Below, piece after piece: positions 1 through 64,000 of a DNA stretch of 64,000 nt. Position 1 is the stretch's first letter. Every line of letters starts with the position of its first letter. The DNA is taken from assembly GCA_964036045.1 (NCBI GenBank), contig OZ038381.1, positions 154,398,352-154,462,351 on the forward strand, in the 5' to 3' direction. The position numbers and the translations under genes are program-made. The DNA comes from Eutreptiella sp. 'Long Island Sound 2002' (lineage: Eukaryota > Euglenozoa > Euglenophyceae > Eutreptiales > Eutreptiaceae). Under the pieces are notes generated by a model. The model worked only from the letters and a program-made list of their open reading frames with translations, had not been told where the DNA came from and ran no database searches.

Positions 1-124
1 AATATTAACAAGCAGAAATTACGCAAAATTTAATGAACAACGAACTGGCCATATACCTGCAAATTCTTAGCCCATATGGTAGCTAATGTGCCCATGTCCT
101 TGTCCCCGCATACGGCCATTCCAA

Positions 125-695
125 TCACGGCCAAATAGGCAGGTGAGCGCCCCTTTGAGCCGTGGGTGAGGAGTCCAATGGATAGTTGGGTCCCACTACC
201 ACCGGCACACGGTTATGCATGCCCAGCACAATAAACTTGAGGGGCCGTTGCCCATCAATGGTGTGAACTAGCAAGGGACACGATTGCACATAGCGGGCCC
301 ACGATTGTAGCGGCCAAGAGCGGCCACTCGTGGGGGGGGTCCGCAATGAACATGGGCGTCCCCAACTTGAGGGGCTTGGCCATCTCCTTCCACGTGTGCA
401 AGATCTTCTCCCGGGTGGGGATGGGTGGGGGGTACGTGCAACCCGTTGCGGCCGAATAGGCGGCCCCCGGCGGGTAACATACTCCTAAAGTTCGAAATGT
501 TTGGAAGGCGGTCTCGGGGACATTGAATTGCATCACAAGGCGAATGAACTCCGGCACGCGAAAGAGGAGGGACACATATTGCCTCACATCCTCCACCTGC
601 TTGTTGCGGATGAGTGGGACGGGATGAGTGCGAGGTGGGCAACCTCGGTGCCCACGTGCCACCGAGCCTTGGCCAAAGCGGATACGGCCACCCAC
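125..695 (-). pseudogene. unrecognised protein-coding remnant with a frameshift
   Basis: Two consecutive minus-strand reading frames look coding and together read as one protein. The upstream part (695 to about 285) carries stretches such as FRVPEFIRLVMQFNVPE and GTPMFIADPPHEWPLL. The downstream part (about 280 to 125) carries PLLVHTIDGQRPLKFIVLG and ends at a stop at 125. The switch between frames near 270-285 looks like a one-base indel, although a tiny intron cannot be excluded. I do not recognise the family. The amphipathic composition and lack of low-complexity sequence suggest a real, decayed gene, possibly from a transposon. The 5' end lies above 700 and was not resolved. Confidence 0.3.
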
Positions 696-828
696 TCACC
701 AGGGAGTTGCAACGCCAAAGGGTCACACAAACTCTTGGACCCACTCAACCGCGTAAGTGTAATGCTTAGCTCGAGAAGAATGTCCCGGAGCGATGAGGCG
801 GAGCAATGGCCAGAACGGAAAGGAGAAG

Positions 829-881
829 TGCTTGCTTGCTTGTTGCTTGTTGCTTGCTTGTTGCTTGCTTGCTTGCTTGTT
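829..881. repeat. CTTG/CTTGTTG microsatellite
   Basis: About 53 bp of GCTTG and GCTTGTT units. It is a simple repeat with no coding meaning; apparent reading frames across it are low-complexity shadows. Confidence 0.85.
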
Positions 882-931
882 AGCTAGATTTAAGGGGAGA
901 GGGGTGTAGTAATATATATTTTTCCTGAGTC

Positions 932-953
932 TCACGCGAGTACACTCGCGTGA
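932..953. repeat. perfect 10-bp inverted repeat
   Basis: TCACGCGAGT, a 2-base spacer, then ACTCGCGTGA form a perfect 10-bp hairpin. Two further partial copies of the right arm (CTTGCGTGACACTTC and similar) follow within 30 bp. Function unknown. Confidence 0.6.
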
Positions 954-1361
954 CACTTCGTTACACTTGCGTGACACTTCCCCTAGGTGAATGGGCACCG
1001 CAAGATGGACTCTATCTCCTTTGCCATCTCAAGTTGTTATTCGCCACCTCAATGCTGAAGATTCAATGCTGTTTTTGCTCTGTGTACGTGTGCTTCCCTA
1101 GAGGTGGGTGGTTCTCAGGTTTGTCAGGGGAAACTTCAATTACTATTGGGTGCTGTGTGCACGCTGTGCAGAAATGCCCCTCATAGCCCCCGTGTGTTTG
1201 GAAGGTGCACAAGCCACACTTGTTGGGCAGCACCGCACAAAAGCAGAGGGAATATGCAGAGAGGCAGAGAATTTGCAAAAATAGTACCTTGAAATTTTTT
1301 GGGACATTGAACGGGACTCTGAAGGGGTAGACTTTGTGATTATTCTGGTCCTCCTCACATA

Positions 1362-1720
1362 CCCCCCCCCCCCCTTGTATAAGCTACGCCCTTCTCCAAG
1401 CTACAGCGGGTGTAGGGACCGTATTAATTTGGTACCTAATTTGATGCGGTACGAATGTAGTGCAGCCACATAAGACATGGGCTTGGTGACAAATTTGCTA
1501 CATGGAGTTCTGGGCACATTTGTTGTGAGTATTTGCCCACTTGAACCCACATAGCTCTGATTTTTGCCATATTTGTGCATTATATTCCCCTTTCTTGCAT
1601 GAGCTCACCATCCAATCTTCTCTTTTTGAACCCGGGCATCTATGGCCTTGTCCAAGCTACAGTAGGTGTGGGGACCGTATTAATTTGGGACTTTTGCGTA
1701 GCTTATACAAGGGTGGGGGG
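1362..1720. mobile_element. MITE-like TIR element with C-run ends
   Basis: The left end is a C-run followed by TTGTATAAGCTACGC (to 1389). The right end is the inverse, GCGTAGCTTATACAAGGG then a G-run (1696-1720). The element is about 359 bp, flanked by TA on both sides (1360-1361 and 1721-1722), which fits a 2-bp TA target duplication. Inside lie two copies of a 39-bp direct repeat beginning CCAAGCTACAG (1396 and 1652). No transposase is encoded, so it would be non-autonomous. A TA duplication is typical of Tc1/mariner- or PIF-type elements, but the family is not identified. Confidence 0.6.
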
Positions 1721-1722
1721 TA

Positions 1723-3942
1723 CCTAAAGACGTGGTTTGACAAGCGCGCCCAATGACGGCCACCATTTCGGACCGTGCATTGGGGGCCAGCCAAGCACTT
1801 TGCCTGGTCCCCTGGTTCTGCATTCAGTCCGTACGCTAGAATTTCAGTTGTGTGTATCCCGCACCCCACTGTGTGTGCCAGCATGGCCTTGAGGCAGCAT
1901 GGTGACCCCGTATGACTGTTGTTTTTCTGACCACAGTTTTGTTTCTGCAATGTTTGCAAGCCGATTGTAGTGGAAAAGAGGGCTTGGCCTAAGCTTGTGA
2001 AGCCTGATCTTTGCTCGGAATAACATTCTGCTTGAGCTGCAACCTGCCTCTAGTTTTTATTTGTTTTCAGCGAACATTGCTGTATTGGGAAGCAGGATGC
2101 ACTGTTTGCGCAATGTGCATGTTGTCTGTCTATATAATTTGCCTGACCCAATTCTTCCACTTGGGTGATGTCCCATGCATTCTGTGAGAGAATACTCGAG
2201 TGCATGGGTCCCCCCACCCTACTTGGTAGGTTTTGGTGCTTTACATTCTCTACTTCCATGCTGCCATTTCTGGGGGAACATTAATGCGCCGGCGCGCGCT
2301 GAGGGGTTTGGGCCACATTTCGGACCCTGTGTATTGGACAGTATGGGACAGATTCAGTCATGAAGTGTGCCCCCTGAAGTTCAGCATGATTGCAGACAAG
2401 CAATTTGCACAGGTATGGGGGGGTCCAGCTCTGCCAACACGACAATTTGATTGGGCAGGAACTGCTTGGGCTTTGCAGATGATCACCTGAAGAAGAGTGT
2501 CCATGTAGTGGGTGCACGCTGCAAGTAACCCACCCCAAAAGGGGATACCCTTACCAAGGCGCCACAAGCATGGAGATAATCATTTTGGTACTTCTCATTG
2601 CAGCTTGTACAACCCCATCCTACAACATCCCCATTTGACCCTTTGCCTGCTGACTGATTCCTGCTTACAACCCCATCTTATAACATTCCCATTTGACCCT
2701 TTGCCTACTGACTGATTCCTGCAAATTGCTGACTGCTGTTACCCACACAGCAGTACCTTCTCCTGATCATTGCCGATCATAGCCGTTCACCTGCAACTGC
2801 CATCAGTTTTCCACTCTCGGGCAACTTGTGCTCCGCTCGTCATTCCAGTTTAGTCGGTTGCCTGCTCCTCTGAATGTGACTTGAACTAGATGGTCGGTCA
2901 GACTCAGGGCCACGTTCTGCAAGAAGATTGATGCCGATCCTATCAGTCCAGCCCAACAGCATCTGGTTGGAGTCTGGGTTTTGCAGTGACTTGTGGTTCA
3001 CTGTATTATGGAACTGCCATCCCTAATTTTCATTGACCAAGGACTTGTTGCACACTCTGACTTAGAATGCATGGGCCCTGGGACCTTCTTTCTTGCCCAA
3101 GCCAACAGCCAGATGGAACCTGTGCGTAGACCATACCTTGCCTCTGCATGACATGTACCCTGACACAATGTGTGCACACCGCATTTGGCTCTTACCCATC
3201 CCGTATCCAAAGAAAAGGGCAGCCAAAACCAAGTCAACATGAGATACAGTATTGGGGCAATGTTCAGAAGACAGACGAGGTCCTTTTCTTTTTTTTTTCC
3301 TTCTGTTTTACCAGAACAAGTTATCTTTCCTTGACGCACCCTGCCCTGCGCCCCAGCTGGTGCCTGACAATTTTCTTCTGGCTTTTCGGGCCGAGTGGCT
3401 ACAAGACAGCCGAATTCCCGCGCAACATCCTGCGGAAGTGCCATCTGGCCTCGTCTCCCCATTTTGGTGGCAGACCCGACACAGACTAGTGCACATGTGA
3501 GGCACACACGTGCACCCGTTTGTGCGCAGCAAGGGGGGGGCGTACTGCGCGCGGTGCACAAAGTTTGTACAGGAACACACCCACGCTGCATAGTAGTGTC
3601 TAGTGCCAGTAACAACGAGCCTTGTTATGCATTTATATGAGTCGTTTGCATGCTTTGCCATGATTTCTAGTGCATTTCATTTTGTTTTTCAAGATGAAGT
3701 ATGCAACCGCAATGTATGTAACGGCTTATATGGAAGTAGGCACCCAGGAAAGCATTTGTTGTGGTGCGACGGGAGCACTGTCAGGTTGTGTACAAAGCGC
3801 AATTGTAAAGCTGCTTGTTGTGTCTTGTGTTCCACCTCCTTTGTGTGCCTCCACCATCCCTTTCACTTTTTTTTTTGACATGCCTTCAAAGATATCCAAG
3901 AAGAGCTCGGAGCTCAAGAAGTTGATGGGCTGCTCTTGCTAA
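1723..3942. other. unresolved region without a recognisable gene
   Basis: Several short frames occur on both strands, including a 205-codon minus-strand frame at 2998-3615, but none shows a recognisable motif or clean protein-like composition. The region holds a 58-bp tandem duplication at 2609-2724 and a pyrimidine tract near 3288-3305. It probably consists of old transposon remnants. Confidence 0.4.
2609..2724. repeat. two-copy 58-bp tandem duplication
   Basis: Two adjacent diverged units start ACAACCCCATC at 2609 and 2667 and both continue into CATTTGACCCTTTGCCT. The copies differ at several positions, so the duplication is not recent. Confidence 0.7.
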
Positions 3943-4064
3943 CCCCCCCCCCCGTACAAGAACATGCGCGTGTTCTTATTTATTTGCGTGTTCTTATTTT
4001 TTGCGTGTTCTTATTTCTGAGACCTTGGTGTGCAGTGTTCCCAGCGCCCTTTGTTTGCAGAAAT

Positions 4065-4538
4065 ATGGCAGAGTTGAATGTTGATGACCCCTCCTTTTGG
4101 TTTAATGATGTTTTGGCTGCCAGAGATGAGGATGAGGCCATTGTGGATGAGTGCTATGAGGCGGCCACGGATGCCTCAGACTATGCTGGCAGTATCAGTG
4201 AGGGTGACAGTGACCCTGACCACGTTGAACTCTGTGATGATCAACCTGAATTCTGTGATGATCAACGTGATTCTGAATTTTTTGATGGGGTGGGGGCTGA
4301 AGCAGTGGAGGTTCCTGAGTATGTACCCCCTGATGATGTTCCTCTGGATGATGAAGCCGCGAAGGAGAAGGCGGCGCGGTACGAGCAAACTAAACGGCTG
4401 TTCAACCGAGGGAAAGGAGCACGTAATGCTGTTGGTAAAGTGGAGCGTTACCAATATGGCCCCAACCCTGTTGTGCATTGTTTGTGCAGGCACGTGCTGA
4501 AATTGGGACCCCGGGACCTGTGGGAAGCAACAGGGTAA
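4065..4538 (+). CDS. acidic N-terminal transposon-type protein (157 aa)
   Basis: The chosen start is the ATG at 4065, where acidic, protein-like sequence begins; the frame upstream is hydrophobic low-complexity read-through of the TIR. The protein starts MAELNVDDPSFWF and has a very acidic first 100 residues (many D/E, including two CDDQ repeats at about 63-75). A basic segment (KRLFNRGKGARNAVGKVERY) follows, and then the minisatellite. Acidic N-termini like this are common in piggyBac-type transposases, but no catalytic domain is present, so the assignment is only a suggestion. The frame runs into the 80-bp repeats, and the end may be a lost exon boundary. Confidence 0.4.
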   Translation: MAELNVDDPSFWFNDVLAARDEDEAIVDECYEAATDASDYAGSISEGDSDPDHVELCDDQPEFCDDQRDSEFFDGVGAEAVEVPEYVPPDDVPLDDEAAKEKAARYEQTKRLFNRGKGARNAVGKVERYQYGPNPVVHCLCRHVLKLGPRDLWEATG

Positions 4539-4762
4539 AAATTAGAAATTCTTGGTATGCCAGCAGGGGCTGGCCCATGCAGAAATTGGGACCCTGTCAC
4601 ATGCGGGAAGCATCAGGAAAAAGTTTAAAAATCCCAGGCATGCCAGCAGAGGCCAACAGGTGCTGAAATTGGGACCCTAGGACCTGTGGGAAGCATCAGG
4701 GTAAAAAAATTCCTGGTATGTCAGCAGGGGCCGATAGGTGCAGAAATTGGGACCCTAGGACC
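4495..4762. repeat. about 80-bp minisatellite, roughly 3 copies
   Basis: The core AAATTGGGACC recurs at about 4500, 4583, 4666 and 4744 (spacings 83, 83, 78). Units share GGGAAGCA(T/A)CAGG and GGTATG(C/T)CAGCAG. The repeat lies wholly inside the TIR element. Confidence 0.8.
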
Positions 4763-4861
4763 CTGGGGCCGGCTGCGTGTCCTTATTTTTGACTAAATAA
4801 TAAGAACATGCGTGCGTGTTCTTATTTTGACTGCGTGTTCTTGTACGGGGGGGGGGGGGGT

Positions 4862-5003
4862 TTACATTTGCGAAAAGGAGGATTGCCAAATGGCTTGCTT
4901 ACATTGCAATGTAGCATTCCATGCACACTGCCGCAAAGTGATGACGAGCAAGACATGCACCGGTAGAGGTTGTAGTGTGGTCTGTGGCAGACACCCCCGA
5001 TTT
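4862..5003 (+). pseudogene. Cys/His-rich zinc-binding fragment
   Basis: The frame encodes YICEKEDCQMACLHCNVAFH followed by AHC, giving C-x4-C-x3-C-x2-C-x4-H-x2-C, a plausible zinc-binding module. The pattern resembles the C-terminal Cys-rich tail of piggyBac-like transposases, but PHD/RING-like alternatives remain. It starts immediately at the right end of the 918-bp TIR element, while a lysine-rich frame ending MGCSC lies directly left of that element (3880-3942). The TIR element may therefore have split an older Cys-rich ORF. Confidence 0.35.
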
Positions 5004-5586
5004 CTCCCAGTCATGTGTGCGCCGTGCGTGCGCTGTGCAGACACGCCCCCAGGGGCTTGGCCAAGTGTAGGGATCCCGTTGAGCTGCACTTTTCAGGTTT
5101 AGACAGGCATCCGCCCGTTGTTGAGTACAACAGGTTTCGAGATGTGAAGGACCATGTCACTGGCCAGTACTTGGCAGCTCTTGGCTTGACCCAGTTCCAC
5201 ACAACCATGAACCCCAGTGAATCCAAATGAGTGAACACCCGCATGACAAACTTGAAGCCCCCACTCTATTCGGTCTCGGCAGCAGAGCTCAAAAATGAAC
5301 AGCCTCCTGCGCGCCCTTGAGAGGGGTGACGCCCTCTGCAGTGCAAACAGCAGCACTGCGGTGCAAACCATTGGACGCCCCATTGTGGAATGCGCGGTTC
5401 TGCTCAGTCTGCGAGTTGGGATACACACTGCGGATCCTCCGGATCTTCCAGTTGATGCCGTCGTTGTTGGAGGACCTGCTCCGCCGTTCCATATTGAGCG
5501 AGATAGGGACTGGCAGAATAAGAGCATTCGTGCAAGACGAGGGTGTGCCCTCCTATCTCATGCTACACGTGTGCCTGATACACTTA

Positions 5587-5686
5587 CCCCCCTTGTGCAA
5601 GCACTGCCTTGTCTAAGCACGGGGACACATCTGGCCGTTCTTTTCCTGACTTTCAGCGTGCTTGTGCAAGGGGGAGGGGGGGGGGG
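5587..5686. mobile_element. 100-bp MITE with C-run TIRs
   Basis: The left end is CCCCCCTTGTGCAAGCAC, and the right end GTGCTTGTGCAAGGGGG is its inverse, followed by a G-run. TA flanks both sides (5585-5586 and 5687-5688). The terminus CCCCCCTTGTGCAAGC is close to the TIR of the 1362-1720 element (C-run then TTGTATAAGC), so this is a shorter relative. It has no coding capacity. Confidence 0.65.
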
Positions 5687-5688
5687 TA

Positions 5689-8400
5689 TATAACACAACA
5701 CCGTCGCTCGCTGCAGCTCCTGGAAGCAGTTACTCTATGCAGGAGTTGCATGCAGCGGCCCTGCAAACTTCTAAGTCACTCCATCAGGCGATTCTGTTCA
5801 GACGTTTCCACCAGTCTGATGAAGGATGACGGTGCACCGCACCCCATGATTCTGGGTACGCCCCTTCCGGGAAGGGAGGGTGCCTGGTGTATGATGGCAG
5901 GCACAGGGTAGCAGCTACCGTTCAGAGCACTGCATGCATGCATGGTCTAGGGAAGCAGTTTCAGTCACCTTCAGGTGCAGAAAAGACGTTAAAGGGAGGG
6001 CACTCGTTCAGAGGATACTTTTCCTCTTTAAAAGATTCGCAAAGACGTCATCCTCACTGCTGCCGCACCTGCAGACAAACACGCGCCTATTGTACCGCGC
6101 CTATTGTACCACTGATGCGGATTGTGTTGATTGCTCTGCACCTTACTGCCCCCGCAATGCATCTCCATATCGGGGAGGGTTGGCACAGGTGCCGGCAGGA
6201 AAGAACACCCGACTGTATGTGCAGAACCAGCTAAGGGGCTTTGAGACTGGGTTGCAGAGGTGTGCAGGTTTCAGCGACATTTTCTCAGGCAGATTGATGC
6301 AGCTCTATTCATATACATTGTTGACACGTTGAATACGCAATCACAACATTGGCAAAAGTACAAAACTCCTGCTTCTTGCTTACGCCTAGCGGTGCCTACC
6401 CACACTCAGTACGCTTGGCATGCTATCAAACCAATTATTATGTTATCTCCGAAGTATGCGCTCACACAGTCAGGTACAGCTCCATATTTAGTACGAAGGA
6501 TTGAACACGCACTTATTCGTCGTGCTCCTCTCCAATCATCACAATGATTTCTATATTGACCAAACTACGCCCACGGGGTGTGGTCCACTGTGGCACTACA
6601 ACGTCAGTGTTAGATATCTACCTGGCACTGCGCATTAGTGCCCACTGCGTTGCGTACCTGATGCTCTGTGTATTAGTGCCCGGAGGGAACACCATCACAT
6701 TGTCCACAAGGTAGATGGCATAAGTGTAGGCGAATTATATGTTGTCTCTTGCCACCAGTTCTGAGTGTAGCGTCGATGTTGTTTCTTTCTCTGGAGTGGT
6801 GGTGTTGTCCCTTGGTATATTGTTTGGATTTATAGCAATAGATTGGTGGATGAATGCATGACAACGGTTTTGTTGGTGTGCAACCGACCATACATCTCCT
6901 GCTGCTTGTTGCCAGCTAACATCAGGTCAGGCTGCAGCCTAGATAACCAATCACATACTGAGCCCTGCATCAGCACAGTTTCTTTCTGTTCTTAGGGAAT
7001 GCCGTGCACGCAGTGCGAAGTTTTGGACGTCGGCAAATACTCCAACCCTACTTTTGGCCCCTTTTGACAAGTTTTTGGTTCCATACTGGGTTTTTTTTAA
7101 GCTTCCTATGCATTTGGGATGTGGCACATGTGAATTGTCACCCTTTGTTGCCCATTTTCAACCATTTTACCCATTTTCCATCCCCCATATTGAACCCTCC
7201 CCACTATGGGCACCCCGAGAAGGCAGGGGTGATGTAGCCATACATAGCTCGCGGACCTTGAGGAGTTTGTGGTACGGCCTTCATCCCCACCACATCACTG
7301 TCCTCGCTCGCCATCAGCAAGTGTGTCGCGTCCACGCTCAGAATCACCACCGCCCTCCCCTTCACCCTATTCGCGGTCCCCATCACCCAAGAGACCACGG
7401 ACAATGCGTTCCCGTGCTCCAAGTCAAGGGACACCTCATCGCCGCCTCCAAGAGCGAAGCCACGGGCACCGAAACACTCGAAGCAAGCGGACTTTACACG
7501 GCTGAGTGGTTTGTTCATAGGGACAGTGGAGTACCAAGTCGAAGGCAGTTTCGTTGTTCTCATGTGGGCTTTGCTGCTTCGCCGTGCAACCAGTCAGGTG
7601 ACAGGTATTCTTGGGTGAGTATCCCGGCTTCTGCGTGCGCAGTATGCACGCAGTGGGCACGCAGTGCAAGAACTTGGCCTTAATGTCAATCTTTTCATGC
7701 GACAGCCAAGGGCTGTTCAAAGGGGTGGTGCAGTGACTGCATGTCACAAAAAGTGGTCCAGAACTGTCTATAGCCTCTTGGTCACAGGTGTTCTGCAGCA
7801 GGGGGATCTGCCATCACATACACAGGGAGTGTTCAGGGCCACACTGGTGATGTAGTGCCTGGCAAGCTTTTCCCAAGTGTTTTATTGTAACATACCACTG
7901 GTTTGTACATGGGTCCAAACCAGAAAAAGCAATACAACTGGCATGGCTTCCTGTTGAATTGCATCCCATGAAACTGCATCCATCTGTTGAGGATCCCCCG
8001 GTATTCCGCTGCAGGTGGTAGATAGTGAACTGTTGGTCGATAGAAGGAGTGCTCAGGTTGGTACCTATGTTTGAGACTCAAGTGGGCAGTGCGTATTGGT
8101 TGGTGTGCTGTGTACATGCAAAATTGGATTTCAATGGTAGGAGGGCAGTCATTATGTCCATTGTGCCATTTTGCACACATGTTATTTTTTTATTGCGTTC
8201 CGTCACATGATGCATTTGGTACAGATTTCCTGGATCAAAAATTTGACCTGGTTTTAGTCACGTGGCAGTGACCTGCTTGAATAGCATAAGTGATGCTGAA
8301 ACTGAAGCTCTTTAATCATGGCCGTGGGCAATCCATTGTGCCACCTTTCTACCCACATGGGCCACACAGCCTGTTCTTGGCAACACACATGGAGCCCCCT
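5689..8400. other. unresolved region; no confident gene
   Basis: Only short frames occur. Around 7204-7563 the minus strand has an unbroken frame (including VVILSVDATHLLMASEDSDV), and the plus strand over 7269-7505 encodes an Arg/Ser/Pro-rich stretch (SPSPYSRSPSPKRPRT). The two overlap, so at most one is real, and I cannot identify either. The rest (5690-7000 and 7750-8400) shows no repeat structure or motif that I can support. Confidence 0.35.
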
Positions 8401-8408
8401 GGTCGTCG

Positions 8409-8699
8409 GTATAAAACCAGCCCCAAATGGGGGATAAAACCACCCCCAACCCCCGTTTTAGCCACTTTTGACCCCTGGGGTGGTTTGTTGCCACCGGGCT
8501 GTGGTTTTATCCCCCTTTTGGGGGGTGTTGGTTTATCCCCTCATAGGGGTGGTTTTATCCACGCAAAGGGGTGTTTTTATCCCCCCATTGGGTCATTTTT
8601 TTGGGGGGGGTTATTGCCCATTTGGGGTGGTTTTGTGCCCCCTTTTCCGTGATTTTATCCCCCCATTTGGGGGGGGGGGGTTGTCACTCTTTTAGGGGC
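8409..8699. repeat. array of hairpin-forming C-run/G-run repeats, block 1
   Basis: About eight irregular units of roughly 30-35 bp each combine a C-run and a G-run around a short AT-rich core (for example TTTTATCCCCC ... GGGGTGG). Each unit can pair with itself, since CCCC and GGGG are separated by 4-8 bases. The array ends with a long G-run at about 8670-8680. Reading frames across it are low complexity. Confidence 0.7.
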
Positions 8700-9000
8700 G
8701 GAGGGGTATGGCCCATCTCTATGTTAACCTAGAACCACGGTACCGGAAGACAAGTTCGGGTATGGAGGTAGGAGAGGTAATGGAGGGTAAGGGAATGACA
8801 TATGGTTTTACATGAAGTGCTTTATTTCACATTGCTCTTTGTATATGTGTTATAGGATGTCTGACCTGGTCAGGGACAATTTTACAATCGGGGTCTGAGA
8901 TTGGATTTCAGACATGGTTTGGGTTTGCTATTCATCCAGTTCGACATGCATTGCTTTTGTTTTTGTTTGCTGTGTTGTGTTATTTGTTGCTTTGGTGGCA

Positions 9001-9200
9001 TAAAACCACCCCGGGGTGGTTTTATCACCTCGAAGGGGGTGGGTATAACCAGGGGGGTTTTTGTATTCCCCAAAAGGGGTGGTGGTTTCCCCCCGAAAGG
9101 GGTCGTTTTATCCCCCAAAACGGGTGTTTTTACCCACTTAAAAAGTGGGCATAAAAACACCCGGGGTGGTTTTAACCCCCATTTGCGGGTGGTTTATGCC
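9001..9200. repeat. array of hairpin-forming C-run/G-run repeats, block 2
   Basis: The same unit type as at 8409-8699 (ACCACCCCGGGGTGGTTTTAT and variants), about six units. At 9131-9170 ACCCACTT/AAAAAGTGGG and the flanking AAACACCC/GGGTGTTTTT arms give a longer palindrome. The two blocks are separated by about 300 bp of unrelated AT-rich DNA. Confidence 0.7.
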
Positions 9201-10966
9201 CAGGATCATGCAGCCCATTTTCAGTCTAGCGTGGTCCCGGGGCAGCAAGTCACGTTCTGGCCGAAAGTGCATGTGGCACTGGTTAAGAGGCACACAGGGA
9301 CACACCCCTAGCCCAAGTGGTGCATGCAGTTTCCTGGCAACACCCATACGGTCCCCAGTTACTTCAAGCTGGCGAAGTGTTGGCTCCATGTTAGTAATTC
9401 AACAAACCCGTCATTACCACGTTGCTTCATGTGGTGTGTGTGTATCGGGGTTTGCACAGCTAGTGGTGCTCACAGCAGCGAAGCGGCCTCTACAACCTCC
9501 ACAATTTGGCGATTTCCCTCGAAAAAACACCCCGGACGCACAGCTGCTAACACCCGACTCAGACATGCCCCTTCTGGCCCAGTAGATGCCACAGAGCCAC
9601 CACGTTTACAGGTTTGTCTTTGGGCAGGGAGCCAATTTTTGCCTTAAAGTGCATATCGCATCGGTCAAGGGGCAACACAAGGACACGGCACTAGCTTGCA
9701 CGATGGGCCTCACTAATGGGGAGCGACCCGACCCGAGGACGCAAGTGTGGCCATACAATGCAACGGGGACACCTAGTTGAGCTACGGGGAATGGTAAAAT
9801 GTATTTTCTTAGCAACAAAAAAACACACAGGTTGCGCTAGGCGCATGGAGAATTTTACATAGTTTTAGTGTTGTGCTGAAAGGACGGAAAGGCCACATGG
9901 GATTTCCAATCCAAACATTGCTGCAGTGCGAGCAATGTTGTACGGAGGTGATGTTTATGGCGAACAATATTTCTTTGGTAGAAATGTTTGGGCATGTTGC
10001 AAAAACTAGTAGGTGTTTTCTTTTGCTTCTGCTTGAGGAAATCGGCTTCTGCTCTCCCATGAGCACCCAAAGCTGAACATACAAGTGTTGGTATGCTATT
10101 GGCCCATAAGCTCACTCTTGCTCATTGTCAGCACGGCCTTTCTTCAACCCCGCATTCTTTCAACGCGTGCCATTGCTATGGACGCTATCGCACTAGTAGG
10201 GATCACGGAAATCATGACCAACAAATTTGCTGAGGCCACATAGACATCATCGCGCTCGGCTCAGATACAGATGTAGAGCGAACACCTTGAGACCGAAAGG
10301 GTAGAGGACACAATGTACCAATTGATATGAAAGCTAGCAACCACCAAAGCGGAGTAACGGGAGGTCAAAGAAGCGTCATAGCTTTCCTGGTTTTCAGAAT
10401 CTTCCCGTAAAACAAGTTTCCTATGCCACGGCACCCTAGTTTTCCCTTACCGGAGTGCAAAAGGCATCATATGGAACTGTAGTAAAGACCCAATGCCATC
10501 CAGGCAAGATGTACGTGGTGGTGGAGAGTGCCGGACACAAAAAAAAGGTGTACTCTGAGGCCACAGGGACAGCCAAATACATTGAAAAGTTTTTCTCGAC
10601 TATGTTCAATGGTGCATAAACAATCTAAGCGGCCACAAAAGGGCTCTACTTGCGCTCATGGAAAGATCTAGGTGCTCAGGGAATCATGGTTGGCAAGAGG
10701 TTATCGGTGTTGTTCAAGGTAAATTCAGACAGCAGATGACTCAGCATGATGCTAGCTCAATGGTAGCACAAATCATGACCATGCGAGTTTGTCGAATCAG
10801 CTGCGACACGTGTGTTAACCACCCGCGTCCCGAAGAAGAATGTTTCATATTATGGCATTCGAAATTCAATAGGATTCATTTCAGACCTCTTGCAAGTGGG
10901 GTTATGCCATACACAGATGCCGGTGCCCAGGGTAACATTTTCATTTGCGCTTCAATTTAATCACCA
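9201..10966. other. decayed sequence, left part of the element 1 target
   Basis: No gene is recognised in 9201-10130. From about 10,130 to the element 1 insertion site the plus strand has a broken frame, including 10,658-10,960, that is protein-like in places. Deleting element 1 joins it to 22,294 onward, where a frame reading LITTEGAVTIKDARQIVRF crosses the repaired junction. Element 1 therefore seems to have landed in an older, already decaying coding or transposon sequence. Confidence 0.35.
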
Positions 10967-10971
10967 CGGAA
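10967..10971. repeat. target-site duplication of element 1, left copy
   Basis: CGGAA lies directly before the 5' LTR and again at 22,289-22,293 directly after the 3' LTR. Five bases is the usual Ty3/gypsy duplication length. Confidence 0.85.
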
Positions 10972-11682
10972 AGTAAGAAAAAGTCACTGCCATGTCTTTC
11001 TTGGAGGGCTTGATCCAGGCCAAGCCCCCCTTAAAACCCTTTTGTTGATGCTAAGACTAACTTAAGTATTTTTATCACTCTTTTGAAGCTTTAAGTACAC
11101 TTTCTTAAAGTAACTAGGGTTATAACCCTAGCCCCCCATGAAGTTCACCCCTACAACTCAACTGAGCGGAGGTATCTTCCTTCATGGAGGATATACCGAA
11201 ATAAAATAGGCGTTTCATGCCTTAGGCCTTGGAGGTTAAGCCTAGTGGTCTCCCACCCCAAGACCCCTATACTCAATTGTTTCTACCACTTATTGTGGTT
11301 CTACTTTTTAACTGTTTCTGAATTCAGTTGCTTGGTGAAGTCATAAACTGTGTCCGACCTAACTCCTATGCCCCACATTCCTAACCAGCACCATTTCAAC
11401 CAAAAGAGTGCACATGAAGTGCTTGATGCTAACTTGGAGGCTAGAGTCAGGCCAGTTTTCACTTAAAATCATTTGTTTTATCCATTTGTGATGGAATCTT
11501 TGTATTTAAGCCTGCTTTGTCTATCTGCAGCCCTTCTGTGTTACACTGGATTTCAAACTATTCATTGATTCGATCCACATCCTGTTCTTGCTCTACTTGC
11601 TCCTTTTGTTTTGGGATTTCAACATCAAAAACCTGCAGGATTTCATCAAAATCTATAGGGCACTAATCAAGGACATATTTCC
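10972..11682 (+). repeat. 5' LTR of element 1
   Basis: A 711-bp terminal repeat starting AGTAAGAAAAAG and ending GGACATATTTCC, nearly identical to 21,579-22,288. The ends are AG...CT in the 3' copy rather than the usual TG...CA. It should hold the promoter and polyadenylation signals; no clear TATA box was assigned. Confidence 0.92.
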
Positions 11683-11693
11683 GGTAGCAGAGG
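11682..11693 (+). other. primer binding site, initiator tRNA-Met
   Basis: CGGTAGCAGAGG directly follows the LTR, overlapping its last base. The expected complement of an initiator tRNA-Met 3' end with an AGCAGAG acceptor stem is TGGTAGCAGAGG, so 11 of 12 bases match; element 3 keeps the leading TGG. Minus-strand DNA synthesis would start here. Confidence 0.8.
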
Positions 11694-11765
11694 CAAACCC
11701 TGAGTACCTTTCGAACCGCCTCTGAGCAGAAGCACAAGAAAAGCACACCGAAAAGCACATTGAAC

Positions 11766-13964
11766 ATGTCCACTCAACTGTCCTCCCGAACCTGGCCGAT
11801 CAGAAGTGTACAAGTCCAACTTGGCAGTGTAGCCCACCCAAAGAGTGAACCGCCACTCAGAGTAGCATGTGGGTCTCAGGAAGATCCAGACCACAGAAGG
11901 GCGAATCTAAATCCGCCCAGAACAACCCCATTAACCATGGAGACCTTAGCGGCCGATGGTGAGGACAGCCTGCAAAGGCTCCGCAGGCGAGTCGAAGCCT
12001 CCATCGCCCGGTCGGCCTGTCCGGCCTCTTCCTCTACTATTCTTGGAGGTGGTCCTGAAGATCAAGAGGACCTACGAAGGAGGATGGACGAGTTTATGCT
12101 CCACGAGGAGTACCACAAGTCCACCGTAGGAGAAGATGGAGAAATACCTCTTGATGCCCTCGGGTCGCCGCCCGAAACTGAGATGGGTTCCTTCCTTTAT
12201 TCGGGGCCATCTACAAACATGGCGGACACATCATCACTACCGAGACGACCAAGAGTAAACGAGCACCCGAGAGCATGGCATCCAGACCTGCCGACAACTT
12301 CAAGGGATCCTGAAAAGAGTCTGGATCCTCTTCACCCACAGCCCACCTATGGGGCTCTGGATCGCACGGCCGAACTTTTGGCCAAACTTCTATCCGGATC
12401 TGAAGACCCAGATGTGGCAGCTCTGTCAGAGGCTGTCAAGGCAAAATTGGGTATCACCGGAAGCTTACCCAAGCCAGCACTACTCCCACCTTCACCCGGA
12501 TTGAGCACGCTGACTGATGATTTTAAAAGATCAAGGGTGTCCAGGTTGCTACCCAAGGTCACTTGCCCCGGCCCTTTTCATCCTCGGTCTAGGACAGTCC
12601 CAATTGCCGAATTACAGGACGTGCCTGTGACTGAGACTGAGAAAAGAGGGCTGTCAGCCCTGGCACCCCTTGCCGGCGTATCTCCCCCCCCTTCAGGCCT
12701 AACCCCGGGGGGTGGGAAGATGGGCAGACCGATTGCCCAGGCGAACATCCAGCTAGAATTGCCGGAGTTCGACCCGAAAAACGTGCCCGAATGGGCAGAA
12801 GAATTTGCTGAGTTTCTTTTGCTAACTATCCAATCCCATGTGGATGTGGCCACCAAATGCTCACTGCTGAAACGCTCATGCAAAAAGAAATTGTTGCAAA
12901 AACAGGTCAAACAAATTGTGAAAACCTGCTCAACATTGGCTGAGGTACTCCAAAGACTGGAGAAAACATTCCCAGTCTATGAGACCGACCTCAGTGTGCG
13001 CACACAGATTGAGGAGCTACCTATGCTCCCTGAGTTTCCTTCCGCTGCGCGAGTCTCTGAATACGTGTGCGACCTAGAGTATCTGTTTTCACGGATGAAC
13101 GTGGGCTCGTATGGAGCCACTGAGCCCCACCTGTGGCTCATGAGTAAGATCCCCCAACGTACGTGGGATGACTGCCGTGCTACCTCTGAGAGGAAAAGCC
13201 GGACCCACTCGTACGACGAACTAGTGGACCTGCTGATTGAGCTAGCTCTTGAGAGGGAGAATGACTCCCACATGGAGAAATTCCTCAAGAAGCACTTGGG
13301 TCGAGGTGATACCCCTACCCCCGAACGTGGCGAAGGGAAGGGGCCTGAAAATCCCACTAACGCCAACCACGGAGGTGGTAAAGGAAGGGGTAACCTACGT
13401 GCTATGAATGAGGTTAAACCTGATGCAGGTACACCCCCTCTGTTCTACTGTAAATCTGTCACTGACAAGGGGGGACCATGTCATGCCCCTGACTGCGACC
13501 ACCGCAGTAGTTGTATGCTGCAGATGAAACGACAGCAGCACTCCAAAGATTGGAAAACTGTGACCCATCAGGACCATTTCAGGTGTACCATCACCTGTGG
13601 CTATTGTGGCAAACGTCGTCACTACGAGGACGAATGTCACATAAAGAAACGCGAGAGTGTTAAACTCACGCGGCAGGAGGCTGAATGCCAGAAGAACCAA
13701 ACACCCACCAGAAACCCCCAGAATGGGGATAAAGGTGGTAAAGGAGGTGGCAAGGGGGGTAGCAAGGGTGGACCCCCTAACCCCCAGAGGCGATCATCAG
13801 CGCCCGCTGCTACTCCCCCTCCTGCCGAAGGTGACCCCAAGAAGCGCCCACAGGGGGATAACGCCTCCCTTGAGGGGAATAACTCCAAGAAAAGGCGACT
13901 GGCCTGGATGGCCAAATCCCTCATGGCTGCAGGGTTGGATGTCAAATTCCCTGCTGAGGAGTAG
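11766..13964 (+). CDS. gag: Gag polyprotein of element 1 (732 aa), intact
   Basis: Structural protein that would assemble the virus-like particle and bind genomic RNA. The ATG at 11,766 is chosen because element 3 starts its Gag at the equivalent MST (52,704). The N-terminal half is Pro/Ser-rich and probably disordered. The capsid-like middle lies at about residues 325-510 and contains an FDPKNVPEWAEEFAEFLL stretch typical of retrotransposon Gag. A single CCHC zinc knuckle, CGYCGKRRHYEDEC, lies at residues 611-624 and is followed by a Gly/Lys-rich basic tail (KGGKGGGKGG), a likely RNA-binding tail. It ends in UAG, with pol continuing in the same frame. No internal stop is present, unlike in the element 3 copies. 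Confidence 0.9.
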   Translation: MSTQLSSRTWPIRSVQVQLGSVAHPKSEPPLRVACGSQEDPDHRRANLNPPRTTPLTMETLAADGEDSLQRLRRRVEASIARSACPASSSTILGGGPEDQEDLRRRMDEFMLHEEYHKSTVGEDGEIPLDALGSPPETEMGSFLYSGPSTNMADTSSLPRRPRVNEHPRAWHPDLPTTSRDPEKSLDPLHPQPTYGALDRTAELLAKLLSGSEDPDVAALSEAVKAKLGITGSLPKPALLPPSPGLSTLTDDFKRSRVSRLLPKVTCPGPFHPRSRTVPIAELQDVPVTETEKRGLSALAPLAGVSPPPSGLTPGGGKMGRPIAQANIQLELPEFDPKNVPEWAEEFAEFLLLTIQSHVDVATKCSLLKRSCKKKLLQKQVKQIVKTCSTLAEVLQRLEKTFPVYETDLSVRTQIEELPMLPEFPSAARVSEYVCDLEYLFSRMNVGSYGATEPHLWLMSKIPQRTWDDCRATSERKSRTHSYDELVDLLIELALERENDSHMEKFLKKHLGRGDTPTPERGEGKGPENPTNANHGGGKGRGNLRAMNEVKPDAGTPPLFYCKSVTDKGGPCHAPDCDHRSSCMLQMKRQQHSKDWKTVTHQDHFRCTITCGYCGKRRHYEDECHIKKRESVKLTRQEAECQKNQTPTRNPQNGDKGGKGGGKGGSKGGPPNPQRRSSAPAATPPPAEGDPKKRPQGDNASLEGNNSKKRRLAWMAKSLMAAGLDVKFPAEE

Positions 13965-13976
13965 GGGGGCGGCTCT
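13962..13976 (+). promoter_or_regulatory. candidate Gag-Pol stop-codon readthrough site
   Basis: Gag ends GCTGAGGAGTAG, and the very next codons (GGG GGC GGC ...) stay in the same frame and enter the protease domain. The same UAG-GGG-GGC-GGC arrangement is kept in both minus-strand copies at about 40,010 and 47,750. A single in-frame UAG between Gag and Pol followed by G-rich sequence recalls the gammaretroviral readthrough design; most Ty3/gypsy elements use a frameshift or one fused ORF. Readthrough itself is inferred. Confidence 0.55.
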
Positions 13977-14749
13977 GAAGAGGAGGACTTGGTTTTCTGG
14001 ATCCTCGTGAAAATTGGGGATCAAGGTTTTGAGCGGTGCTTGACACCGGTGCAACACTTTCCATCGTGGCCCGGCGCCTGCTAAAAACCTTCAAGAAAAC
14101 TAAGACCGTGGCCATAAGAGTAGGGGATGGGCGTACCATCCATTCCTTGAGGGGGGTCGATGTGACTATATGCCTGGGCGACGAAACTGTGACTCAACAC
14201 TGCAGAGTGCTGGACACCGACGCCTTTGACATCGTCATTGGTACCGACTTCCTACGAAGAAACCCCCAGGGTAAAAATGCTGTCTCTCCAGCGCCCCTAT
14301 TCTTTGCACTGCGACTTTGGCAGTGGGCTCTTCTCCGTACCTTTGGAGCTGTCAGGACGAAAAGAGTCTGGGCTGCGCTACGCATCCAAGACTAACTATC
14401 GTACTGAAAACTACCAATTGGCCCGTCACGTTCTGGAAAATGGACTGGCGGCCCATCTGGATGAGATCCAGGTGGAATTGTTTGCGATCCGACAACAGCA
14501 CATCATGCAGTTGTACTGCTCGAAACATTTGAACAACGCTTTCCGTTTCTTATGGAAAGCAATGAGCCTAGCGTATGCTAACCCTCCCTTCTCCCTGCTT
14601 GCGAAGGTTCTAACCAAAATCGCTTATGAGGGAGGAAGGGTTGTCATGTGCACCCCTGACTGGGGCTGCTCTGGTGAACACGCTTACTGGCGCCGTATGC
14701 TAGATCGAATGACCGTGGGAAGAGTGCAACTCCCCGACGGTCCTTCTAT
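13965..14749 (+). pseudogene. pol: protease and Pol linker of element 1, frameshifted
   Basis: Retropepsin-type aspartic protease that would cut Gag-Pol. The active-site LDTGAT lies at about 14,039-14,056, and the second conserved block (FDIVIGTDFL) at about 14,226-14,255. Comparison with the minus-strand copies shows a 1-base deletion just before LDTGA (about 14,030), a 1-base insertion near 14,268 (an extra G in CCCCCAGGG) and a 1-base deletion near 14,743, so three frame changes break the domain chain. A linker of about 160 residues with no known domain follows the protease. Confidence 0.85.
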
Positions 14750-17700
14750 GTGCCTGAGGACTCAGACACAGCTATGCAGGCCCCTGAGTGGGCCAGTTTC
14801 TTATCCATCGTCGATCGATCTCTCAATCCTGTACCCCAGTGTACCCTAGACCAGGTGCTACTGAAAGAGGTCATGGCCAAAAATCGTGGCCTGACTATTT
14901 CTGACCTCAAAAATCGATCTCCTGAGCACCTATCCGCCACTCTTACAGGGTCTGAATCTCCCGATGGCTATCTGGAACCTGCAGCTGTTAAGGAGGATGC
15001 TGACGACCAACTGTCTGAGATCGCCAGCACTATCCCTCCTGTTGATCCCATCTGTGTTGACCTAAAACACAGTGCCTTCCTAGCCCAGCTGTTGCTGGAG
15101 GAGGTAGATCTAGAGTCAACCTCAGAACCCACTTCCCCTGTTGGGGAACCGGTGCTACACATGCAGCCTATGCACACAGGTGAACCCGTGGCCCGGAGTC
15201 CTGATGCTCTAGCGCGGCCTACTTCTAATAACATGCCACTGTCTGAGCATGACACTCAGGAACTCCGACGGCTGTTCTACCTGAAGGCCGAAGGTATTGA
15301 GCGCCAAGAGCGGCTGCAATACCTCAGACAGACCTGGAAATCCTCCATCTGGTCTGAGGAGGACGATGATTCCTATACGCTGCCTGATCCTGAGATACCG
15401 CTAGTGTATTCTTTGCACTATGGGCAGCAATGTTCCCCTGAGTGGGACGATGGTTCTGTACCTGCCGAAACTGCTGATCGGCAGAAAAAGAAAGAACATG
15501 GAAAGAGCAACCTCCATGCTGAGGAGGATGTCGTGCAGAAAATTGAGAGTCTTAACCTTGACCCCCGACCGAAGAAACTGCTGCTAACCTATGAGGAGGT
15601 GTTCGGCGCCTTGCCGCCCCCCCTCTCTTGTAAAAAACTGGTCGAGATGGACCTGAAACTGAAACCTGAATTTGAAAAGACGCGAGTGAGGCGTCATCCC
15701 TATCCCGCTCCACAGGAACAGGTTGAAGAAATCGAGCGCCAGATCCAGGCCTGTATTGATGCTGGCCTCGTGGAGGAATATAAGAAGGGGGACTACCCCC
15801 ATCACTGCAGTCCCTGTTTCCTGGTTGCTAAACCAGGGTCGACTGCCCTACGACTGGTGGTTGACTATGGTGAGGTCAACAAGAAAACCCAGAACCACTC
15901 AGGGAGTATTCCTAACATGGAAAATACCCTGGAGCGTATTGCCAAATGCAGGTACAAGACCAAAATGGACAAACGCAGTGGTTTTTGGCAGGTAGACCTA
16001 ACCGCCGCAGCTCAGGAGCTGCTGGCTTTTGTAACCCCTAAGGGTCGTGTGTTTAAATGGAAGGTCATGCCTTTCGGGGTGGCTAATGCCCCAGCGCTCT
16101 TCCAGGAGCTAATGAACAAAATTTTGTACATACTGAGGCGCAGACCTCTAGTACAGGAGTTGATTTCTCGGGATGCAGAAATGGAGGTTCACATTGACGA
16201 CGTGAGTTTGGGTACTAATACCCAAGAGGACCATGTCCTTCTCCTCCGCGAATTTTTCATTGTTTGTCAAGACAACCATCTCCGAATCCAACTCGAAAAA
16301 TGTGAGTTCATGAAAGAGGAGATGGAATATTTGGGTTTCGATGTGGGGTATGGCTGGTGGAAACCATCCGCGTCTAAGATGCAGCCCCTACAGGACATGC
16401 AGATTCGCGATGACCCTAAGAAGGGTCTACACGACGTGAGGAGTTTTGTGGGCGCCTGTAACTTCTATAGGCGTCACATCCACAATTTTGGCTACTCCTC
16501 TGCCCCCCTCACTGACCTAATCAAGAAAACTACTCCCTGGAGGTGGACCGCCAGAGAGGAGGAGTGTTTCCAGGCGTTGAAGAAGAAAATTGCCTCCTCC
16601 AACTGCCTGAGAGTACCCCGCCCTAAGGGCAAGATAGTCCTGATCACTGATGCCAGTGATGTAGGGGGGGGTGGAACGATCCACCAATGGAAGGAGCTTA
16701 ACCCAGCTGAACTAACCCACTGCCATCATTGTACTAGTGGACTGAACCGTGATGGTTCCTTGAAACATGACTATCCTACCAGTGAGTGGCGGCTGGTGCC
16801 ACTGGGACACTGGAATTGGAAATGGAACCAAGCGCGTTCCAATTACAGCACCTATGACCAGGGACTCCTGGCAGGTATGTTGGTGCTTTCGTCACAATCC
16901 CGGCTCCTGGGATCTAACCCTATTGTCTGGCTTTGTGACCAGGAACCTGTGAAGTCTTTTCAGAAGGGCCCACCACCAGAGAAAGCAAAACTAAAGCGGT
17001 GGTGGACTTACCTGAGCCAGTTCAGGCTGACGGTTCATCATATCGCCGGTATAAAAAAGGAACTGTCTGACTATATATCGCGCAATAACTTCGATGCGCT
17101 TATAGGTGAGAGCTCTGAGGCGCTCGCCAAAGAGGCTTTCCAGCGTATGGATGTCCAACGTGACCTGTCCATGCGCACTGCTGGAATCCTGGAGGGTTGG
17201 AGCCTCACCGACTATCAGTCAGAGTATAAAGAAATTCTCCAAACCCTCAACACTGCTCTCGAACCCCGTGTCATTGACGGGCAACACTGGTATAAAAACA
17301 ACCAGTACCTCTTCTACGAGGACCGAATTGTGGTGCCTGAGGCACGACTTGATGGCTGTCTACAGTGGTCCCATCTCAGCTCAGGCCACACTGGCGCTAA
17401 TCGCTCAGTGGACTTCTTCCGTGAGTGTTTCTACTCTAGTCTAACCCTGACTGAACTGAGGTCTCGTATGCAGACCATAGTGGATGCTTGTGGCTGTAAT
17501 GCCAGCAAGCAGAGCGACAGTAGGGATAGGGGACTGATTTCCAGCTTACCCATACCCTATTGTGCTAACTCTCTTCTCTATGTGGATTTGATACACGGCC
17601 TACCACGCTTCGGCGGCTATGATAGTTGCCTGGTGGTCACCTGTGGCCTATCCCGCTTCACCCGTGTGTTCCCTTGCAATAAGAAAATCACTGGTGAGCA

Positions 17701-18690
17701 GACTGTGAAAATGTTGGTCGAACAATGATTCGAACCCTATGGGGCACCTAAGCAGGTGCACTCTGATGAAGATGTACGCATCCGCAGTGACACTGGGTGG
17801 TACAAACGAGTGCTAAATGCCCTCAACGTGGAGGTAACCACAGGTGTGCCCTATACCCACACGTCTAACCCTCTTTGTGAGAGACAGAACCGTGTGGTGG
17901 AGCAAAACCTAAGAACCCTGATGAAACAGGAGCGTACCAAAGACTGGGTACGCCTAGTGCCCTGGGCAGTGCTGACCATGAACTCACAGCGGACCTCTTC
18001 TACGGGTTTCACCCGCCACGAACTGTTCCAGCGAGGACGACCTGCTTGGTTCTTCAAAACCCCCTTTCCTGAGGACTTCAAGAGCCCTGTGGGAGATTGG
18101 CTGGAACACAAGCAGTCTATGGCTAATGAGGCTGGGACTAACCTGAGACATATCCGTGAACGTGAACTGAGCCGGCAGAACCGCCTACGGCGACCTGCCA
18201 GCTTCAAGGTTGGTGACCTTGTTTTGGTTCACCATTCACGCCTACCCTCCTGGCCCCGCAGCTGCCTACAGGACCCTTATTTTGTACCCTATCGTATCAT
18301 CAGGATAGATGGATCCAGGATCCATGTCAGGTGCAGTCCACGTCTAGTTGGTGAACTGCTGTGTGCACCTAAACAGTTGAGGCACTATCACTCCCCTGAC
18401 GATTTGTCCTGGGATGAGTGGCGCCTCAGCGACAGTGAGGTCGACCGTATTGACCCAGAGAACGCCGCCAGCCCAGAGGAGGCAGACGAACTCGAAGAGA
18501 TGAATGCCGATGAGATGGCACTCGATGGTTACTACGTGGTTGCAGGTATTGCTCGCCACGAGTATAAATAGGGCTGGAAATTCCTAACCCTGTGGGATGG
18601 CTATGGGTTATCTGAGGCAACCCTGGGAACCCATGTCAGCCTTCATACAGCCAGATGGGAGTATCAACCCCATCTTACGCTCCTAACTAA
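14750..18690 (+). pseudogene. pol: RT - RNase H - integrase - chromodomain of element 1
   Basis: The main frame runs from 14,750 to a TGA at 17,726-17,728. Reverse transcriptase covers about residues 290-560, with VHIDD at 480-484 as the catalytic YxDD equivalent. RNase H has TDAS (D634) and CDQEP (D730), but the middle acidic residue is lost: YDQG (G705) where element 3 has YDQE. Integrase has a His/Cys-rich N-terminus and D946; its core continues after the nonsense codon, with HSDED and CERQNR supplying the remaining acidic residues. Element 3 has TGG at the position of that stop. A second nonsense codon (TAG at about 18,569) and a 1-base insertion (GACC to ACCC, about 18,625) break the C-terminal chromodomain (GYYVVAG ... 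WDGYGLSEAT). The chromodomain probably guided integration to particular chromatin. Confidence 0.9.
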
Positions 18691-18823
18691 CCCGTGCTGA
18701 GACTCTGTCCCAGGGTAAAAAGAAAAACTAACTTCCCTGTGTCAGTCTACTGACTGTGTTCTAACCTTACAGGTGCAGTGAGCACTCTTGTGCAGACGTG
18801 CCTGTGTATGGGTGTAAGAGCAG

Positions 18824-19126
18824 TTGTCACATTTGCTCGCATTGCATCGCAGGACAGGACCGTTAGCCCCCCGTGACAACCACTCCCTGGCCGAAGGCCA
18901 TTGGTTTTTCACACACCACTGCTTACTGAGCACTGCACTGACCCTGTCGGTGCCCTGCAGTCCCATGCCTATGGTTTCCAGCGTGGACCAGGTGGCCGCT
19001 TATCAGGTTTGCAGCCACCCAGCGAGTGTATGCCTTGTTGACCATGTGTTGCAAGGGGACTGCGCTGATGTAATGACCTTGGGGAGCCAACAAAGAACGG
19101 TGGCTTACTACACCAGGGGGGAATGA
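18824..19126 (+). CDS. accessory ORF downstream of pol, element 1
   Basis: A 100-codon frame in the 3' region whose protein is shared with element 3 (34,669-35,214, 181 codons). Matching blocks include APRD.H.LAEGH, VPCSPMPMV and AYQVCSHPASVCLV. Element 1 stops at TGA (19,124-19,126), where element 3 has CGA and continues. Conservation may simply reflect shared DNA ancestry, so its being a real gene is unproven. No membrane segment or known envelope-like domain is visible. Confidence 0.35.
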   Translation: MSHLLALHRRTGPLAPRDNHSLAEGHWFFTHHCLLSTALTLSVPCSPMPMVSSVDQVAAYQVCSHPASVCLVDHVLQGDCADVMTLGSQQRTVAYYTRGE

Positions 19127-21249
19127 CAAGCAAGGTGTTATGGGGCAAGGTGCGTCTTCCCTCCTTGGGGACAAGCGAGCCCACAGTTAGGACCCCTGAC
19201 TGGTCCAGATCCAAGGGGTTCTACCCTTCCTTACGCGGTTTACCATACCCCTAAGTGTGCTACGTATGTCTGTGTGTGTCTCACGTCTCTCCCCGGCGTG
19301 GCTCCCGGAGACCGGGCTTCGCTGACGTCAGACCGAAGGTCCTAATCAGGTACTATTACCACTCCTATGGCGCCCAATTTCTGTGCTGGCGCCTATCCTT
19401 GGGGGAAGACGGCAAAAGCCCTACCTACTAGAGGGGAGGGGTGGCCAAGTGTGCTAAGGGCATAGAAAACGCCCATTTTTGCTAAAGGCCTAAAGCTAAC
19501 GCACTCCCCTGCCCACGAGGAAAAGCACGCGGGACAGGAGACTCCACTACACTACACTCACTAACGCCAGCACGGGCCTTCGAAGGCAGGGTGACCACTC
19601 ATCACTTGCACTCAACTCCTGCCAGGCCTGCTGACCCTAACACCTACACACGCTACTTGGAGTTGCTGTCAAACATGTCAGGGGTCCTACTGACCCTCCT
19701 GTGAGAAAGCAAGAGAACACAGCGCTACTAAGCGACTGTGGCCTAACAGGGACGCCACTACGCGTTTTTTCTGTCAGGGCTTGGAGGGATGGAGTGCTCA
19801 GTGTGCGTGCACAGCGTGCATGGCGGTGAAGTCGGACTGCACTCACTGCAGTTATTTGTTTGTGTGATCAGCGCAGCATATTATAGCGCTGCTCAAGGGG
19901 ACTGCACCAATCGCCCTTACCTTCCCACCTGTAAAGCAAAGGCAGATGGTCTCGGTTTGCGGCTGAGGAACCAAGACTACCTCCACGTATTATACGCTTC
20001 TCAGGTAGCCCTATAATACGCTGTCCTCAAACCCAGGTGCAAGCAAGCAAGCTTAAGGAACTCCACCTGTTCTCTTATAGAACGTGGGGTGGCGTGCCTG
20101 GGTAGCCTAAACAAGAGTTGTACCGTGCGCATTTCGCGTGGCCTACCCTTTAATGCGTCACATGCATGCACAGGTATGCACTGGGTTTCCAATTCCTCCT
20201 TCTCTTACCTAATCTTACTCAACATAACCAATCAAAGCGTGACTCAACCAGGAGGTGAGCTCCTCCTGGGCTTACCTACCTTACTCACCACGCATCATGT
20301 CAATGCCGAGGAATACACGAGCGCAAAACAACCCTACGCGCTTAAACAAACCTACGGCGAACTATAAACCACCCTAAGCGATTAATGCACTGTGTGTCAT
20401 GCATGCTTCCCTTGTCTTGTTTCCTGCAGAAAGAGGAGAGAGAGTGGCGCACTGCACAGCGCAAAACAAGCCTAAGCGTTTTAAGCAACCCTATGTTAGC
20501 GCTACGTCAACACGGACACGAGCAAGCACTTTCTTTTCTTACCTGTGAAGAGAGAACAAGGGTGAAATGGGGCACAGGGAAAGCGACACAGCGTGTGAAT
20601 GCCTCAATTAGGCACATGCATCGCGAGCACAGCGCATATTCTAACCCTACGTGCGCGCTGCGCGCTCCATTCGCATCACATACCTTTCATTCCTGTTTTG
20701 ACCTGTGCAGAGCAAAGGAGAGGAGCACCCGAACCCCCAACGAACACAGCGGTGACAACCCAAACGTTTTAACGAGGCAACCAACACGAACGCAATGTAT
20801 GCAAGTAAAATGACACTGGCATACCTGAGAGGTGGGTTGTCCACCTGCTCTGTGGTGTGGGTTGATTTTCGATACTTTTCCCTAAAGTTTATAAAGCTTT
20901 TGATGCAACTGTGCAAAAATTCCCTTTAGAACTTTAAAAACTACGGCTCATACCTTCTTTTTCAAGAGCCGTTTACGCTTGCGCAACCCTTTTTCTGGAG
21001 CCCGCTTCTGTTGTGCTTGTTTGCGACTTTAAGTTTTGATGTAAAAATGACGATTTCTCGAGTTGTTTCGTTGATTTTTAGCGATTTGACTTCTTAAATC
21101 GCTACAGCTTTCGCTAAACCACAGGATTCACTCCCTGTTGGTTTCATTTTCTAATTTTTTTAGCTCCTGGAGATTTGTGTCTCCCATTGGGAGTATTGCT
21201 CCGCCCTGGCCCTTAGTCAGGACGTTTACTGAAATGCTGTTTATGCAGC
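19127..21249 (+). other. long non-coding 3' region of element 1
   Basis: About 2.1 kb between the accessory ORF and the tRNA-like module with no sustained coding. It is alignable throughout with element 3 (32,720-34,660, minus strand) and in pieces with element 2 (25,320-26,760). It contains many GCGCTGTG/CACAGCGC and CTAAGCGTTTTAAGCAACC-type short motifs. A 3' region this long is unusual for a Ty3/gypsy element. Confidence 0.7.
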
Positions 21250-21345
21250 GATAGCCGTCCGCCTTAGAGCGTTGGACTGTACCCTAGTGGGCAAGCATGT
21301 GTGCTCTAGGGAGGGAGTCCTGGGTTCAAACCCCACTACCCCCAA
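21250..21345 (+). other. tRNA-like / Pol III B-box module in the 3' region
   Basis: The segment GTCCGCCTTAGAGCGTTGGA ... AGTCCTGGGTTCAAACCCCACTACC resembles a tRNA 3' half: GGGTTCAAACCC matches the Pol III B-box and T-loop, and an A-box-like TTAGAGCGTTGG lies about 60 bases upstream. No acceptor stem closes it, so it is not a functional tRNA. Element 3 has the same module with a perfect GGTTCGAACCC (about 32,630, minus strand). It may be a captured tRNA or SINE fragment. Confidence 0.5.
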
Positions 21346-21570
21346 ATTTTTACCAAAGGTTTTTGTCGCACGCCAGCGATTTTTGTGGAATGCCCCAACG
21401 AAGGGACATCATTCACGGTACATTACACTGTTTTTCAAGGGTACCTACAGTGTGATAGGCTTCTATGAACTGATGAGACTGTTTCTGGTAGGTTTCTGCA
21501 TTTTCTGAGGTAATTTTGGGAATATTTGAGCCTTTTTCCTTGGTCCCACTAGCTTGATCAACTAGTACTC

Positions 21571-21578
21571 CAGGGGGG
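21571..21578 (+). other. polypurine tract of element 1
   Basis: The purine run AGGGGGG directly precedes the 3' LTR. It is the expected RNase H-resistant primer for plus-strand synthesis. Element 3 has the equivalent G-run at 32,381-32,389 (minus strand). Confidence 0.8.
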
Positions 21579-22288
21579 AGTAAGAAAAAGTCACTGCCAT
21601 GTCTTTCTTGGAGGGCTTGATCCAGGCCAAGCCCCCCTTAAAACCTTTTGTTGATGCTAAGACTAACTTAACTATTTTTATCACTCTTTTGAAGCTTTAA
21701 GGACACTTTCTCAAAGTAACTAGGGTTATAACCCTAGCCCCCCAAGAAGTTCACCCCTACCACTCAACTGAGCGGAGGTATCTTCCTTCATGGAGGATAT
21801 ACCGAAATAAAATAGGCATTTCATGCCTTAGGCCTTGGAGGTTAAGCCTAGTGGTCTCCCACCCCAAGACCCCTATACTCAATTGTTTCTACCACTTATT
21901 GTGGTTCTACTTTTTAACTGTTTCTGAATTCAGTTGCTTGGTGAAGTCATAATCTGTTTCCGGCCTAACTCCTATGCCCCACATTCCTAACTAGCACCAT
22001 TTCACCCAAAAGAGTGCACATGAAGTGCTTGATGCTAACTTCGAGGCTAGAGTCAGGCCAGTTTTCACTTAAAATCATTTGTTTTATCCATTTGTGATTG
22101 AATCTTTGTATTTAAGCCTGCTTTGTCTATCTGCAGCCCTTCTGTGTTACACTGGATTTCAAACCATTCATTGATTCGATCCACAACCTGGTCTTGCTCT
22201 ACTTCCTCCTTTGGTTTTGGGATTTCAACATCAAAAACCTGCAGGATTTCATCAAAATCTATAGGGCACTAATCAAGGACATCTTTCT
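21579..22288 (+). repeat. 3' LTR of element 1
   Basis: A 710-bp copy of the 5' LTR ending GGACATCTTTCT, followed by the target duplication CGGAA at 22,289-22,293. It keeps the consensus 3' end that is mutated in the 5' copy. Confidence 0.93.
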
Positions 22289-22293
22289 CGGAA

Positions 22294-24149
22294 GGTGCTG
22301 TTACTATAAAGGATGCTCGTCAAATCGTTCGTTTTCAGTTTCTTTTAAAAAAGGGGTTAAGTGGTTGACACGGAACCACAATCCTTGATGACAAATATCG
22401 CGCGATGGCGAAAAAATTACAGCGAGTGGGTATCTCATCTTCAGATCACGAACGCCGCTCAGTGCCAAGTATTCAGCATCTTGCATTCAGCGACACACAA
22501 CATTGCCGCTGCCAACGTTGCTCATATTGATATTCTTTGTTACCAAGTGCACACACCAATGTAGCAGAGCGGCATATACGAGAAACTACTGAAGTTGCGA
22601 ACAAGCCTGCGCGGCCCTATTGACGCCGTTGCATTCTATGCATGGGTCACAACAACGGCTATTGCAGCTAACAAGGGCATTTTACGCGAAACAGCTTCCG
22701 ATGGAGCTTGTTTGTCACGTTAGAGTGGCACGGAAACTTACGAAGGCGCATCAAAAATGTGCAACAAAGAGTGACTGTTGCAAAACTTGTTATAAGTTCA
22801 ATAACACAGTTCTGCAAGATATGACGCTCTAGCCATGCATTACATATAGACTGCAATGTCCATCCGTACATCGCACCACAATTCAAGCTGCACTTTTCTA
22901 CGGTCGTTACCGCCGCTACAACGGCGGCGATCATTCGTGCAACACTACAAGAATCACGTTATATAGCGTTGTGTTACAAATAATCTCCAAACCTTAAGCA
23001 TTCCTTTTTGAGATTCATTATAGTTCACGTTTGCAGAACATCGCAATGAGAGGAACGAAAGGCTCCTGTGCAGTCCAACCGACGAACCTGAGAACACTCT
23101 TAGATACCATTTACCGCCGTATGCGGTGTGCCCAATGCCAAAGAAGGCCCCCGGAAGCATACGATGGTGTAATATGGTCAATGTTTCTAAAAATAAGCTA
23201 CAAGGTACACCAACCACCCAAAACCTTGAGAAGCCGACAATGGACAAGGCAAACGACTACTTTGTTGCCAAATTTAAGATGCCCGTAAAGGATGAGAGGT
23301 TAGCCAATCGTACTTTTGACCATTTTGACTACTTATTGCTAACAAATCAATTTTTTACCTATAAATCATGCAACCAATGCACTTATTTGGAGCACAAATC
23401 CATTTTAATGACGATCCAAAGGTGGTGTTTACAGAAAATGTTTGTTGCAGACGACTTCTCCGCTACAATGACATGAACACAAATAAAAATTGTTTGGGGG
23501 ACAGATAAGTGGGGAGTCAGTGCGCACTCAGCATCAGCGTAAAAGATATCTGCGTAACATGGAACATCAAGAATGGATTACAATAACTCATATAGGAACA
23601 ATAACGGAGCCCAAATATACCATGGAAATGTAGAATTCAAACATGGCTTGAAATATGTTGTCGCAAAGGACAAGTGCGCCAGGCCTCGTGGGGCCCGGTA
23701 GGTCCGAAACAACAGAACACTGCCTTTTTATTTTACCTTTAGCGGGAACCTTTCCAACATAGGAGATGGACTCTTAGCCACAAGGTCTCTCTACTCAACA
23801 GTGCAACCGACCCACGTGCCTAGGAACCTGATCGTGCGGGCGCCTGGAACTCCTGAGCCGCGGAAAGATTCGACCCTGGCTCTGTTGTTTGTTCCCTGAA
23901 AACCCATTTGAAAAGCTTGTGAAAACGGATTCTTTGCCCAACAATAACAAACAAAAGCACAACACGGTAGAGCAAGCACCACAGGAAGAAAACCACACAA
24001 CTAGGATACACTGCAAGAAAAGGTTTCTAGCTTACCCAATGCTGTGCTTGTTCCTTGTTTTTGATAGAAAAAACCTTGATACTTTTCCCCAATACAAAAT
24101 GAAGTCCACAAGAAAATCGAGTAGGGCAATCCAGGCACCAGATCGAAAG
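22294..24149. other. right part of the element 1 target; decayed, unrecognised
   Basis: The sequence continues from 10,966 once element 1 is removed. Fragments such as DAVAFYAWVTTTAIAANKGI (about 22,620) and a 116-codon frame at 23,126-23,476 (with KANDYFVAKFKMPVKDERL) look protein-like, but stops and frame changes are frequent. It probably holds the remains of a DNA transposon or host gene; no family is assigned. 23,480-24,149 shows nothing clear. Confidence 0.3.
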
Positions 24150-24771
24150 CAAATCAGGATGAAGTCCTTCCAATCTCACAACATGAAGAACAAAGAGAGG
24201 CTGCACAATGAACAATGCAGGTCTTAATACAAAGCTTCAGTCCGGTATAAACAAAACAATTGATTTTATAGTGAAAACCGGTAAAAGCCTGGCCCCACAG
24301 ATAGTCCAAAGCACTTCATGTGCACAGTTTGACATGCAATGGAGTTGGTTAGGAATCAGGAGCAAGTAGGCTGGGCCAGACCAAGGATACGGCTTGGCCA
24401 GCATGGCCCAGCAGCTTAATTCAGAATCAGTTAAAAAGTAGAACATCAATAAGTAGGTGAAACATTTGAGTATAGGGATCCTGGATGGGAGACCACTAGG
24501 CTTAACCTACAAGGCCCAAGGCATGAAGTGCCTATTTTATTTCGGTATAACCTCCGTGAAGGACGATACCTCCGCTCACTTGAGTGGTAGGGGTGAACTT
24601 CATGGGGGGGGCACGGGTTAGTACCCTAGTTACGTTCAAAAGTGTAGCTAAAGCTTCAAAAGAGTCATGAAAATTGTTACGTGTTAGTCTTCATTACTTA
24701 CCAAAGTACGGGGGGGGGTTTGGCCTGGATCAAGTACCCTACAAAAGACATGGTAGTGACTTTTTCTTACT
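24150..24771 (-). repeat. diverged 3' LTR of element 2
   Basis: The reverse complement aligns with the element 1 LTR. The right edge, ending CTTTTTCTTACT, is the LTR start. Recognisable blocks are GACATGG(T/C)AGTGAC, the CTCCGCTCA/TGAGTGGTAGGGGTGAAC segment and CACTTCATGTGCAC. The left edge is approximate, and no polypurine tract survives next to it. Confidence 0.65.
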
Positions 24772-25737
24772 CTGCAGCCACTGTTCACACCACAGTCAGG
24801 ACCTCAGAAACCTGAAAACCTCATACAATACACAAAGCCCCACTTAGAGAGGGGGATTAAGGTACAAACAGGGGACAAAGCGGCGTAAGGCGGTTGATAC
24901 CTGGTGATTCCACCTTGAACTGTTGACTGGAACTCAATTTGAGCTGATGTAAGGACTTCCTTCAATTGATTTTCAACTGAAACGTGGTATCAGCACTTTC
25001 AAACAAAAATACTTGTAAGGAGACACAAAAAAGGTATGTGGGAGTATGACAACCTGCAGACCAAAGAGGTTCGACGTCTACTGATCATACCCAATGGTAG
25101 AGGACACCCTAGGCTGAAATATATCCAGCCGCGAGATTGCAACGCGAAGGTTGATGGGTATGGTAACGTTCAAACTTGACCTCACAAATGGCAAAAAAAC
25201 GCCAATTGGAACTATTCATGCGCGTGGCACGCCAAGACCGTGGCATCTTCACCGCTGGGGATGGACTCTCAGCAAGAGGCGACCATGAATGCTAAAAATC
25301 ATCGGATGTAGTCCACCACTAGCAGTCGTAGACAAGCCCAATAGAGCTGCGCTTAGAAAAAGAGGCTACAGAAGCCAAACGCCCACCCTGAAAGAAAGTG
25401 TGTACCGTGCACGTAAAAGCTTTTAGAAGAAATTTTTGCACAGTTGCACCAAAAATTTCATAAACACTAGGAAAATCCAAAGAAGTAGGTCGAGGACCAC
25501 AGAGCAAGCGGACAACCCGCTTCTCAGTTACGTTCTTCTCATGCCAAATCTATGCATGGTGCTCGTGTTGTTCGTTTGGTCAAAACAATAGGGTAATTAC
25601 CGCTTCATTTCATGGGGTTTGGATTGTCCCCTTTCTTGCTCTGCACAGGCAAAACGGTGAAAGAAAGGTATGTGTCACGAATGGAGCACGCAGCGCGCAG
25701 GTACTGTTAGAGTAAGCGCTGTGCTGGTGATCCATTT

Positions 25738-26357
25738 TTTTGAGGCATGGCGGTTCCCCGCCGGCTTTTATTCTGTGCCCACATTGTTCCATTCTTGGGA
25801 TGGCAGTGACAAGGCGTCGCCCTTGCTGATCCGCCATGATCCTTTGATTGTACAGTTGAGTGTACAGGGTACCCAATATCTTGAACATGGCAAACTGATG
25901 AAAGTTCTGTCCATTGGCAAGGCCAATCCACATACACTGTGAAAATCACTGCCCTTGGGCACCATTGGAGTGTTGTGTGGGTTGTTGGGTTGTGTCTTTC
26001 CCCATTGTGCAGTGCCACAACTGGAATTCATTGTTTACCTGCAGACTGTAGAGGTTGTCTGGTCTTTTAAAACCAAAAAACCAGAGGGAGCAAAAAGAAA
26101 AGTTGCAGATGAGCTAGCGTTGTCTGGTGCTGTTTATTCCACAGTAAGAGCAAACACAGGCAAAGCGATGAAGTTGGTGTATAGTGATCACTCAGAGAAA
26201 CGTGTGTAGACAGATTAATGTACTCAGACAGAGGAGATGGCATCCAGAGGATGTCACATAAATGTCTATATTAAAAGAGAGCGACCAGAAAGAAAATACC
26301 CTATTAGCAGATTTGTACAGTTCAGCATTAGTGTGAGCTGTAGCTGTAGTAGCCGTT
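25738..26357 (-). mobile_element. 0.62-kb poly(A)-tailed retroposed insertion in element 2
   Basis: GTGCTGG(T/C)GATCCATTT occurs at about 25,719-25,737 and again at about 26,358-26,376, and element 3 has only one equivalent site. This gives a roughly 17-bp target duplication. On the minus strand the insert ends in an A7 run directly before the duplication, the signature of LINE-mediated retroposition. Its minus strand holds broken frames (for example NFHQFAMFKILGTLYTQLYN) that I do not recognise. It may be a truncated LINE, a SINE or a processed pseudogene. Confidence 0.5.
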
Positions 26358-26769
26358 CTGTGCTGGCGATCCATTTGCCTAATTCACGCTTTCAGGCGTT
26401 GTTCTGCTTTCCCTGTGCCTTATCTCCCTCTTTCCTTCCCTCCACAGGTCGAAAATAAAGAACTTGTGCGTGCTTGTGTTCGCCGCGACGTTGAAGTAGG
26501 GTTGCTTAAAACGTTAGGCTTCGTTTTGCGTCGTATTTTTGCCGCCCATCCTGTTCTTTCCCCTGCAGGTGACAAAGGAAAAGAAGTATCATACTCATAA
26601 TGCATTCATTGCTCAGGGTTGATTTAAATCGTTGCAGGCTTGCTTAAGCGTGCAGGGTTATTCTTGCGCTCGTGTTTTTGGCATTCACACGCTCTGCTTG
26701 GTGAATAAGGTGGATAAGCCCAGAAGGAGCCCAGCTCTTGGTTGAGTTTGTTGGTGATTAGATTCGGGC

Positions 26770-27500
26770 CACCTCGCTCTCCTGTCGCCATCCTGTTGCC
26801 TCCCTGTCGCCTCCCTGTCGCTGTTTTGGCACTTTTAGCCCCCTGTCGCTCCCCTGTCGCTTGCCTGTCGCTCTCCTGTCGCTTCCCTGTCGCTCCCCTG
26901 TCGCTTCCCTGTCGCTTTCCTGCCGCCCTCCTGTCGCTATCCTGTCGCTTTGTGTCGCTTCCTGTCGTTTCCTGTCGCCATGCTAATTTTTGCCTGGCGC
27001 CTTCCTGTCGCTCTCCTGGTCTCTCATGTCGTTCCCTCCTGTCGCTCTCCTGTCGCTATTTCCTTCTGCCTCCCTGTCGCCCTCCTGTCGCTTGCCTGTC
27101 GTCTTCCTGCCGCCTCCCTGTCGCTTCCCTGTCACCTCCCTGTCGCCTCCCTGTCGCCCAATGTGGTAACCTGTCGCTCTCCTGTTGCTTGCCTGTCGCT
27201 TGCCTGTCGCTTGCCTGTTGCTTGCCTGTCGCCTTCCTGCCGCCTCCCTGTCGCCTCCCTGTCGTCCAATGTGGTAACCTGTAGCTCTCCTGTTGCTTGC
27301 CTGTCGCTTGCCTGTCGCTTGCCTGTCGCCTTCCTGCCGCCTCCCTGTCGCCTCCCTGTCGCCTCCCTGTCGCCTCCCTGTCGCCCAACGTGGTAACCTG
27401 TCGCTCTCCTGTCGCTACGCTGTTGCTTGCTTGTCGCTTGCCTGTCGCCTTCCTGTCGCCTCCCTGTCGCCTCCCTGTCGCCTCCCTGTCGCCAAATGTG
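26770..27500 (+). repeat. CCTGTCGC minisatellite array 1 with higher-order repeats
   Basis: Around 70 units of 10-11 bp built on CCTGTCGC(C/T). From about 27,160 a higher-order period of 108-119 bp appears, marked by GTGGTAACCTG at 27,163, 27,271 and 27,390 and a diverged copy at 27,499. Stop-free frames across it encode Arg/Gly/Asp-rich or Pro/Ser/Leu-rich repeats that are artefacts of the repeat. Confidence 0.9.
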
Positions 27501-29444
27501 TTACTCTATCGATGGAAAGCCACAAACACCTCAAACAGGCAGTTCGATAATAACAAAAATGTTCTTTGTTCATGCCAAATTGTCAGATATCGCCTTAGCA
27601 AACCTCCCCAAAGGCGTGCAAAGCAATGATGCAAATCGCAGATCGATGGTCCAATGATTTGCATTGTTTGACAATCATAAATTCCTAACACCCTTGGTGA
27701 TCTACTATGCACATTTGCATGGCCGCTCAGCTGTAGGCTTGCAATTATTTTGCAAATCAAACTGAATCTCACAATTATGTAGTACACACGCCGCCAAGAA
27801 AAAGTAGGTCAACTCATTCTATTCGTATGATCCACCTCGGCTCTTAACTCGATGAAAAAGGCCAGACTTCTTGATGTTGGAGAATGCACGTACTCGTCCA
27901 AGAATGCGAAGGAGTAGGGATGTGCCCAGGTCGCCGTGCACTTCCAACGGAATGGCATACCATTGGATTGCTCAAGCACTCTGGCATTGCATGACCAACA
28001 CCCAGAGCGTTGGAAACTACCAACAGGGCCACCCCAAGCCCACGGCAACAAGTGGCACATAAATTTTTGGAGCAGTCAACCGGCACTCGCGAGTTGCACA
28101 ACCTCCAAGGATTGGTACACACTTTGTTGCGGTAGGCATTGGTGGTCAGGCTATTGCCATCCTCGTGGGCGTTCGGTGCCGCCAACTCCCTGCGTAGGAG
28201 GGTTGCAACCGTCCCTGCCAAAATGTTGCTGTGGCATACATCACATGTAAAAAGCAGCGACGTCATTGTGTCAAACAGTGCTTGGCTTGTTTCCCGTCCA
28301 CTGCATTTTTTGTGTCAAAAGTGGTTCATCGCAATGTAGATCCCTGCAAAGAGGGTTCTCTATCAATGATACAGAGTCTGCGCTCAGCTCTGCAACACGT
28401 GCAAACCTAATGATGTGAGTGCTGACGCTATTCATGGTGCTTGTGATGACGCTTGTGCTACAACGGAATGACCAATTTTAGACCTTCAAATTTGGGCCCT
28501 ACCTCCATGAGGCAAGTTTTGCAGCCGAAATTTAACCCTTTTACGCGCCCCGACCACTAGTTTTGCCTCCGTAATTTCATACAGATCCTACTCCTGGTCG
28601 CGGACCTGTAGAATTGGTGTTTTTCAAAAACGGTGGACTATTTTTCTAGACTTTGCACGTAAAATATTTTGCAAGCTGTTGCAATGTTTTTTTTGCTACC
28701 GTTCCATTGTATCATCTTTGAAACTCTACATTTTTTTTCTTCTACTTTGCATGTAAAACATTTTGAAACGCGCTACACTTTTTTTTATCTATGCCTTGCA
28801 CTGTTCTTTCAATGATCCACTTAGCGTATTTGGGAGAATAATTTCCAAACCTTGAACACTGAACTGAACACTATTTGGACTACCACCCACCCACCCCATG
28901 CTACAACGCCCCCTGGGCCTGATGAAAAATGATCTATCCAAGGGTGGAGATCTATGTTACACCTAATGTTGGTCATCAGGAATGGTGGTCAGCATTGTAA
29001 CACCACCTCTTAGATTTGCTCCCCCACTGGGCAGTGTGTGGAATCCCATGCATTTAAGACAGGGTCTTGGCGGTGGACCTGAAAAGTTACAGAGATTGAA
29101 ATATTGTAAGCGGGAGAGATTACCCACCGTTTGGAACACTGGGGCATGCTGTCGGGACGAGTTCTTGCTGTCGGGACCTATCGGGGTCATTGCTGATTGG
29201 GAAAGTTTGCAGTTGACACTTATCTTTATCATTTAGTCCTCAGTTTCAGGCGAAATCTACCTGCGGAATGAATCGATAAAAGATGAAAATTCACCAAACG
29301 CTAAAAGTTTATCCATCTAACAATGAAATGACATCTTCATAAGAATCCAAATAAATGTAAAACATTGGTTCTCATTTTCTTTACATATATCCAACTGTAT
29401 AAAAGTCCATGTACTATTTTGTCCCACTTGTTATCTTCCACAGG
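27501..29444. other. sequence separating the two minisatellite arrays
   Basis: About 1.9 kb with no recognisable gene. The longest protein-like frame is on the minus strand (27,844-28,266, 140 codons, eleven Cys), but it has no known domain. Because the same minisatellite lies on both sides in the same orientation, this may be an insertion into one original array; no clear terminal repeats were found. Confidence 0.35.
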
Positions 29445-29900
29445 CCTGTCGCTCTCCTGTCGCACCCCTGTCGCCTTCCTGTCGCCTTCCTGTCGCAAAA
29501 AAACACCCTGCCGCTCTCCTGTCGCTCTCCTGTCGCTCTCCTGTCGCTCTCCTGTCGCTTTCTCCTGTCGCTTCCCTGTCGCTTCCCTGTCGCCGCTAGC
29601 CCTGTTGCCCTCCTGTCGTCTTCCTGTCGCTTTCCTGTCGCTTATGCTGTCGCTATATCTTGTTTCCTGTCGCTTCCCTGTCGTCTTTCTGTCGCCACCC
29701 TGTCGCCGCCCTGTCACCCTCCTGTCGCCCTCCTGTCGCACCTCCCCTGTCGCCTTCCTGTCGCCTGCCTGTCGCTTCCTGTCACTTCCCTGCCGCTTTC
29801 CTGCCGCTGGCCTGTCGTCTTCCTGTCGCCACCCTGTCGTCTTCCTGTCGCCACCCTGTCGCCTTCCTGTCGCTCCCTGCCGCATTTCACCGTCGCCTGC
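29445..29900 (+). repeat. CCTGTCGC minisatellite array 2
   Basis: Around 40 units of the same 10-11-bp repeat as at 26,770-27,500, same orientation, more degenerate. It lies in the 3' region of element 2, right beside sequence homologous to 33,720-33,870 of element 3. Confidence 0.88.
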
Positions 29901-29984
29901 CTCGCCTGGCCCGAATCCATTGTGGTTAAGTCGTTGTTGATTATGATTACTCCAATGCATTAAATGGGTTTTAGACCACGCGCT

Positions 29985-31671
29985 GTGCACACGGTACAGA
30001 TCTTGCCAGTCCCTACAACTCCAAACCTAGGCAGACCGTGGATGAAATCCACGCATAACAGACAGTTAGCACAGTAGGGGATAGGTAGACGGGAGATGAG
30101 TCCCCGCTCACGAGGGATGCTTTGTTTGCTGGCATGACAGCCGCAAGAGTGCACTATGGACTGCATTCGTGACCGTAGTTCAGACATGGTTAGTTGGTCG
30201 TAGAAACACTCCCTAAAGAATTCAACAGAGCGGTTGCAGCCGGTGTGCCCTGAACTGAGGTGCCCCAGCTGCAAGCAACCGTTCAGTTGTGCCTCAGGCA
30301 CGACTATGCAGTCCTCGAAATAGAGGTAACGACTATCTTTACGCCCGGGGTCCCCGTCTATTAGGCGTGCCTCTAGGCCATCACTCAGGGCCTGGAGTAC
30401 ACATTGTTACTCGTGTTGGGAGTATCTCAGACTCCAACCCTCCAGGACACCTGCAGTGCGCATGGACAGGTCCAGCTGGACATCCATGCATTGAAACGCC
30501 TCCTTGGTCAAGGCCTCCGAGCTCCCACCTAAGAGGGCATGGAAGTTATTACGAGATATATAGTCAGCCATTGCATTTTCAATACCCTGTATATGTTGGA
30601 CAGTCAACTTGAACTGACTGACATAGGTCCACCCTCGTTTCTGTTTCGCTTTTTCAGGAGGGGTACCCTTCTGAAATGTTTTCACAGGCTCTTGGTCAAA
30701 GAGGTTACAATGGCGTTAGTACCACCTAGGCGGGATTGGGAAGAGAACACGAGCATCCCAGCCAGCAGTTCCTAGTCGTAGGTACTGTAGTTGGATCTTG
30801 CTTGATTCCACATCCACTTCCAGTGCCCAAGGGGCACCCGGCGCCATTCATTGGCAGGGTAGTCATGTATCAGGGTACCATCGCGGTTCAAAGCTGCAGT
30901 GTGATATTGGCAGTGAGCCAACTCAGCGGGGTGGAGCTCCTGCCACTGGTATAGCGTACCCCCTGCCCTCTACATCACAGGCAACTGTGCCGAGTATGAT
31001 CTCGCTCTTAGAGAGAGGTACCCCTAGGCAGCTGGTAGAGGAGATTTTCTTTTTCAAGTCCCGGAAATAGGCCTCCTCCTTGTCGGTCCACCGCCAAGGG
31101 TTGGTCTTCTTTATAAGGTCAGTCCCGGCGGCTAATGAATAACTAAAGTTGTGTATATGGCGCCGGTATAAATTGGAACCGCCAATAAAACCCCAAACGT
31201 TGTATAGACCCTTCTAGGGGTCGTCACGTATCCGCATTTCTTGCAGGGGGTGCATCTTCAGGGCGGCTGGTTTCCGCCAGCCATACCCAGCGCCAAAAAC
31301 TAGGTACTCCATCTCCTCACGCATGAACTCACATTTCTGGAGTTTGATGTGGAGATGGCTTTCCTGACAGACAGTGAAAACCCCTTGTAGGAGGAGGATA
31401 TAACCCTCCTGGGTATTAGTACCCAGGCTCACGTCGTCAATGTGTACCTCCATTTCAACCCCGCGGGAAACCAGTTCATGAACAAGGGGTCTCCGTCTCA
31501 GGATATATAGGCTCTGGTTCGTCAGGTGCTGGAAGAGTGCAGGGGCATTCGCAACACCGAAGGCCATGACCTCCGAACGGAAGATATGGCCCTTAGGGGT
31601 TACAAAGGCGAGCAGTTCCTGGGCTGCTCGGGTTAGGTCTACCTGCCAGAGTCCACTGCGCTTATCCATCT
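29985..31671 (-). pseudogene. pol: RT, RNase H and integrase N-terminus of element 2
   Basis: Reverse transcriptase fragment at 31,669-31,214 with MDKRSGLWQVDLT and the catalytic MEVHIDDVSLG. RNase H and connection follow in broken frames to 30,407 (VQHIQGIENAMADYISRNNF), then the His/Cys integrase N-terminus and part of the core (HLSSGHTGCNRSVEFF ... FIHGLPRFG). At about 29,985 homology jumps from the integrase core into the 3' region, so roughly 2 kb has been deleted. The upstream end is cut by the insertion of element 3. Confidence 0.85.
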
Positions 31672-32381
31672 AGAAAGATGTCCTTGATTAGTGCCCTGAT
31701 AGTTTTGATGAAATCCTGCAGGTTTTGCTATAAGAAAACAGAACCAAAGCAGCAAGTAGAGCAAGAACAGGATGTGGATCGAATCAATGAATAGTTTTGA
31801 AATCCAGTGTATCACAGAAGGGCTGCAAATAGACAAAGCAGCTTAAGTACAAAGATTCAATCACAATTGGATAAAAAAAATGATTTTCATGTGGAAGCTG
31901 GCATGACTCTTGCCTCCAAGTTAGCATCAAGCACTTCATGTGCACTTTTTTGGATGAAATGGAGTTGGTTAGGAATGTGGGGCAAAGGAGTTAGGCCAGA
32001 CACAGAATGTGACTTGGCCAAGCAACTGAATTCAGAAACAGTTAAAAGGTAGAACCACAATAAGTAGTAGAATCAGTTGAGTATAGGGGTCTTGAGGTGG
32101 GGGACCACTAGGCATAACCTCCAAGGCCTTAGGCATGAAATGCCTACTTTATTTTGGTATAACCTCCATGAAGGAAAACACCTCCGCTCAGTTGAGTGGT
32201 AGGGGTGAACTTCATGGGGGGCTAGGGTTATAACCCTAGTTACTTTGAGAAAGTGTACTTTAAACTTCAAAAGAGACGTAAAATTGCTAAAGTAGGTCTC
32301 AGCATCAACAAGAGGGTTTTAGGGGGGGCTTGGCCTGGATCAAGACCTCCAAGAAAGACATGGCAGTGACTTCTTCTTACC
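31672..32381 (-). repeat. 3' LTR of element 3
   Basis: A full-length LTR of about 710 bp in reverse orientation. The LTR end (AGAAAGATGTCC on the plus strand) abuts element 2 RT sequence at 31,671. The LTR start abuts the polypurine tract. Confidence 0.9.
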
Positions 32382-32389
32382 CCCCCCCT
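32381..32389 (-). other. polypurine tract of element 3
   Basis: A plus-strand C-run followed by TGGAGTACTAG, that is a minus-strand G-run directly before the LTR start, matching 21,571-21,578 of element 1. Confidence 0.75.
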
Positions 32390-32594
32390 GGAGTACTAGT
32401 TGATCAAGCTAGTAGGACCAAGGAACAAGGATCGAATGTCCCAAAAATTACCCCAGAAAATGCATTAAACCAGCCAGAGACATTCCCATCAGTTCATAGA
32501 ACCGTATCACACTGTAGGTACCCTTGAAAAACAGTGTAATGTACCGTTAATGATGTCCCTTCAATGGGGCATTCCTCAAAAGTCGCCAGCGTGC

Positions 32595-32710
32595 GGCGAA
32601 AGGTTTTGGTAAACATTTCGGGGTAGTGGGGTTCGAACCCTGGACTCCCTCCCTAGAGCACACATGCTTGCCCACTAGGGTACAGTCGCACGCTCTAATG
32701 CGGACAACGA
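32595..32710 (-). other. tRNA-like / B-box module of element 3
   Basis: On the minus strand GTCCGCATTAGAGCGTGCGA leads to GTCCAGGGTTCGAACCCCACTACCCC. GGTTCGAACCC is a perfect Pol III B-box. The module is the counterpart of 21,250-21,345 and is better preserved here. No acceptor stem is found. Confidence 0.55.
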
Positions 32711-32719
32711 TCGCTGCAT

Positions 32720-34668
32720 AAGCAGCGCTTTAGTAAACGTCCTGACCAAGGGCAAGGGCGGAGCAATACTCCCAATGGAGGGCACAAAACTCCAGGAGCT
32801 GAAAAAAAATAGAAAATGGAACCAACATGGAGTGAATCCTGTGGTTTAGCAAAAGGGGTAGCGATTTAAGAAGTCAAATCGCTAAAAATTGAGGAAACAA
32901 CGTTAGAAATCGTCTTTTTTAGACTAAAACCTGTAGTCGCAGACAAGCGCAACAGAAGCGGACTTTCCAAAAAGAGTTGCGCAAGCGTAAACGGTTCCAG
33001 AAAAAGAAGGTATGGGCCGTAGTTATTAAAGGTCTTAAAAGAAGTTTTTGCGCAGTTGCATCAAAAATTTTATAAACTTTAGGAAAAGATATTGAACAGA
33101 AACCCACACTGCAGAGCAGGTGGACAACCCACCTCTCAGGTATGTTACTGTCATGTCACACGCATGCATTGCGTTCGTGTTGGCAGTTTCGCTAAAACGC
33201 TAGGCTCGTCCCCGTTACGTTCGTTGAGGGTTGGGGCGTTCACTTCCTTTGCTCTGCACAGGTCAAAACGGAAATGAGAGGTATGTGAAACGAATGGAGC
33301 ACGCAGCGTGCACGTAGGGTTAGTGTATGCGCTGTGCTCGCAATGCATGTGCCTAATCTAGACATTCACACGCTGTGGCGCTTTCCCTGTGTCCCAATCC
33401 ACTTCTTCTCTTCTCTTCAGGGCTCAAAAAGGAAAGTGCTTGCTCGTGTTCGTGTTGCTGTAGCGTTAAAATAGGGTTGCTTAAAATGCTTAGGCTTGCT
33501 TTGCGCTGTGCTGTGCGCCATTCCCTCTCCTTTTTCTGCAGGAAACAAGGTAAGAAGGGCATGCATGCCACAAAATGCATTAATTGATTAGGGTTGTTTA
33601 TAACTCGCCGTAAGGTTGTTTACACGCTTAGGGTCGTTTTGCGTTTGTGTTCCCTTCGGCATTCACACGGTGCGTGGTGAGTAAGGTAGGTAAGCCCAGG
33701 AGGAGCTCACCTCCTGGTTGAGTCACGCGCTGATTGGTTGTTATTGGTATATAGTAGAAGAAAAAGTTTAGTTATTCGCCTCCCTTCCCTTCATACACAT
33801 GATGCATTGAAGGGATATAGGCCACGCGCAGTGCACACGGCACAACTCTTGCTTAGGCTACCCAGGGCTCGGCTCTACGTTCTATAAGAGAACGAGCGGA
33901 ATCCTTAAGCTTGCTTACTTGCGATCTGGCTAGAGGACAGCGTATTATAGGTCAGCCTGAGAAGCGTATAATACGTGGAGGCTGGCTTGGTTTCTCAGCC
34001 GCTAACCAGGTCTCATCTGCCTTTGCTTTACAGGTGGGAGAGGGCAGGGTGATTGGTGCAGCTGCAGTTGCCTTCGGTGACTTTGATTTTTTCTGCGCAG
34101 GCTAAAAAGGGCGCTGATCACACAATCAACAAACTGTACCTCAGCCTTGAGTGGTGAGGACAGTCCGACCTCTTCAACATACACGCTGTGCACTCAAACA
34201 GAGCACTCCTTCCCTCCAAGCCCTGACAGGGAAACGTTGTCTGACGTCCCTGTTAGGCCACAGTCGCTTAGTAGCGCTGTGTTCTCTTGTAATTTCACAG
34301 GGGGGCCAGTAGGGCCCGTGACTCCTTCGTCATGAACACCCAGTAGTGTGTGTAGGGGTTAGGGTCAGCAAGCCTGGTAGGGACTGAGTGCGGTTGTGCT
34401 CACCCTGCCTTCGAAGGCTGGTGCTGGCATTAGTGAGTGTTGTGTAGTGGTGTCTCCTGTCCCGCGTGCTTTTCCCCGTGGGCAGGGGAGTGTGTTAGCT
34501 TTTGGCCCTTATTAAAAATGGGCGTTTTGTATGCCCTTAGCACACTTGGCCACCCCTCCCCTCTAGTAGGTAGGGCTTTTCCCGTCTTCGCCCAAGGATA
34601 GGCGCCAGCACAGAAACTAGGCGCCATAGGAGTGGTGATATTACCTGATTAGGACCTTCGGTCCGACG
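32720..34668 (-). other. non-coding 3' region of element 3
   Basis: Colinear with element 1 19,300-21,230, with no sustained coding. It includes the same short GC-rich motifs and an imperfect CCTTAGCACACTTGGCCACCCC block shared with element 1. It provides the reference that shows the insertion at 25,738 and the deletions in element 2. Confidence 0.7.
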
Positions 34669-35214
34669 TTACCGAAGCCCGGTCTCGGGAAGCCACGCCG
34701 GGGAGTGAAGCGAGACAGATACACACATACGTAGCAGACTTAGGGGTATGGTATCCCGGTAAGGAAGGGTAGAACCCCATGGATCTGGACCAGTCAGGGG
34801 TCCTAACTGTGCGCACGCTTGTCCCCAAGGAGGGTGGACACACCTTGCTTCATAACACCTTGCTTGTCGTTCCCCCCTGGAGTAGAAAGCCACCGCTCTT
34901 CGTTGGCTCCCCAAGGTCATTGCATCAGGGCAGTTCCCTTGCAACACATGGTGAACAAGACACACACTTGCTGGGTGGCTGCAAACCTGATAAGCGGTCA
35001 CCTGGCTCACGCGGGTAACCATAGGCATGGGACTGCAGGGCACAGCCAGGGCTGGTGCAGCGCTCAGAAAGCAGTGATCTGGGCAAAACAGATGGCCTTC
35101 GGCCAGGGGGTGGTCGTCACGGGGGGCTACCGGTCCTGTCCTGATGCAATGCAGGACAACTGTGACAACTGCTCTCACACACCTACGCAGACATATCTGC
35201 ACAGGAGCGCTCAC
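34669..35214 (-). CDS. accessory ORF downstream of pol, element 3 (181 aa)
   Basis: The longest frame in the 3' region, homologous to 18,824-19,126 but 80 residues longer at its C-terminus. It is Cys-, His- and Pro-rich (HCIRTGPVAPRDDHPLAEGH; QVCSHPASVCLVHHVLQG). No transmembrane or envelope-like features are evident. It could be a real accessory gene or chance openness of conserved DNA. Confidence 0.35.
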   Translation of the reverse strand: MSAPVQICLRRCVRAVVTVVLHCIRTGPVAPRDDHPLAEGHLFCPDHCFLSAAPALAVPCSPMPMVTRVSQVTAYQVCSHPASVCLVHHVLQGNCPDAMTLGSQRRAVAFYSRGERQARCYEARCVHPPWGQACAQLGPLTGPDPWGSTLPYRDTIPLSLLRMCVSVSLHSPAWLPETGLR

Positions 35215-35277
35215 CGCCCCTGGGAGGTTAGAAGACCTAGAAGGATAGAAAACAGTTAATAGATAGACACCAAGAGA

Positions 35278-36626
35278 TTAGTCTGTCTCTTTACGCTGGG
35301 ATAGAGTCTCAGCACGGGTCAGTAGCTGTCCCTCGTTGTTCTCAACGAGGTAGGAGCGAAAGATGGGGTTAATACTCCCATCTGGCTGTATAAAGGCGGA
35401 CATGGGTTCCCAGGTCGCCTCAGATAGCCCATAGCCATCCCACAGGGTTAGGAACTTCCAGCCCTGTTTATACTCGTGGCGGGCAACACCTGCAACCACG
35501 TAGTAGCCATCGACTGCCATCTCATCGGCAGTCATCTCCTTGAGTTCATCTGCCTCCTCTGGGCAGGCAGGGTTCTCTAGGTCGATACGCTCGGACTCAC
35601 TGTCGCTGAGGCGCCACTCATCCTAGGACAAATCGTCAGGGGAGTGATAGTGCCTCAACTGCTTAGGCGCACAAAGCACTTCACCACCTAGACGTGGACT
35701 GCACCTGACATGGATTCTAGATCCATCTATCCTGATGATAGGATAGGGCCCAAAATAAGGGTCCTGTAGGCAGCTGCAGGGCCAGGAGGGTAGGCGTGAA
35801 TGGTGAACCAAGACAAGGTCACCAACCTTGAAACTGGCGGGTCGCCGTGGGCAATTTCGTCGGCTCAGTTCACGTTCACGGATATGTCTCCGGTTAGTCC
35901 CAGCCTGGTTAGCCATAGACTGCTTGTGTTCCAGCCAATCCCCAACGGGGCTCTTGAAGTCCTCAGGAAAGGGGGTTTTGAAGAACCAAGCAGGTGGTCC
36001 TCGCTGGAACAGCTCGTGGGGGGTGAACCCGTAGAAGAGCTCCTCTGAGAGTTCATGGTCAGCACTGCCCAGGGCACTAGGTGTACTCAATCTTTGGTAC
36101 GTTCCTGCTTCATCAGGATTCTCAGGTTCTGTTCCACCACACGGTTTTGTCTCTCACAAAGAGGATTAGAGGTGTGGGTATAGGGCACACCTGTGGTTAC
36201 CTCAAAGTTGAGGGCATTCAGCACTCGTTTGTATCATCGCGTGTCACTGCGGATGCGTACATCCTCATCAGAGTGCACCTGCTTAGGTGCTCCATATGGT
36301 TCGAACCATTGTTCGACCATCATTTTCATAGTCTGCTCACCTGTGATTTTCTTATTGCAAGGGAACACACGGGTGGAGCGGGACAAGCCATAGGTGACCA
36401 CTAGGCAACTATCATAGCCGCCAAAGCGAGGTAGGCCGTGGATGAAATCCACGTAGAGAAGACAGTTAGTACGATAGGGTATGGGTAAGCTGGAAATCAG
36501 TCCCCTATCCCTATCGTCGCTCTGCTTGCTGGCATGACAGCCACAAGCATCAACAGTGGTCTGCATACGGGACCTCAGTTCAGTCAGGGTTAGACTAGAG
36601 TAGAAACACTCACGGAAGAAGTCCAC
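35278..36626 (-). pseudogene. pol: integrase core and chromodomain of element 3
   Basis: The C-terminus carries the best preserved chromodomain of the window: GYYVVAGVARHEYKQGWKFL then SEATWEPMSAF (35,535-35,278), with aromatic residues and the TWEP signature. Upstream are the integrase core (VDFIHGLPRFGGYDS, HSDEDVRIRSD) and the basic C-terminal region. A TAG (at about 35,622) replaces the Trp codon of LSWDEW, the segment around 36,090 is shifted, and a stop lies near 36,234. Confidence 0.85.
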
Positions 36627-36686
36627 TGAGTGTTTAGCGCCAGTGTGGCCTGAGCTGAGATGGGGGCACTGTAGACAGCCATCAAG

Positions 36687-38830
36687 TCATGCCTCAGGCA
36701 TGACTATACGGTCCTCGTAGAAGAGATACTGGTTGTTTCTATACCACTGGTGCCCGTCAATGACACGGGGCTCGAGACCAGTGCTGAGGGTCTGGAGAAT
36801 TTCTTGATACTCTGACTGATAGGCAGTTAGGCTCCAACCCCCGAGGATTCCAGCAGTCCGCATAGACAGGTCAAGCTGGACATCCATACGCTGGAAAGCC
36901 TCTTTGGCGAGTGCCTCAGAGATCTCACCAATAAGCGCATCGAAGTTGTTGCGCGATATGTAGTCAGACAGTTCATTTTTTATACCAGGGATATGATGGA
37001 CCGTCAGCCTGAACTGGCTCAGGTAAGTCTACCCTCGTTTTAGTTTAGCTTTCTCCGGTGGGGGGCCCTTCCGAAAGGAATTCACCGGTTCCTGGTCACA
37101 GAGCCAGACAATAGGGTTAGATCCCAATAGTCGGGACTGTGATGAGAGCACCAACATACTGGCCAGGAGCTCCTGGTCGTAGGTGCTGTAATTGGAACGC
37201 GCCTGTTTCAATTTCCAGTTCCAATGTCCCAGTGGCACAAGTCCCCATTCACTGGAAGGATAGTCGTGCTTCAGGGAGCCATCACCGTTCAGTCCACTGG
37301 TACGATAATGGCAGTGGTAAGCTCCTGCCATTGGTATATAGTTCCACGCCCCCCTACATCACTGGCATCGGTGATCAGGACTATCTCGCCCTTAGGGCGG
37401 GGTACGCCCAGGCAGTTGGAGGAGGCAATTTTCTTCTTCAACTCCTGGAAACACTCCTCCTCTCTGGCGGTCTACCTCCAGGGAGTAGCTTTCTTGATTA
37501 GGTCAGTGAGAGGGGCAGAGGAGTAGGCAAAATTGTGGATGTGTCGCCTATAGAAGTTACAGGCGCCCACAAAACTCCTCACGTCGTGTAGACCCTTCTT
37601 AGGGTCATCGCGAATCTGCATGTCCTGCAGGGGCTGCATCTTAGACGCGGCTGGTTTCCACCAGCCATACCCCACATCGAAACCCAAATACTCCATCTCC
37701 TCTTTCATGAACTCGCATTTGTCGAGTTTGATTCAGAGATGGTTTTCCTGACAAACAATGAAAAACTCACGGAGGAGAAGGACATGGTCCTCTTGGGTAC
37801 TGGTACCCAAACTAACGTCATCGATGTGGGCCTCCATTTCTGCCCCTCGGGAAATCAACTCCTATACTAGAGGTCTGCGCCTCAATATGTACAAATTTTT
37901 GTTCATCAGTTCTTGTAAGAGTGCCAGGGCATTAGCGACCCCAAAAGGCATGACCTTCCACTTAAACACACGACCCTTAGGGGTTATAAAGGCCAGCAGC
38001 TCCTGAGCTGCGGCTGTTAGGTCAACCTGCCAGAAACCACTGCGTTTGTCCATTTTGGTTTTGTACCGGCATTTAGCAATACGCTCCAGGGTGTTTTCCA
38101 TGTTGGGAATACTCCCTCAGTGGTTTTGGGTTTTCTTGTTGACCTCACCATAGTCAACAACCAGTCCTAGGTCAGTCGATCCTGGTTTAGCAACCAGGAA
38201 GCAGGGACTGCAGTGGTGGGGGTAGTGCCCCTTCTTATATTCCTCAACGAGGCCAGCATCAATACATTCCTGGATCTGGCGTTCGATTTCTTCAACCTGT
38301 TTCAGAGGAGCGGCGTAGGGACGACGCCTCACTCGCGTCCTCTCAAATTCAGGTTTCAGTTTCAGGTCCTTCTGGACCAGTTTTTTACAGGACAGGGGAG
38401 GCGGCAGGGCGCCGAACACCTCCTCATAGGCTAGGCGCAGTTTTTTCAGTCGGGGGTCAAGGTTCAGACTCTCCATTTTCTGCAGGAAATCCTCCTCAGC
38501 ATGGAGGTTGCTCTTACCATGCTCTTTCTTTTTCTGCCGATCAGCCGTTTCGGCAGGTACTGAGCCGTCATCCCACTCAGGGGGAAAATGTTGCCCATAG
38601 TGCAGAGAATACACTACGGGTATCTCAGGGTCAGGTAGCGTGTAGGAATCATTGTCCTCCTCAGACCAGATGGAGGATTTCCAGGTCTGTCTGAGGTATT
38701 GCAGCCGCTCTTGGCGCTCAATACCTTCGGCCTTCAGGTACAACAGCCGTCGGAGTTCCTGACTGTCATGCCCAAACAGTGGCATGTTATTAGAAGCGGG
38801 TCGCGCTAGAGCATCAGGACTCTGAGCCAC
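36687..38830 (-). pseudogene. pol: RT and RNase H of element 3
   Basis: Frames from 38,830 (Pol linker) through RT (KLVQKDLKLKPEFERTRVRR; VVDYGEVNKKTQNH; MDKRSGFWQVDLTAAAQ) into RNase H. The RNase H motif NYSTYDQELLAS keeps the catalytic Glu that element 1 lost. The RT catalytic segment near 37,820-37,860 is interrupted by stops (for example CTATACTAG at 37,861). Order and spacing match element 1. Confidence 0.85.
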
Positions 38831-40486
38831 GGGTTCACCTGAGCAAGTAGCTCCATGTGCAGCACAGGTTTCCCAATAGGGGAAGTAGGTTCTGAGGTTG
38901 ACTCTAGGTCTACCCCTTCCAGCAACAGCTGGGCCAGGAAGGCACTGTGTTTGAGTTCAACACAGCTGGGATCAACAGGAGGGATAGAGCTGGCGATTTC
39001 AGACAGTTGGTCGTCAGCGTCCTCCTTCACAGCAGCAGGTTCCAGATCGCCATCAGGGGATTCACACCCTGTAAGTGTGGCAGCTAGGTGTTCAGGGGAT
39101 CGCTTTTTGAGATCAGAAAGGGTCAAGCCACACACAGGGGTACAGGGTTGAGGGATCCATCGACAATGGATAAGAAAGTGGCCCATTCAGGGGGCTGCAT
39201 ATCTGTGTCTGAGTCCTCAGGCACATAAATGGGACCGTCGGGGAGTTGCACTCTTGCCACAGTCATTCGGGCCAGGAGTCGGCGCCAAAAAGCGTTTTCA
39301 CCTGAACAACCCCAGTCAGCGGTGCACATGACAACCTTTCCTCCCTCATAAGCGATTTTGGTTAGAACCTTCGCGAGCAGGGAGAAGGGAGGGTTAGCAT
39401 ACGCTAGGCCCATTGCTTTCCAGAAGAAACACAAAGCGTTATTCAAATGTGTGGAGCAATACAACTGATGTGCTGTTGTTGGCTCGCGAACAATTCCACC
39501 TGGATCTTATCCAGGGATACCTGAAGGGCCGCGAGTCCATTTTCAAGAACGTGACGGGCCAATTGGTAGTTTTCAGTACGATAGTTAGTCTTGGCTGCGT
39601 AGCGCAGCCCAGACTCTTTTCGTCCTGACAGCTCCAAAGGTACGGAGAAGAGCCCACTGCCAAAGTCGCAGTGTAGAGAATAGGGGCGTTGGAGAGACAA
39701 CATTTTTACCTGGGGGTTTCTTTGTAGGAATTCGGTGCCAATGACGATGTCAAAGGCGTCAGTGTCCAACACTCTGCAGTGTTGGGTCACAGTTTAGTCG
39801 CCAAGACAAATAGTCACATCGACACCCTCCAAGGATTGGATGGTACGCCCATCCCCTACTCTTCTGGCCACTGTCTTAGTTTTCTTGAAAGTCTTTAGCA
39901 GGCGCCGGGCCACTATAAAGAGTGTAGCGCCGGTGTCAAGCAGTGCTCGAAAAATGTTATCCCCGATTTTCACGAGGATCCAGAAAACCAAGTCCTCCTC
40001 TTCAGAGCCGCCCCCCTACTCCTCAGCAGGGAATGTCACATCAACCCCTGCAGCCATGAGGGACTTAGCCATTCAGGCCAGTCGCCTCTTCTTTGAGTTG
40101 GAACCCTCAGGGGGGGCGTTATCCCCCTGTGGGCGCGTTTTGGGGTCAACAACGGCAGGAAAGGGAGAAATAGCGGGCGCCGATGAGCGCCTCTGGGGGT
40201 TGGGGTTTCCACCCTTGCCACCTCCCTTGCCTCCTCCTTTACCACCCTTATCCCCATTCTGGGGAGTTCTGGAGGGTGTTTGTGCTTTCTGGCGTTCAGC
40301 CTCCTGCCGTTTGCGTTTGTCACTCTCACGTTTTTTATGTGACATTCGTCCTCGTAGTGACGACGATTGCCACAGTAACCACAGGTGATGGTACAGCTGA
40401 AATGGTCCTGATGGGTCACTGTTTTCCCATCTTTAGTGTGCTGCTGTCGTTTCGGTTGCAGCATACAACCACTGCGATGGTCGCAG
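38352..40486 (-). repeat. 2,135-bp direct duplication, copy A
   Basis: Nearly identical (about 99% by eye) to 46,089-48,224 and flanks insert 1 on the left. The left edge is GGTTTCAGTTTCAGG; the right edge is GATGGTCGCAG, where copy B continues into TCAGGGGCATG and this copy enters GTAGGTAGGTAGG. Confidence 0.92.
39123..40486 (-). pseudogene. Gag C-terminus, protease and linker of element 3, copy A
   Basis: Minus-strand order: Gag zinc knuckle region up to the duplication edge at 40,486, the UAG at about 40,018, protease with LLDTGATLFIVARRLL, and the linker. A TAA at 39,794-39,796 replaces the Glu codon of LGDET; the same stop is in copy B (47,532-47,534) but not in element 1. Confidence 0.85.
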
Positions 40487-42196
40487 GTAGGTAGGTAGGT
40501 GCACTCGGTCATGGAGAGGCGCCTCATGGTTCCCCCTGGCGTCGCCCGTGTGACGAACAGGAAGAGGCTCCGCGCGTGAAGAGGGGAGGCGGCTTACTTC
40601 CCGCTAGACCTGACTGTTGGCCCCCAACAAGGCGGCCCCGGGCAACGCCGGGAGGGCTGATCGCCGCCAGCGTGACATGCTTGTCTCGCCGGTAGGGTTT
40701 GCCCCCGTGCTTGCGCACGTCCCCTCCTTTGGGCGGAACCCTAGGGGTTCACCGGACTTCCTGGCGTATCCCGTTCCCAAGGCATGCATGCACGTTTTTG
40801 GTACTAGGGTTCCGAGGTGCTTGGGTGTCGCACGCTCCGCCTCGAGTCCCAAAGCAGCGCAGGCCTTAGGATGCAGCCTTACCCCCGGTCTCCGGATCTC
40901 GTTTGGCCGGGTCAGCTGCATGGCACGGGCTGCCTCACTGCCCGGGCTGTGGGCACTGGGTTTCCTACTGTTGTGCGGCGTTTGTGTTTGGGTCCGGTTG
41001 GCGGTTGGGTGTGGGTTTGGTTAACCCCGCCAGTCCTGGCTGGGGTCTTGGGTGGGTGTGTTTGGGCACGGTTTGTGGCGTTGTCCCTCTAGTGTCGGCT
41101 GTTTGTGGTGTTCGTGGTTGGGCTTCGGTTTCGGCCTGCTTTTGGGACGTGTGTGGTTTCGTGGGCGCCCGGCTTGCCCCCCGCCGTTTCCGGTTCCAGC
41201 GTGCAGTGTGGGCGTGTGTGTTGGGCCCGGGTCTCGGCTGGGTTGTCGGGGTGTGTTTTTTGCGCTTTTGTTTTTTCTTTTTTTTTTTTCCGGGCTTTGT
41301 CGTCCCTGTCCCTCCATCCCCTTTCTTTCGGGCTGGGCTGGTGGCTTTCCTTTTTTTTTTTTCGTTTCGGTGTCCCTTTTCCCCGTGGGCCGCTGTTACT
41401 GGCTTGGTGTTGCCAGGTTTGGGGTGGGTGGTCCCCCTGTGCCTCTGTGGGGGTCCTGTCTTCGGTGCCTTCTGGGGGGGGGTTTGGCCGCCTGTGGTGG
41501 TGTTGGTGGGCGGTTTGGCGGCTGTGGGCTGTTTTCGTGCCTTTTCCCCCTCCCCCTCCTTTTTTTTTGGGGGGGGGGGGGGGGCTTGCCTGTTCCTCCC
41601 TCTGCCTTCCCTGGGCTGGCGCACGCACTGGCCTGCATTCAGTGTTGTCTTCCGGGCTGCTGTCTTCAGTTGCGTTCTGTTTGGCCGCGTTCCGGCCCCA
41701 TGGGTCGGGTGGGCTATGTACACGGTGGCCTCGGCGCCCCTTCTTGCCGGGTTTGGTCCTGGCTCTGCCGGCTGGGCGGCTGCGCCAGGCGGGTGCTTGT
41801 GGTTTTGGGTTACGGGGCTGGGGTTGTTCGTGTCCTTTCCCCTCTGCGGTGCCGGCTGTAATCTTCTGGGTGGTCCGCCACCGTTGTCGCCTGGCGCGCT
41901 GTGGCCCCGTGTGTGGCCTGCGGTGCTGGTGTGTGGCGTGCTGGCGCGGCGCCTTCCCGGTTGTGCGGTCGCTGGCTTCGGTTAGTCCCTCAGGTTAGGG
42001 TCAGTTGTGTCGTGCTGTGCCGCTCTGTGCCGCGTCGCGTCGCGTCGTGCTGTGGTGCGTTGCACTGTGGCGCGCTGTGGTGCGGTGTGCCGTGGTCTCG
42101 CGTGGTGCCGCGGTGGGTCAGTGGAGGTCAGCCTGGCCTGTGTCGTGGTGCGGAGTGCAGGCCGGAGTGTGGCTGGCTGGTGGTTGGGGGGTGCGG

Positions 42197-42952
42197 TTAG
42201 GTGTGGGTGGCTCGCTGGGTCCGTGCTGTGGGGGCTTGGGCGTGCCGCTCGGGCTGGTGGGTCGGGTAGGTCTTCGGGAAATTCCGCTGAATGATCACGC
42301 TGTCCTTGGGGCGTGCACACTGACTCTCACCCATGGACTCAATCTTCACCGGGCCTCGCAGACAGGCAGGTGTGTTCAGGGTGTAGGAAAGACGTTCCTT
42401 CTCCAAGGCAGACAAACAGAAATCAGGAGTCGGACGGTGGAGGTGGCTTCCGAACGCCGTTTGAGTGGCGAAAGGCTTGCACTGCTGCTCGGCTGCACTG
42501 GCAGGGACATGAGGGTCCGGGTCGGTGCCGCCGGCAGGCATGAGCTCATACTTCAGGGTCAGGGGGATGTCCATATCTCCGGTGCTGAACTGCAGGGGTC
42601 CGGGGCACCGGTAGTAATCTTGGCACTTCCAGTCTTCACGGCGCTCGGAGAAGGCCTTGAAGGGGGCACCGTCCAGCAGCACCAAGGCCTCCGCGATCAC
42701 AGCCTTCCACTTCCCCTTGCGGCGCTCGAAATTCATCATGGACGGGATCGGCGTGCCGCCGCAGTGCCATTCCTCCACTGGACGCAACAGGTTGGTGACG
42801 GACGCCATCACGGACGTGAGACCAGCTGAGATCAAGCCCCCGGCCGTCAATCCAAGTGCATAGCAATACTCTGCGTCGAACCGCGACGGTAACGCAGCCC
42901 GGCCCTCATAGCCAAAAGCGTGGTCGCGTGACAGTCCGTGGGGTTGCCCTCC
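42197..42952 (-). pseudogene. captured C-terminal exon of a PPi-dependent phosphofructokinase
   Basis: The frame encodes HAFGYEGRAALPSRFDAEYC and then TNLLRPVEEWHCGGTPIPSM, MNFERRKGKW, LDGAPFKAF and CPGPLQF. These are hallmark blocks of the long-type diphosphate-fructose-6-phosphate phosphotransferase, including the GYEGR fructose-6-phosphate-binding motif. The enzyme makes fructose-1,6-bisphosphate using PPi. A plausible AG splice acceptor (CCCCCAG) lies at 42,953-42,954, placing the exon start at 42,952. About 230 codons are open without disruption, ending with SVIIQRNFPKTYPT before a short tail and stop. The N-terminal catalytic half is absent from the window, so this is a gene fragment rather than a working gene. 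Confidence 0.75.
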
Positions 42953-43455
42953 CTGGGGGCCTGTGCCTTGGTCCCGTGTCCTCTGGGGGTTTCGGTCCCT
43001 AGTTGTGGGTGCCGCGGCTGTGCCTTCGTCCTCTTCCGGTGCCTGTGAGGTGGCCCTTGTGGTGGCCGGGGTCGTCGCCTGGCGGTGAGGGCGTGGTGGT
43101 GCACCGTGCGGCGGCGTTCCCTGCGGCTTCCTCTGTGGGTGTGGCCCGTTCTCTCCGTGTAGGTGTGCCCTCCATTCTCCGTGTGGTTTCCGGTGGCCGG
43201 TGGGCGTGCGCTGGTGTGCTCCGCATGGCGTCCGATGTTTGCTTCGGTGGTGTGTGTTGGGGTGTTTGGTGGGGCTGGGGCGGCGCTGGCCCCCCTGTCG
43301 TGGTGTGCCCTTCCTGGGTGTGGGTCGTGGTGTCTGCCGTGGTGCCCTTTTCCTCCGTGTCTTGGTCCCCGCTCCCGCCCCTTCCTGGTTCTTGGGTGGT
43401 TTCCTGCCCCCATGTGGTGTCGCTTCCGGCGTCCTGTCCCTGCGAGTGCCTGTCC

Positions 43456-46083
43456 TCACTTGGGGACCTTCCGTGCCCTCTTGCCTGAGTGCTCCTTGGT
43501 GCCCCTTGCCCTTCCCTTGCCCTTGTCCTGCCCCTTCCTGGTGTGGTGGTGGCGGGAGGGGCGCGGTGGGGAGGGGGCGCCGGCGGCCCAGGCCTGGGGG
43601 TGGGTGGCCTGGAGCCACTGGCGGAGGGCTTGGGGGGTGTAGGGGGGGCGGAGGCCCTGGACCGCATCGCGGAGGAGGGCCTCCCATGCCGCTTGCGGCA
43701 TGATGGCCTCCGGGGCGGCCTCGTTGGGGTTTGCGGGGGTGCGGGTGCGCACCTCCTCAAAGGTATGTACCATGTGCACCCCTTCGTGCCTTCCCGCTCC
43801 TCCGGCCCACTTCACCCAGCGGCGGAGTTCCTGCAGAGCGGGGGGAGACCACCAGGCGAGGTGGGCGGGGGCCCGGGGGGGGGAGGGGTCCGTGCCCGTG
43901 GTCGTGTAGCGGCGGGGGGAGGACGTGGACCTGCGGTGGTGGCGGGGGTGGCGGTGCCTGGGGGAGCGGGAGCGGCGGCGGCGGGGGCTGGGGGTGGAGG
44001 ACGGGTACGGGCGGAGGGGGGAGCGGGAGGGGGAGGTGGACATGGGGCGGCGGTGGCGCGCTCGGTGGCGTCCGGGGGAGCGGGAGTGGTGGTGGTGTGG
44101 GCTGGGGGTGGTGGATGGGTACGGGTGGCGGGGGGAACGGGGAGCCCGGCGGGGCGTGTGGGGGGAGGGGGAGGTGGACGTGGGGCGGCAGTGGCGTGCC
44201 TGGCTGCGTCGGGGGGAGCGGGAGTGGTGGTGGCGGGGGCTGGGGGTGGGGGTCTTGTTTGGCCGGTGGGGGGAGGGGGAGGCGGACATGGGGCGGCGGT
44301 GGCGCTCGTGGTGGTGCCCGGGGGAGCGGGAGCGACGGGAGCGGGGTCCCAGGGGGACGTGGTGGCACCTGGGGGACCGGGAGCGGCGGGAGCGGGTGGT
44401 TGAGGCGCGGTGGGAGTGTGGGCGCCGTGGGCGAGTGTGCCGTGCGGGGGGGGAGCAGGAGCGCAGCCGTTTGCGGGACCGGGCCTCATCGCTGAAGTCG
44501 GGCCAGTCTGGAGACGTCGGCGGCCCCTGGGGGGCCTCGCGCGGTGCTGCCTGGTACTGGGGGGGGGGGGGGAGGTCCCCCGTCGTCCATGGATCCGCCA
44601 CGTAGGGGTGTGGTGGCGGCAGTGGATGGTGGTATGGGTCGAGTGGCTGTCCTTGGCGGGGTTGGGCCCAGAAGGCCCCTTCGGCAATCGGATGGTGGCC
44701 GGGGGGGTACGGATACGGTTCCTGGTACGGGGGTGGTGGCTGGTACGGGGGGGGTGGCCCCTGGTGGTGGTAGGTGGGGTATGTGGGTGGAGCGCTTGGT
44801 GGCTGCCATCCCGTCCGCTGGTGCTGTTCGTGCACGGGGGGTTGTGGCCCGGTGGGGTAGGGCGGTGGGCAGTGGTAGTGGTGGGGGTGGTGTTGGTAGT
44901 GGTGGTGGTGGGGCCGCTCGTGGTGGTGGTGTGGGTAGTGGTGGGGTTGGTGTTGCGGGTATGGCCCATGGACCCCTTGTGGGGTTTCTGGTCCCCCTTG
45001 TGGGGGTGGGGGGTTGGGCATCGTGGGCAGTCGCCGGGGCTGCACTATGTGGTGGGCAGGGGGGGCGGGTTGGGGGCCGGGCTTGACGGTGACGGCGGTC
45101 GAGGGGTCCCATGTCCCTGGGTCGGTTTGGCCGGCGGTGGTGGTGGTTTGTGGGGGATGGATGACGGGGCGCTTGGTGACGGGGATGGGGACGAGGGCTT
45201 GGACGGGGTCGTGCTGGGTTGCCGTCTCTGCGGTTGTGGTGGGTGCCGGCGGGAGGGGGGCGCGGGTTGCGGTGGGTGGGGGGTCTTGGCTTGGGCGAGG
45301 GTCCGGGCGGGGGTGGTGTCGGGTGGGTTTGTGTCGTTGCGTCTGTGGTGTTGTGTGTGCTCGCGTGGGCGCCGGCTTGGGGTTGGGGTCGGGTTTGGGG
45401 TTGGGGTCCGGTTTGGGTTTGGGGTCGGGTTTGGGTTTGGGGTCCGGTTCCAGGTTGAGGAGTACCTCCGTCCGGAGGTGTGAGGGCGCCGATGTCGGGT
45501 CGGGGGTCGTCCCGGTGTGTTGCCGGGGTGCCGGAGTTGCCTGTGTGGGGGTTGGGGGGTCGGTGCGTGCGGCCGCGGCTTTGGCTTTCGCCGTGGCCTT
45601 GAGGATGAGGGCGGCGGGGAGGGGGGGGTCGGAGGATGAGGTGGAGGAGGTGGACGAGGCTGAGGATGAGGAGGAGGTGGTGGACGCGGGTTGGGCTGTG
45701 ATGCGGGCGGGCTTGTGGGCGGCGGCTTCTGCTGCGGCCACGGCGGGGAGGATGGAGGGCATGTCCTCGGGCTGTAGGTTGGGGGCGGGCGGCTGGGGGG
45801 GCCCGGTCGTGACCTGGCGGCCCGGCGGGCCGATCTGGTCGGCAGCGGCGGGGGAGGGAGGCGCGGGGCTGTGGCCTTCTCCTTCTGGGCTCGGCTGGGC
45901 CCGGGTCCTGCAATGTGCGAGGTCGTGTGGGTTGGCGTCCGCGGGGGGGAACAGTTCGCGTGGGCTGCATTCAGGGGTCGGGGGGGGTGGGCCTGGGTCC
46001 TCTGGGGTGTGTGTGGGGGGCGTGGGCGGGCCACTGGGTGGGGTGGGCGTGCCGCGGGGCGCGGGGCTCCCCTCGGCGGGTGT
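43456..46083 (-). CDS. Pro/His/RS-rich protein with MPQAAWEA domain, insert 1
   Basis: The frame is open from the insert edge (46,083) to a stop at 43,456; the first ATG is at 45,762 (MPSILPAVAAAEAAA), but protein-like sequence (ECSPRELFPPADANPHDLAH) precedes it. In order from the ATG: Ser/Thr-rich stretch, Lys-Pro repeat (PKPKPDPKPKPDPN), His/Pro/Tyr-rich region, then an RS-like domain (about residues 425-620, many RSRSP units), and a C-terminal region with LQELRRWVKWAGG and MPQAAWEALLRDA, ending in a basic tail. The C-terminal domain is shared with insert 3. Very high GC keeps all frames open, so this frame is preferred only because of that shared domain and RS composition. RS domains suggest a nuclear RNA-associated role; function unknown. 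Confidence 0.5.
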   Translation of the reverse strand, partial: TPAEGSPAPRGTPTPPSGPPTPPTHTPEDPGPPPPTPECSPRELFPPADANPHDLAHCRTRAQPSPEGEGHSPAPPSPAAADQIGPPGRQVTTGPPQPPAPNLQPEDMPSILPAVAAAEAAAHKPARITAQPASTTSSSSSASSTSSTSSSDPPLPAALILKATAKAKAAAARTDPPTPTQATPAPRQHTGTTPDPTSAPSHLRTEVLLNLEPDPKPKPDPKPKPDPNPKPDPNPKPAPTRAHTTPQTQRHKPTRHHPRPDPRPSQDPPPTATRAPLPPAPTTTAETATQHDPVQALVPIPVTKRPVIHPPQTTTTAGQTDPGTWDPSTAVTVKPGPQPAPPAHHIVQPRRLPTMPNPPPPQGGPETPQGVHGPYPQHQPHHYPHHHHERPHHHHYQHHPHHYHCPPPYPTGPQPPVHEQHQRTGWQPPSAPPTYPTYHHQGPPPPYQPPPPYQEPYPYPPGHHPIAEGAFWAQPRQGQPLDPYHHPLPPPHPYVADPWTTGDLPPPPQYQAAPREAPQGPPTSPDWPDFSDEARSRKRLRSCSPPARHTRPRRPHSHRASTTRSRRSRSPRCHHVPLGPRSRRSRSPGHHHERHRRPMSASPSPHRPNKTPTPSPRHHHSRSPRRSQARHCRPTSTSPSPHTPRRAPRSPRHPYPSTTPSPHHHHSRSPGRHRARHRRPMSTSPSRSPLRPYPSSTPSPRRRRSRSPRHRHPRHHRRSTSSPRRYTTTGTDPSPPRAPAHLAWWSPPALQELRRWVKWAGGAGRHEGVHMVHTFEEVRTRTPANPNEAAPEAIMPQAAWEALLRDAVQGLRPPYTPQALRQWLQATHPQAWAAGAPSPPRPSRHHHTRKGQDKGKGRARGTKEHSGKRARKVPK

Positions 46084-46088
46084 GTGTG

Positions 46089-48224
46089 GGTTTCAGTTTC
46101 AGGTCCTTCTGGACCAGTTTTTTACAGGACAGGGGAGGCGGCAGGGCGCCGAACACCTCCTCATAGGTTAGGCGCAGTTTTTTCAGTCGGGGGTCAAGGT
46201 TCAGACTCTCCATTTTCTGCAGGAAATCCTCCTCAGCATGGAGGTTGCTCCTACCATGCTCTTTCCTTTTCTGCCGATCAGCCGTTTCGGCAGGTACTGA
46301 GCCGTCATCCCAATCAGGGGGAAAATGTTGCCCATAGTGCAGAGAGTACACTACGGGTATCTCAGGGTCAGGTAGCGTGTAGGAATCATCGTCCTCCTCA
46401 GACCAGATGGAGGATTTCCAGGTCTGTCTGAGGTATTGCAGCCGCTCTTGGCGCTCAATACCTTCGGCCTTCAGGTACAACAGCCGTCGGAGTTCCTGAC
46501 TGTCATGCCCAAACAGTGGCATGTTATTAGAAGCGGGCCGCGCTAGAGCATCAGGACTCTGAGCCACGGGTTCACCTGAGCAAGTATGCTGCATGTGCAG
46601 CACAGGTTTCCCAATAGGGGAAGCAGGTTCTGAGGTTGACTCTAGGTCTACCCCTTCCAGCAACAGCTGGGTTAGGAAGGCACTGTGTTTGAGTTCAACA
46701 CAGCTGGGAACAACAGGAGGGATAGAGCTGGCGATTTCAGACAGTTGGTCGTCAGCGTCCTCCTTCACAGCAGCAGGTTCCAGATCGCCATCAGGGGATT
46801 CACACCCTGTAAGTGTGGCAGCTAGGTGCTCAGGGGATCGTTTTTTGAGATTAGAAAGGGTCAAGCCACACACAGGGGTACAGGGTTGAGGGATCCATCG
46901 ACAATGGATAAGAAAGTGGCCCATTCAGGGGCCTGCATATCTGTGTCTGAGTCCTCAGGCACATAAATGGGACCGTCGGGGAGTTGCACTCTTGCCACAG
47001 TCATTCGGGCCAGGAGTCGGCGCCAAAAAGCGTTTTCACCTGAACAACCCCAGTCAGCGGTGCACATGACAACCTCTCCTCCCTCATAAGCGATTTTGGT
47101 TAGAACCTTCGCGAGCAGGGAGAAGGGAGGGTTAGCATACGCTAGGCCCATTGCTTTCCAGAAGAAACACAAAGCGTTATTCAAATGTGTCGAGCAATAC
47201 AACTGATGTGCTGTTGTTGGCTCGCGAACAATTCCACCTGTATCTTATCCAGGGATACCTGAAGGGCCGCGAGTCCATTTTCAAGAACGTGACGGGCCAA
47301 TTGGTAGTTTTCAGTACGATAGTTAGTCTTGGCTGCGTAGCGCAGCCCAGACTCTTTTCGTCCTGACAGCTCCAAAGGTACGGAGAAGAGCCCACTGCCA
47401 AAGTCGCAGTGTAGAGAATAGGGGCGTTGGAGAGACAACATTTTTACCTGGGGGTTTCTTTGTAGGAATTCGGTGCCAATGACGATGTCAAAGGCGTCAG
47501 TGTCCAACACTCTGCAGTGTTGGGTCACAGTTTAGTCGCCAAGACAAATAGTCACATCGACACCCTCCAAGGATTGAATGGTACGCCCATCCCCTACTCT
47601 TCTGGCCACTGTCTTAGTTTTCTTGAAAGTCTTTAGCAGGCGCCGGGCCACTATAAAGAGTGTAGCGCCGGTGTCAAGCAGTGCTCGAAACATTTTATCC
47701 CCGATTTTCACGAGGATCCAGAAAACCAAGTCCTCCTCTTCAGAGCCGCCCCCCTACTCCTCAGCAGGGAATGTCACATCAACCCCTGCAGCCATGAGGG
47801 ACTTAGCCATTCAGGCCAGTCGCCTCTTCTTTGAGTTGGAACGCTCAGGGGGGGCGTTATCCCCCTGTGGGCGCGTTTTGGGGTCAACAACGGCAGGAAA
47901 GGGAGAAATAGCGGGCGCCGATGAGCGCCTCTGGGGGTTGGGGTTTCCACCCTTGCCACCTCCCTTGCCTCCTCCTTTACCACCCTTATCCCCATTCTGG
48001 GGAGTTCTGGAGGGTGTTTGTGCTTTCTGGCGTTCAGCCTCCTGCCGTTTGCGTTTGTCACTCTCACGTTTTTTATGTGACATTCGTCCTCGTAGTGACG
48101 ACGATTGCCACAGTAACCACAGGTGATGGTACAGCTGAAATGGTCCTGATGGGTCACTGTTTTCCCATCTTTAGTGTGCTGCTGTCGTTTCGGTTGCAGC
48201 ATACAACCACTGCGATGGTCGCAG
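46089..48224 (-). repeat. 2,136-bp direct duplication, copy B
   Basis: The second copy of 38,352-40,486, flanking insert 1 on the right. It covers the Pol linker, protease and Gag C-terminus and carries the same TAA in the protease (47,532-47,534) and the same Gag-Pol UAG. One net indel and a few substitutions distinguish the copies. Confidence 0.92.
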
Positions 48225-48788
48225 TCAGGGGCATGACAGGGTCCTCCCTTGTCATTCACAGGCTTACAGTAAAAGATTGGGGGTGTACCTGTTTCAGGTT
48301 TAACCTCATTCATGGTACGCAGGTTACCCCCCCCCTTTACCACCACCCTTGTTGGTGTTAGTGGGATATTTAGGCCCTTTCCCTTCGCCACGTTCAGGGG
48401 TAGGGGTGCCACCTCAACCCAGGTGTCTCTTCAGGAATTTATCCATATTGGAGTCGTTCTCCCTCTCAAGGGCCAGCTCGATCAGCAGGTCCACAAGGTC
48501 ATGGTACGTGTGGGTCCGACTCTTCCTCTCTGAGGTGGTGCGGCAATCGTCCCACGTACGTGTAGCGATTTTACTCATGAGCCACAGGTTGGGTTCTGTG
48601 GCTCCAGAGGACCCCAGGTTCATTCGTGAGAACAGATACTCCAGCTCGCACAGATATTCAGAGACTCGCGCAGCGGAAGGAAATTCAGGGAGCATAGGGA
48701 GCTCCTCAATCCGTGTGCGTACACTGAGGTCTGTTTCATACACCGGGAAAGGTTTCTCCAGTCATTGGAGAACCTCGGCCCATGTTGA
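46590..48788 (-). pseudogene. Gag middle and C-terminus, protease and linker, copy B
   Basis: Minus-strand order: Gag (48,743-48,414, VYETDLSVRTRIEELPML), Gag C-terminus with CCHC knuckle CGYCGNRRHYEDEC, UAG, protease (47,729-47,532), linker to 46,590, and the RT start cut at the insert 1 edge. A TGA at 48,762-48,764 replaces the Arg codon of EVLQRLEK and is shared with copy C (51,501-51,503). Confidence 0.85.
47808..48788 (-). repeat. 981-bp direct duplication, left copy (flanks insert 2)
   Basis: Matches 50,547-51,527 almost base for base. The left edge is CATTCAGGCC and the right edge is CATGTTGA, after which this copy enters the AGGTTTG repeats of insert 2. Confidence 0.92.
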
Positions 48789-50546
48789 GGTTTGAGGTTT
48801 GAGGTTTGATTTTGCGGGTACTAGACGCCTTTCGGCCCCGGGGGGCCACCTGGTCGGGCCAGGTGATATCCTCCCCACCGGGTCCTAGTGGGGGGCCCTC
48901 CAAGACGCACCTCCTGCCTGGTGGCGGAGTCCCCCGGGTTCACAGAGCTCGGAGCCCCGTCCTTCCCCGGCGTCCCCGTTTCGCCACTCCTCGGTCAGTG
49001 CATCAATTCGCAGCCGTGGCTGCGGGCGCTTACCCACTGCGTCGCCCCCCTAATGCGTGGTCGCCCGGGGCGCCGGCGCCGCCGGGCCCGTGCTACTGGC
49101 TTGTCGCCAGTGGGACCCCCTTGGGCTGGCGCGGAGGCTGCCTAGCCTAGGGGTTGGGGCGTGGCGCTGTGCGCCACTACTGCCTTGGCGGGTGCAGTCT
49201 CCCGTCTGTGTGTGCGCGGCGCTCGCGGCCGGTTCGGGGGGGGTTCGGGCCGGTACCTGGTGTTCTGTCTCTCCTGTTTCCCCCTTCCCGCCCCGCGTGT
49301 TCCGCGCTGCGTGCGGCGGGCCGTCCCCTCCGGGTGTCCCTTACCCTCGCTCGCTGGTACGCCATTCCATGCGGTCTGTGCGTTCCGCGCGCTCGGTCCG
49401 GTTGCCCTTCCGGTAGTCCCCGCGTGTCCTTTTCGTGTGTGTGCGCTCGCGCTCTCGCGGTGTCCGCTCCCCCCCCCGCTGGGTGGTGTGGCGCGCGCAT
49501 CTCGCGTGGTCCCGGCACTGGGCGCTGGTAGGGCCGTTCCACTTGGTCCGTGCCCCTCCGCGTGTCCTGCCCCGGTCCCGTGCTCCGTCTGGCGTGCTTG
49601 GGGGGGGGCGGTCCGGTCCCGGTTCCCCCCTACTTGGCTTGGGGTTGCGGGGGCGGCGGCCCCTGGCCGCCCGTCCTCTGGAGCGGGCAGCCAGGGTTCC
49701 GCGTCCCGCGTGTCCTGGGTGCGGTCGGTGCGGGCGTGGGATCTCCGCACCGGCCCCACACCGTGAGCCCTTGCGGGCCGGTGTTGCTCGCTGTGGGGGT
49801 GGCGGAAGGGCGTCCCCGGGGGGGGTTCTTTCCACCTTTGTGAGGGGCGCCTGGTGTCAGGCGCTGTCCCTCCCCCGGCCGCCTGTCCTCTGGAGCGGGC
49901 TGCCAGGGTTCCGCGACCCGTGTGTCCCGGGTGCGGTCGATACGGGCGTGTGTACCCAGCACCGGCCCCCCAGCGTGCGCCCTTGCGGGCCGGCGTTGCT
50001 CGCTGTGGGGGTGGTGGAAGGGCGTCCCCGGGGGGGGTGCCTTCCACCGTTGTGAGGGGCGCCTGGTGTCAGGCGCTGTCCCTCCCCCGGCCGCCCGTCC
50101 TCTGGAGCGGGCAGCCAGGGTTCCGCGACCCGTGTGTCCCGGGTGCGGTCGATGCGGGCGTGTGGACCCAGCACCGGCCCCACAGCGTGCGCCCTTGCGG
50201 GCCGGCGTTGCTCGCTGTGGGGGTGGCGGAAGGGCGTCCCCGGGGGGGGTGCCTTCCACCGTTGTGAGGGGCGCCTGGTGTCAGGCGCTGTCCCTCCCCC
50301 GGCCGCCCGTCCTCTGGAGCGGGCAGCCAGGGTTCCGCGACCCGTGTGTCCCGGGTGCGGTCGATGCGGGCGTGTGGACCCAGCACCGGCCCCACAGCGT
50401 GCGGCCTTGCGGGCCGGCGTTGCTCGCTGTGGGGGTGGCGGAAGGGCGTCCCCGGGGGGGGTGCCTTCCACCGTTGTGAGGGGCGCCTGGTGTCCGGCGC
50501 TGTCCCTCCCCCGGCCGCCCGTCCTCTGGAGCGGGCAGCCAGGGTT
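48789..50546 (-). mobile_element. GC-rich insert 2 (1.76 kb)
   Basis: Bounded by the 981-bp duplication. The left junction carries three AGGTTTG repeats (48,787-48,808). The right half consists of 212-bp monomers running into the right junction. About 0.87 kb of unique GC-rich DNA (48,810-49,680) lies between. No coding sequence is credible; frames are open only because of composition. It is probably a non-autonomous or deleted relative of inserts 1 and 3. Confidence 0.6.
49681..50546. repeat. 212-bp tandem repeat, four units plus a partial
   Basis: The motif GAGCGGGC(A/T)GCCAGGGTTCC starts units at 49,681, 49,893, 50,105, 50,317 and 50,529, exactly 212 bp apart. The first unit is the most diverged; the last three are nearly identical. 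The fifth is cut after 18 bases, exactly at the junction with element 3. Confidence 0.95.
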
Positions 50547-51527
50547 CATTCAGGCCAGTCGCCTCTTCTTTGAGTTGGAACGCTCAGGGGGGGCGTTATC
50601 CCCCTGTGGGCGCGTTTTGGGGTCAACAACGGCAGGAAAGGGAGAAATAGCGGGCGCCGATGAGCGCCTCTGGGGGTTAGGGTTTCCACCCTTGCCACCT
50701 CCCTTGCCTCCTCCTTTACCACCCTTATCCCCATTCTGGGGAGTTCTGGAGGGTGTTTGTGCTTTCTGGCGTTCAGCCTCCTGCCGTTTGCGTTTGTCAC
50801 TCTCACGTTTTTTATGTGACATTCGTCCTCGTAGTGACGACGATTGCCACAGTAACCACAGGTGATGGTACAGCTGAAATGGTCCTGATGGGTCACTGTT
50901 TTCCCATCTTTAGTGTGCTGCTGTCGTTTCGGTTGCAGCATACAACCACTGCGATGGTCGCAGTCAGGGGCATGACAGGGTCCTCCCTTGTCATTCACAG
51001 GCTTACAGTAAAAGATTGGGGGTGTACCTGTTTCAGGTTTAACCTCATTCATGGTACGCAGGTTACCCCCCCCCTTTACCACCACCCTTGTTGGTGTTAG
51101 TGGGATATTTAGGCCCTTTCCCTTCGCCACGTTCAGGGGTAGGGGTGCCACCTCAACCCAGGTGTCTCTTCAGGAATTTATCCATATTGGAGTCGTTCTC
51201 CCTCTCAAGGGCCAGCTCGATCAGCAGGTCCACAAGGTCATGGTACGTGTGGGTCCGACTCTTCCTCTCTGAGGTGGTGCGGCAATCGTCCCACGTACGT
51301 GTAGCGATTTTACTCATGAGCCACAGGTTGGGTTCTGTGGCTCCAGAGGACCCCAGGTTCATTCGTGAGAACAGATACTCCAGCTCGCACAGATATTCAG
51401 AGACTCGCGCAGCGGAAGGAAATTCAGGGAGCATAGGGAGCTCCTCAATCCGTGTGCGTACACTGAGGTCTGTTTCATACACCGGGAAAGGTTTCTCCAG
51501 TCATTGGAGAACCTCGGCCCATGTTGA
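50547..51527 (-). repeat. 981-bp direct duplication, right copy (flanks insert 2)
   Basis: The partner of 47,808-48,788. It continues without a break into Gag N-terminal sequence at 51,528 (ACAGGTTTTCACAATCTGC), which shows the original element order. Confidence 0.92.
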
Positions 51528-52704
51528 ACAGGTTTTCACAATCTGCTTCACCTGTTTTTGCAAAAAATTCTTTTTCCATGAGCGTTTCAAAAGAGAACAT
51601 TTAGTGGCCACATCCACATGGAATTGGCCAGTAAGTAAAAGAAACTCGGCAAATTCCTTTGCCCATTCGGGCAGGTTTTTCGGGTCGAACTCTGGCAACT
51701 CCAGCTGGATGCTCGCCTGGGCAATTGGTTTGCCACTCTTCCGACCACCTGGGGTAAGGCATGAAGGGGGCAAAGGTACGCCAGCGAGGGGTGCCAGAGC
51801 TGTCAGCCCCTTTTGCTCAGTCTCTGTCACGGGCACGTCCTGTAGCTCAGCGATTGGGACTGTCCTGGCACGGGGATGAGAAGGGCTGGGGCAAGTGACC
51901 TTGGGTAGCAACCTGGACACCCTTGATCATTTGAAATCATCAGCATGCGTGCTCAATCCAGGAGAGGGTGAGGCCGGCACTGGCTTGGGTAAGGGTTCAG
52001 CGATACCCAATTTTGCCTTGACAACCTCAAACAGGGCTGTCACATCTGGATCTTCGGGGCCAGACAGTAGTTTGGCCAGTAGTTCGGCTGTACGGTCCAG
52101 GGCACCATAAGTTGGCTCTGGGAGATGTGAATCCTTCACATAAGCTGGACACACTTCAGGGTTCCTGCTAGTGGTTGGCAGCTCTGGACGCCATGCTGGC
52201 CCTCTTGGTCGCCTGGGTAGAGACACAGTGTCGGCCAGGTCCGTAGGTGGGCCGGACTAAAGGTAGGATCCCATGTCAGTATGTGGTGGGGATCCCAAGG
52301 GTTCGAGTGGTTTCTCTCCATCTTCCCCTCGGACGGACTTGTAGTAGTCTTCGTGGAGCAGGTACTCGTCCATTCTCCTTCTCAGTTCGTCTTGTTCCTC
52401 AGAGCCTCCAACTGCCGTAGACGAAGATGCAGGGCAGGCTGAACGGGAGATGGAGACAGCAACTCTTTGGGCGAAGGTGTTGCGGGCTGTCACCACGGGC
52501 CGCTAAGGCCTCAGTGATTAAGGGTATTGGTATTTCTCTCGGCGCTTCTTGTTCCGCCCTTCTGTGATCTGGATCTTCTTGAGACCCGGATGCAACTCTG
52601 AGCTTCGGCTCACTTGTTGAGATGGGCCCACTGCTGCCAAGTTGTACTTGTACACTCCGAAATGGCCGAGTCGTGGCGGACAGTTGTACTGATGGTGTGG
52701 ACAT
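50550..52704 (-). pseudogene. gag: Gag of element 3, copy C (N-terminus to knuckle)
   Basis: Starts at ATG 52,704 (MSTPSVQLSATTRPFRSVQV), colinear with element 1 Gag: Pro-rich N-terminus, capsid-like region (FDPKNLPEWAKEFAEFLLL), then the zinc knuckle and basic tail up to the insert 2 junction. Stops and frame changes occur near 52,500, 52,258, 51,925 and 51,503. It cannot make full Gag. Confidence 0.85.
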
Positions 52705-52766
52705 ATTGTTTGCTTGGTTGGCCTTGTGTACTTCTCAGAGTCGGTTCGAAGGGTTCTCAAGGGTCG

Positions 52767-52778
52767 CCTTTGCTACCA
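52767..52778 (-). other. primer binding site of element 3, initiator tRNA-Met
   Basis: On the minus strand TGGTAGCAAAGG, matching 11 of 12 bases of the expected initiator tRNA-Met complement and starting with the last LTR base. It confirms the site assigned in element 1. Confidence 0.8.
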
Positions 52779-53189
52779 GAAAGATGTCCTTAATTAGTGC
52801 CCTAATAGTTTTGATGTCCATTTGATCCAAAAGAGTGCACATGAAGTGCTTGATACTAACTTGGAGGCAAGAGGTATGCCAGTTTTCACATAAAAATCAT
52901 TTGTTTTATCCAATTGTGATTGAATCTTTGTACTTAAGCCTGCTTTGTCTATCTGCAGCCCTTCTGCGATACACTGGATTTCAAAACTATTCATTGATTC
53001 GATCCACATCCTGTTCTTGCTCTACCTGCTGCTTTGGTTCTGTTTTGCAACACCAAAACCTGCAGGATTGAAGTTGGTTAGGAATGTGAGGCAAAGGAGT
53101 TAGGCCAGACACAGAATATGACTTGGCGGAGCAACTGAATTCAGAAACAGTTAAAAAGTAGAACCACAATAAGTGGTAGAATCAGTTGA
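52778..53189 (-). repeat. truncated 5' LTR of element 3 with internal inversion
   Basis: About 412 of 710 bp remain; the outer part is missing beyond AATCAGTTGA at 53,189. Sequence at 52,778-52,816 and 53,070-53,189 is in minus orientation like the rest of element 3, but 52,817-53,069 matches the LTR in plus orientation, so this 253-bp piece is inverted in place. Confidence 0.85.
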
Positions 53190-53477
53190 CTCCCTAGATT
53201 GTCGTTTTAAGGTCAAAACCGTTCTACTCAACTCAATCAAGTCTACTCAATTGAATACCATAGATTTCAATTGAACAACTACTTTCCACCATGTCTAATT
53301 CCCATTTAGTGGCACCTCATGTGTTTTCACATTTCCAAAACCATGACAACCATTTCGCAAAATGTATGTCAAACTAGCTACTATTGATTTTTAAACCCTT
53401 GCGACCCTTGCATACCCTATTTTATGCATCTTTCTCACGTTTGATGCAGTTGAAAATTCCATTGAACAACAAGAGAA

Positions 53478-54084
53478 TCAACACGCACAATACGAATGAA
53501 TGAACACTATCATAAAAAAGTGTGAAGACCATATATTGATGAATACACTTGTCCTACACCTTGGCATCGGCCTTGTATTGCACCCTCCGGGCCTCCGCCT
53601 CCTCATATGTCTTTTCACAATCAGTTTGTTTTTTACCGCCACGAGGCTAATGTCATCTTCCCCCAGTAGTTGCGGGGGCATGATGAGCATTCGCCAACCG
53701 GGACGGGTGGCCTTTGTCCATTCACTCCTCAGAGCATCATCTAACTCCCAGCCACGCAAAAGCATGGCATCATACCCACAACAAACAACCCATTCCTTAT
53801 CACACTTTGAATCCTTTTTCATTTCCAATTGCATGGGAACCCAAAATTTATCTAGGTCTTTAAGACGTAGAGGGGCCCTTGTCGGAGGGACCCCATCTTC
53901 CTCAACCACTCTCTCTACTTCCTTGCATTCCTCTTCCTCATCCGCATCATTGGTTGGTTCCTCTTCCTCGTTTGGGTCATCCACATCATTGGTTGGTTCC
54001 TCTTTCTCTTCCTCTTCCTCCTTTTTTGCTTCCTCCTCAACGTTGCTTGCCACGGCTCCTTTCAAACTCACTTTGAGGCTCTAG
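53478..54084 (-). pseudogene. last exon of transposon-like gene: acidic region and globular tail
   Basis: Minus-strand frame with a long Glu/Asp-rich segment (KEEEEEKEEPTNDVDDPNEE) followed by globular sequence (KEWVVCCGYDAMLLRGWELD, GWRMLIMPPQLLGEDDISLV). A splice acceptor CTCTCTAG lies just upstream at about 54,085, and a GTGAGT donor ends the preceding exon near 54,178. I do not recognise the domain. The frame stays open to a stop at 53,478, though the last 20 residues look non-conserved. Confidence 0.5.
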
Positions 54085-54171
54085 AGAGAAAAGGCCAAAC
54101 CAACAGACAAAAGCAAAGGAAATATCCATTCACATGCATGCAATACTACATAAGCAAGTGAAAGCAATGAC

Positions 54172-54740
54172 TCACATTGTTAAAACCAACGGGAATGCAA
54201 GGCTCCGCAATTGCGCATCATCCGCTTCACGCATGTGTTCCGGCAATGCACACGTGTAAAACACGAGTGCCACCCTCCGACCACGCCATTGCCATGGGCC
54301 ATGCAATGCATGTGAATCAAAGACAACGCCATGTTGTTGGGCGTCACACAAGTACCCCTCGACGAGGGATCCATCCTCACACGTACCCATTGTGGGGATC
54401 GCCTTTCCGTCGTGGTGGATGATCCCTCCCTTCTCCACAAGAAAAGCCCCCCCATGGCAATCTGCCTCCTCCCCTGTCAACACGCAAACGCCCGGAATGC
54501 GGTGCTCATCATGTTCATGGCAATGCGATTGCATTGGTGAATGGCCATAACCGTAAACTACGGCTATGGCATTCCAATGGAAGGAGTGTGTGCGGAATTC
54601 TATTTGGGCATATTGGTTCAATTGGCTCACCAAGGTTGAATAATCTTCCATGCGACCGGTGATTTTTATTTTTTAAATGCGGGAAATTCCACCGCTGCTC
54701 CAAAGATGGCCTTGCAGAACTTGGCACCATACCGCCTCTT
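54172..54740 (-). pseudogene. possible 2OG-Fe(II) dioxygenase exon
   Basis: Counting from the ATG at 54,651, the protein has a His cluster SHCHEHDEHRIPG at 42-54, offering an Hx(D/E) iron-binding pair such as H47-D48-E49; then GGAFLVE at 67-73; and DSHALHGPWQWRGRR at 112-126, supplying a distal His (H117) and a 2-oxoglutarate-binding Arg. This HxD/E ... GG ... H ... R order fits 2OG-Fe(II) oxygenases, perhaps the TET/JBP-like type known from some transposons. Protein-like sequence continues upstream (RRYGAKFCKAIFGAAVEFPA), but an A-run at about 54,673-54,684 shifts the frame by one. The assignment is tentative. Confidence 0.4.
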
Positions 54741-54757
54741 GTAGGACTACTTCATCT

Positions 54758-55020
54758 TCATGATGTCTTGGAATAGCCCTTGTGGACAAATGTCACGAAA
54801 GGAATTACACACCTTTCGTCCACTCTCTCCTCGCTCCTTGAGGTCAATTCGACAATCTCATCCTTTGGTTCTACCGCGGGCTTCGGTGTTGCCTTCTTGG
54901 GAGCATCCTTCCCCTTCGGCTTCTTCAGAGCACCCATTGCCTTTTTGTCTCCCTTCTTGGGCACCCCCTTGGGTTGTAAGGCGGCCAAATTCTTTAAGGC
55001 CTTCTTGCTCAAGCGCGCAC
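54758..55020 (-). pseudogene. Lys/Ala-rich exon of the same gene
   Basis: Low-complexity basic segment (KKGDKKAMGALKKPKGKDAP) between a TTGTAG acceptor near 55,022 and a likely GTGTGTAAT donor near 54,810. It is probably a nuclear or DNA-binding linker. It joins the NLS-rich exon upstream to the dioxygenase-like exon. Confidence 0.45.
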
Positions 55021-55125
55021 CTACAAGCGAACGAAGTGGATGTGCACCAAGTGGATGCTCCCTTGTTCAATTGAAGTAAATTCAATTCTACTTGTTCAAT
55101 TGGCCATGTTGAAAGTCAATTGAAC

Positions 55126-56230
55126 ACACCTGGGATCTCTTCGGCGGTGTCTTGTGCATGCTTTGCCTTTTTCGATTTCTTCTCGACCACCTCATCTTCT
55201 TCATTGCGTCGACGCTTCTTCACCTTTTTCTGGGACTTGCGATTGGAGGGGTCGTTGGAGTGTGGAGCTTGGAGCATGATTGACTCCGGATCTTGGGGCT
55301 TGATAGACTCCGCATCGATGGGCAGTGGTTGGACATCACTCAAGGGCCTCCACCATCCACTCTTCGCAAGGGGTCGCTTGTTGCGTTTTTCCCATTGGCT
55401 CACTCCGGCTTTCCGTTCTTTGATGTGTTCCGCCAATGCCGCAAGAATGCGTAGTTCCCAACTTGGCTTCGACAATAGTGTTGCTTCGAGATCAACAAGG
55501 TCAACGAGGGTTGGCGCTTCGCGAGGGTGCTCAAGGAGGATTTGCACGCCCCGCGGCGAAACCGCCAAATCTGACACGACCCAATGCGGGTCCGTGGCAT
55601 CCGGAAGGGCGGCGGCGGCGCTCCTATTGGTCTCCTGCAGGGAGGCGGCGTACGCTGCCATTGGGCTTGGGGCTCCATGACCTCCATGACCTCCACGTGG
55701 TGTCCTCAAATGCGGGGCCAACATAACACCTTGGATCCGGCCTTGGTACCGGTGTGCGCACTCTTCTTGGTACCACGTTCGCGGCACACTCGCGAATTCA
55801 AACCCCCAGGGCTTCGTGGCCCGTGGCTGCCTGCAGGTGTGTGTTTCCCGAGGCTATGGTGGTCCCAAGCGCGATATATGGCGCACCATACATCGACGCC
55901 TGGGTTTTTGTACCCGTTTAGTGTAAATATTGTTTTGAGGGATGCTTCCTTCTCTTCAAGTGGGGCCCATGTTGGCCCCCACGGTCCGTAGGCGTTGACC
56001 ATTTTTTTATAACATCGTTGGTAGATAAGGAGAAGCGTGAGATGCGAGCCATGTGGTATATGGACAATTGCGGTGTTCTGATGCGGCCATTGGGCCCGTC
56101 GCATTGCACTTGTGAGTGGGAAGGCAAAAGGTGGCTTACCCATGAAATTTGGTTGCGGCGCTGGTGGTAGTTGCCATACCCACATGCATGAAACATCGCC
56201 ATACGCACACGCACGAAGCATCCCCACACA
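55126..56230 (-). pseudogene. middle exon of transposon-like gene, copy D
   Basis: Protein-like sequence (KKMVNAYGPWGPTWAPLEEK; NPGVDVWCAIYRAWDHHSLG) followed by a Ser/Pro region and a strong basic NLS (KSQKKVKKRRRNEEDEVVEKK) near the exon end, with a GTGTGT donor at about 55,128. A 1-base deletion at about 55,798 shifts the frame; the duplicate at 63,385-63,964 lacks this deletion and is open. No known domain is recognised. Confidence 0.55.
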
Positions 56231-56444
56231 CCTGCTGCCGTTGTGGAGACTCCGCGGACCCCAATAGTGCTTGGGCTAGCACTTGCCCAAGCACGTCCAT
56301 CATGCCCCTTCGAAGAGAGAACGCAATAGCTTAAAGTGTATATCCTACACCCACTCACTCCTCCACTTCATCCTCCGATTCATTATTATCTGCATTGAAC
56401 CACGCATATACAGCATCCACAATTTTTTGGTTCGTGCATTGCGC

Positions 56445-57911
56445 CTACCGCGTCTCGTTGCGTGCAATAATCGGAACAAAAAAATAGAGAAATATATATT
56501 GAAGAGTTTGCTTCATTGCCAAACTCTCTCTACGAAAACGATCCGCTACACCACGAGGGAGTGTAGTATCAACATGCGTTGAGCCTCCGCGGTTAGTCAT
56601 GGTTAGAAAAATGCTTTTCAACAGGTGGTTAAGGGACTTGGCACTATCTTGACAAAATATGCCAAGCCCAAACTTACCTAGTTTAGGGAGTAGTGTGGGG
56701 CACACAAACTGAAAAAAATACAAATAGTGCGATGCACTTGTAGGAACAATATGGGTTCGAAAGTTAGCAACCACACGTTGACAATGATGAATGGCTTCAT
56801 CATTTTTCCATGTGCTATATAAGTGGCATAGGAGCCAACACATGTCCTCACCACTCTTGTCGGCACGAGTGCCAACTGTACCAAGCCATTGTGCAATAAG
56901 AGGCCATGCATGTAGCATGAGCCTCCATGTACACTCACCAGTTGGCTTGGGGGTCTTGCCTAAGGACCCCCGTACTCTACACCTTTTCAAATTTTTGTTG
57001 ATAGCAATGCCCTTACTATCATGATAGTTCTCAACAGAATCCTCTATATATGTACAAATTAAACAACCTATGACCATGAGGCCATGGAGGATACATTGTA
57101 CAAATCGCCAACGCTCCAAACGAATGAGTGGTGCCCTCATACAACCACGCCGTTGCATACAAGGACCACCACCCGTTCGGTATGTGGCTTCCGCGGCATT
57201 GGTACGCCACATGGCATCGGTGATGAACTTACGTTGGGCCCTTTGCCAAATGGCAAATGCATATACACTAGCGATCTCCCAATATTCCGATAATCCCAAC
57301 CATCGCCGCAACCACGGCTTGTCGTCCCCAAATCAGACTTCGCAATGCTCCTTCTTCCAGAACCACTCAAGTGTTGCACCGTCAATGAGAGCTTGCAACA
57401 ACTAGAAAGAGAAGAAGGTGCATTGTAAGTTGTAATGTTCAATCGAACGAGTTGAAAGTTCAATTCGTCAATTGAACAATTTGATGTGAATAACCACGAA
57501 GGACACATTGTAACACATACCTTGATATTTGCTTCCCAAAGGTTGGCAAGGATTGTAGCATCCTTGTCATCGCAATATGCCACACCAATGATGAATTGGT
57601 GTTCCACGTTCCGGGCCAATTGGCCCCAATTACCAAATGTTATGCATAATTGGGACCATTGAGTGCCCGCAACGGGGAATGCGTCCGCACGGACAATAAG
57701 GGTCAAAGGCATGCAAGTATCCCATGCACTATGTAACACCTTATGTCGTTGCATAAATTTGACAACCTCTAGGATACTCCATGATATCCCAATAGCTCCG
57801 TCTTCTGTAGTAAGTTTTGGAGCCTCTAGCCGCATTTCACTACACAATTCCCTCCACTTATCGTTGACGGACTTCAACGAAGGTAAGCGTGGAGACCATT
57901 GTACACGGAGG
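56445..57911 (-). pseudogene. transposon-like gene, first visible exons
   Basis: Exon 57,911-57,521 encodes a conserved-looking block (TLIVRADAFPVAGTQWSQLC, IGVAYCDDKDATILANLWEA). A clean GT...AG intron occupies 57,520-57,402 (119 nt, phase 0). The next exon runs to a stop at 56,445 (KPWLRRWLGLSEYWEIASVY; MCWLLCHLYSTWKNDEAIHH; FGLGIFCQDSAKSLNHLLKS). A TGA at about 57,331 stands where Trp is expected (EV*FGDDKPW), so the copy is dead. The architecture suggests a large DNA-transposon protein, but I cannot name the family. The upstream end is cut by insert 3. Confidence 0.55.
57402..57520 (-). other. spliceosomal intron
   Basis: Donor CAAG|GTATGTG and acceptor TTTCTAG|TTG on the minus strand, 119 nt, joining two open frames (NLWEANIK and LLQALIDGATLEW) in phase. 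It contains AT-rich, stop-rich sequence. Confidence 0.75.
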
Positions 57912-58492
57912 TAGGTAGGTAGGTATCTTCGGGAGCTCGGGATGCCTCCTTTGACATTGCAGGAAGAAGGTCTTACCAAGAGGACGTCCTGTCCCTCCCA
58001 CTGCCCTATGTCAGGTGCCTCTTGAGCCGCTCCCGCATGTGCTTGGGAAGGCATTGTCGCGGCCACCCGGTCCATGTGTCCCAGGTGGGAGGGTGTCCCC
58101 ACATGTGTCCATGGGTAGGGCCACATGCCCCCTCCTTTGGGCGGCAGCTCTGGGGGGCTGCCCAGCCGTGTGGAGTATCTCTCACCACAAGGGGTATTGC
58201 TCCCGCTTGTCTACGGTACGACCGCCTCACCCTTGTTGCTTGAGTTGCGGGGCCACTCTGCTTGGCAGGTGACACCCTCCTGGACTGTGTACCGGCTCGC
58301 CTGTCACCGGTTGCTTCCATGGCTCCGGGTGACGTTTGCCATGGTCCCCGATGCAGCCTGGCCGGGCTCGGACCAGTGGCCTTGGAGTACCGCTCCTGCC
58401 ACTGGCCCGGTGGGTCGGCTGGGTCGCCCCAGTGCGTCCGACCCATGGGGTATTGGTTCTTTCCTGTCCCTCGGCCGCCCTACGTGTGTGCA

Positions 58493-58685
58493 GTGTCCTG
58501 GGCCGTTGGGCTCCTGTTCACCGGTGTGCCCGCGCGGTTTGCTGTGGTGCGTCTGCGGTGTCCTGGGCCAGCTGGCTCCTGTTCACCGGTGTGCTCGCTC
58601 GGTGTGTTGTGTTGCATGTGCGGTGTCCTGGGCCACTGGGCTCCTGTTCACCGGTGTGCGTGCTGTGTGCGGTGCGCGTGTGCCA
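58493..58685. repeat. 65-bp tandem repeat, three units
   Basis: GTGTCCTGGGCC starts units at 58,493, 58,558 and 58,623; each contains GGCTCCTGTTCACCGGTGTG. It lies inside insert 3. Confidence 0.85.
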
Positions 58686-58722
58686 TGGGTGGTTGTGTCC
58701 CTCTTCTTCCCCCCCTAATTTT

Positions 58723-58799
58723 CGTTTTTTTTTTTTCTGTTTTTTTTTTTTTTTTTTTTCTGGAAAAAAAAAAAAGAAAAAGAAAAAACAAAAAAGAGG
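58723..58799. repeat. T-run / A-run inverted homopolymers
   Basis: About 35 T (interrupted by CTG) is followed after CTGG by about 30 A-rich bases, able to form a long A-T hairpin in otherwise GC-rich DNA. Homopolymer lengths here are likely unreliable. Confidence 0.8.
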
Positions 58800-58949
58800 A
58801 AAGCAGGGGCGCGCGTACACTGCAGGCACAGGCATGGGCAGCTGGTGCGGCGGTGCTATAGCGTTGTGTCCTCTGGCGTGTGTCGTCGGTGCTGTGGCGG
58901 CGGTCGCGCCCCAGTGGTGCGGCTCGCGTGTCCTGATGTACACGGATAT

Positions 58950-59325
58950 GGGTCAGGGTGGGTTTGGTTAGGTGTCTCTTTGCTTCTGGTGCTGGCTGGT
59001 TAGGCGACTGTGTGGGCTGTGGCTGTGGGCTGTGCCTACGTATTTCCCTCAGCGGGCCTGGTTTGGAGTCAAGGGTTGACGGTTTCGGGATGTGGCTCGG
59101 GTTTGATTTGTGTTGGGGCTTCGGCTCGGTTAGGCTTGGGTCAGGGTGGGTTTGGTGAGGTGTCTCTTTGCTTCTGGTGCTGGCTGGTTAGGCGGCTGTG
59201 TGGGCTGTGGGTGTGGGCTGTGGTTACGTTGTTCCCTCGGCGGGTTTGGTTAGGAGTCAAGGGTTAGCGGTTTCGGGGTGTGGCTCGGGTTTGATTTGTG
59301 CTTGAGTTCTGGCTCGGTTAGGCGG
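58950..59325. repeat. about 189-bp tandem duplication
   Basis: GGGTCAGGGTGGGTTTGGT begins copies at 58,950 and 59,139, and both run through GTTTCGGG(A/G)TGTGGCTCGG to a GGCTCGGTTAGGC end. The copies differ at scattered positions. Confidence 0.85.
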
Positions 59326-60012
59326 TTGCGCGGGGCCGGGCGTGTGGGTAGCGGCGTCCACGGGGTCGTGTGCCCGAGGCGAGTGCGGGGTGGTGCGTGC
59401 GGGCCGGCCGTTGGCCGGTGGCCTCACTGGGAGTCCCACACGGAGGGGTCGACGGGCGTGCCGGGGGCGTACGCAGCAATGCAGGTTGGGCAGCAGCGGG
59501 CGCACGTGCAGGGCGTCGGCGTGCTCGATGGGGACCTCACTGAGGACCGAGGGGTTGGCGGCAAGCAGTATGCGATGCCCGGGAGGGGTGGCGGCGAGGA
59601 GCGGGAGGATGTCCGCGGCCCGCGACGTGGGGGTGAACACGACGTGGGCCGGGTGCGGCCCCGGGAGCGGTGTTGGGGGGGGCGGGACCACAGGACGGCG
59701 GTCTACTGTGAGGCGATGCTGTGGCGCAGTGTGTGGGGCCGGGTGCTGGGCGGCGTGGGGACGTGTGGCGGGAGGGGGGGGGGGCGAGGCGGTGGCGTGG
59801 GAGGGGGCACGGCGGAGGAGTGACGTCAGTGACGTGTGTGTCGTGCTGAGGGTGGGGAGGAGCCCACGGTATCGGGTCCGGGTTCGGCGCCTTTGGGCGT
59901 AGTGGTGCTCGTTGTCGTGTGCGTTGGCTTCCTTCGGCGTCCGGTTCGTTTGGTGACTTCTGGGCGGGGCCTGGCGTGGCGCCCCGTGGTGGTGGTGTGC
60001 TGGGTAACGGGG

Positions 60013-62530
60013 TTAGATGGCGGCGCCGCTGGCCGGGGGGTCTGGCGCGTCGTGTTGTGTGGCGCGCAGGGCTCCTGGGGTGCTGTGGGTGTCGCCGGTG
60101 TCGGTGCGCTGACGCTTGTGGGGTGGTGAGGGGGTGTGTGCGTGCGGGGCTGGGCTTTGGGTGATGTCCCACAGGCGGATGCCGTCTCGCCGCGTTTCCT
60201 GGAGGGTCTCCCGCAGGCGCCTGAGGACGTACGGGTGGTCCTGGGGCGCGGGGAGGTTGCGGGGGTGGACTCCCAGGGGGTGGAGCGCATCGGCCAGCAT
60301 GGCTTCCCATGCGGCCTGCGGCATCCACCCCCCCGCCGGCCGGAGGCGGCCGTTCTCCACCGACCCCTTGCGGGGCCGATGGACCAGGCCCTCGAGGGAG
60401 GGCTCTCCCCGGGCCCACTTCCGCAGCTCCCAGAGCTGCGTGTGGGTCCAGCGCTGCCACCACTGTTCCTGGGCGGGCCTGCGGTCGTGGGCGGAGGAGT
60501 GGGCGTGGGTGGGTGTGACGGGGTCGTGGGGACCGGCGGCGGCGGCGGGCCTGGGGGATTCCTCGTAGTCCTGTTCCGTGGGGGTGCGTGGGGAGTGGGG
60601 GTGCACGCGGACGTGGACCCGCGGGTGGGCGCGTACGGTCTCCGCCTCGGGGTTGGGCGGGGATTCGCGGCGGCGGCGGTAGTGGGGCATGCGTTGCATG
60701 TGGGCTGTCATCGGGGGCCGGTAGGGGGGCGAGGGCGCTGCTGGTGGACCCTGGCGTTGTTCTGGCTTGGTCGGGGGCGGTCCGTGGGCCTGGGGTGCGG
60801 GCTTTGGGAGGTGGTGGGACGAGGCGCGTCGCGCTTCGGCCGCGGCGCGCTCCGCCATGAAGGTGGTGGCGGTGGCGTCGGTGACGGTGGAGGGGCGCCG
60901 CGCTGGGCGCTGCTGCCTTCGGGCCTGGGACGGCTGGGGCCGGATGTCGTAGAGGACATCCTCGGGGGGCCGGGCTCGCGTTGCCGTCGTGGCGCCAGGT
61001 TTGGGCTTGGGTTTGGGCTTGGCTGCGGGTCGCCGTTTGGCGGCGGTCTTGGGCTTCGCCTGGGTCGTGGGCGTGGGCTTCGCCGGGGCGTGGGCTTTGG
61101 CGGCGGCGGGGCTGCTCGCGGTGGGGGCGGGTTTGGAGGCCCGTTTGGGAGGTGTCCCCCGCGGCCTGGGGGGTGGAGTGCTGGACAAGGACGTGGTGGT
61201 GGTGGTGGATGAGGTGGTCCTGGTGGTGGAGGTTGTGGAGTCGGAGGCGAAGGAGAGGGCCGCGGGAGACGGCGGAGGGTCCCGGGCCTCGGGGGCGGGC
61301 GTATGATGCTGGGTCCTGTAAGTAGCGAGAACGAGGGTGCAGGTTCGGGCATCGGGCGTGTGCGCGCGTTTTCCCTGGTGATCCGTGCGTGCTGGTGCTG
61401 GCGTGGCGGCGTTGTCCTGGCCGCGCGGGCACGTGGGTTACCCGGGGGGTGGCCATCTCTGCTCCAGGACGTGGGGGTGTGTTTGCTGGAGGTAGTCGAG
61501 GGTCCGGAAGAAGCATCGCTGGATGCCGGGCATGTCCTCCTCTGTGAGGTGGGGGTAGTTTTGGGTGGGGGTGTGGGGGCCCGGCCATAGCAGCGCCATG
61601 AGGCGGGCTGCCACCATGTACGGGCATAGTTGTGGGGTGGTGGGGCGTGGGGGGGTGGGTCCCTCGCGGTTTCGGGGGGCTTCCCTCTGCTGGGGGCGCA
61701 GCGTGACCACCCACACCCATCGGTCCGTGGGGATCCCTCAGGTCCGTTGGGTCCACTTGGCGAGGCAATACATTGCCCTACCAAGGCCCTGGCAGCCGCT
61801 GCGGATGGAGAGCAGCGTGTCCAGGGATGCGGGTTCCCACGTGCCGCAGATGTGGGGGTCGTCCGGGTCGTCCCCCCTGGCGTACGTGTCGGGGCCTGGG
61901 TTGTGTGGGGGGGGGGTGTAGTCGGCGGGGAGGAGGGAGTCGGTGCCGTGTACCACCCAGTGGTCTGTGGGTGCGTCGTAGGTGGTGGTGGAGAGGGTGT
62001 AGTGCAGATTGTACATGAGGGTCATGTACGTGGAGGGGGCTGGCTGCTGCTCGTCGGGGGTGGGGATGTCCCCCGGGACGTGGTGCCGGAAGTTGCTTAG
62101 GGAGGCCATCCGGGCTACCCATGTTTCCCGCTCCCACTCTTTGGTGCTGTCCGGGGTGGCGTCGGGTGGGGGGTGGGCCATGTTGGGCTCGCGGTAGCGG
62201 GTGCGGCCCCGGGTGCTGTCCCGCTCCGGCAGGGGGTGTCCGACCAGGTGTCGCCCCCAGTCGATGGGGGGCACCCAGATCCGGCTCCCCGTGGGGGGCG
62301 GGCTCTCGTCGTCTGGGGTGGCGCGTGGGGGGCGCTCGTGTCGGGCGACGTGGAGGAAGGCGTCGAAGAGGAAGTCTCTGACGCCTTCCCCCAGGGTGGC
62401 CGCCTGGACCAGGGTGGCCGCCCGGATGGGGGTGCTGGTGCCGGAGGTGCGGAGGTACAGCAAGACGTCCTGTTCCCCGAGTCCCCGGAGGTGCTGCCGT
62501 CCCGCTGCGTGGTTGTGTAGGGCGTAGGGT
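60013..62530 (-). CDS. Pro-rich protein with MPQAAWEA domain, insert 3
   Basis: Protein-like sequence begins upstream of 62,530 and includes EQDVLLYLRTSGTSTPIRAA, GVRDFLFDAFLHVARHERPP, STYMTLMYNLHYTLSTTTYD and GRAMYCLAKWTQRT. An in-frame TGA (61,738) may be a mutated Arg codon; the frame continues through LCPYMVAARLMALLWPGP and EEDMPGIQRCFFRTLDYLQQ. A likely intron (GTAACC ... CTTACAG, about 61,434-61,317) joins in frame to a Ser/Thr then Lys/Pro/Ala-rich segment. The C-terminus has LWELRKWARGEPSLEG and GGWMPQAAWEAMLADALHPL, ending at a stop at 60,013. The C-terminal domain matches insert 1; the N-terminal part has no counterpart there. Function unknown. Confidence 0.45.
61317..61434 (-). other. 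candidate intron in the insert 3 gene
   Basis: On the minus strand CCCCCCGG|GTAACC to CTACTTACAG|GACCCAGC. Removing it joins WPPPG to TQHHTPAPEARD in frame and skips a TAA. Without transcript data this is a prediction. Confidence 0.4.
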
Positions 62531-62699
62531 TCGGCCGGTGCGGCGACTGGTGGTGCGGGGTGTGATGGGGGGGGTGGTGTGGGTTGGGGGGGGTGGTCGT
62601 CGCTGTCGTGCGTGGGGTCCGGTGATGGGGTCTCTTGTGGCGGTCGCGGGAGGGGGGATTCGCGGTGGCGTGTGTCGGCGGGGGCATTGACGTCGATTG

Positions 62700-63290
62700 G
62701 CTGGTGCTGGCTGCCGCGTGTTGTGTCCGTGGCCTGGTCTCGGGGGGGGGGGCGGGGGGGGGTGGTGCGGGGGTGGCGCTGTTGGTGGTGGGGGGGGCGG
62801 GGGTGGGTGTTGCGCTGGCTGGGGGTCTGGGCGTCCCTGTGGGTCGTGTGGTTGTTGCGTGTGTGCGCCGTGTGGCCCTTGCGTTCTTGACTGGTTTTGG
62901 TGCCGGGGTGTAGGTGGGAGGCGGCCGCATGAGCGTCCGGGTGGGGCTGTGGTCCGTATGTAATGGGTGGCTGCTGGTGGATGGTGCTCGCTGGTATGGG
63001 GTGTGGGTGGGGGGGCTGCTGGTGGTGGTGGGGTGGGGGGGGCGGGGGTGGGTGTTGTGCCGGCTGGGGGTCCGGGCGTCCCTGTGGGTCGTGTGGGTGT
63101 TGTGTGTGTGCGCTGTGTGGCCCTTGCGGTTCTTGACTGGTTGCGGTGCCGGGGTCGGGTGGGAGGCGACCGCATGAGCCCCCGGGTGGGGCTGTGGTCC
63201 GTATGTGACCGGTGGCTGCTGGTGGATGGTGCTCGCTGGTATAGGGTGTGGGTGGGAGGGCTGTTGGTGGTGGTGGGCCGCTCCTACTAG
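62700..63290. repeat. 245-bp tandem repeat, about 2.4 units
   Basis: CGCATGAGC(G/C)(T/C)CCGGGTGGGG marks units at 62,926 and 63,171; the preceding partial unit (about 62,780-62,920) shares GTCCCTGTGGGTCGTGTGG and CTTGACTGGTT. It lies close to the right end of insert 3, as the 212-bp repeat does in insert 2. Confidence 0.8.
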
Positions 63291-63384
63291 GCCCTGGTGT
63301 TGCTGGTGTGCGTGCGCGGCTCCTCGCGGGTCCATGGGGGTGTACCGTGGCTCGTATGTCGTGGGCCCGTGTAGCGGGGGCGGC

Positions 63385-63964
63385 GGTGCTCAAGGAGGAT
63401 TTGCACGCCCCGCGGCGAAACCGCCAAATCTGACACGACCCAATGCGGGTCCGTGGCATCCGGAAGGGCGGCGGCGGCGCTCCTATTGGTCTCCTGCAGG
63501 GAGGCGGCGTACGCTGCCATTGGGCTTGGGGCTCCATGACCTCCATGACCTCCACGTGGTGTCCTCAAATGCGGGGCCAACATAACACCTTGGATCCGGC
63601 CTTGGTACCGGTGTGCGCACTCTTCTTGGTACCACGTTCGCGGCACACTCGCGAATTCAAGACCCCCAGGGCTTTGTGGCCCGTGGCTGCCTGCAGGTGT
63701 GTGTTTCCCGAGGCTATGGTGGTCCCAAGCGCGATATATGGCGCACCATACATCGACGCCTGGGTTTTTGTACCCGTTTAGTGTAAATATTGTTTTGAGG
63801 GATGCTTCCTTCTCTTCAAGTGGGGCCCACGTTGGCCCCCACGGTCCGTAGGCGTTGACCATTTTTTTATAACATCGTTGGTAGATAAGGAGAAGCGTGA
63901 GATGCGAGCCATGTGGTATATGGACAATTGCGGTGTTCTGATGCGGCCATTGGGCCCGTCGCAT
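63385..63964 (-). CDS. middle exon of transposon-like gene, copy E (partial)
   Basis: A continuous frame from the window edge through KKMVNAYGPWGPTWAPLEEK, VPRTWYQEECAHRYQGRIQG and DPHWVVSDLAVSPRGVQILL, where insert 3 interrupts it (63,384). The frame then runs on by chance into insert sequence to about 63,287. It is the less damaged duplicate of the exon at 55,126-56,230. Confidence 0.55.
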
Positions 63965-64000
63965 TGCACTTGTGAGTGGGAAGGCAAAAGGTGGCTTACC
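63385..64000 (-). repeat. direct duplication flanking insert 3, right copy E
   Basis: The counterpart of 55,526-56,141 at an offset of 7,859 bp. It continues past the window end. The few differences include the base missing from copy D, so E keeps the reading frame. Confidence 0.9.

Follow-up and report, generated by a model that had tools for sequence, protein, structure and literature searches.

Kilobase-long target duplications flank 5'-truncated LINE copies in the genome of Eutreptiella sp.

Results

Three inserts between long direct repeats

The window analysed here, a stretch of 64,000 nucleotides of Eutreptiella sp. 'Long Island Sound 2002' (contig OZ038381.1), contains a minus-strand Ty3-type LTR retrotransposon at 31672-53189 that is interrupted by two GC-rich inserts, and a third such insert beyond it. 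Comparison of the window with itself by blastn, together with junction analysis, places these inserts between direct repeats of 2,134, 981 and 2,384 bp, respectively. Insert 1 (40486-46088; GC content 0.69) lies between duplicate copies at 38352-40485 and 46089-48224, and the underlying blastn match (38352-40486 to 46089-48224) has 98.9% identity with 23 mismatches and one gap. Insert 2 (48789-50546; GC content 0.74) is flanked by 47808-48788, which overlaps the right copy of the first duplication, and 50547-51527, the two being 99.9% identical with a single mismatch. Insert 3 (57910-63384; GC content 0.69) follows a left copy at 55526-57909 and precedes a right copy of which the first 616 bp (63385-64000) fall inside the window; 55526-56140 and 63385-64000 are 99.5% identical in an alignment stopped by the window end. 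Chance cannot account for repeat matches of such length. The initial annotation, which had described GC-rich inserts between kilobase-scale direct duplications, is borne out both in composition and in position, its coordinates being correct to within 2 bases.

All three inserts are on the minus strand. At the left junction each bears a microsatellite tail, (CCTA)n in inserts 1 and 3 and (ACCTCAA)n in insert 2, and each has a truncated 5' end, which in insert 1 lies at the right and in insert 2 falls within the element's own 212-bp tandem array. The left duplicate copies terminate in A, and the GG that follows is either part of the tail or common to tail and target. Tail microsatellites, shared orientation and the repeat-family nature of the inserts (see below) had gone unmentioned in the initial annotation.

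An inverted relative of the interrupted LTR retrotransposon, 81-91% identical to it and carrying an ORF with RVT_1 and RNase H domains, is located at 10972-22291 and runs through the regions targeted by inserts 1 and 2 with neither a LINE nor a kilobase duplication, providing an empty-site comparison. By self-blastn, its positions 11644-13910 align to 52816-50547 at 81% and 12929-14842 to 48789-46870 at 88%, so that the earlier proposal of a colinear target once interrupted by the inserts is correct for inserts 1 and 2. Insert 1 probably arrived earlier and insert 2 later, landing in the right-hand duplicate of insert 1, because the duplicate copies have diverged by 1.1% at insert 1 versus 0.1% at insert 2.

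The inserts belong to dispersed repeat families, at least two of them LINEs

Inserts 1, 2 and 3 are members of dispersed repeat families, here called F1, F2 and F3, in the 2.28-Gb genome, and the suggestion that they are foreign filler is rejected on that ground. Nearly the whole length of insert 1 is matched at 21 places (its own included) at 95% identity or more, and that of insert 3 at 22 places (its own included) at 97-100%. In all 18 other F1 and F3 loci compared (nine of nine for each family) the left-junction tail is retained and shared sequence continues past the right end of the insert; two of these copies, on C21 and C7, were followed further. The right ends are truncation points in these longer copies, and a self-contained 5-kb element is therefore rejected. 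The longer F1 copy on C21 encodes a 1,737-aa ORF with a reverse transcriptase domain (RVT_1, PF00078, E 6.8e-16), and its top PDB matches are LINE-1 ORF2 proteins. The longer F3 copy on C7 encodes a 1,727-aa ORF with RVT_1 (PF00078, E 1.7e-15) and an Exo_endo_phos domain (PF03372, E 3.3e-7). Pfam called no endonuclease domain in the F1 ORF2; however, P0001, a protein 97% identical to it, aligns from residue 11 to 1728 at 50% identity with the F3-like protein P0005, which points to an APE-type endonuclease in both families. By eye, residues following the reverse transcriptase resemble RNase H, a trait of one I-like group of LINEs, but neither Pfam nor PDB sequences supported an RNase H domain there.

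LTRs are absent, the 3' end is constant with a simple tail, 5' truncation is variable, and target duplications range from 6 to 2,384 bp. Copies can be very large, one being 17.8 kb and another perhaps more than 23 kb. Judged by sequence, inserts 1 and 3 thus come from LINE (non-LTR retrotransposon) families of very large size and are truncated at the 5' end. F2, whose body lies beyond the sequence reached, is by anatomy a LINE or a LINE-mobilised element.

LINEs are abundant in this genome, and the repeats could in principle have arisen by later recombination between LINE copies or by insertion of a LINE into a pre-existing tandem duplication. The former would leave stretches of LINE bordering each duplicate pair on the outside, but on the left side the pairs in the window are bordered by target sequence; the latter would require insertion to strike the unit boundary exactly every time. 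We regard both routes as extremely improbable.

Long and short duplications among other insertions

We examined the 5' end of 27 copies outside the window, and 19 insertions were resolved. Their target duplications measure 6-17 bp in ten cases, 55-169 bp in three and 536-1,590 bp in five; at the remaining insertion, C4:81.477, none is present within 3.3 kb. Excluded were C1:123.25, C3:124.23 (tandem-repeat flank), C2:154.06 and C17:43.09 (5' end outside the sequence piece for both), L026 and L029 (no truncation there), L027 (array extending beyond the locus) and the F1 copy on C21 (5' end beyond 23 kb); the candidates L087 and L091 lay outside the sample. Short duplications were scored by eye, and two of them, at C1:92.648 (6 bp) and C9:49.128 (about 8 bp), are weak.

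The five long duplications (1590, 889, 877, 572 and 536 bp) are on C3, C5, C10, C19 and elsewhere on C4 and involve three families. The same families also produce the short duplications of 6-17 bp. Consequently, the idea of a novel kind of element that copies long stretches of its target holds only in part: the type, LINEs, is a known one and F1, F2 and F3 also give ordinary duplications, but the frequency with which the second strand is completed hundreds to thousands of bases away is unusual, and the view that kilobase target duplications are exceptional is supported.

This recurrence also bears on whether the window is misassembled, with contig-end overlaps or two haplotypes placed in series around a repeat. 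Such an error would fit three cases within 26 kb, long and GC-rich repeats, and evidence that consists of assembled sequence. It is nevertheless very unlikely in our view, as LINE hallmarks are found at both junctions, further cases occur at the five other places, and divergence between duplicate copies longer than 500 bp varies from 0 to 3.5%, a spread not expected of haplotype errors, which should all show a single typical value. In the window, duplicate divergence ranks with element divergence (1.1% and 1.92% for F1, 0.3% and 0.75% for F3, 0.1% and 0.68% for F2), an agreement of rank order over three points, and is below twice the element divergence. One misoriented row of this comparison (L009, 51%) was disregarded, yet is included in the F1 column counts.

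Junction signatures

Junction analysis identified the first-nick signature A/GG (the slash marking the junction) in all ten duplications of at least 97 bp; by eye it is present at eight of ten short duplications and lacking at two. Microhomology of 1-4 nt occurs at the 5' junction in all eight duplications longer than 500 bp, three of them in the window, with a summed overlap of 20 (P 5e-5 to 0.03 at a per-base match chance of 0.25-0.40). The 169- and 97-bp duplications have no 5' overlap, with 19 and 4 unassigned nucleotides, respectively.

Discussion

Probable distant second-strand completion

We consider it probable (about 85%) that the inserts are 5'-truncated LINE copies made by target-primed reverse transcription, in which the second strand is often primed far upstream; the long duplication is an outcome of insertion. 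From the junctions, the element endonuclease would cut a single strand, mostly behind an A, and the microsatellite tail of the RNA would be copied from the nicked 3' end, consistent with A/GG at every left junction of duplications of 97 bp or more. An early stop of cDNA synthesis would account for the observed 5' truncation, after which the cDNA end would be joined to the opposite strand. Joining 6-17 bp away would give an ordinary duplication and fits roughly half of the resolved insertions; joining 55 to about 2,400 bp upstream, which fits most of the remainder, would leave the interval on both sides of the element. A distant nick or gap followed by strand displacement and fill-in may be the route to the long duplications that we observe.

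The microhomology could alternatively reflect template switching or break-induced replication. Priming by the cDNA end would then occur on the sister chromatid or at an upstream fork, and DNA replication would copy the interval, making a second nick unneeded. The wide range of lengths would suit such a process, and cDNA bridging sister chromatids has been proposed for an L1-linked 22.6-Mb duplication (PMC7058536). However, sister joining predicts deletions as well, and only one of the 19 resolved insertions, as judged from the occupied sites, has no duplication. Short microhomology is, moreover, usual at ordinary 5'-truncated LINE ends. It is treated as a standard measure in PMC2912911. On balance, we think this route somewhat unlikely.

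Why distant completion by target-primed reverse transcription should be so frequent here may have several answers. Completion might be naturally uncoupled from the first cut in this lineage, a quarter to half of insertions being closed by priming at a distant top-strand end, owing either to the very large LINEs themselves or to the host. We hold this only tentatively, and it is weakened because HeLa cells too make very long duplications, which were left out of the survey in PMC2912911. It is equally possible, though again short of probable, that kilobase duplications are a general LINE outcome missed by catalogues, as common elsewhere but not sought: that survey gathered only human and chimpanzee duplications of 5-30 bp, cites the extremely long ones in HeLa cells and urges in vivo study of longer cases. 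Against this, Alu insertions detected by long reads in human sperm have duplications of 8-18 nt in the portion of PMC12633430 available.

A third answer would be loss or weakening of host nucleotide excision repair, a natural equivalent of the L1 phenotype of XPA-, XPC- or XPD-deficient cells, whose length spectrum is similar (PMC5223499, Tables 1, 3 and 4). We consider this unlikely. The genome encodes predicted Rad4/XPC (two places, best E 9.4e-11), XPA_C (two places, E 1.6e-9 on a small contig and 2.3e-6 on C8) and Rad10/ERCC1 domains, the last at one place and barely past the cut-off (E 9.3e-4, 43 of 115 positions), and none of the three had a match in 14 control genomes. Loss of these genes does not appear to be the explanation, because their domains, ERCC1 weakly, are present in the host.

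Relation to known systems

A LINE inserting at an rDNA site makes a long duplication of fixed length (126 bp) at one site; the duplications described here are also long, but variable in length and at dispersed sites. Human L1 offers the nearest parallel: in cells lacking nucleotide excision repair it makes duplications as long as 6.8 kb (Servant et al., PMC5223499). L1 in XPD-, XPC- and XPA-deficient cells likewise yields 5'-truncated copies, and their duplications, which extend from a few bp up to several kb, cover the same size range as here; complemented XPD cells (n=17) gave 3-16 bp in seven cases, 1.5-1.6 kb in two, neither in one and deletions in seven. Repair loss was experimental in that system, whereas here the insertions are inherited in a genome encoding XPC, ERCC1 and XPA domains, belong to other families, have microsatellite tails instead of poly(A) and lack a duplication in only one of 19 cases (cf. 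PMC5223499). Truncated L1 copies with extremely long duplications are also known from HeLa cells (Gilbert et al. as cited in PMC2912911), a likeness limited by their origin in culture; they were then considered a HeLa peculiarity. As in L1-linked duplications of cancer genomes, a single event bridges the ends of a direct duplication, but those are somatic and megabase-scale (PMC7058536), and ours recurrent and 0.5-2.4 kb. The first-strand nick, tail and short class resemble ordinary Alu and L1 insertion, of which the long class is not a feature in the portion of PMC12633430 available. A partial literature search by titles and abstract openings, which does not imply absence in print, found no report of natural kilobase-scale LINE duplications, and none is given in the available portions of PMC2996970, PMC8090852 and PMC8219666.

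Implications

Kilobase LINE duplications, known mainly from cultured human cells, recur here in inherited insertions of a natural genome, the in vivo occurrence of very long duplications being a question named as open in PMC2912911. Second-strand completion by LINEs is poorly understood, and repair-deficient human cells had suggested that control of distance is a separate activity. With the same families showing both short and long outcomes among their inherited insertions, the genome offers many natural events for testing distance control. LINE insertion here directly generates small tandem duplications of host DNA. LINE insertions may also be reversible: if so, recombination between the kilobase-long repeats would remove the element without a scar, much as solo LTRs originate.

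Identity of the inserts and their flanking duplications

The window lies on contig C4 (180 Mb) of the 2.28-Gb host assembly. Self-comparison of the window bore out the initial annotation, which had described three kilobase-scale direct duplications around GC-rich inserts and had rightly called them strange. Insert 1 (40486-46088) separates 38352-40486 from 46089-48224, which are 98.9% identical, insert 2 (48789-50546) separates 47808-48788 from 50547-51527 (99.9%), and insert 3 (57910-63384) separates sequences beginning at 55526 and 63385 that are 99.5% identical over the 616 bp up to the window end. Reading the junctions base by base gave target duplications of 2,134, 981 and 2,384 bp, respectively. 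The window also carries an inverted pair of Ty3-type LTR retrotransposons (10972-22291 and 31672-53189; 81-91% alike), the former with LTRs of about 714 bp that are 97% alike and the latter with a far LTR that is incomplete near 53189, together with two minisatellite arrays about 2 kb apart (26781-27493 and 29445-29883), built of an 11-bp unit, CCTGTCGCCTC, and its relatives. The element at 10972-22291, which lies in the opposite orientation to the LTR retrotransposon hit by inserts 1 and 2, can be aligned through the two target regions, contains neither a LINE nor a kilobase duplication there, and can therefore be used as an empty-site relative. The three duplications are a real observation; an origin in assembly error is unlikely, and for the window itself could be excluded by reads alone.

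Each insert belongs to a dispersed repeat family (F1, F2 and F3 for inserts 1, 2 and 3) with copies that are ~95-99% identical. Scored candidates, counting the window copy, number 27 for F1, 40 for F2 and 28 for F3, which are lower bounds on copy number because scoring covered the best candidates only. All three inserts have a microsatellite at the left junction, GGTAGGTAGG in F1 and F3 and GGTTTGAGGTTTGA in F2. The other F1 and F3 loci extracted, 18 in total, all have such a left end and extend in common sequence beyond the right ends of the window copies. Read on the minus strand, the window copies therefore combine a complete, simple-tailed 3' end with 5' truncation, the anatomy of a LINE insertion. 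The inserts are LINEs, with F2 classed as LINE-like by its anatomy only. The "new element type" first proposed was too strong. Tandem repeats lie inside the LINE 3' regions at 49660-50547 (212-bp unit, its copy number differing among F2 copies), 58949-59323 (188 bp) and 62757-63277 (245 bp). In the F1 LINE, the long 3' region includes a segment of different appearance (42280-42940), which lies within a 496-aa minus-strand ORF that had no Pfam match; the segment is possibly captured sequence.

Coding capacity of longer copies

An F1 copy on contig C21 encodes an ORF of 1,737 aa and an F3 copy on contig C7 one of 1,727 aa, both with a reverse transcriptase domain (PF00078; E = 6.8e-16 and 1.7e-15, respectively) and the latter with an Exo_endo_phos endonuclease domain (E = 3.3e-7). 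Five PDB sequences matched the F1 protein; four carry the name LINE-1 ORF2 protein and the fifth is called RNA-directed DNA polymerase. The cluster entries for the F1 protein and for an F3-like protein list 758 and 469 member sequences, counts that are ambiguous in meaning because each entry also gives a single contig. A search of the LINE proteins gave no support for an RNase H domain, and no domain scored above the Pfam cut-off in the ~1,000 aa by which ORF2 extends past the reverse transcriptase domain. The F1 and F3 copies on C21 and C7 (L021, L022, L114, L115) are unusually large: the C7 copy is ~17.8 kb long, and the C21 copy is GC-rich over at least 23.3 kb, its end not reached. The outer part of the latter, far upstream, is an array of roughly 211-bp repeats, and the stretch may comprise more than one element end to end.

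Frequency and relative age of long duplications

Of 27 copies outside the window inspected for a findable 5' end, 19 could be resolved. The duplication is 6-17 bp long in ten, two of which also carry 21 bp and about 110-120 bp of additional sequence at their 5' junctions; it is intermediate in three (55, 97 and 169 bp) and long in five (536, 572, 877, 889 and 1,590 bp), and one insertion has none within 3.3 kb. Duplications thus exceed 500 bp in 5/19 insertions (95% interval 9-51%) and 50 bp in 8/19 (20-67%), percentages that are rough because sampling was mixed: a first batch comprised F2 loci and copies with alignments that ended early in genome comparisons of the three families, and the C7 copy was the sole long copy followed to its end. 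A second batch started from 38 F3 3' ends chosen irrespective of their 5' ends. In 11 of the 38 the element sequence had already ended by 2.2 kb; nine of these were fetched and eight resolved, giving four short duplications, one each of 97, 169 and 536 bp, and one without. The five duplications above 500 bp lie on contigs C3, C4, C5, C10 and C19 and represent all three families.

Between duplicate copies, gaps apart, 23/2,136 (insert 1), 1/981 (insert 2) and 2/617 (insert 3) aligned positions differ, and the inserts diverge by 1.92%, 0.68% and 0.75%, respectively, from their family majority, taken as the most frequent base. The ranking, which has three points, is consistent with duplication having accompanied insertion. 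The ratio of duplicate to element divergence departs from the 2:1 expected with the family majority as source, which could be explained by source differences or unequal rates. Insert 2 is located in the right-hand duplicate of insert 1 and appears to be the younger.

Junctions and a possible mechanism

At the left junction the target copy ends in A and is followed by GG (A|GG), of the element tail or common to both, in 10/10 duplications of at least 97 bp, including the three in the window, and, by eye, in eight of the ten short-duplication copies. As this join is common to both classes, the first nick was probably the same for short and long outcomes, which differ in the position of the upstream target end. 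Element and upstream target overlap in all eight duplications above 500 bp (4, 1, 2, 2, 2, 4, 3 and 2 nt), somewhat above chance expectation, which would suggest that the cDNA end pairs briefly with a target strand. The duplications of 169 and 97 bp show no such overlap, and here 19 and 4 nt, respectively, could not be assigned. The likeliest route would then start from an upstream nick or gap, pre-existing or host-made, from which strand displacement and fill-in would copy the interval. The main alternative is that the second end is completed by a switch of template, onto either a sister chromatid or a fork.

Comparison with known LINE insertions and host repair

De novo human L1 insertions in XPD-, XPC- and XPA-deficient cells are reported with duplications of 2 bp to about 6.8 kb, and 17 inserts in complemented XPD cells comprised seven with 3-16 bp, two with 1.5-1.6 kb, one with neither and seven deletions; Servant et al. 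proposed that nucleotide excision repair factors aid second-nick placement (PMC5223499). CSA-deficient cells lacked large duplications according to a section heading (PMC5717806). Two matches to Rad4/XPC in the present host (C8:65203273-65203527 and C15:44364183-44364482) fall within 860- and 1,123-aa open frames, which suggests long exons in these predicted genes. The host encodes domains of XPC (Rad4) and XPA and, by a weak and partial match, of ERCC1 (Rad10), and gross loss of these three therefore does not account for the long duplications.

Extremely long duplications at 5'-truncated L1 copies in HeLa cells were earlier held to be a peculiarity of that line, and the paper recounting this, which surveyed insertions in human and chimpanzee, restricted itself to duplications of 5-30 bp and deferred longer ones in vivo to later work (PMC2912911). 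Human sperm Alu insertions have duplications of 8-18 nt (PMC12633430). The rate reported here was measured in the present genome alone, and it may be unusual or may simply have gone unmeasured elsewhere. The long duplications of the human L1 reports come from cultured cells, whereas those described here belong to inherited insertions. What had been seen in culture therefore also occurs in the inherited insertions of a natural genome, and the Eutreptiella elements are best read as LINE insertions in which the second strand was often completed at a long distance.
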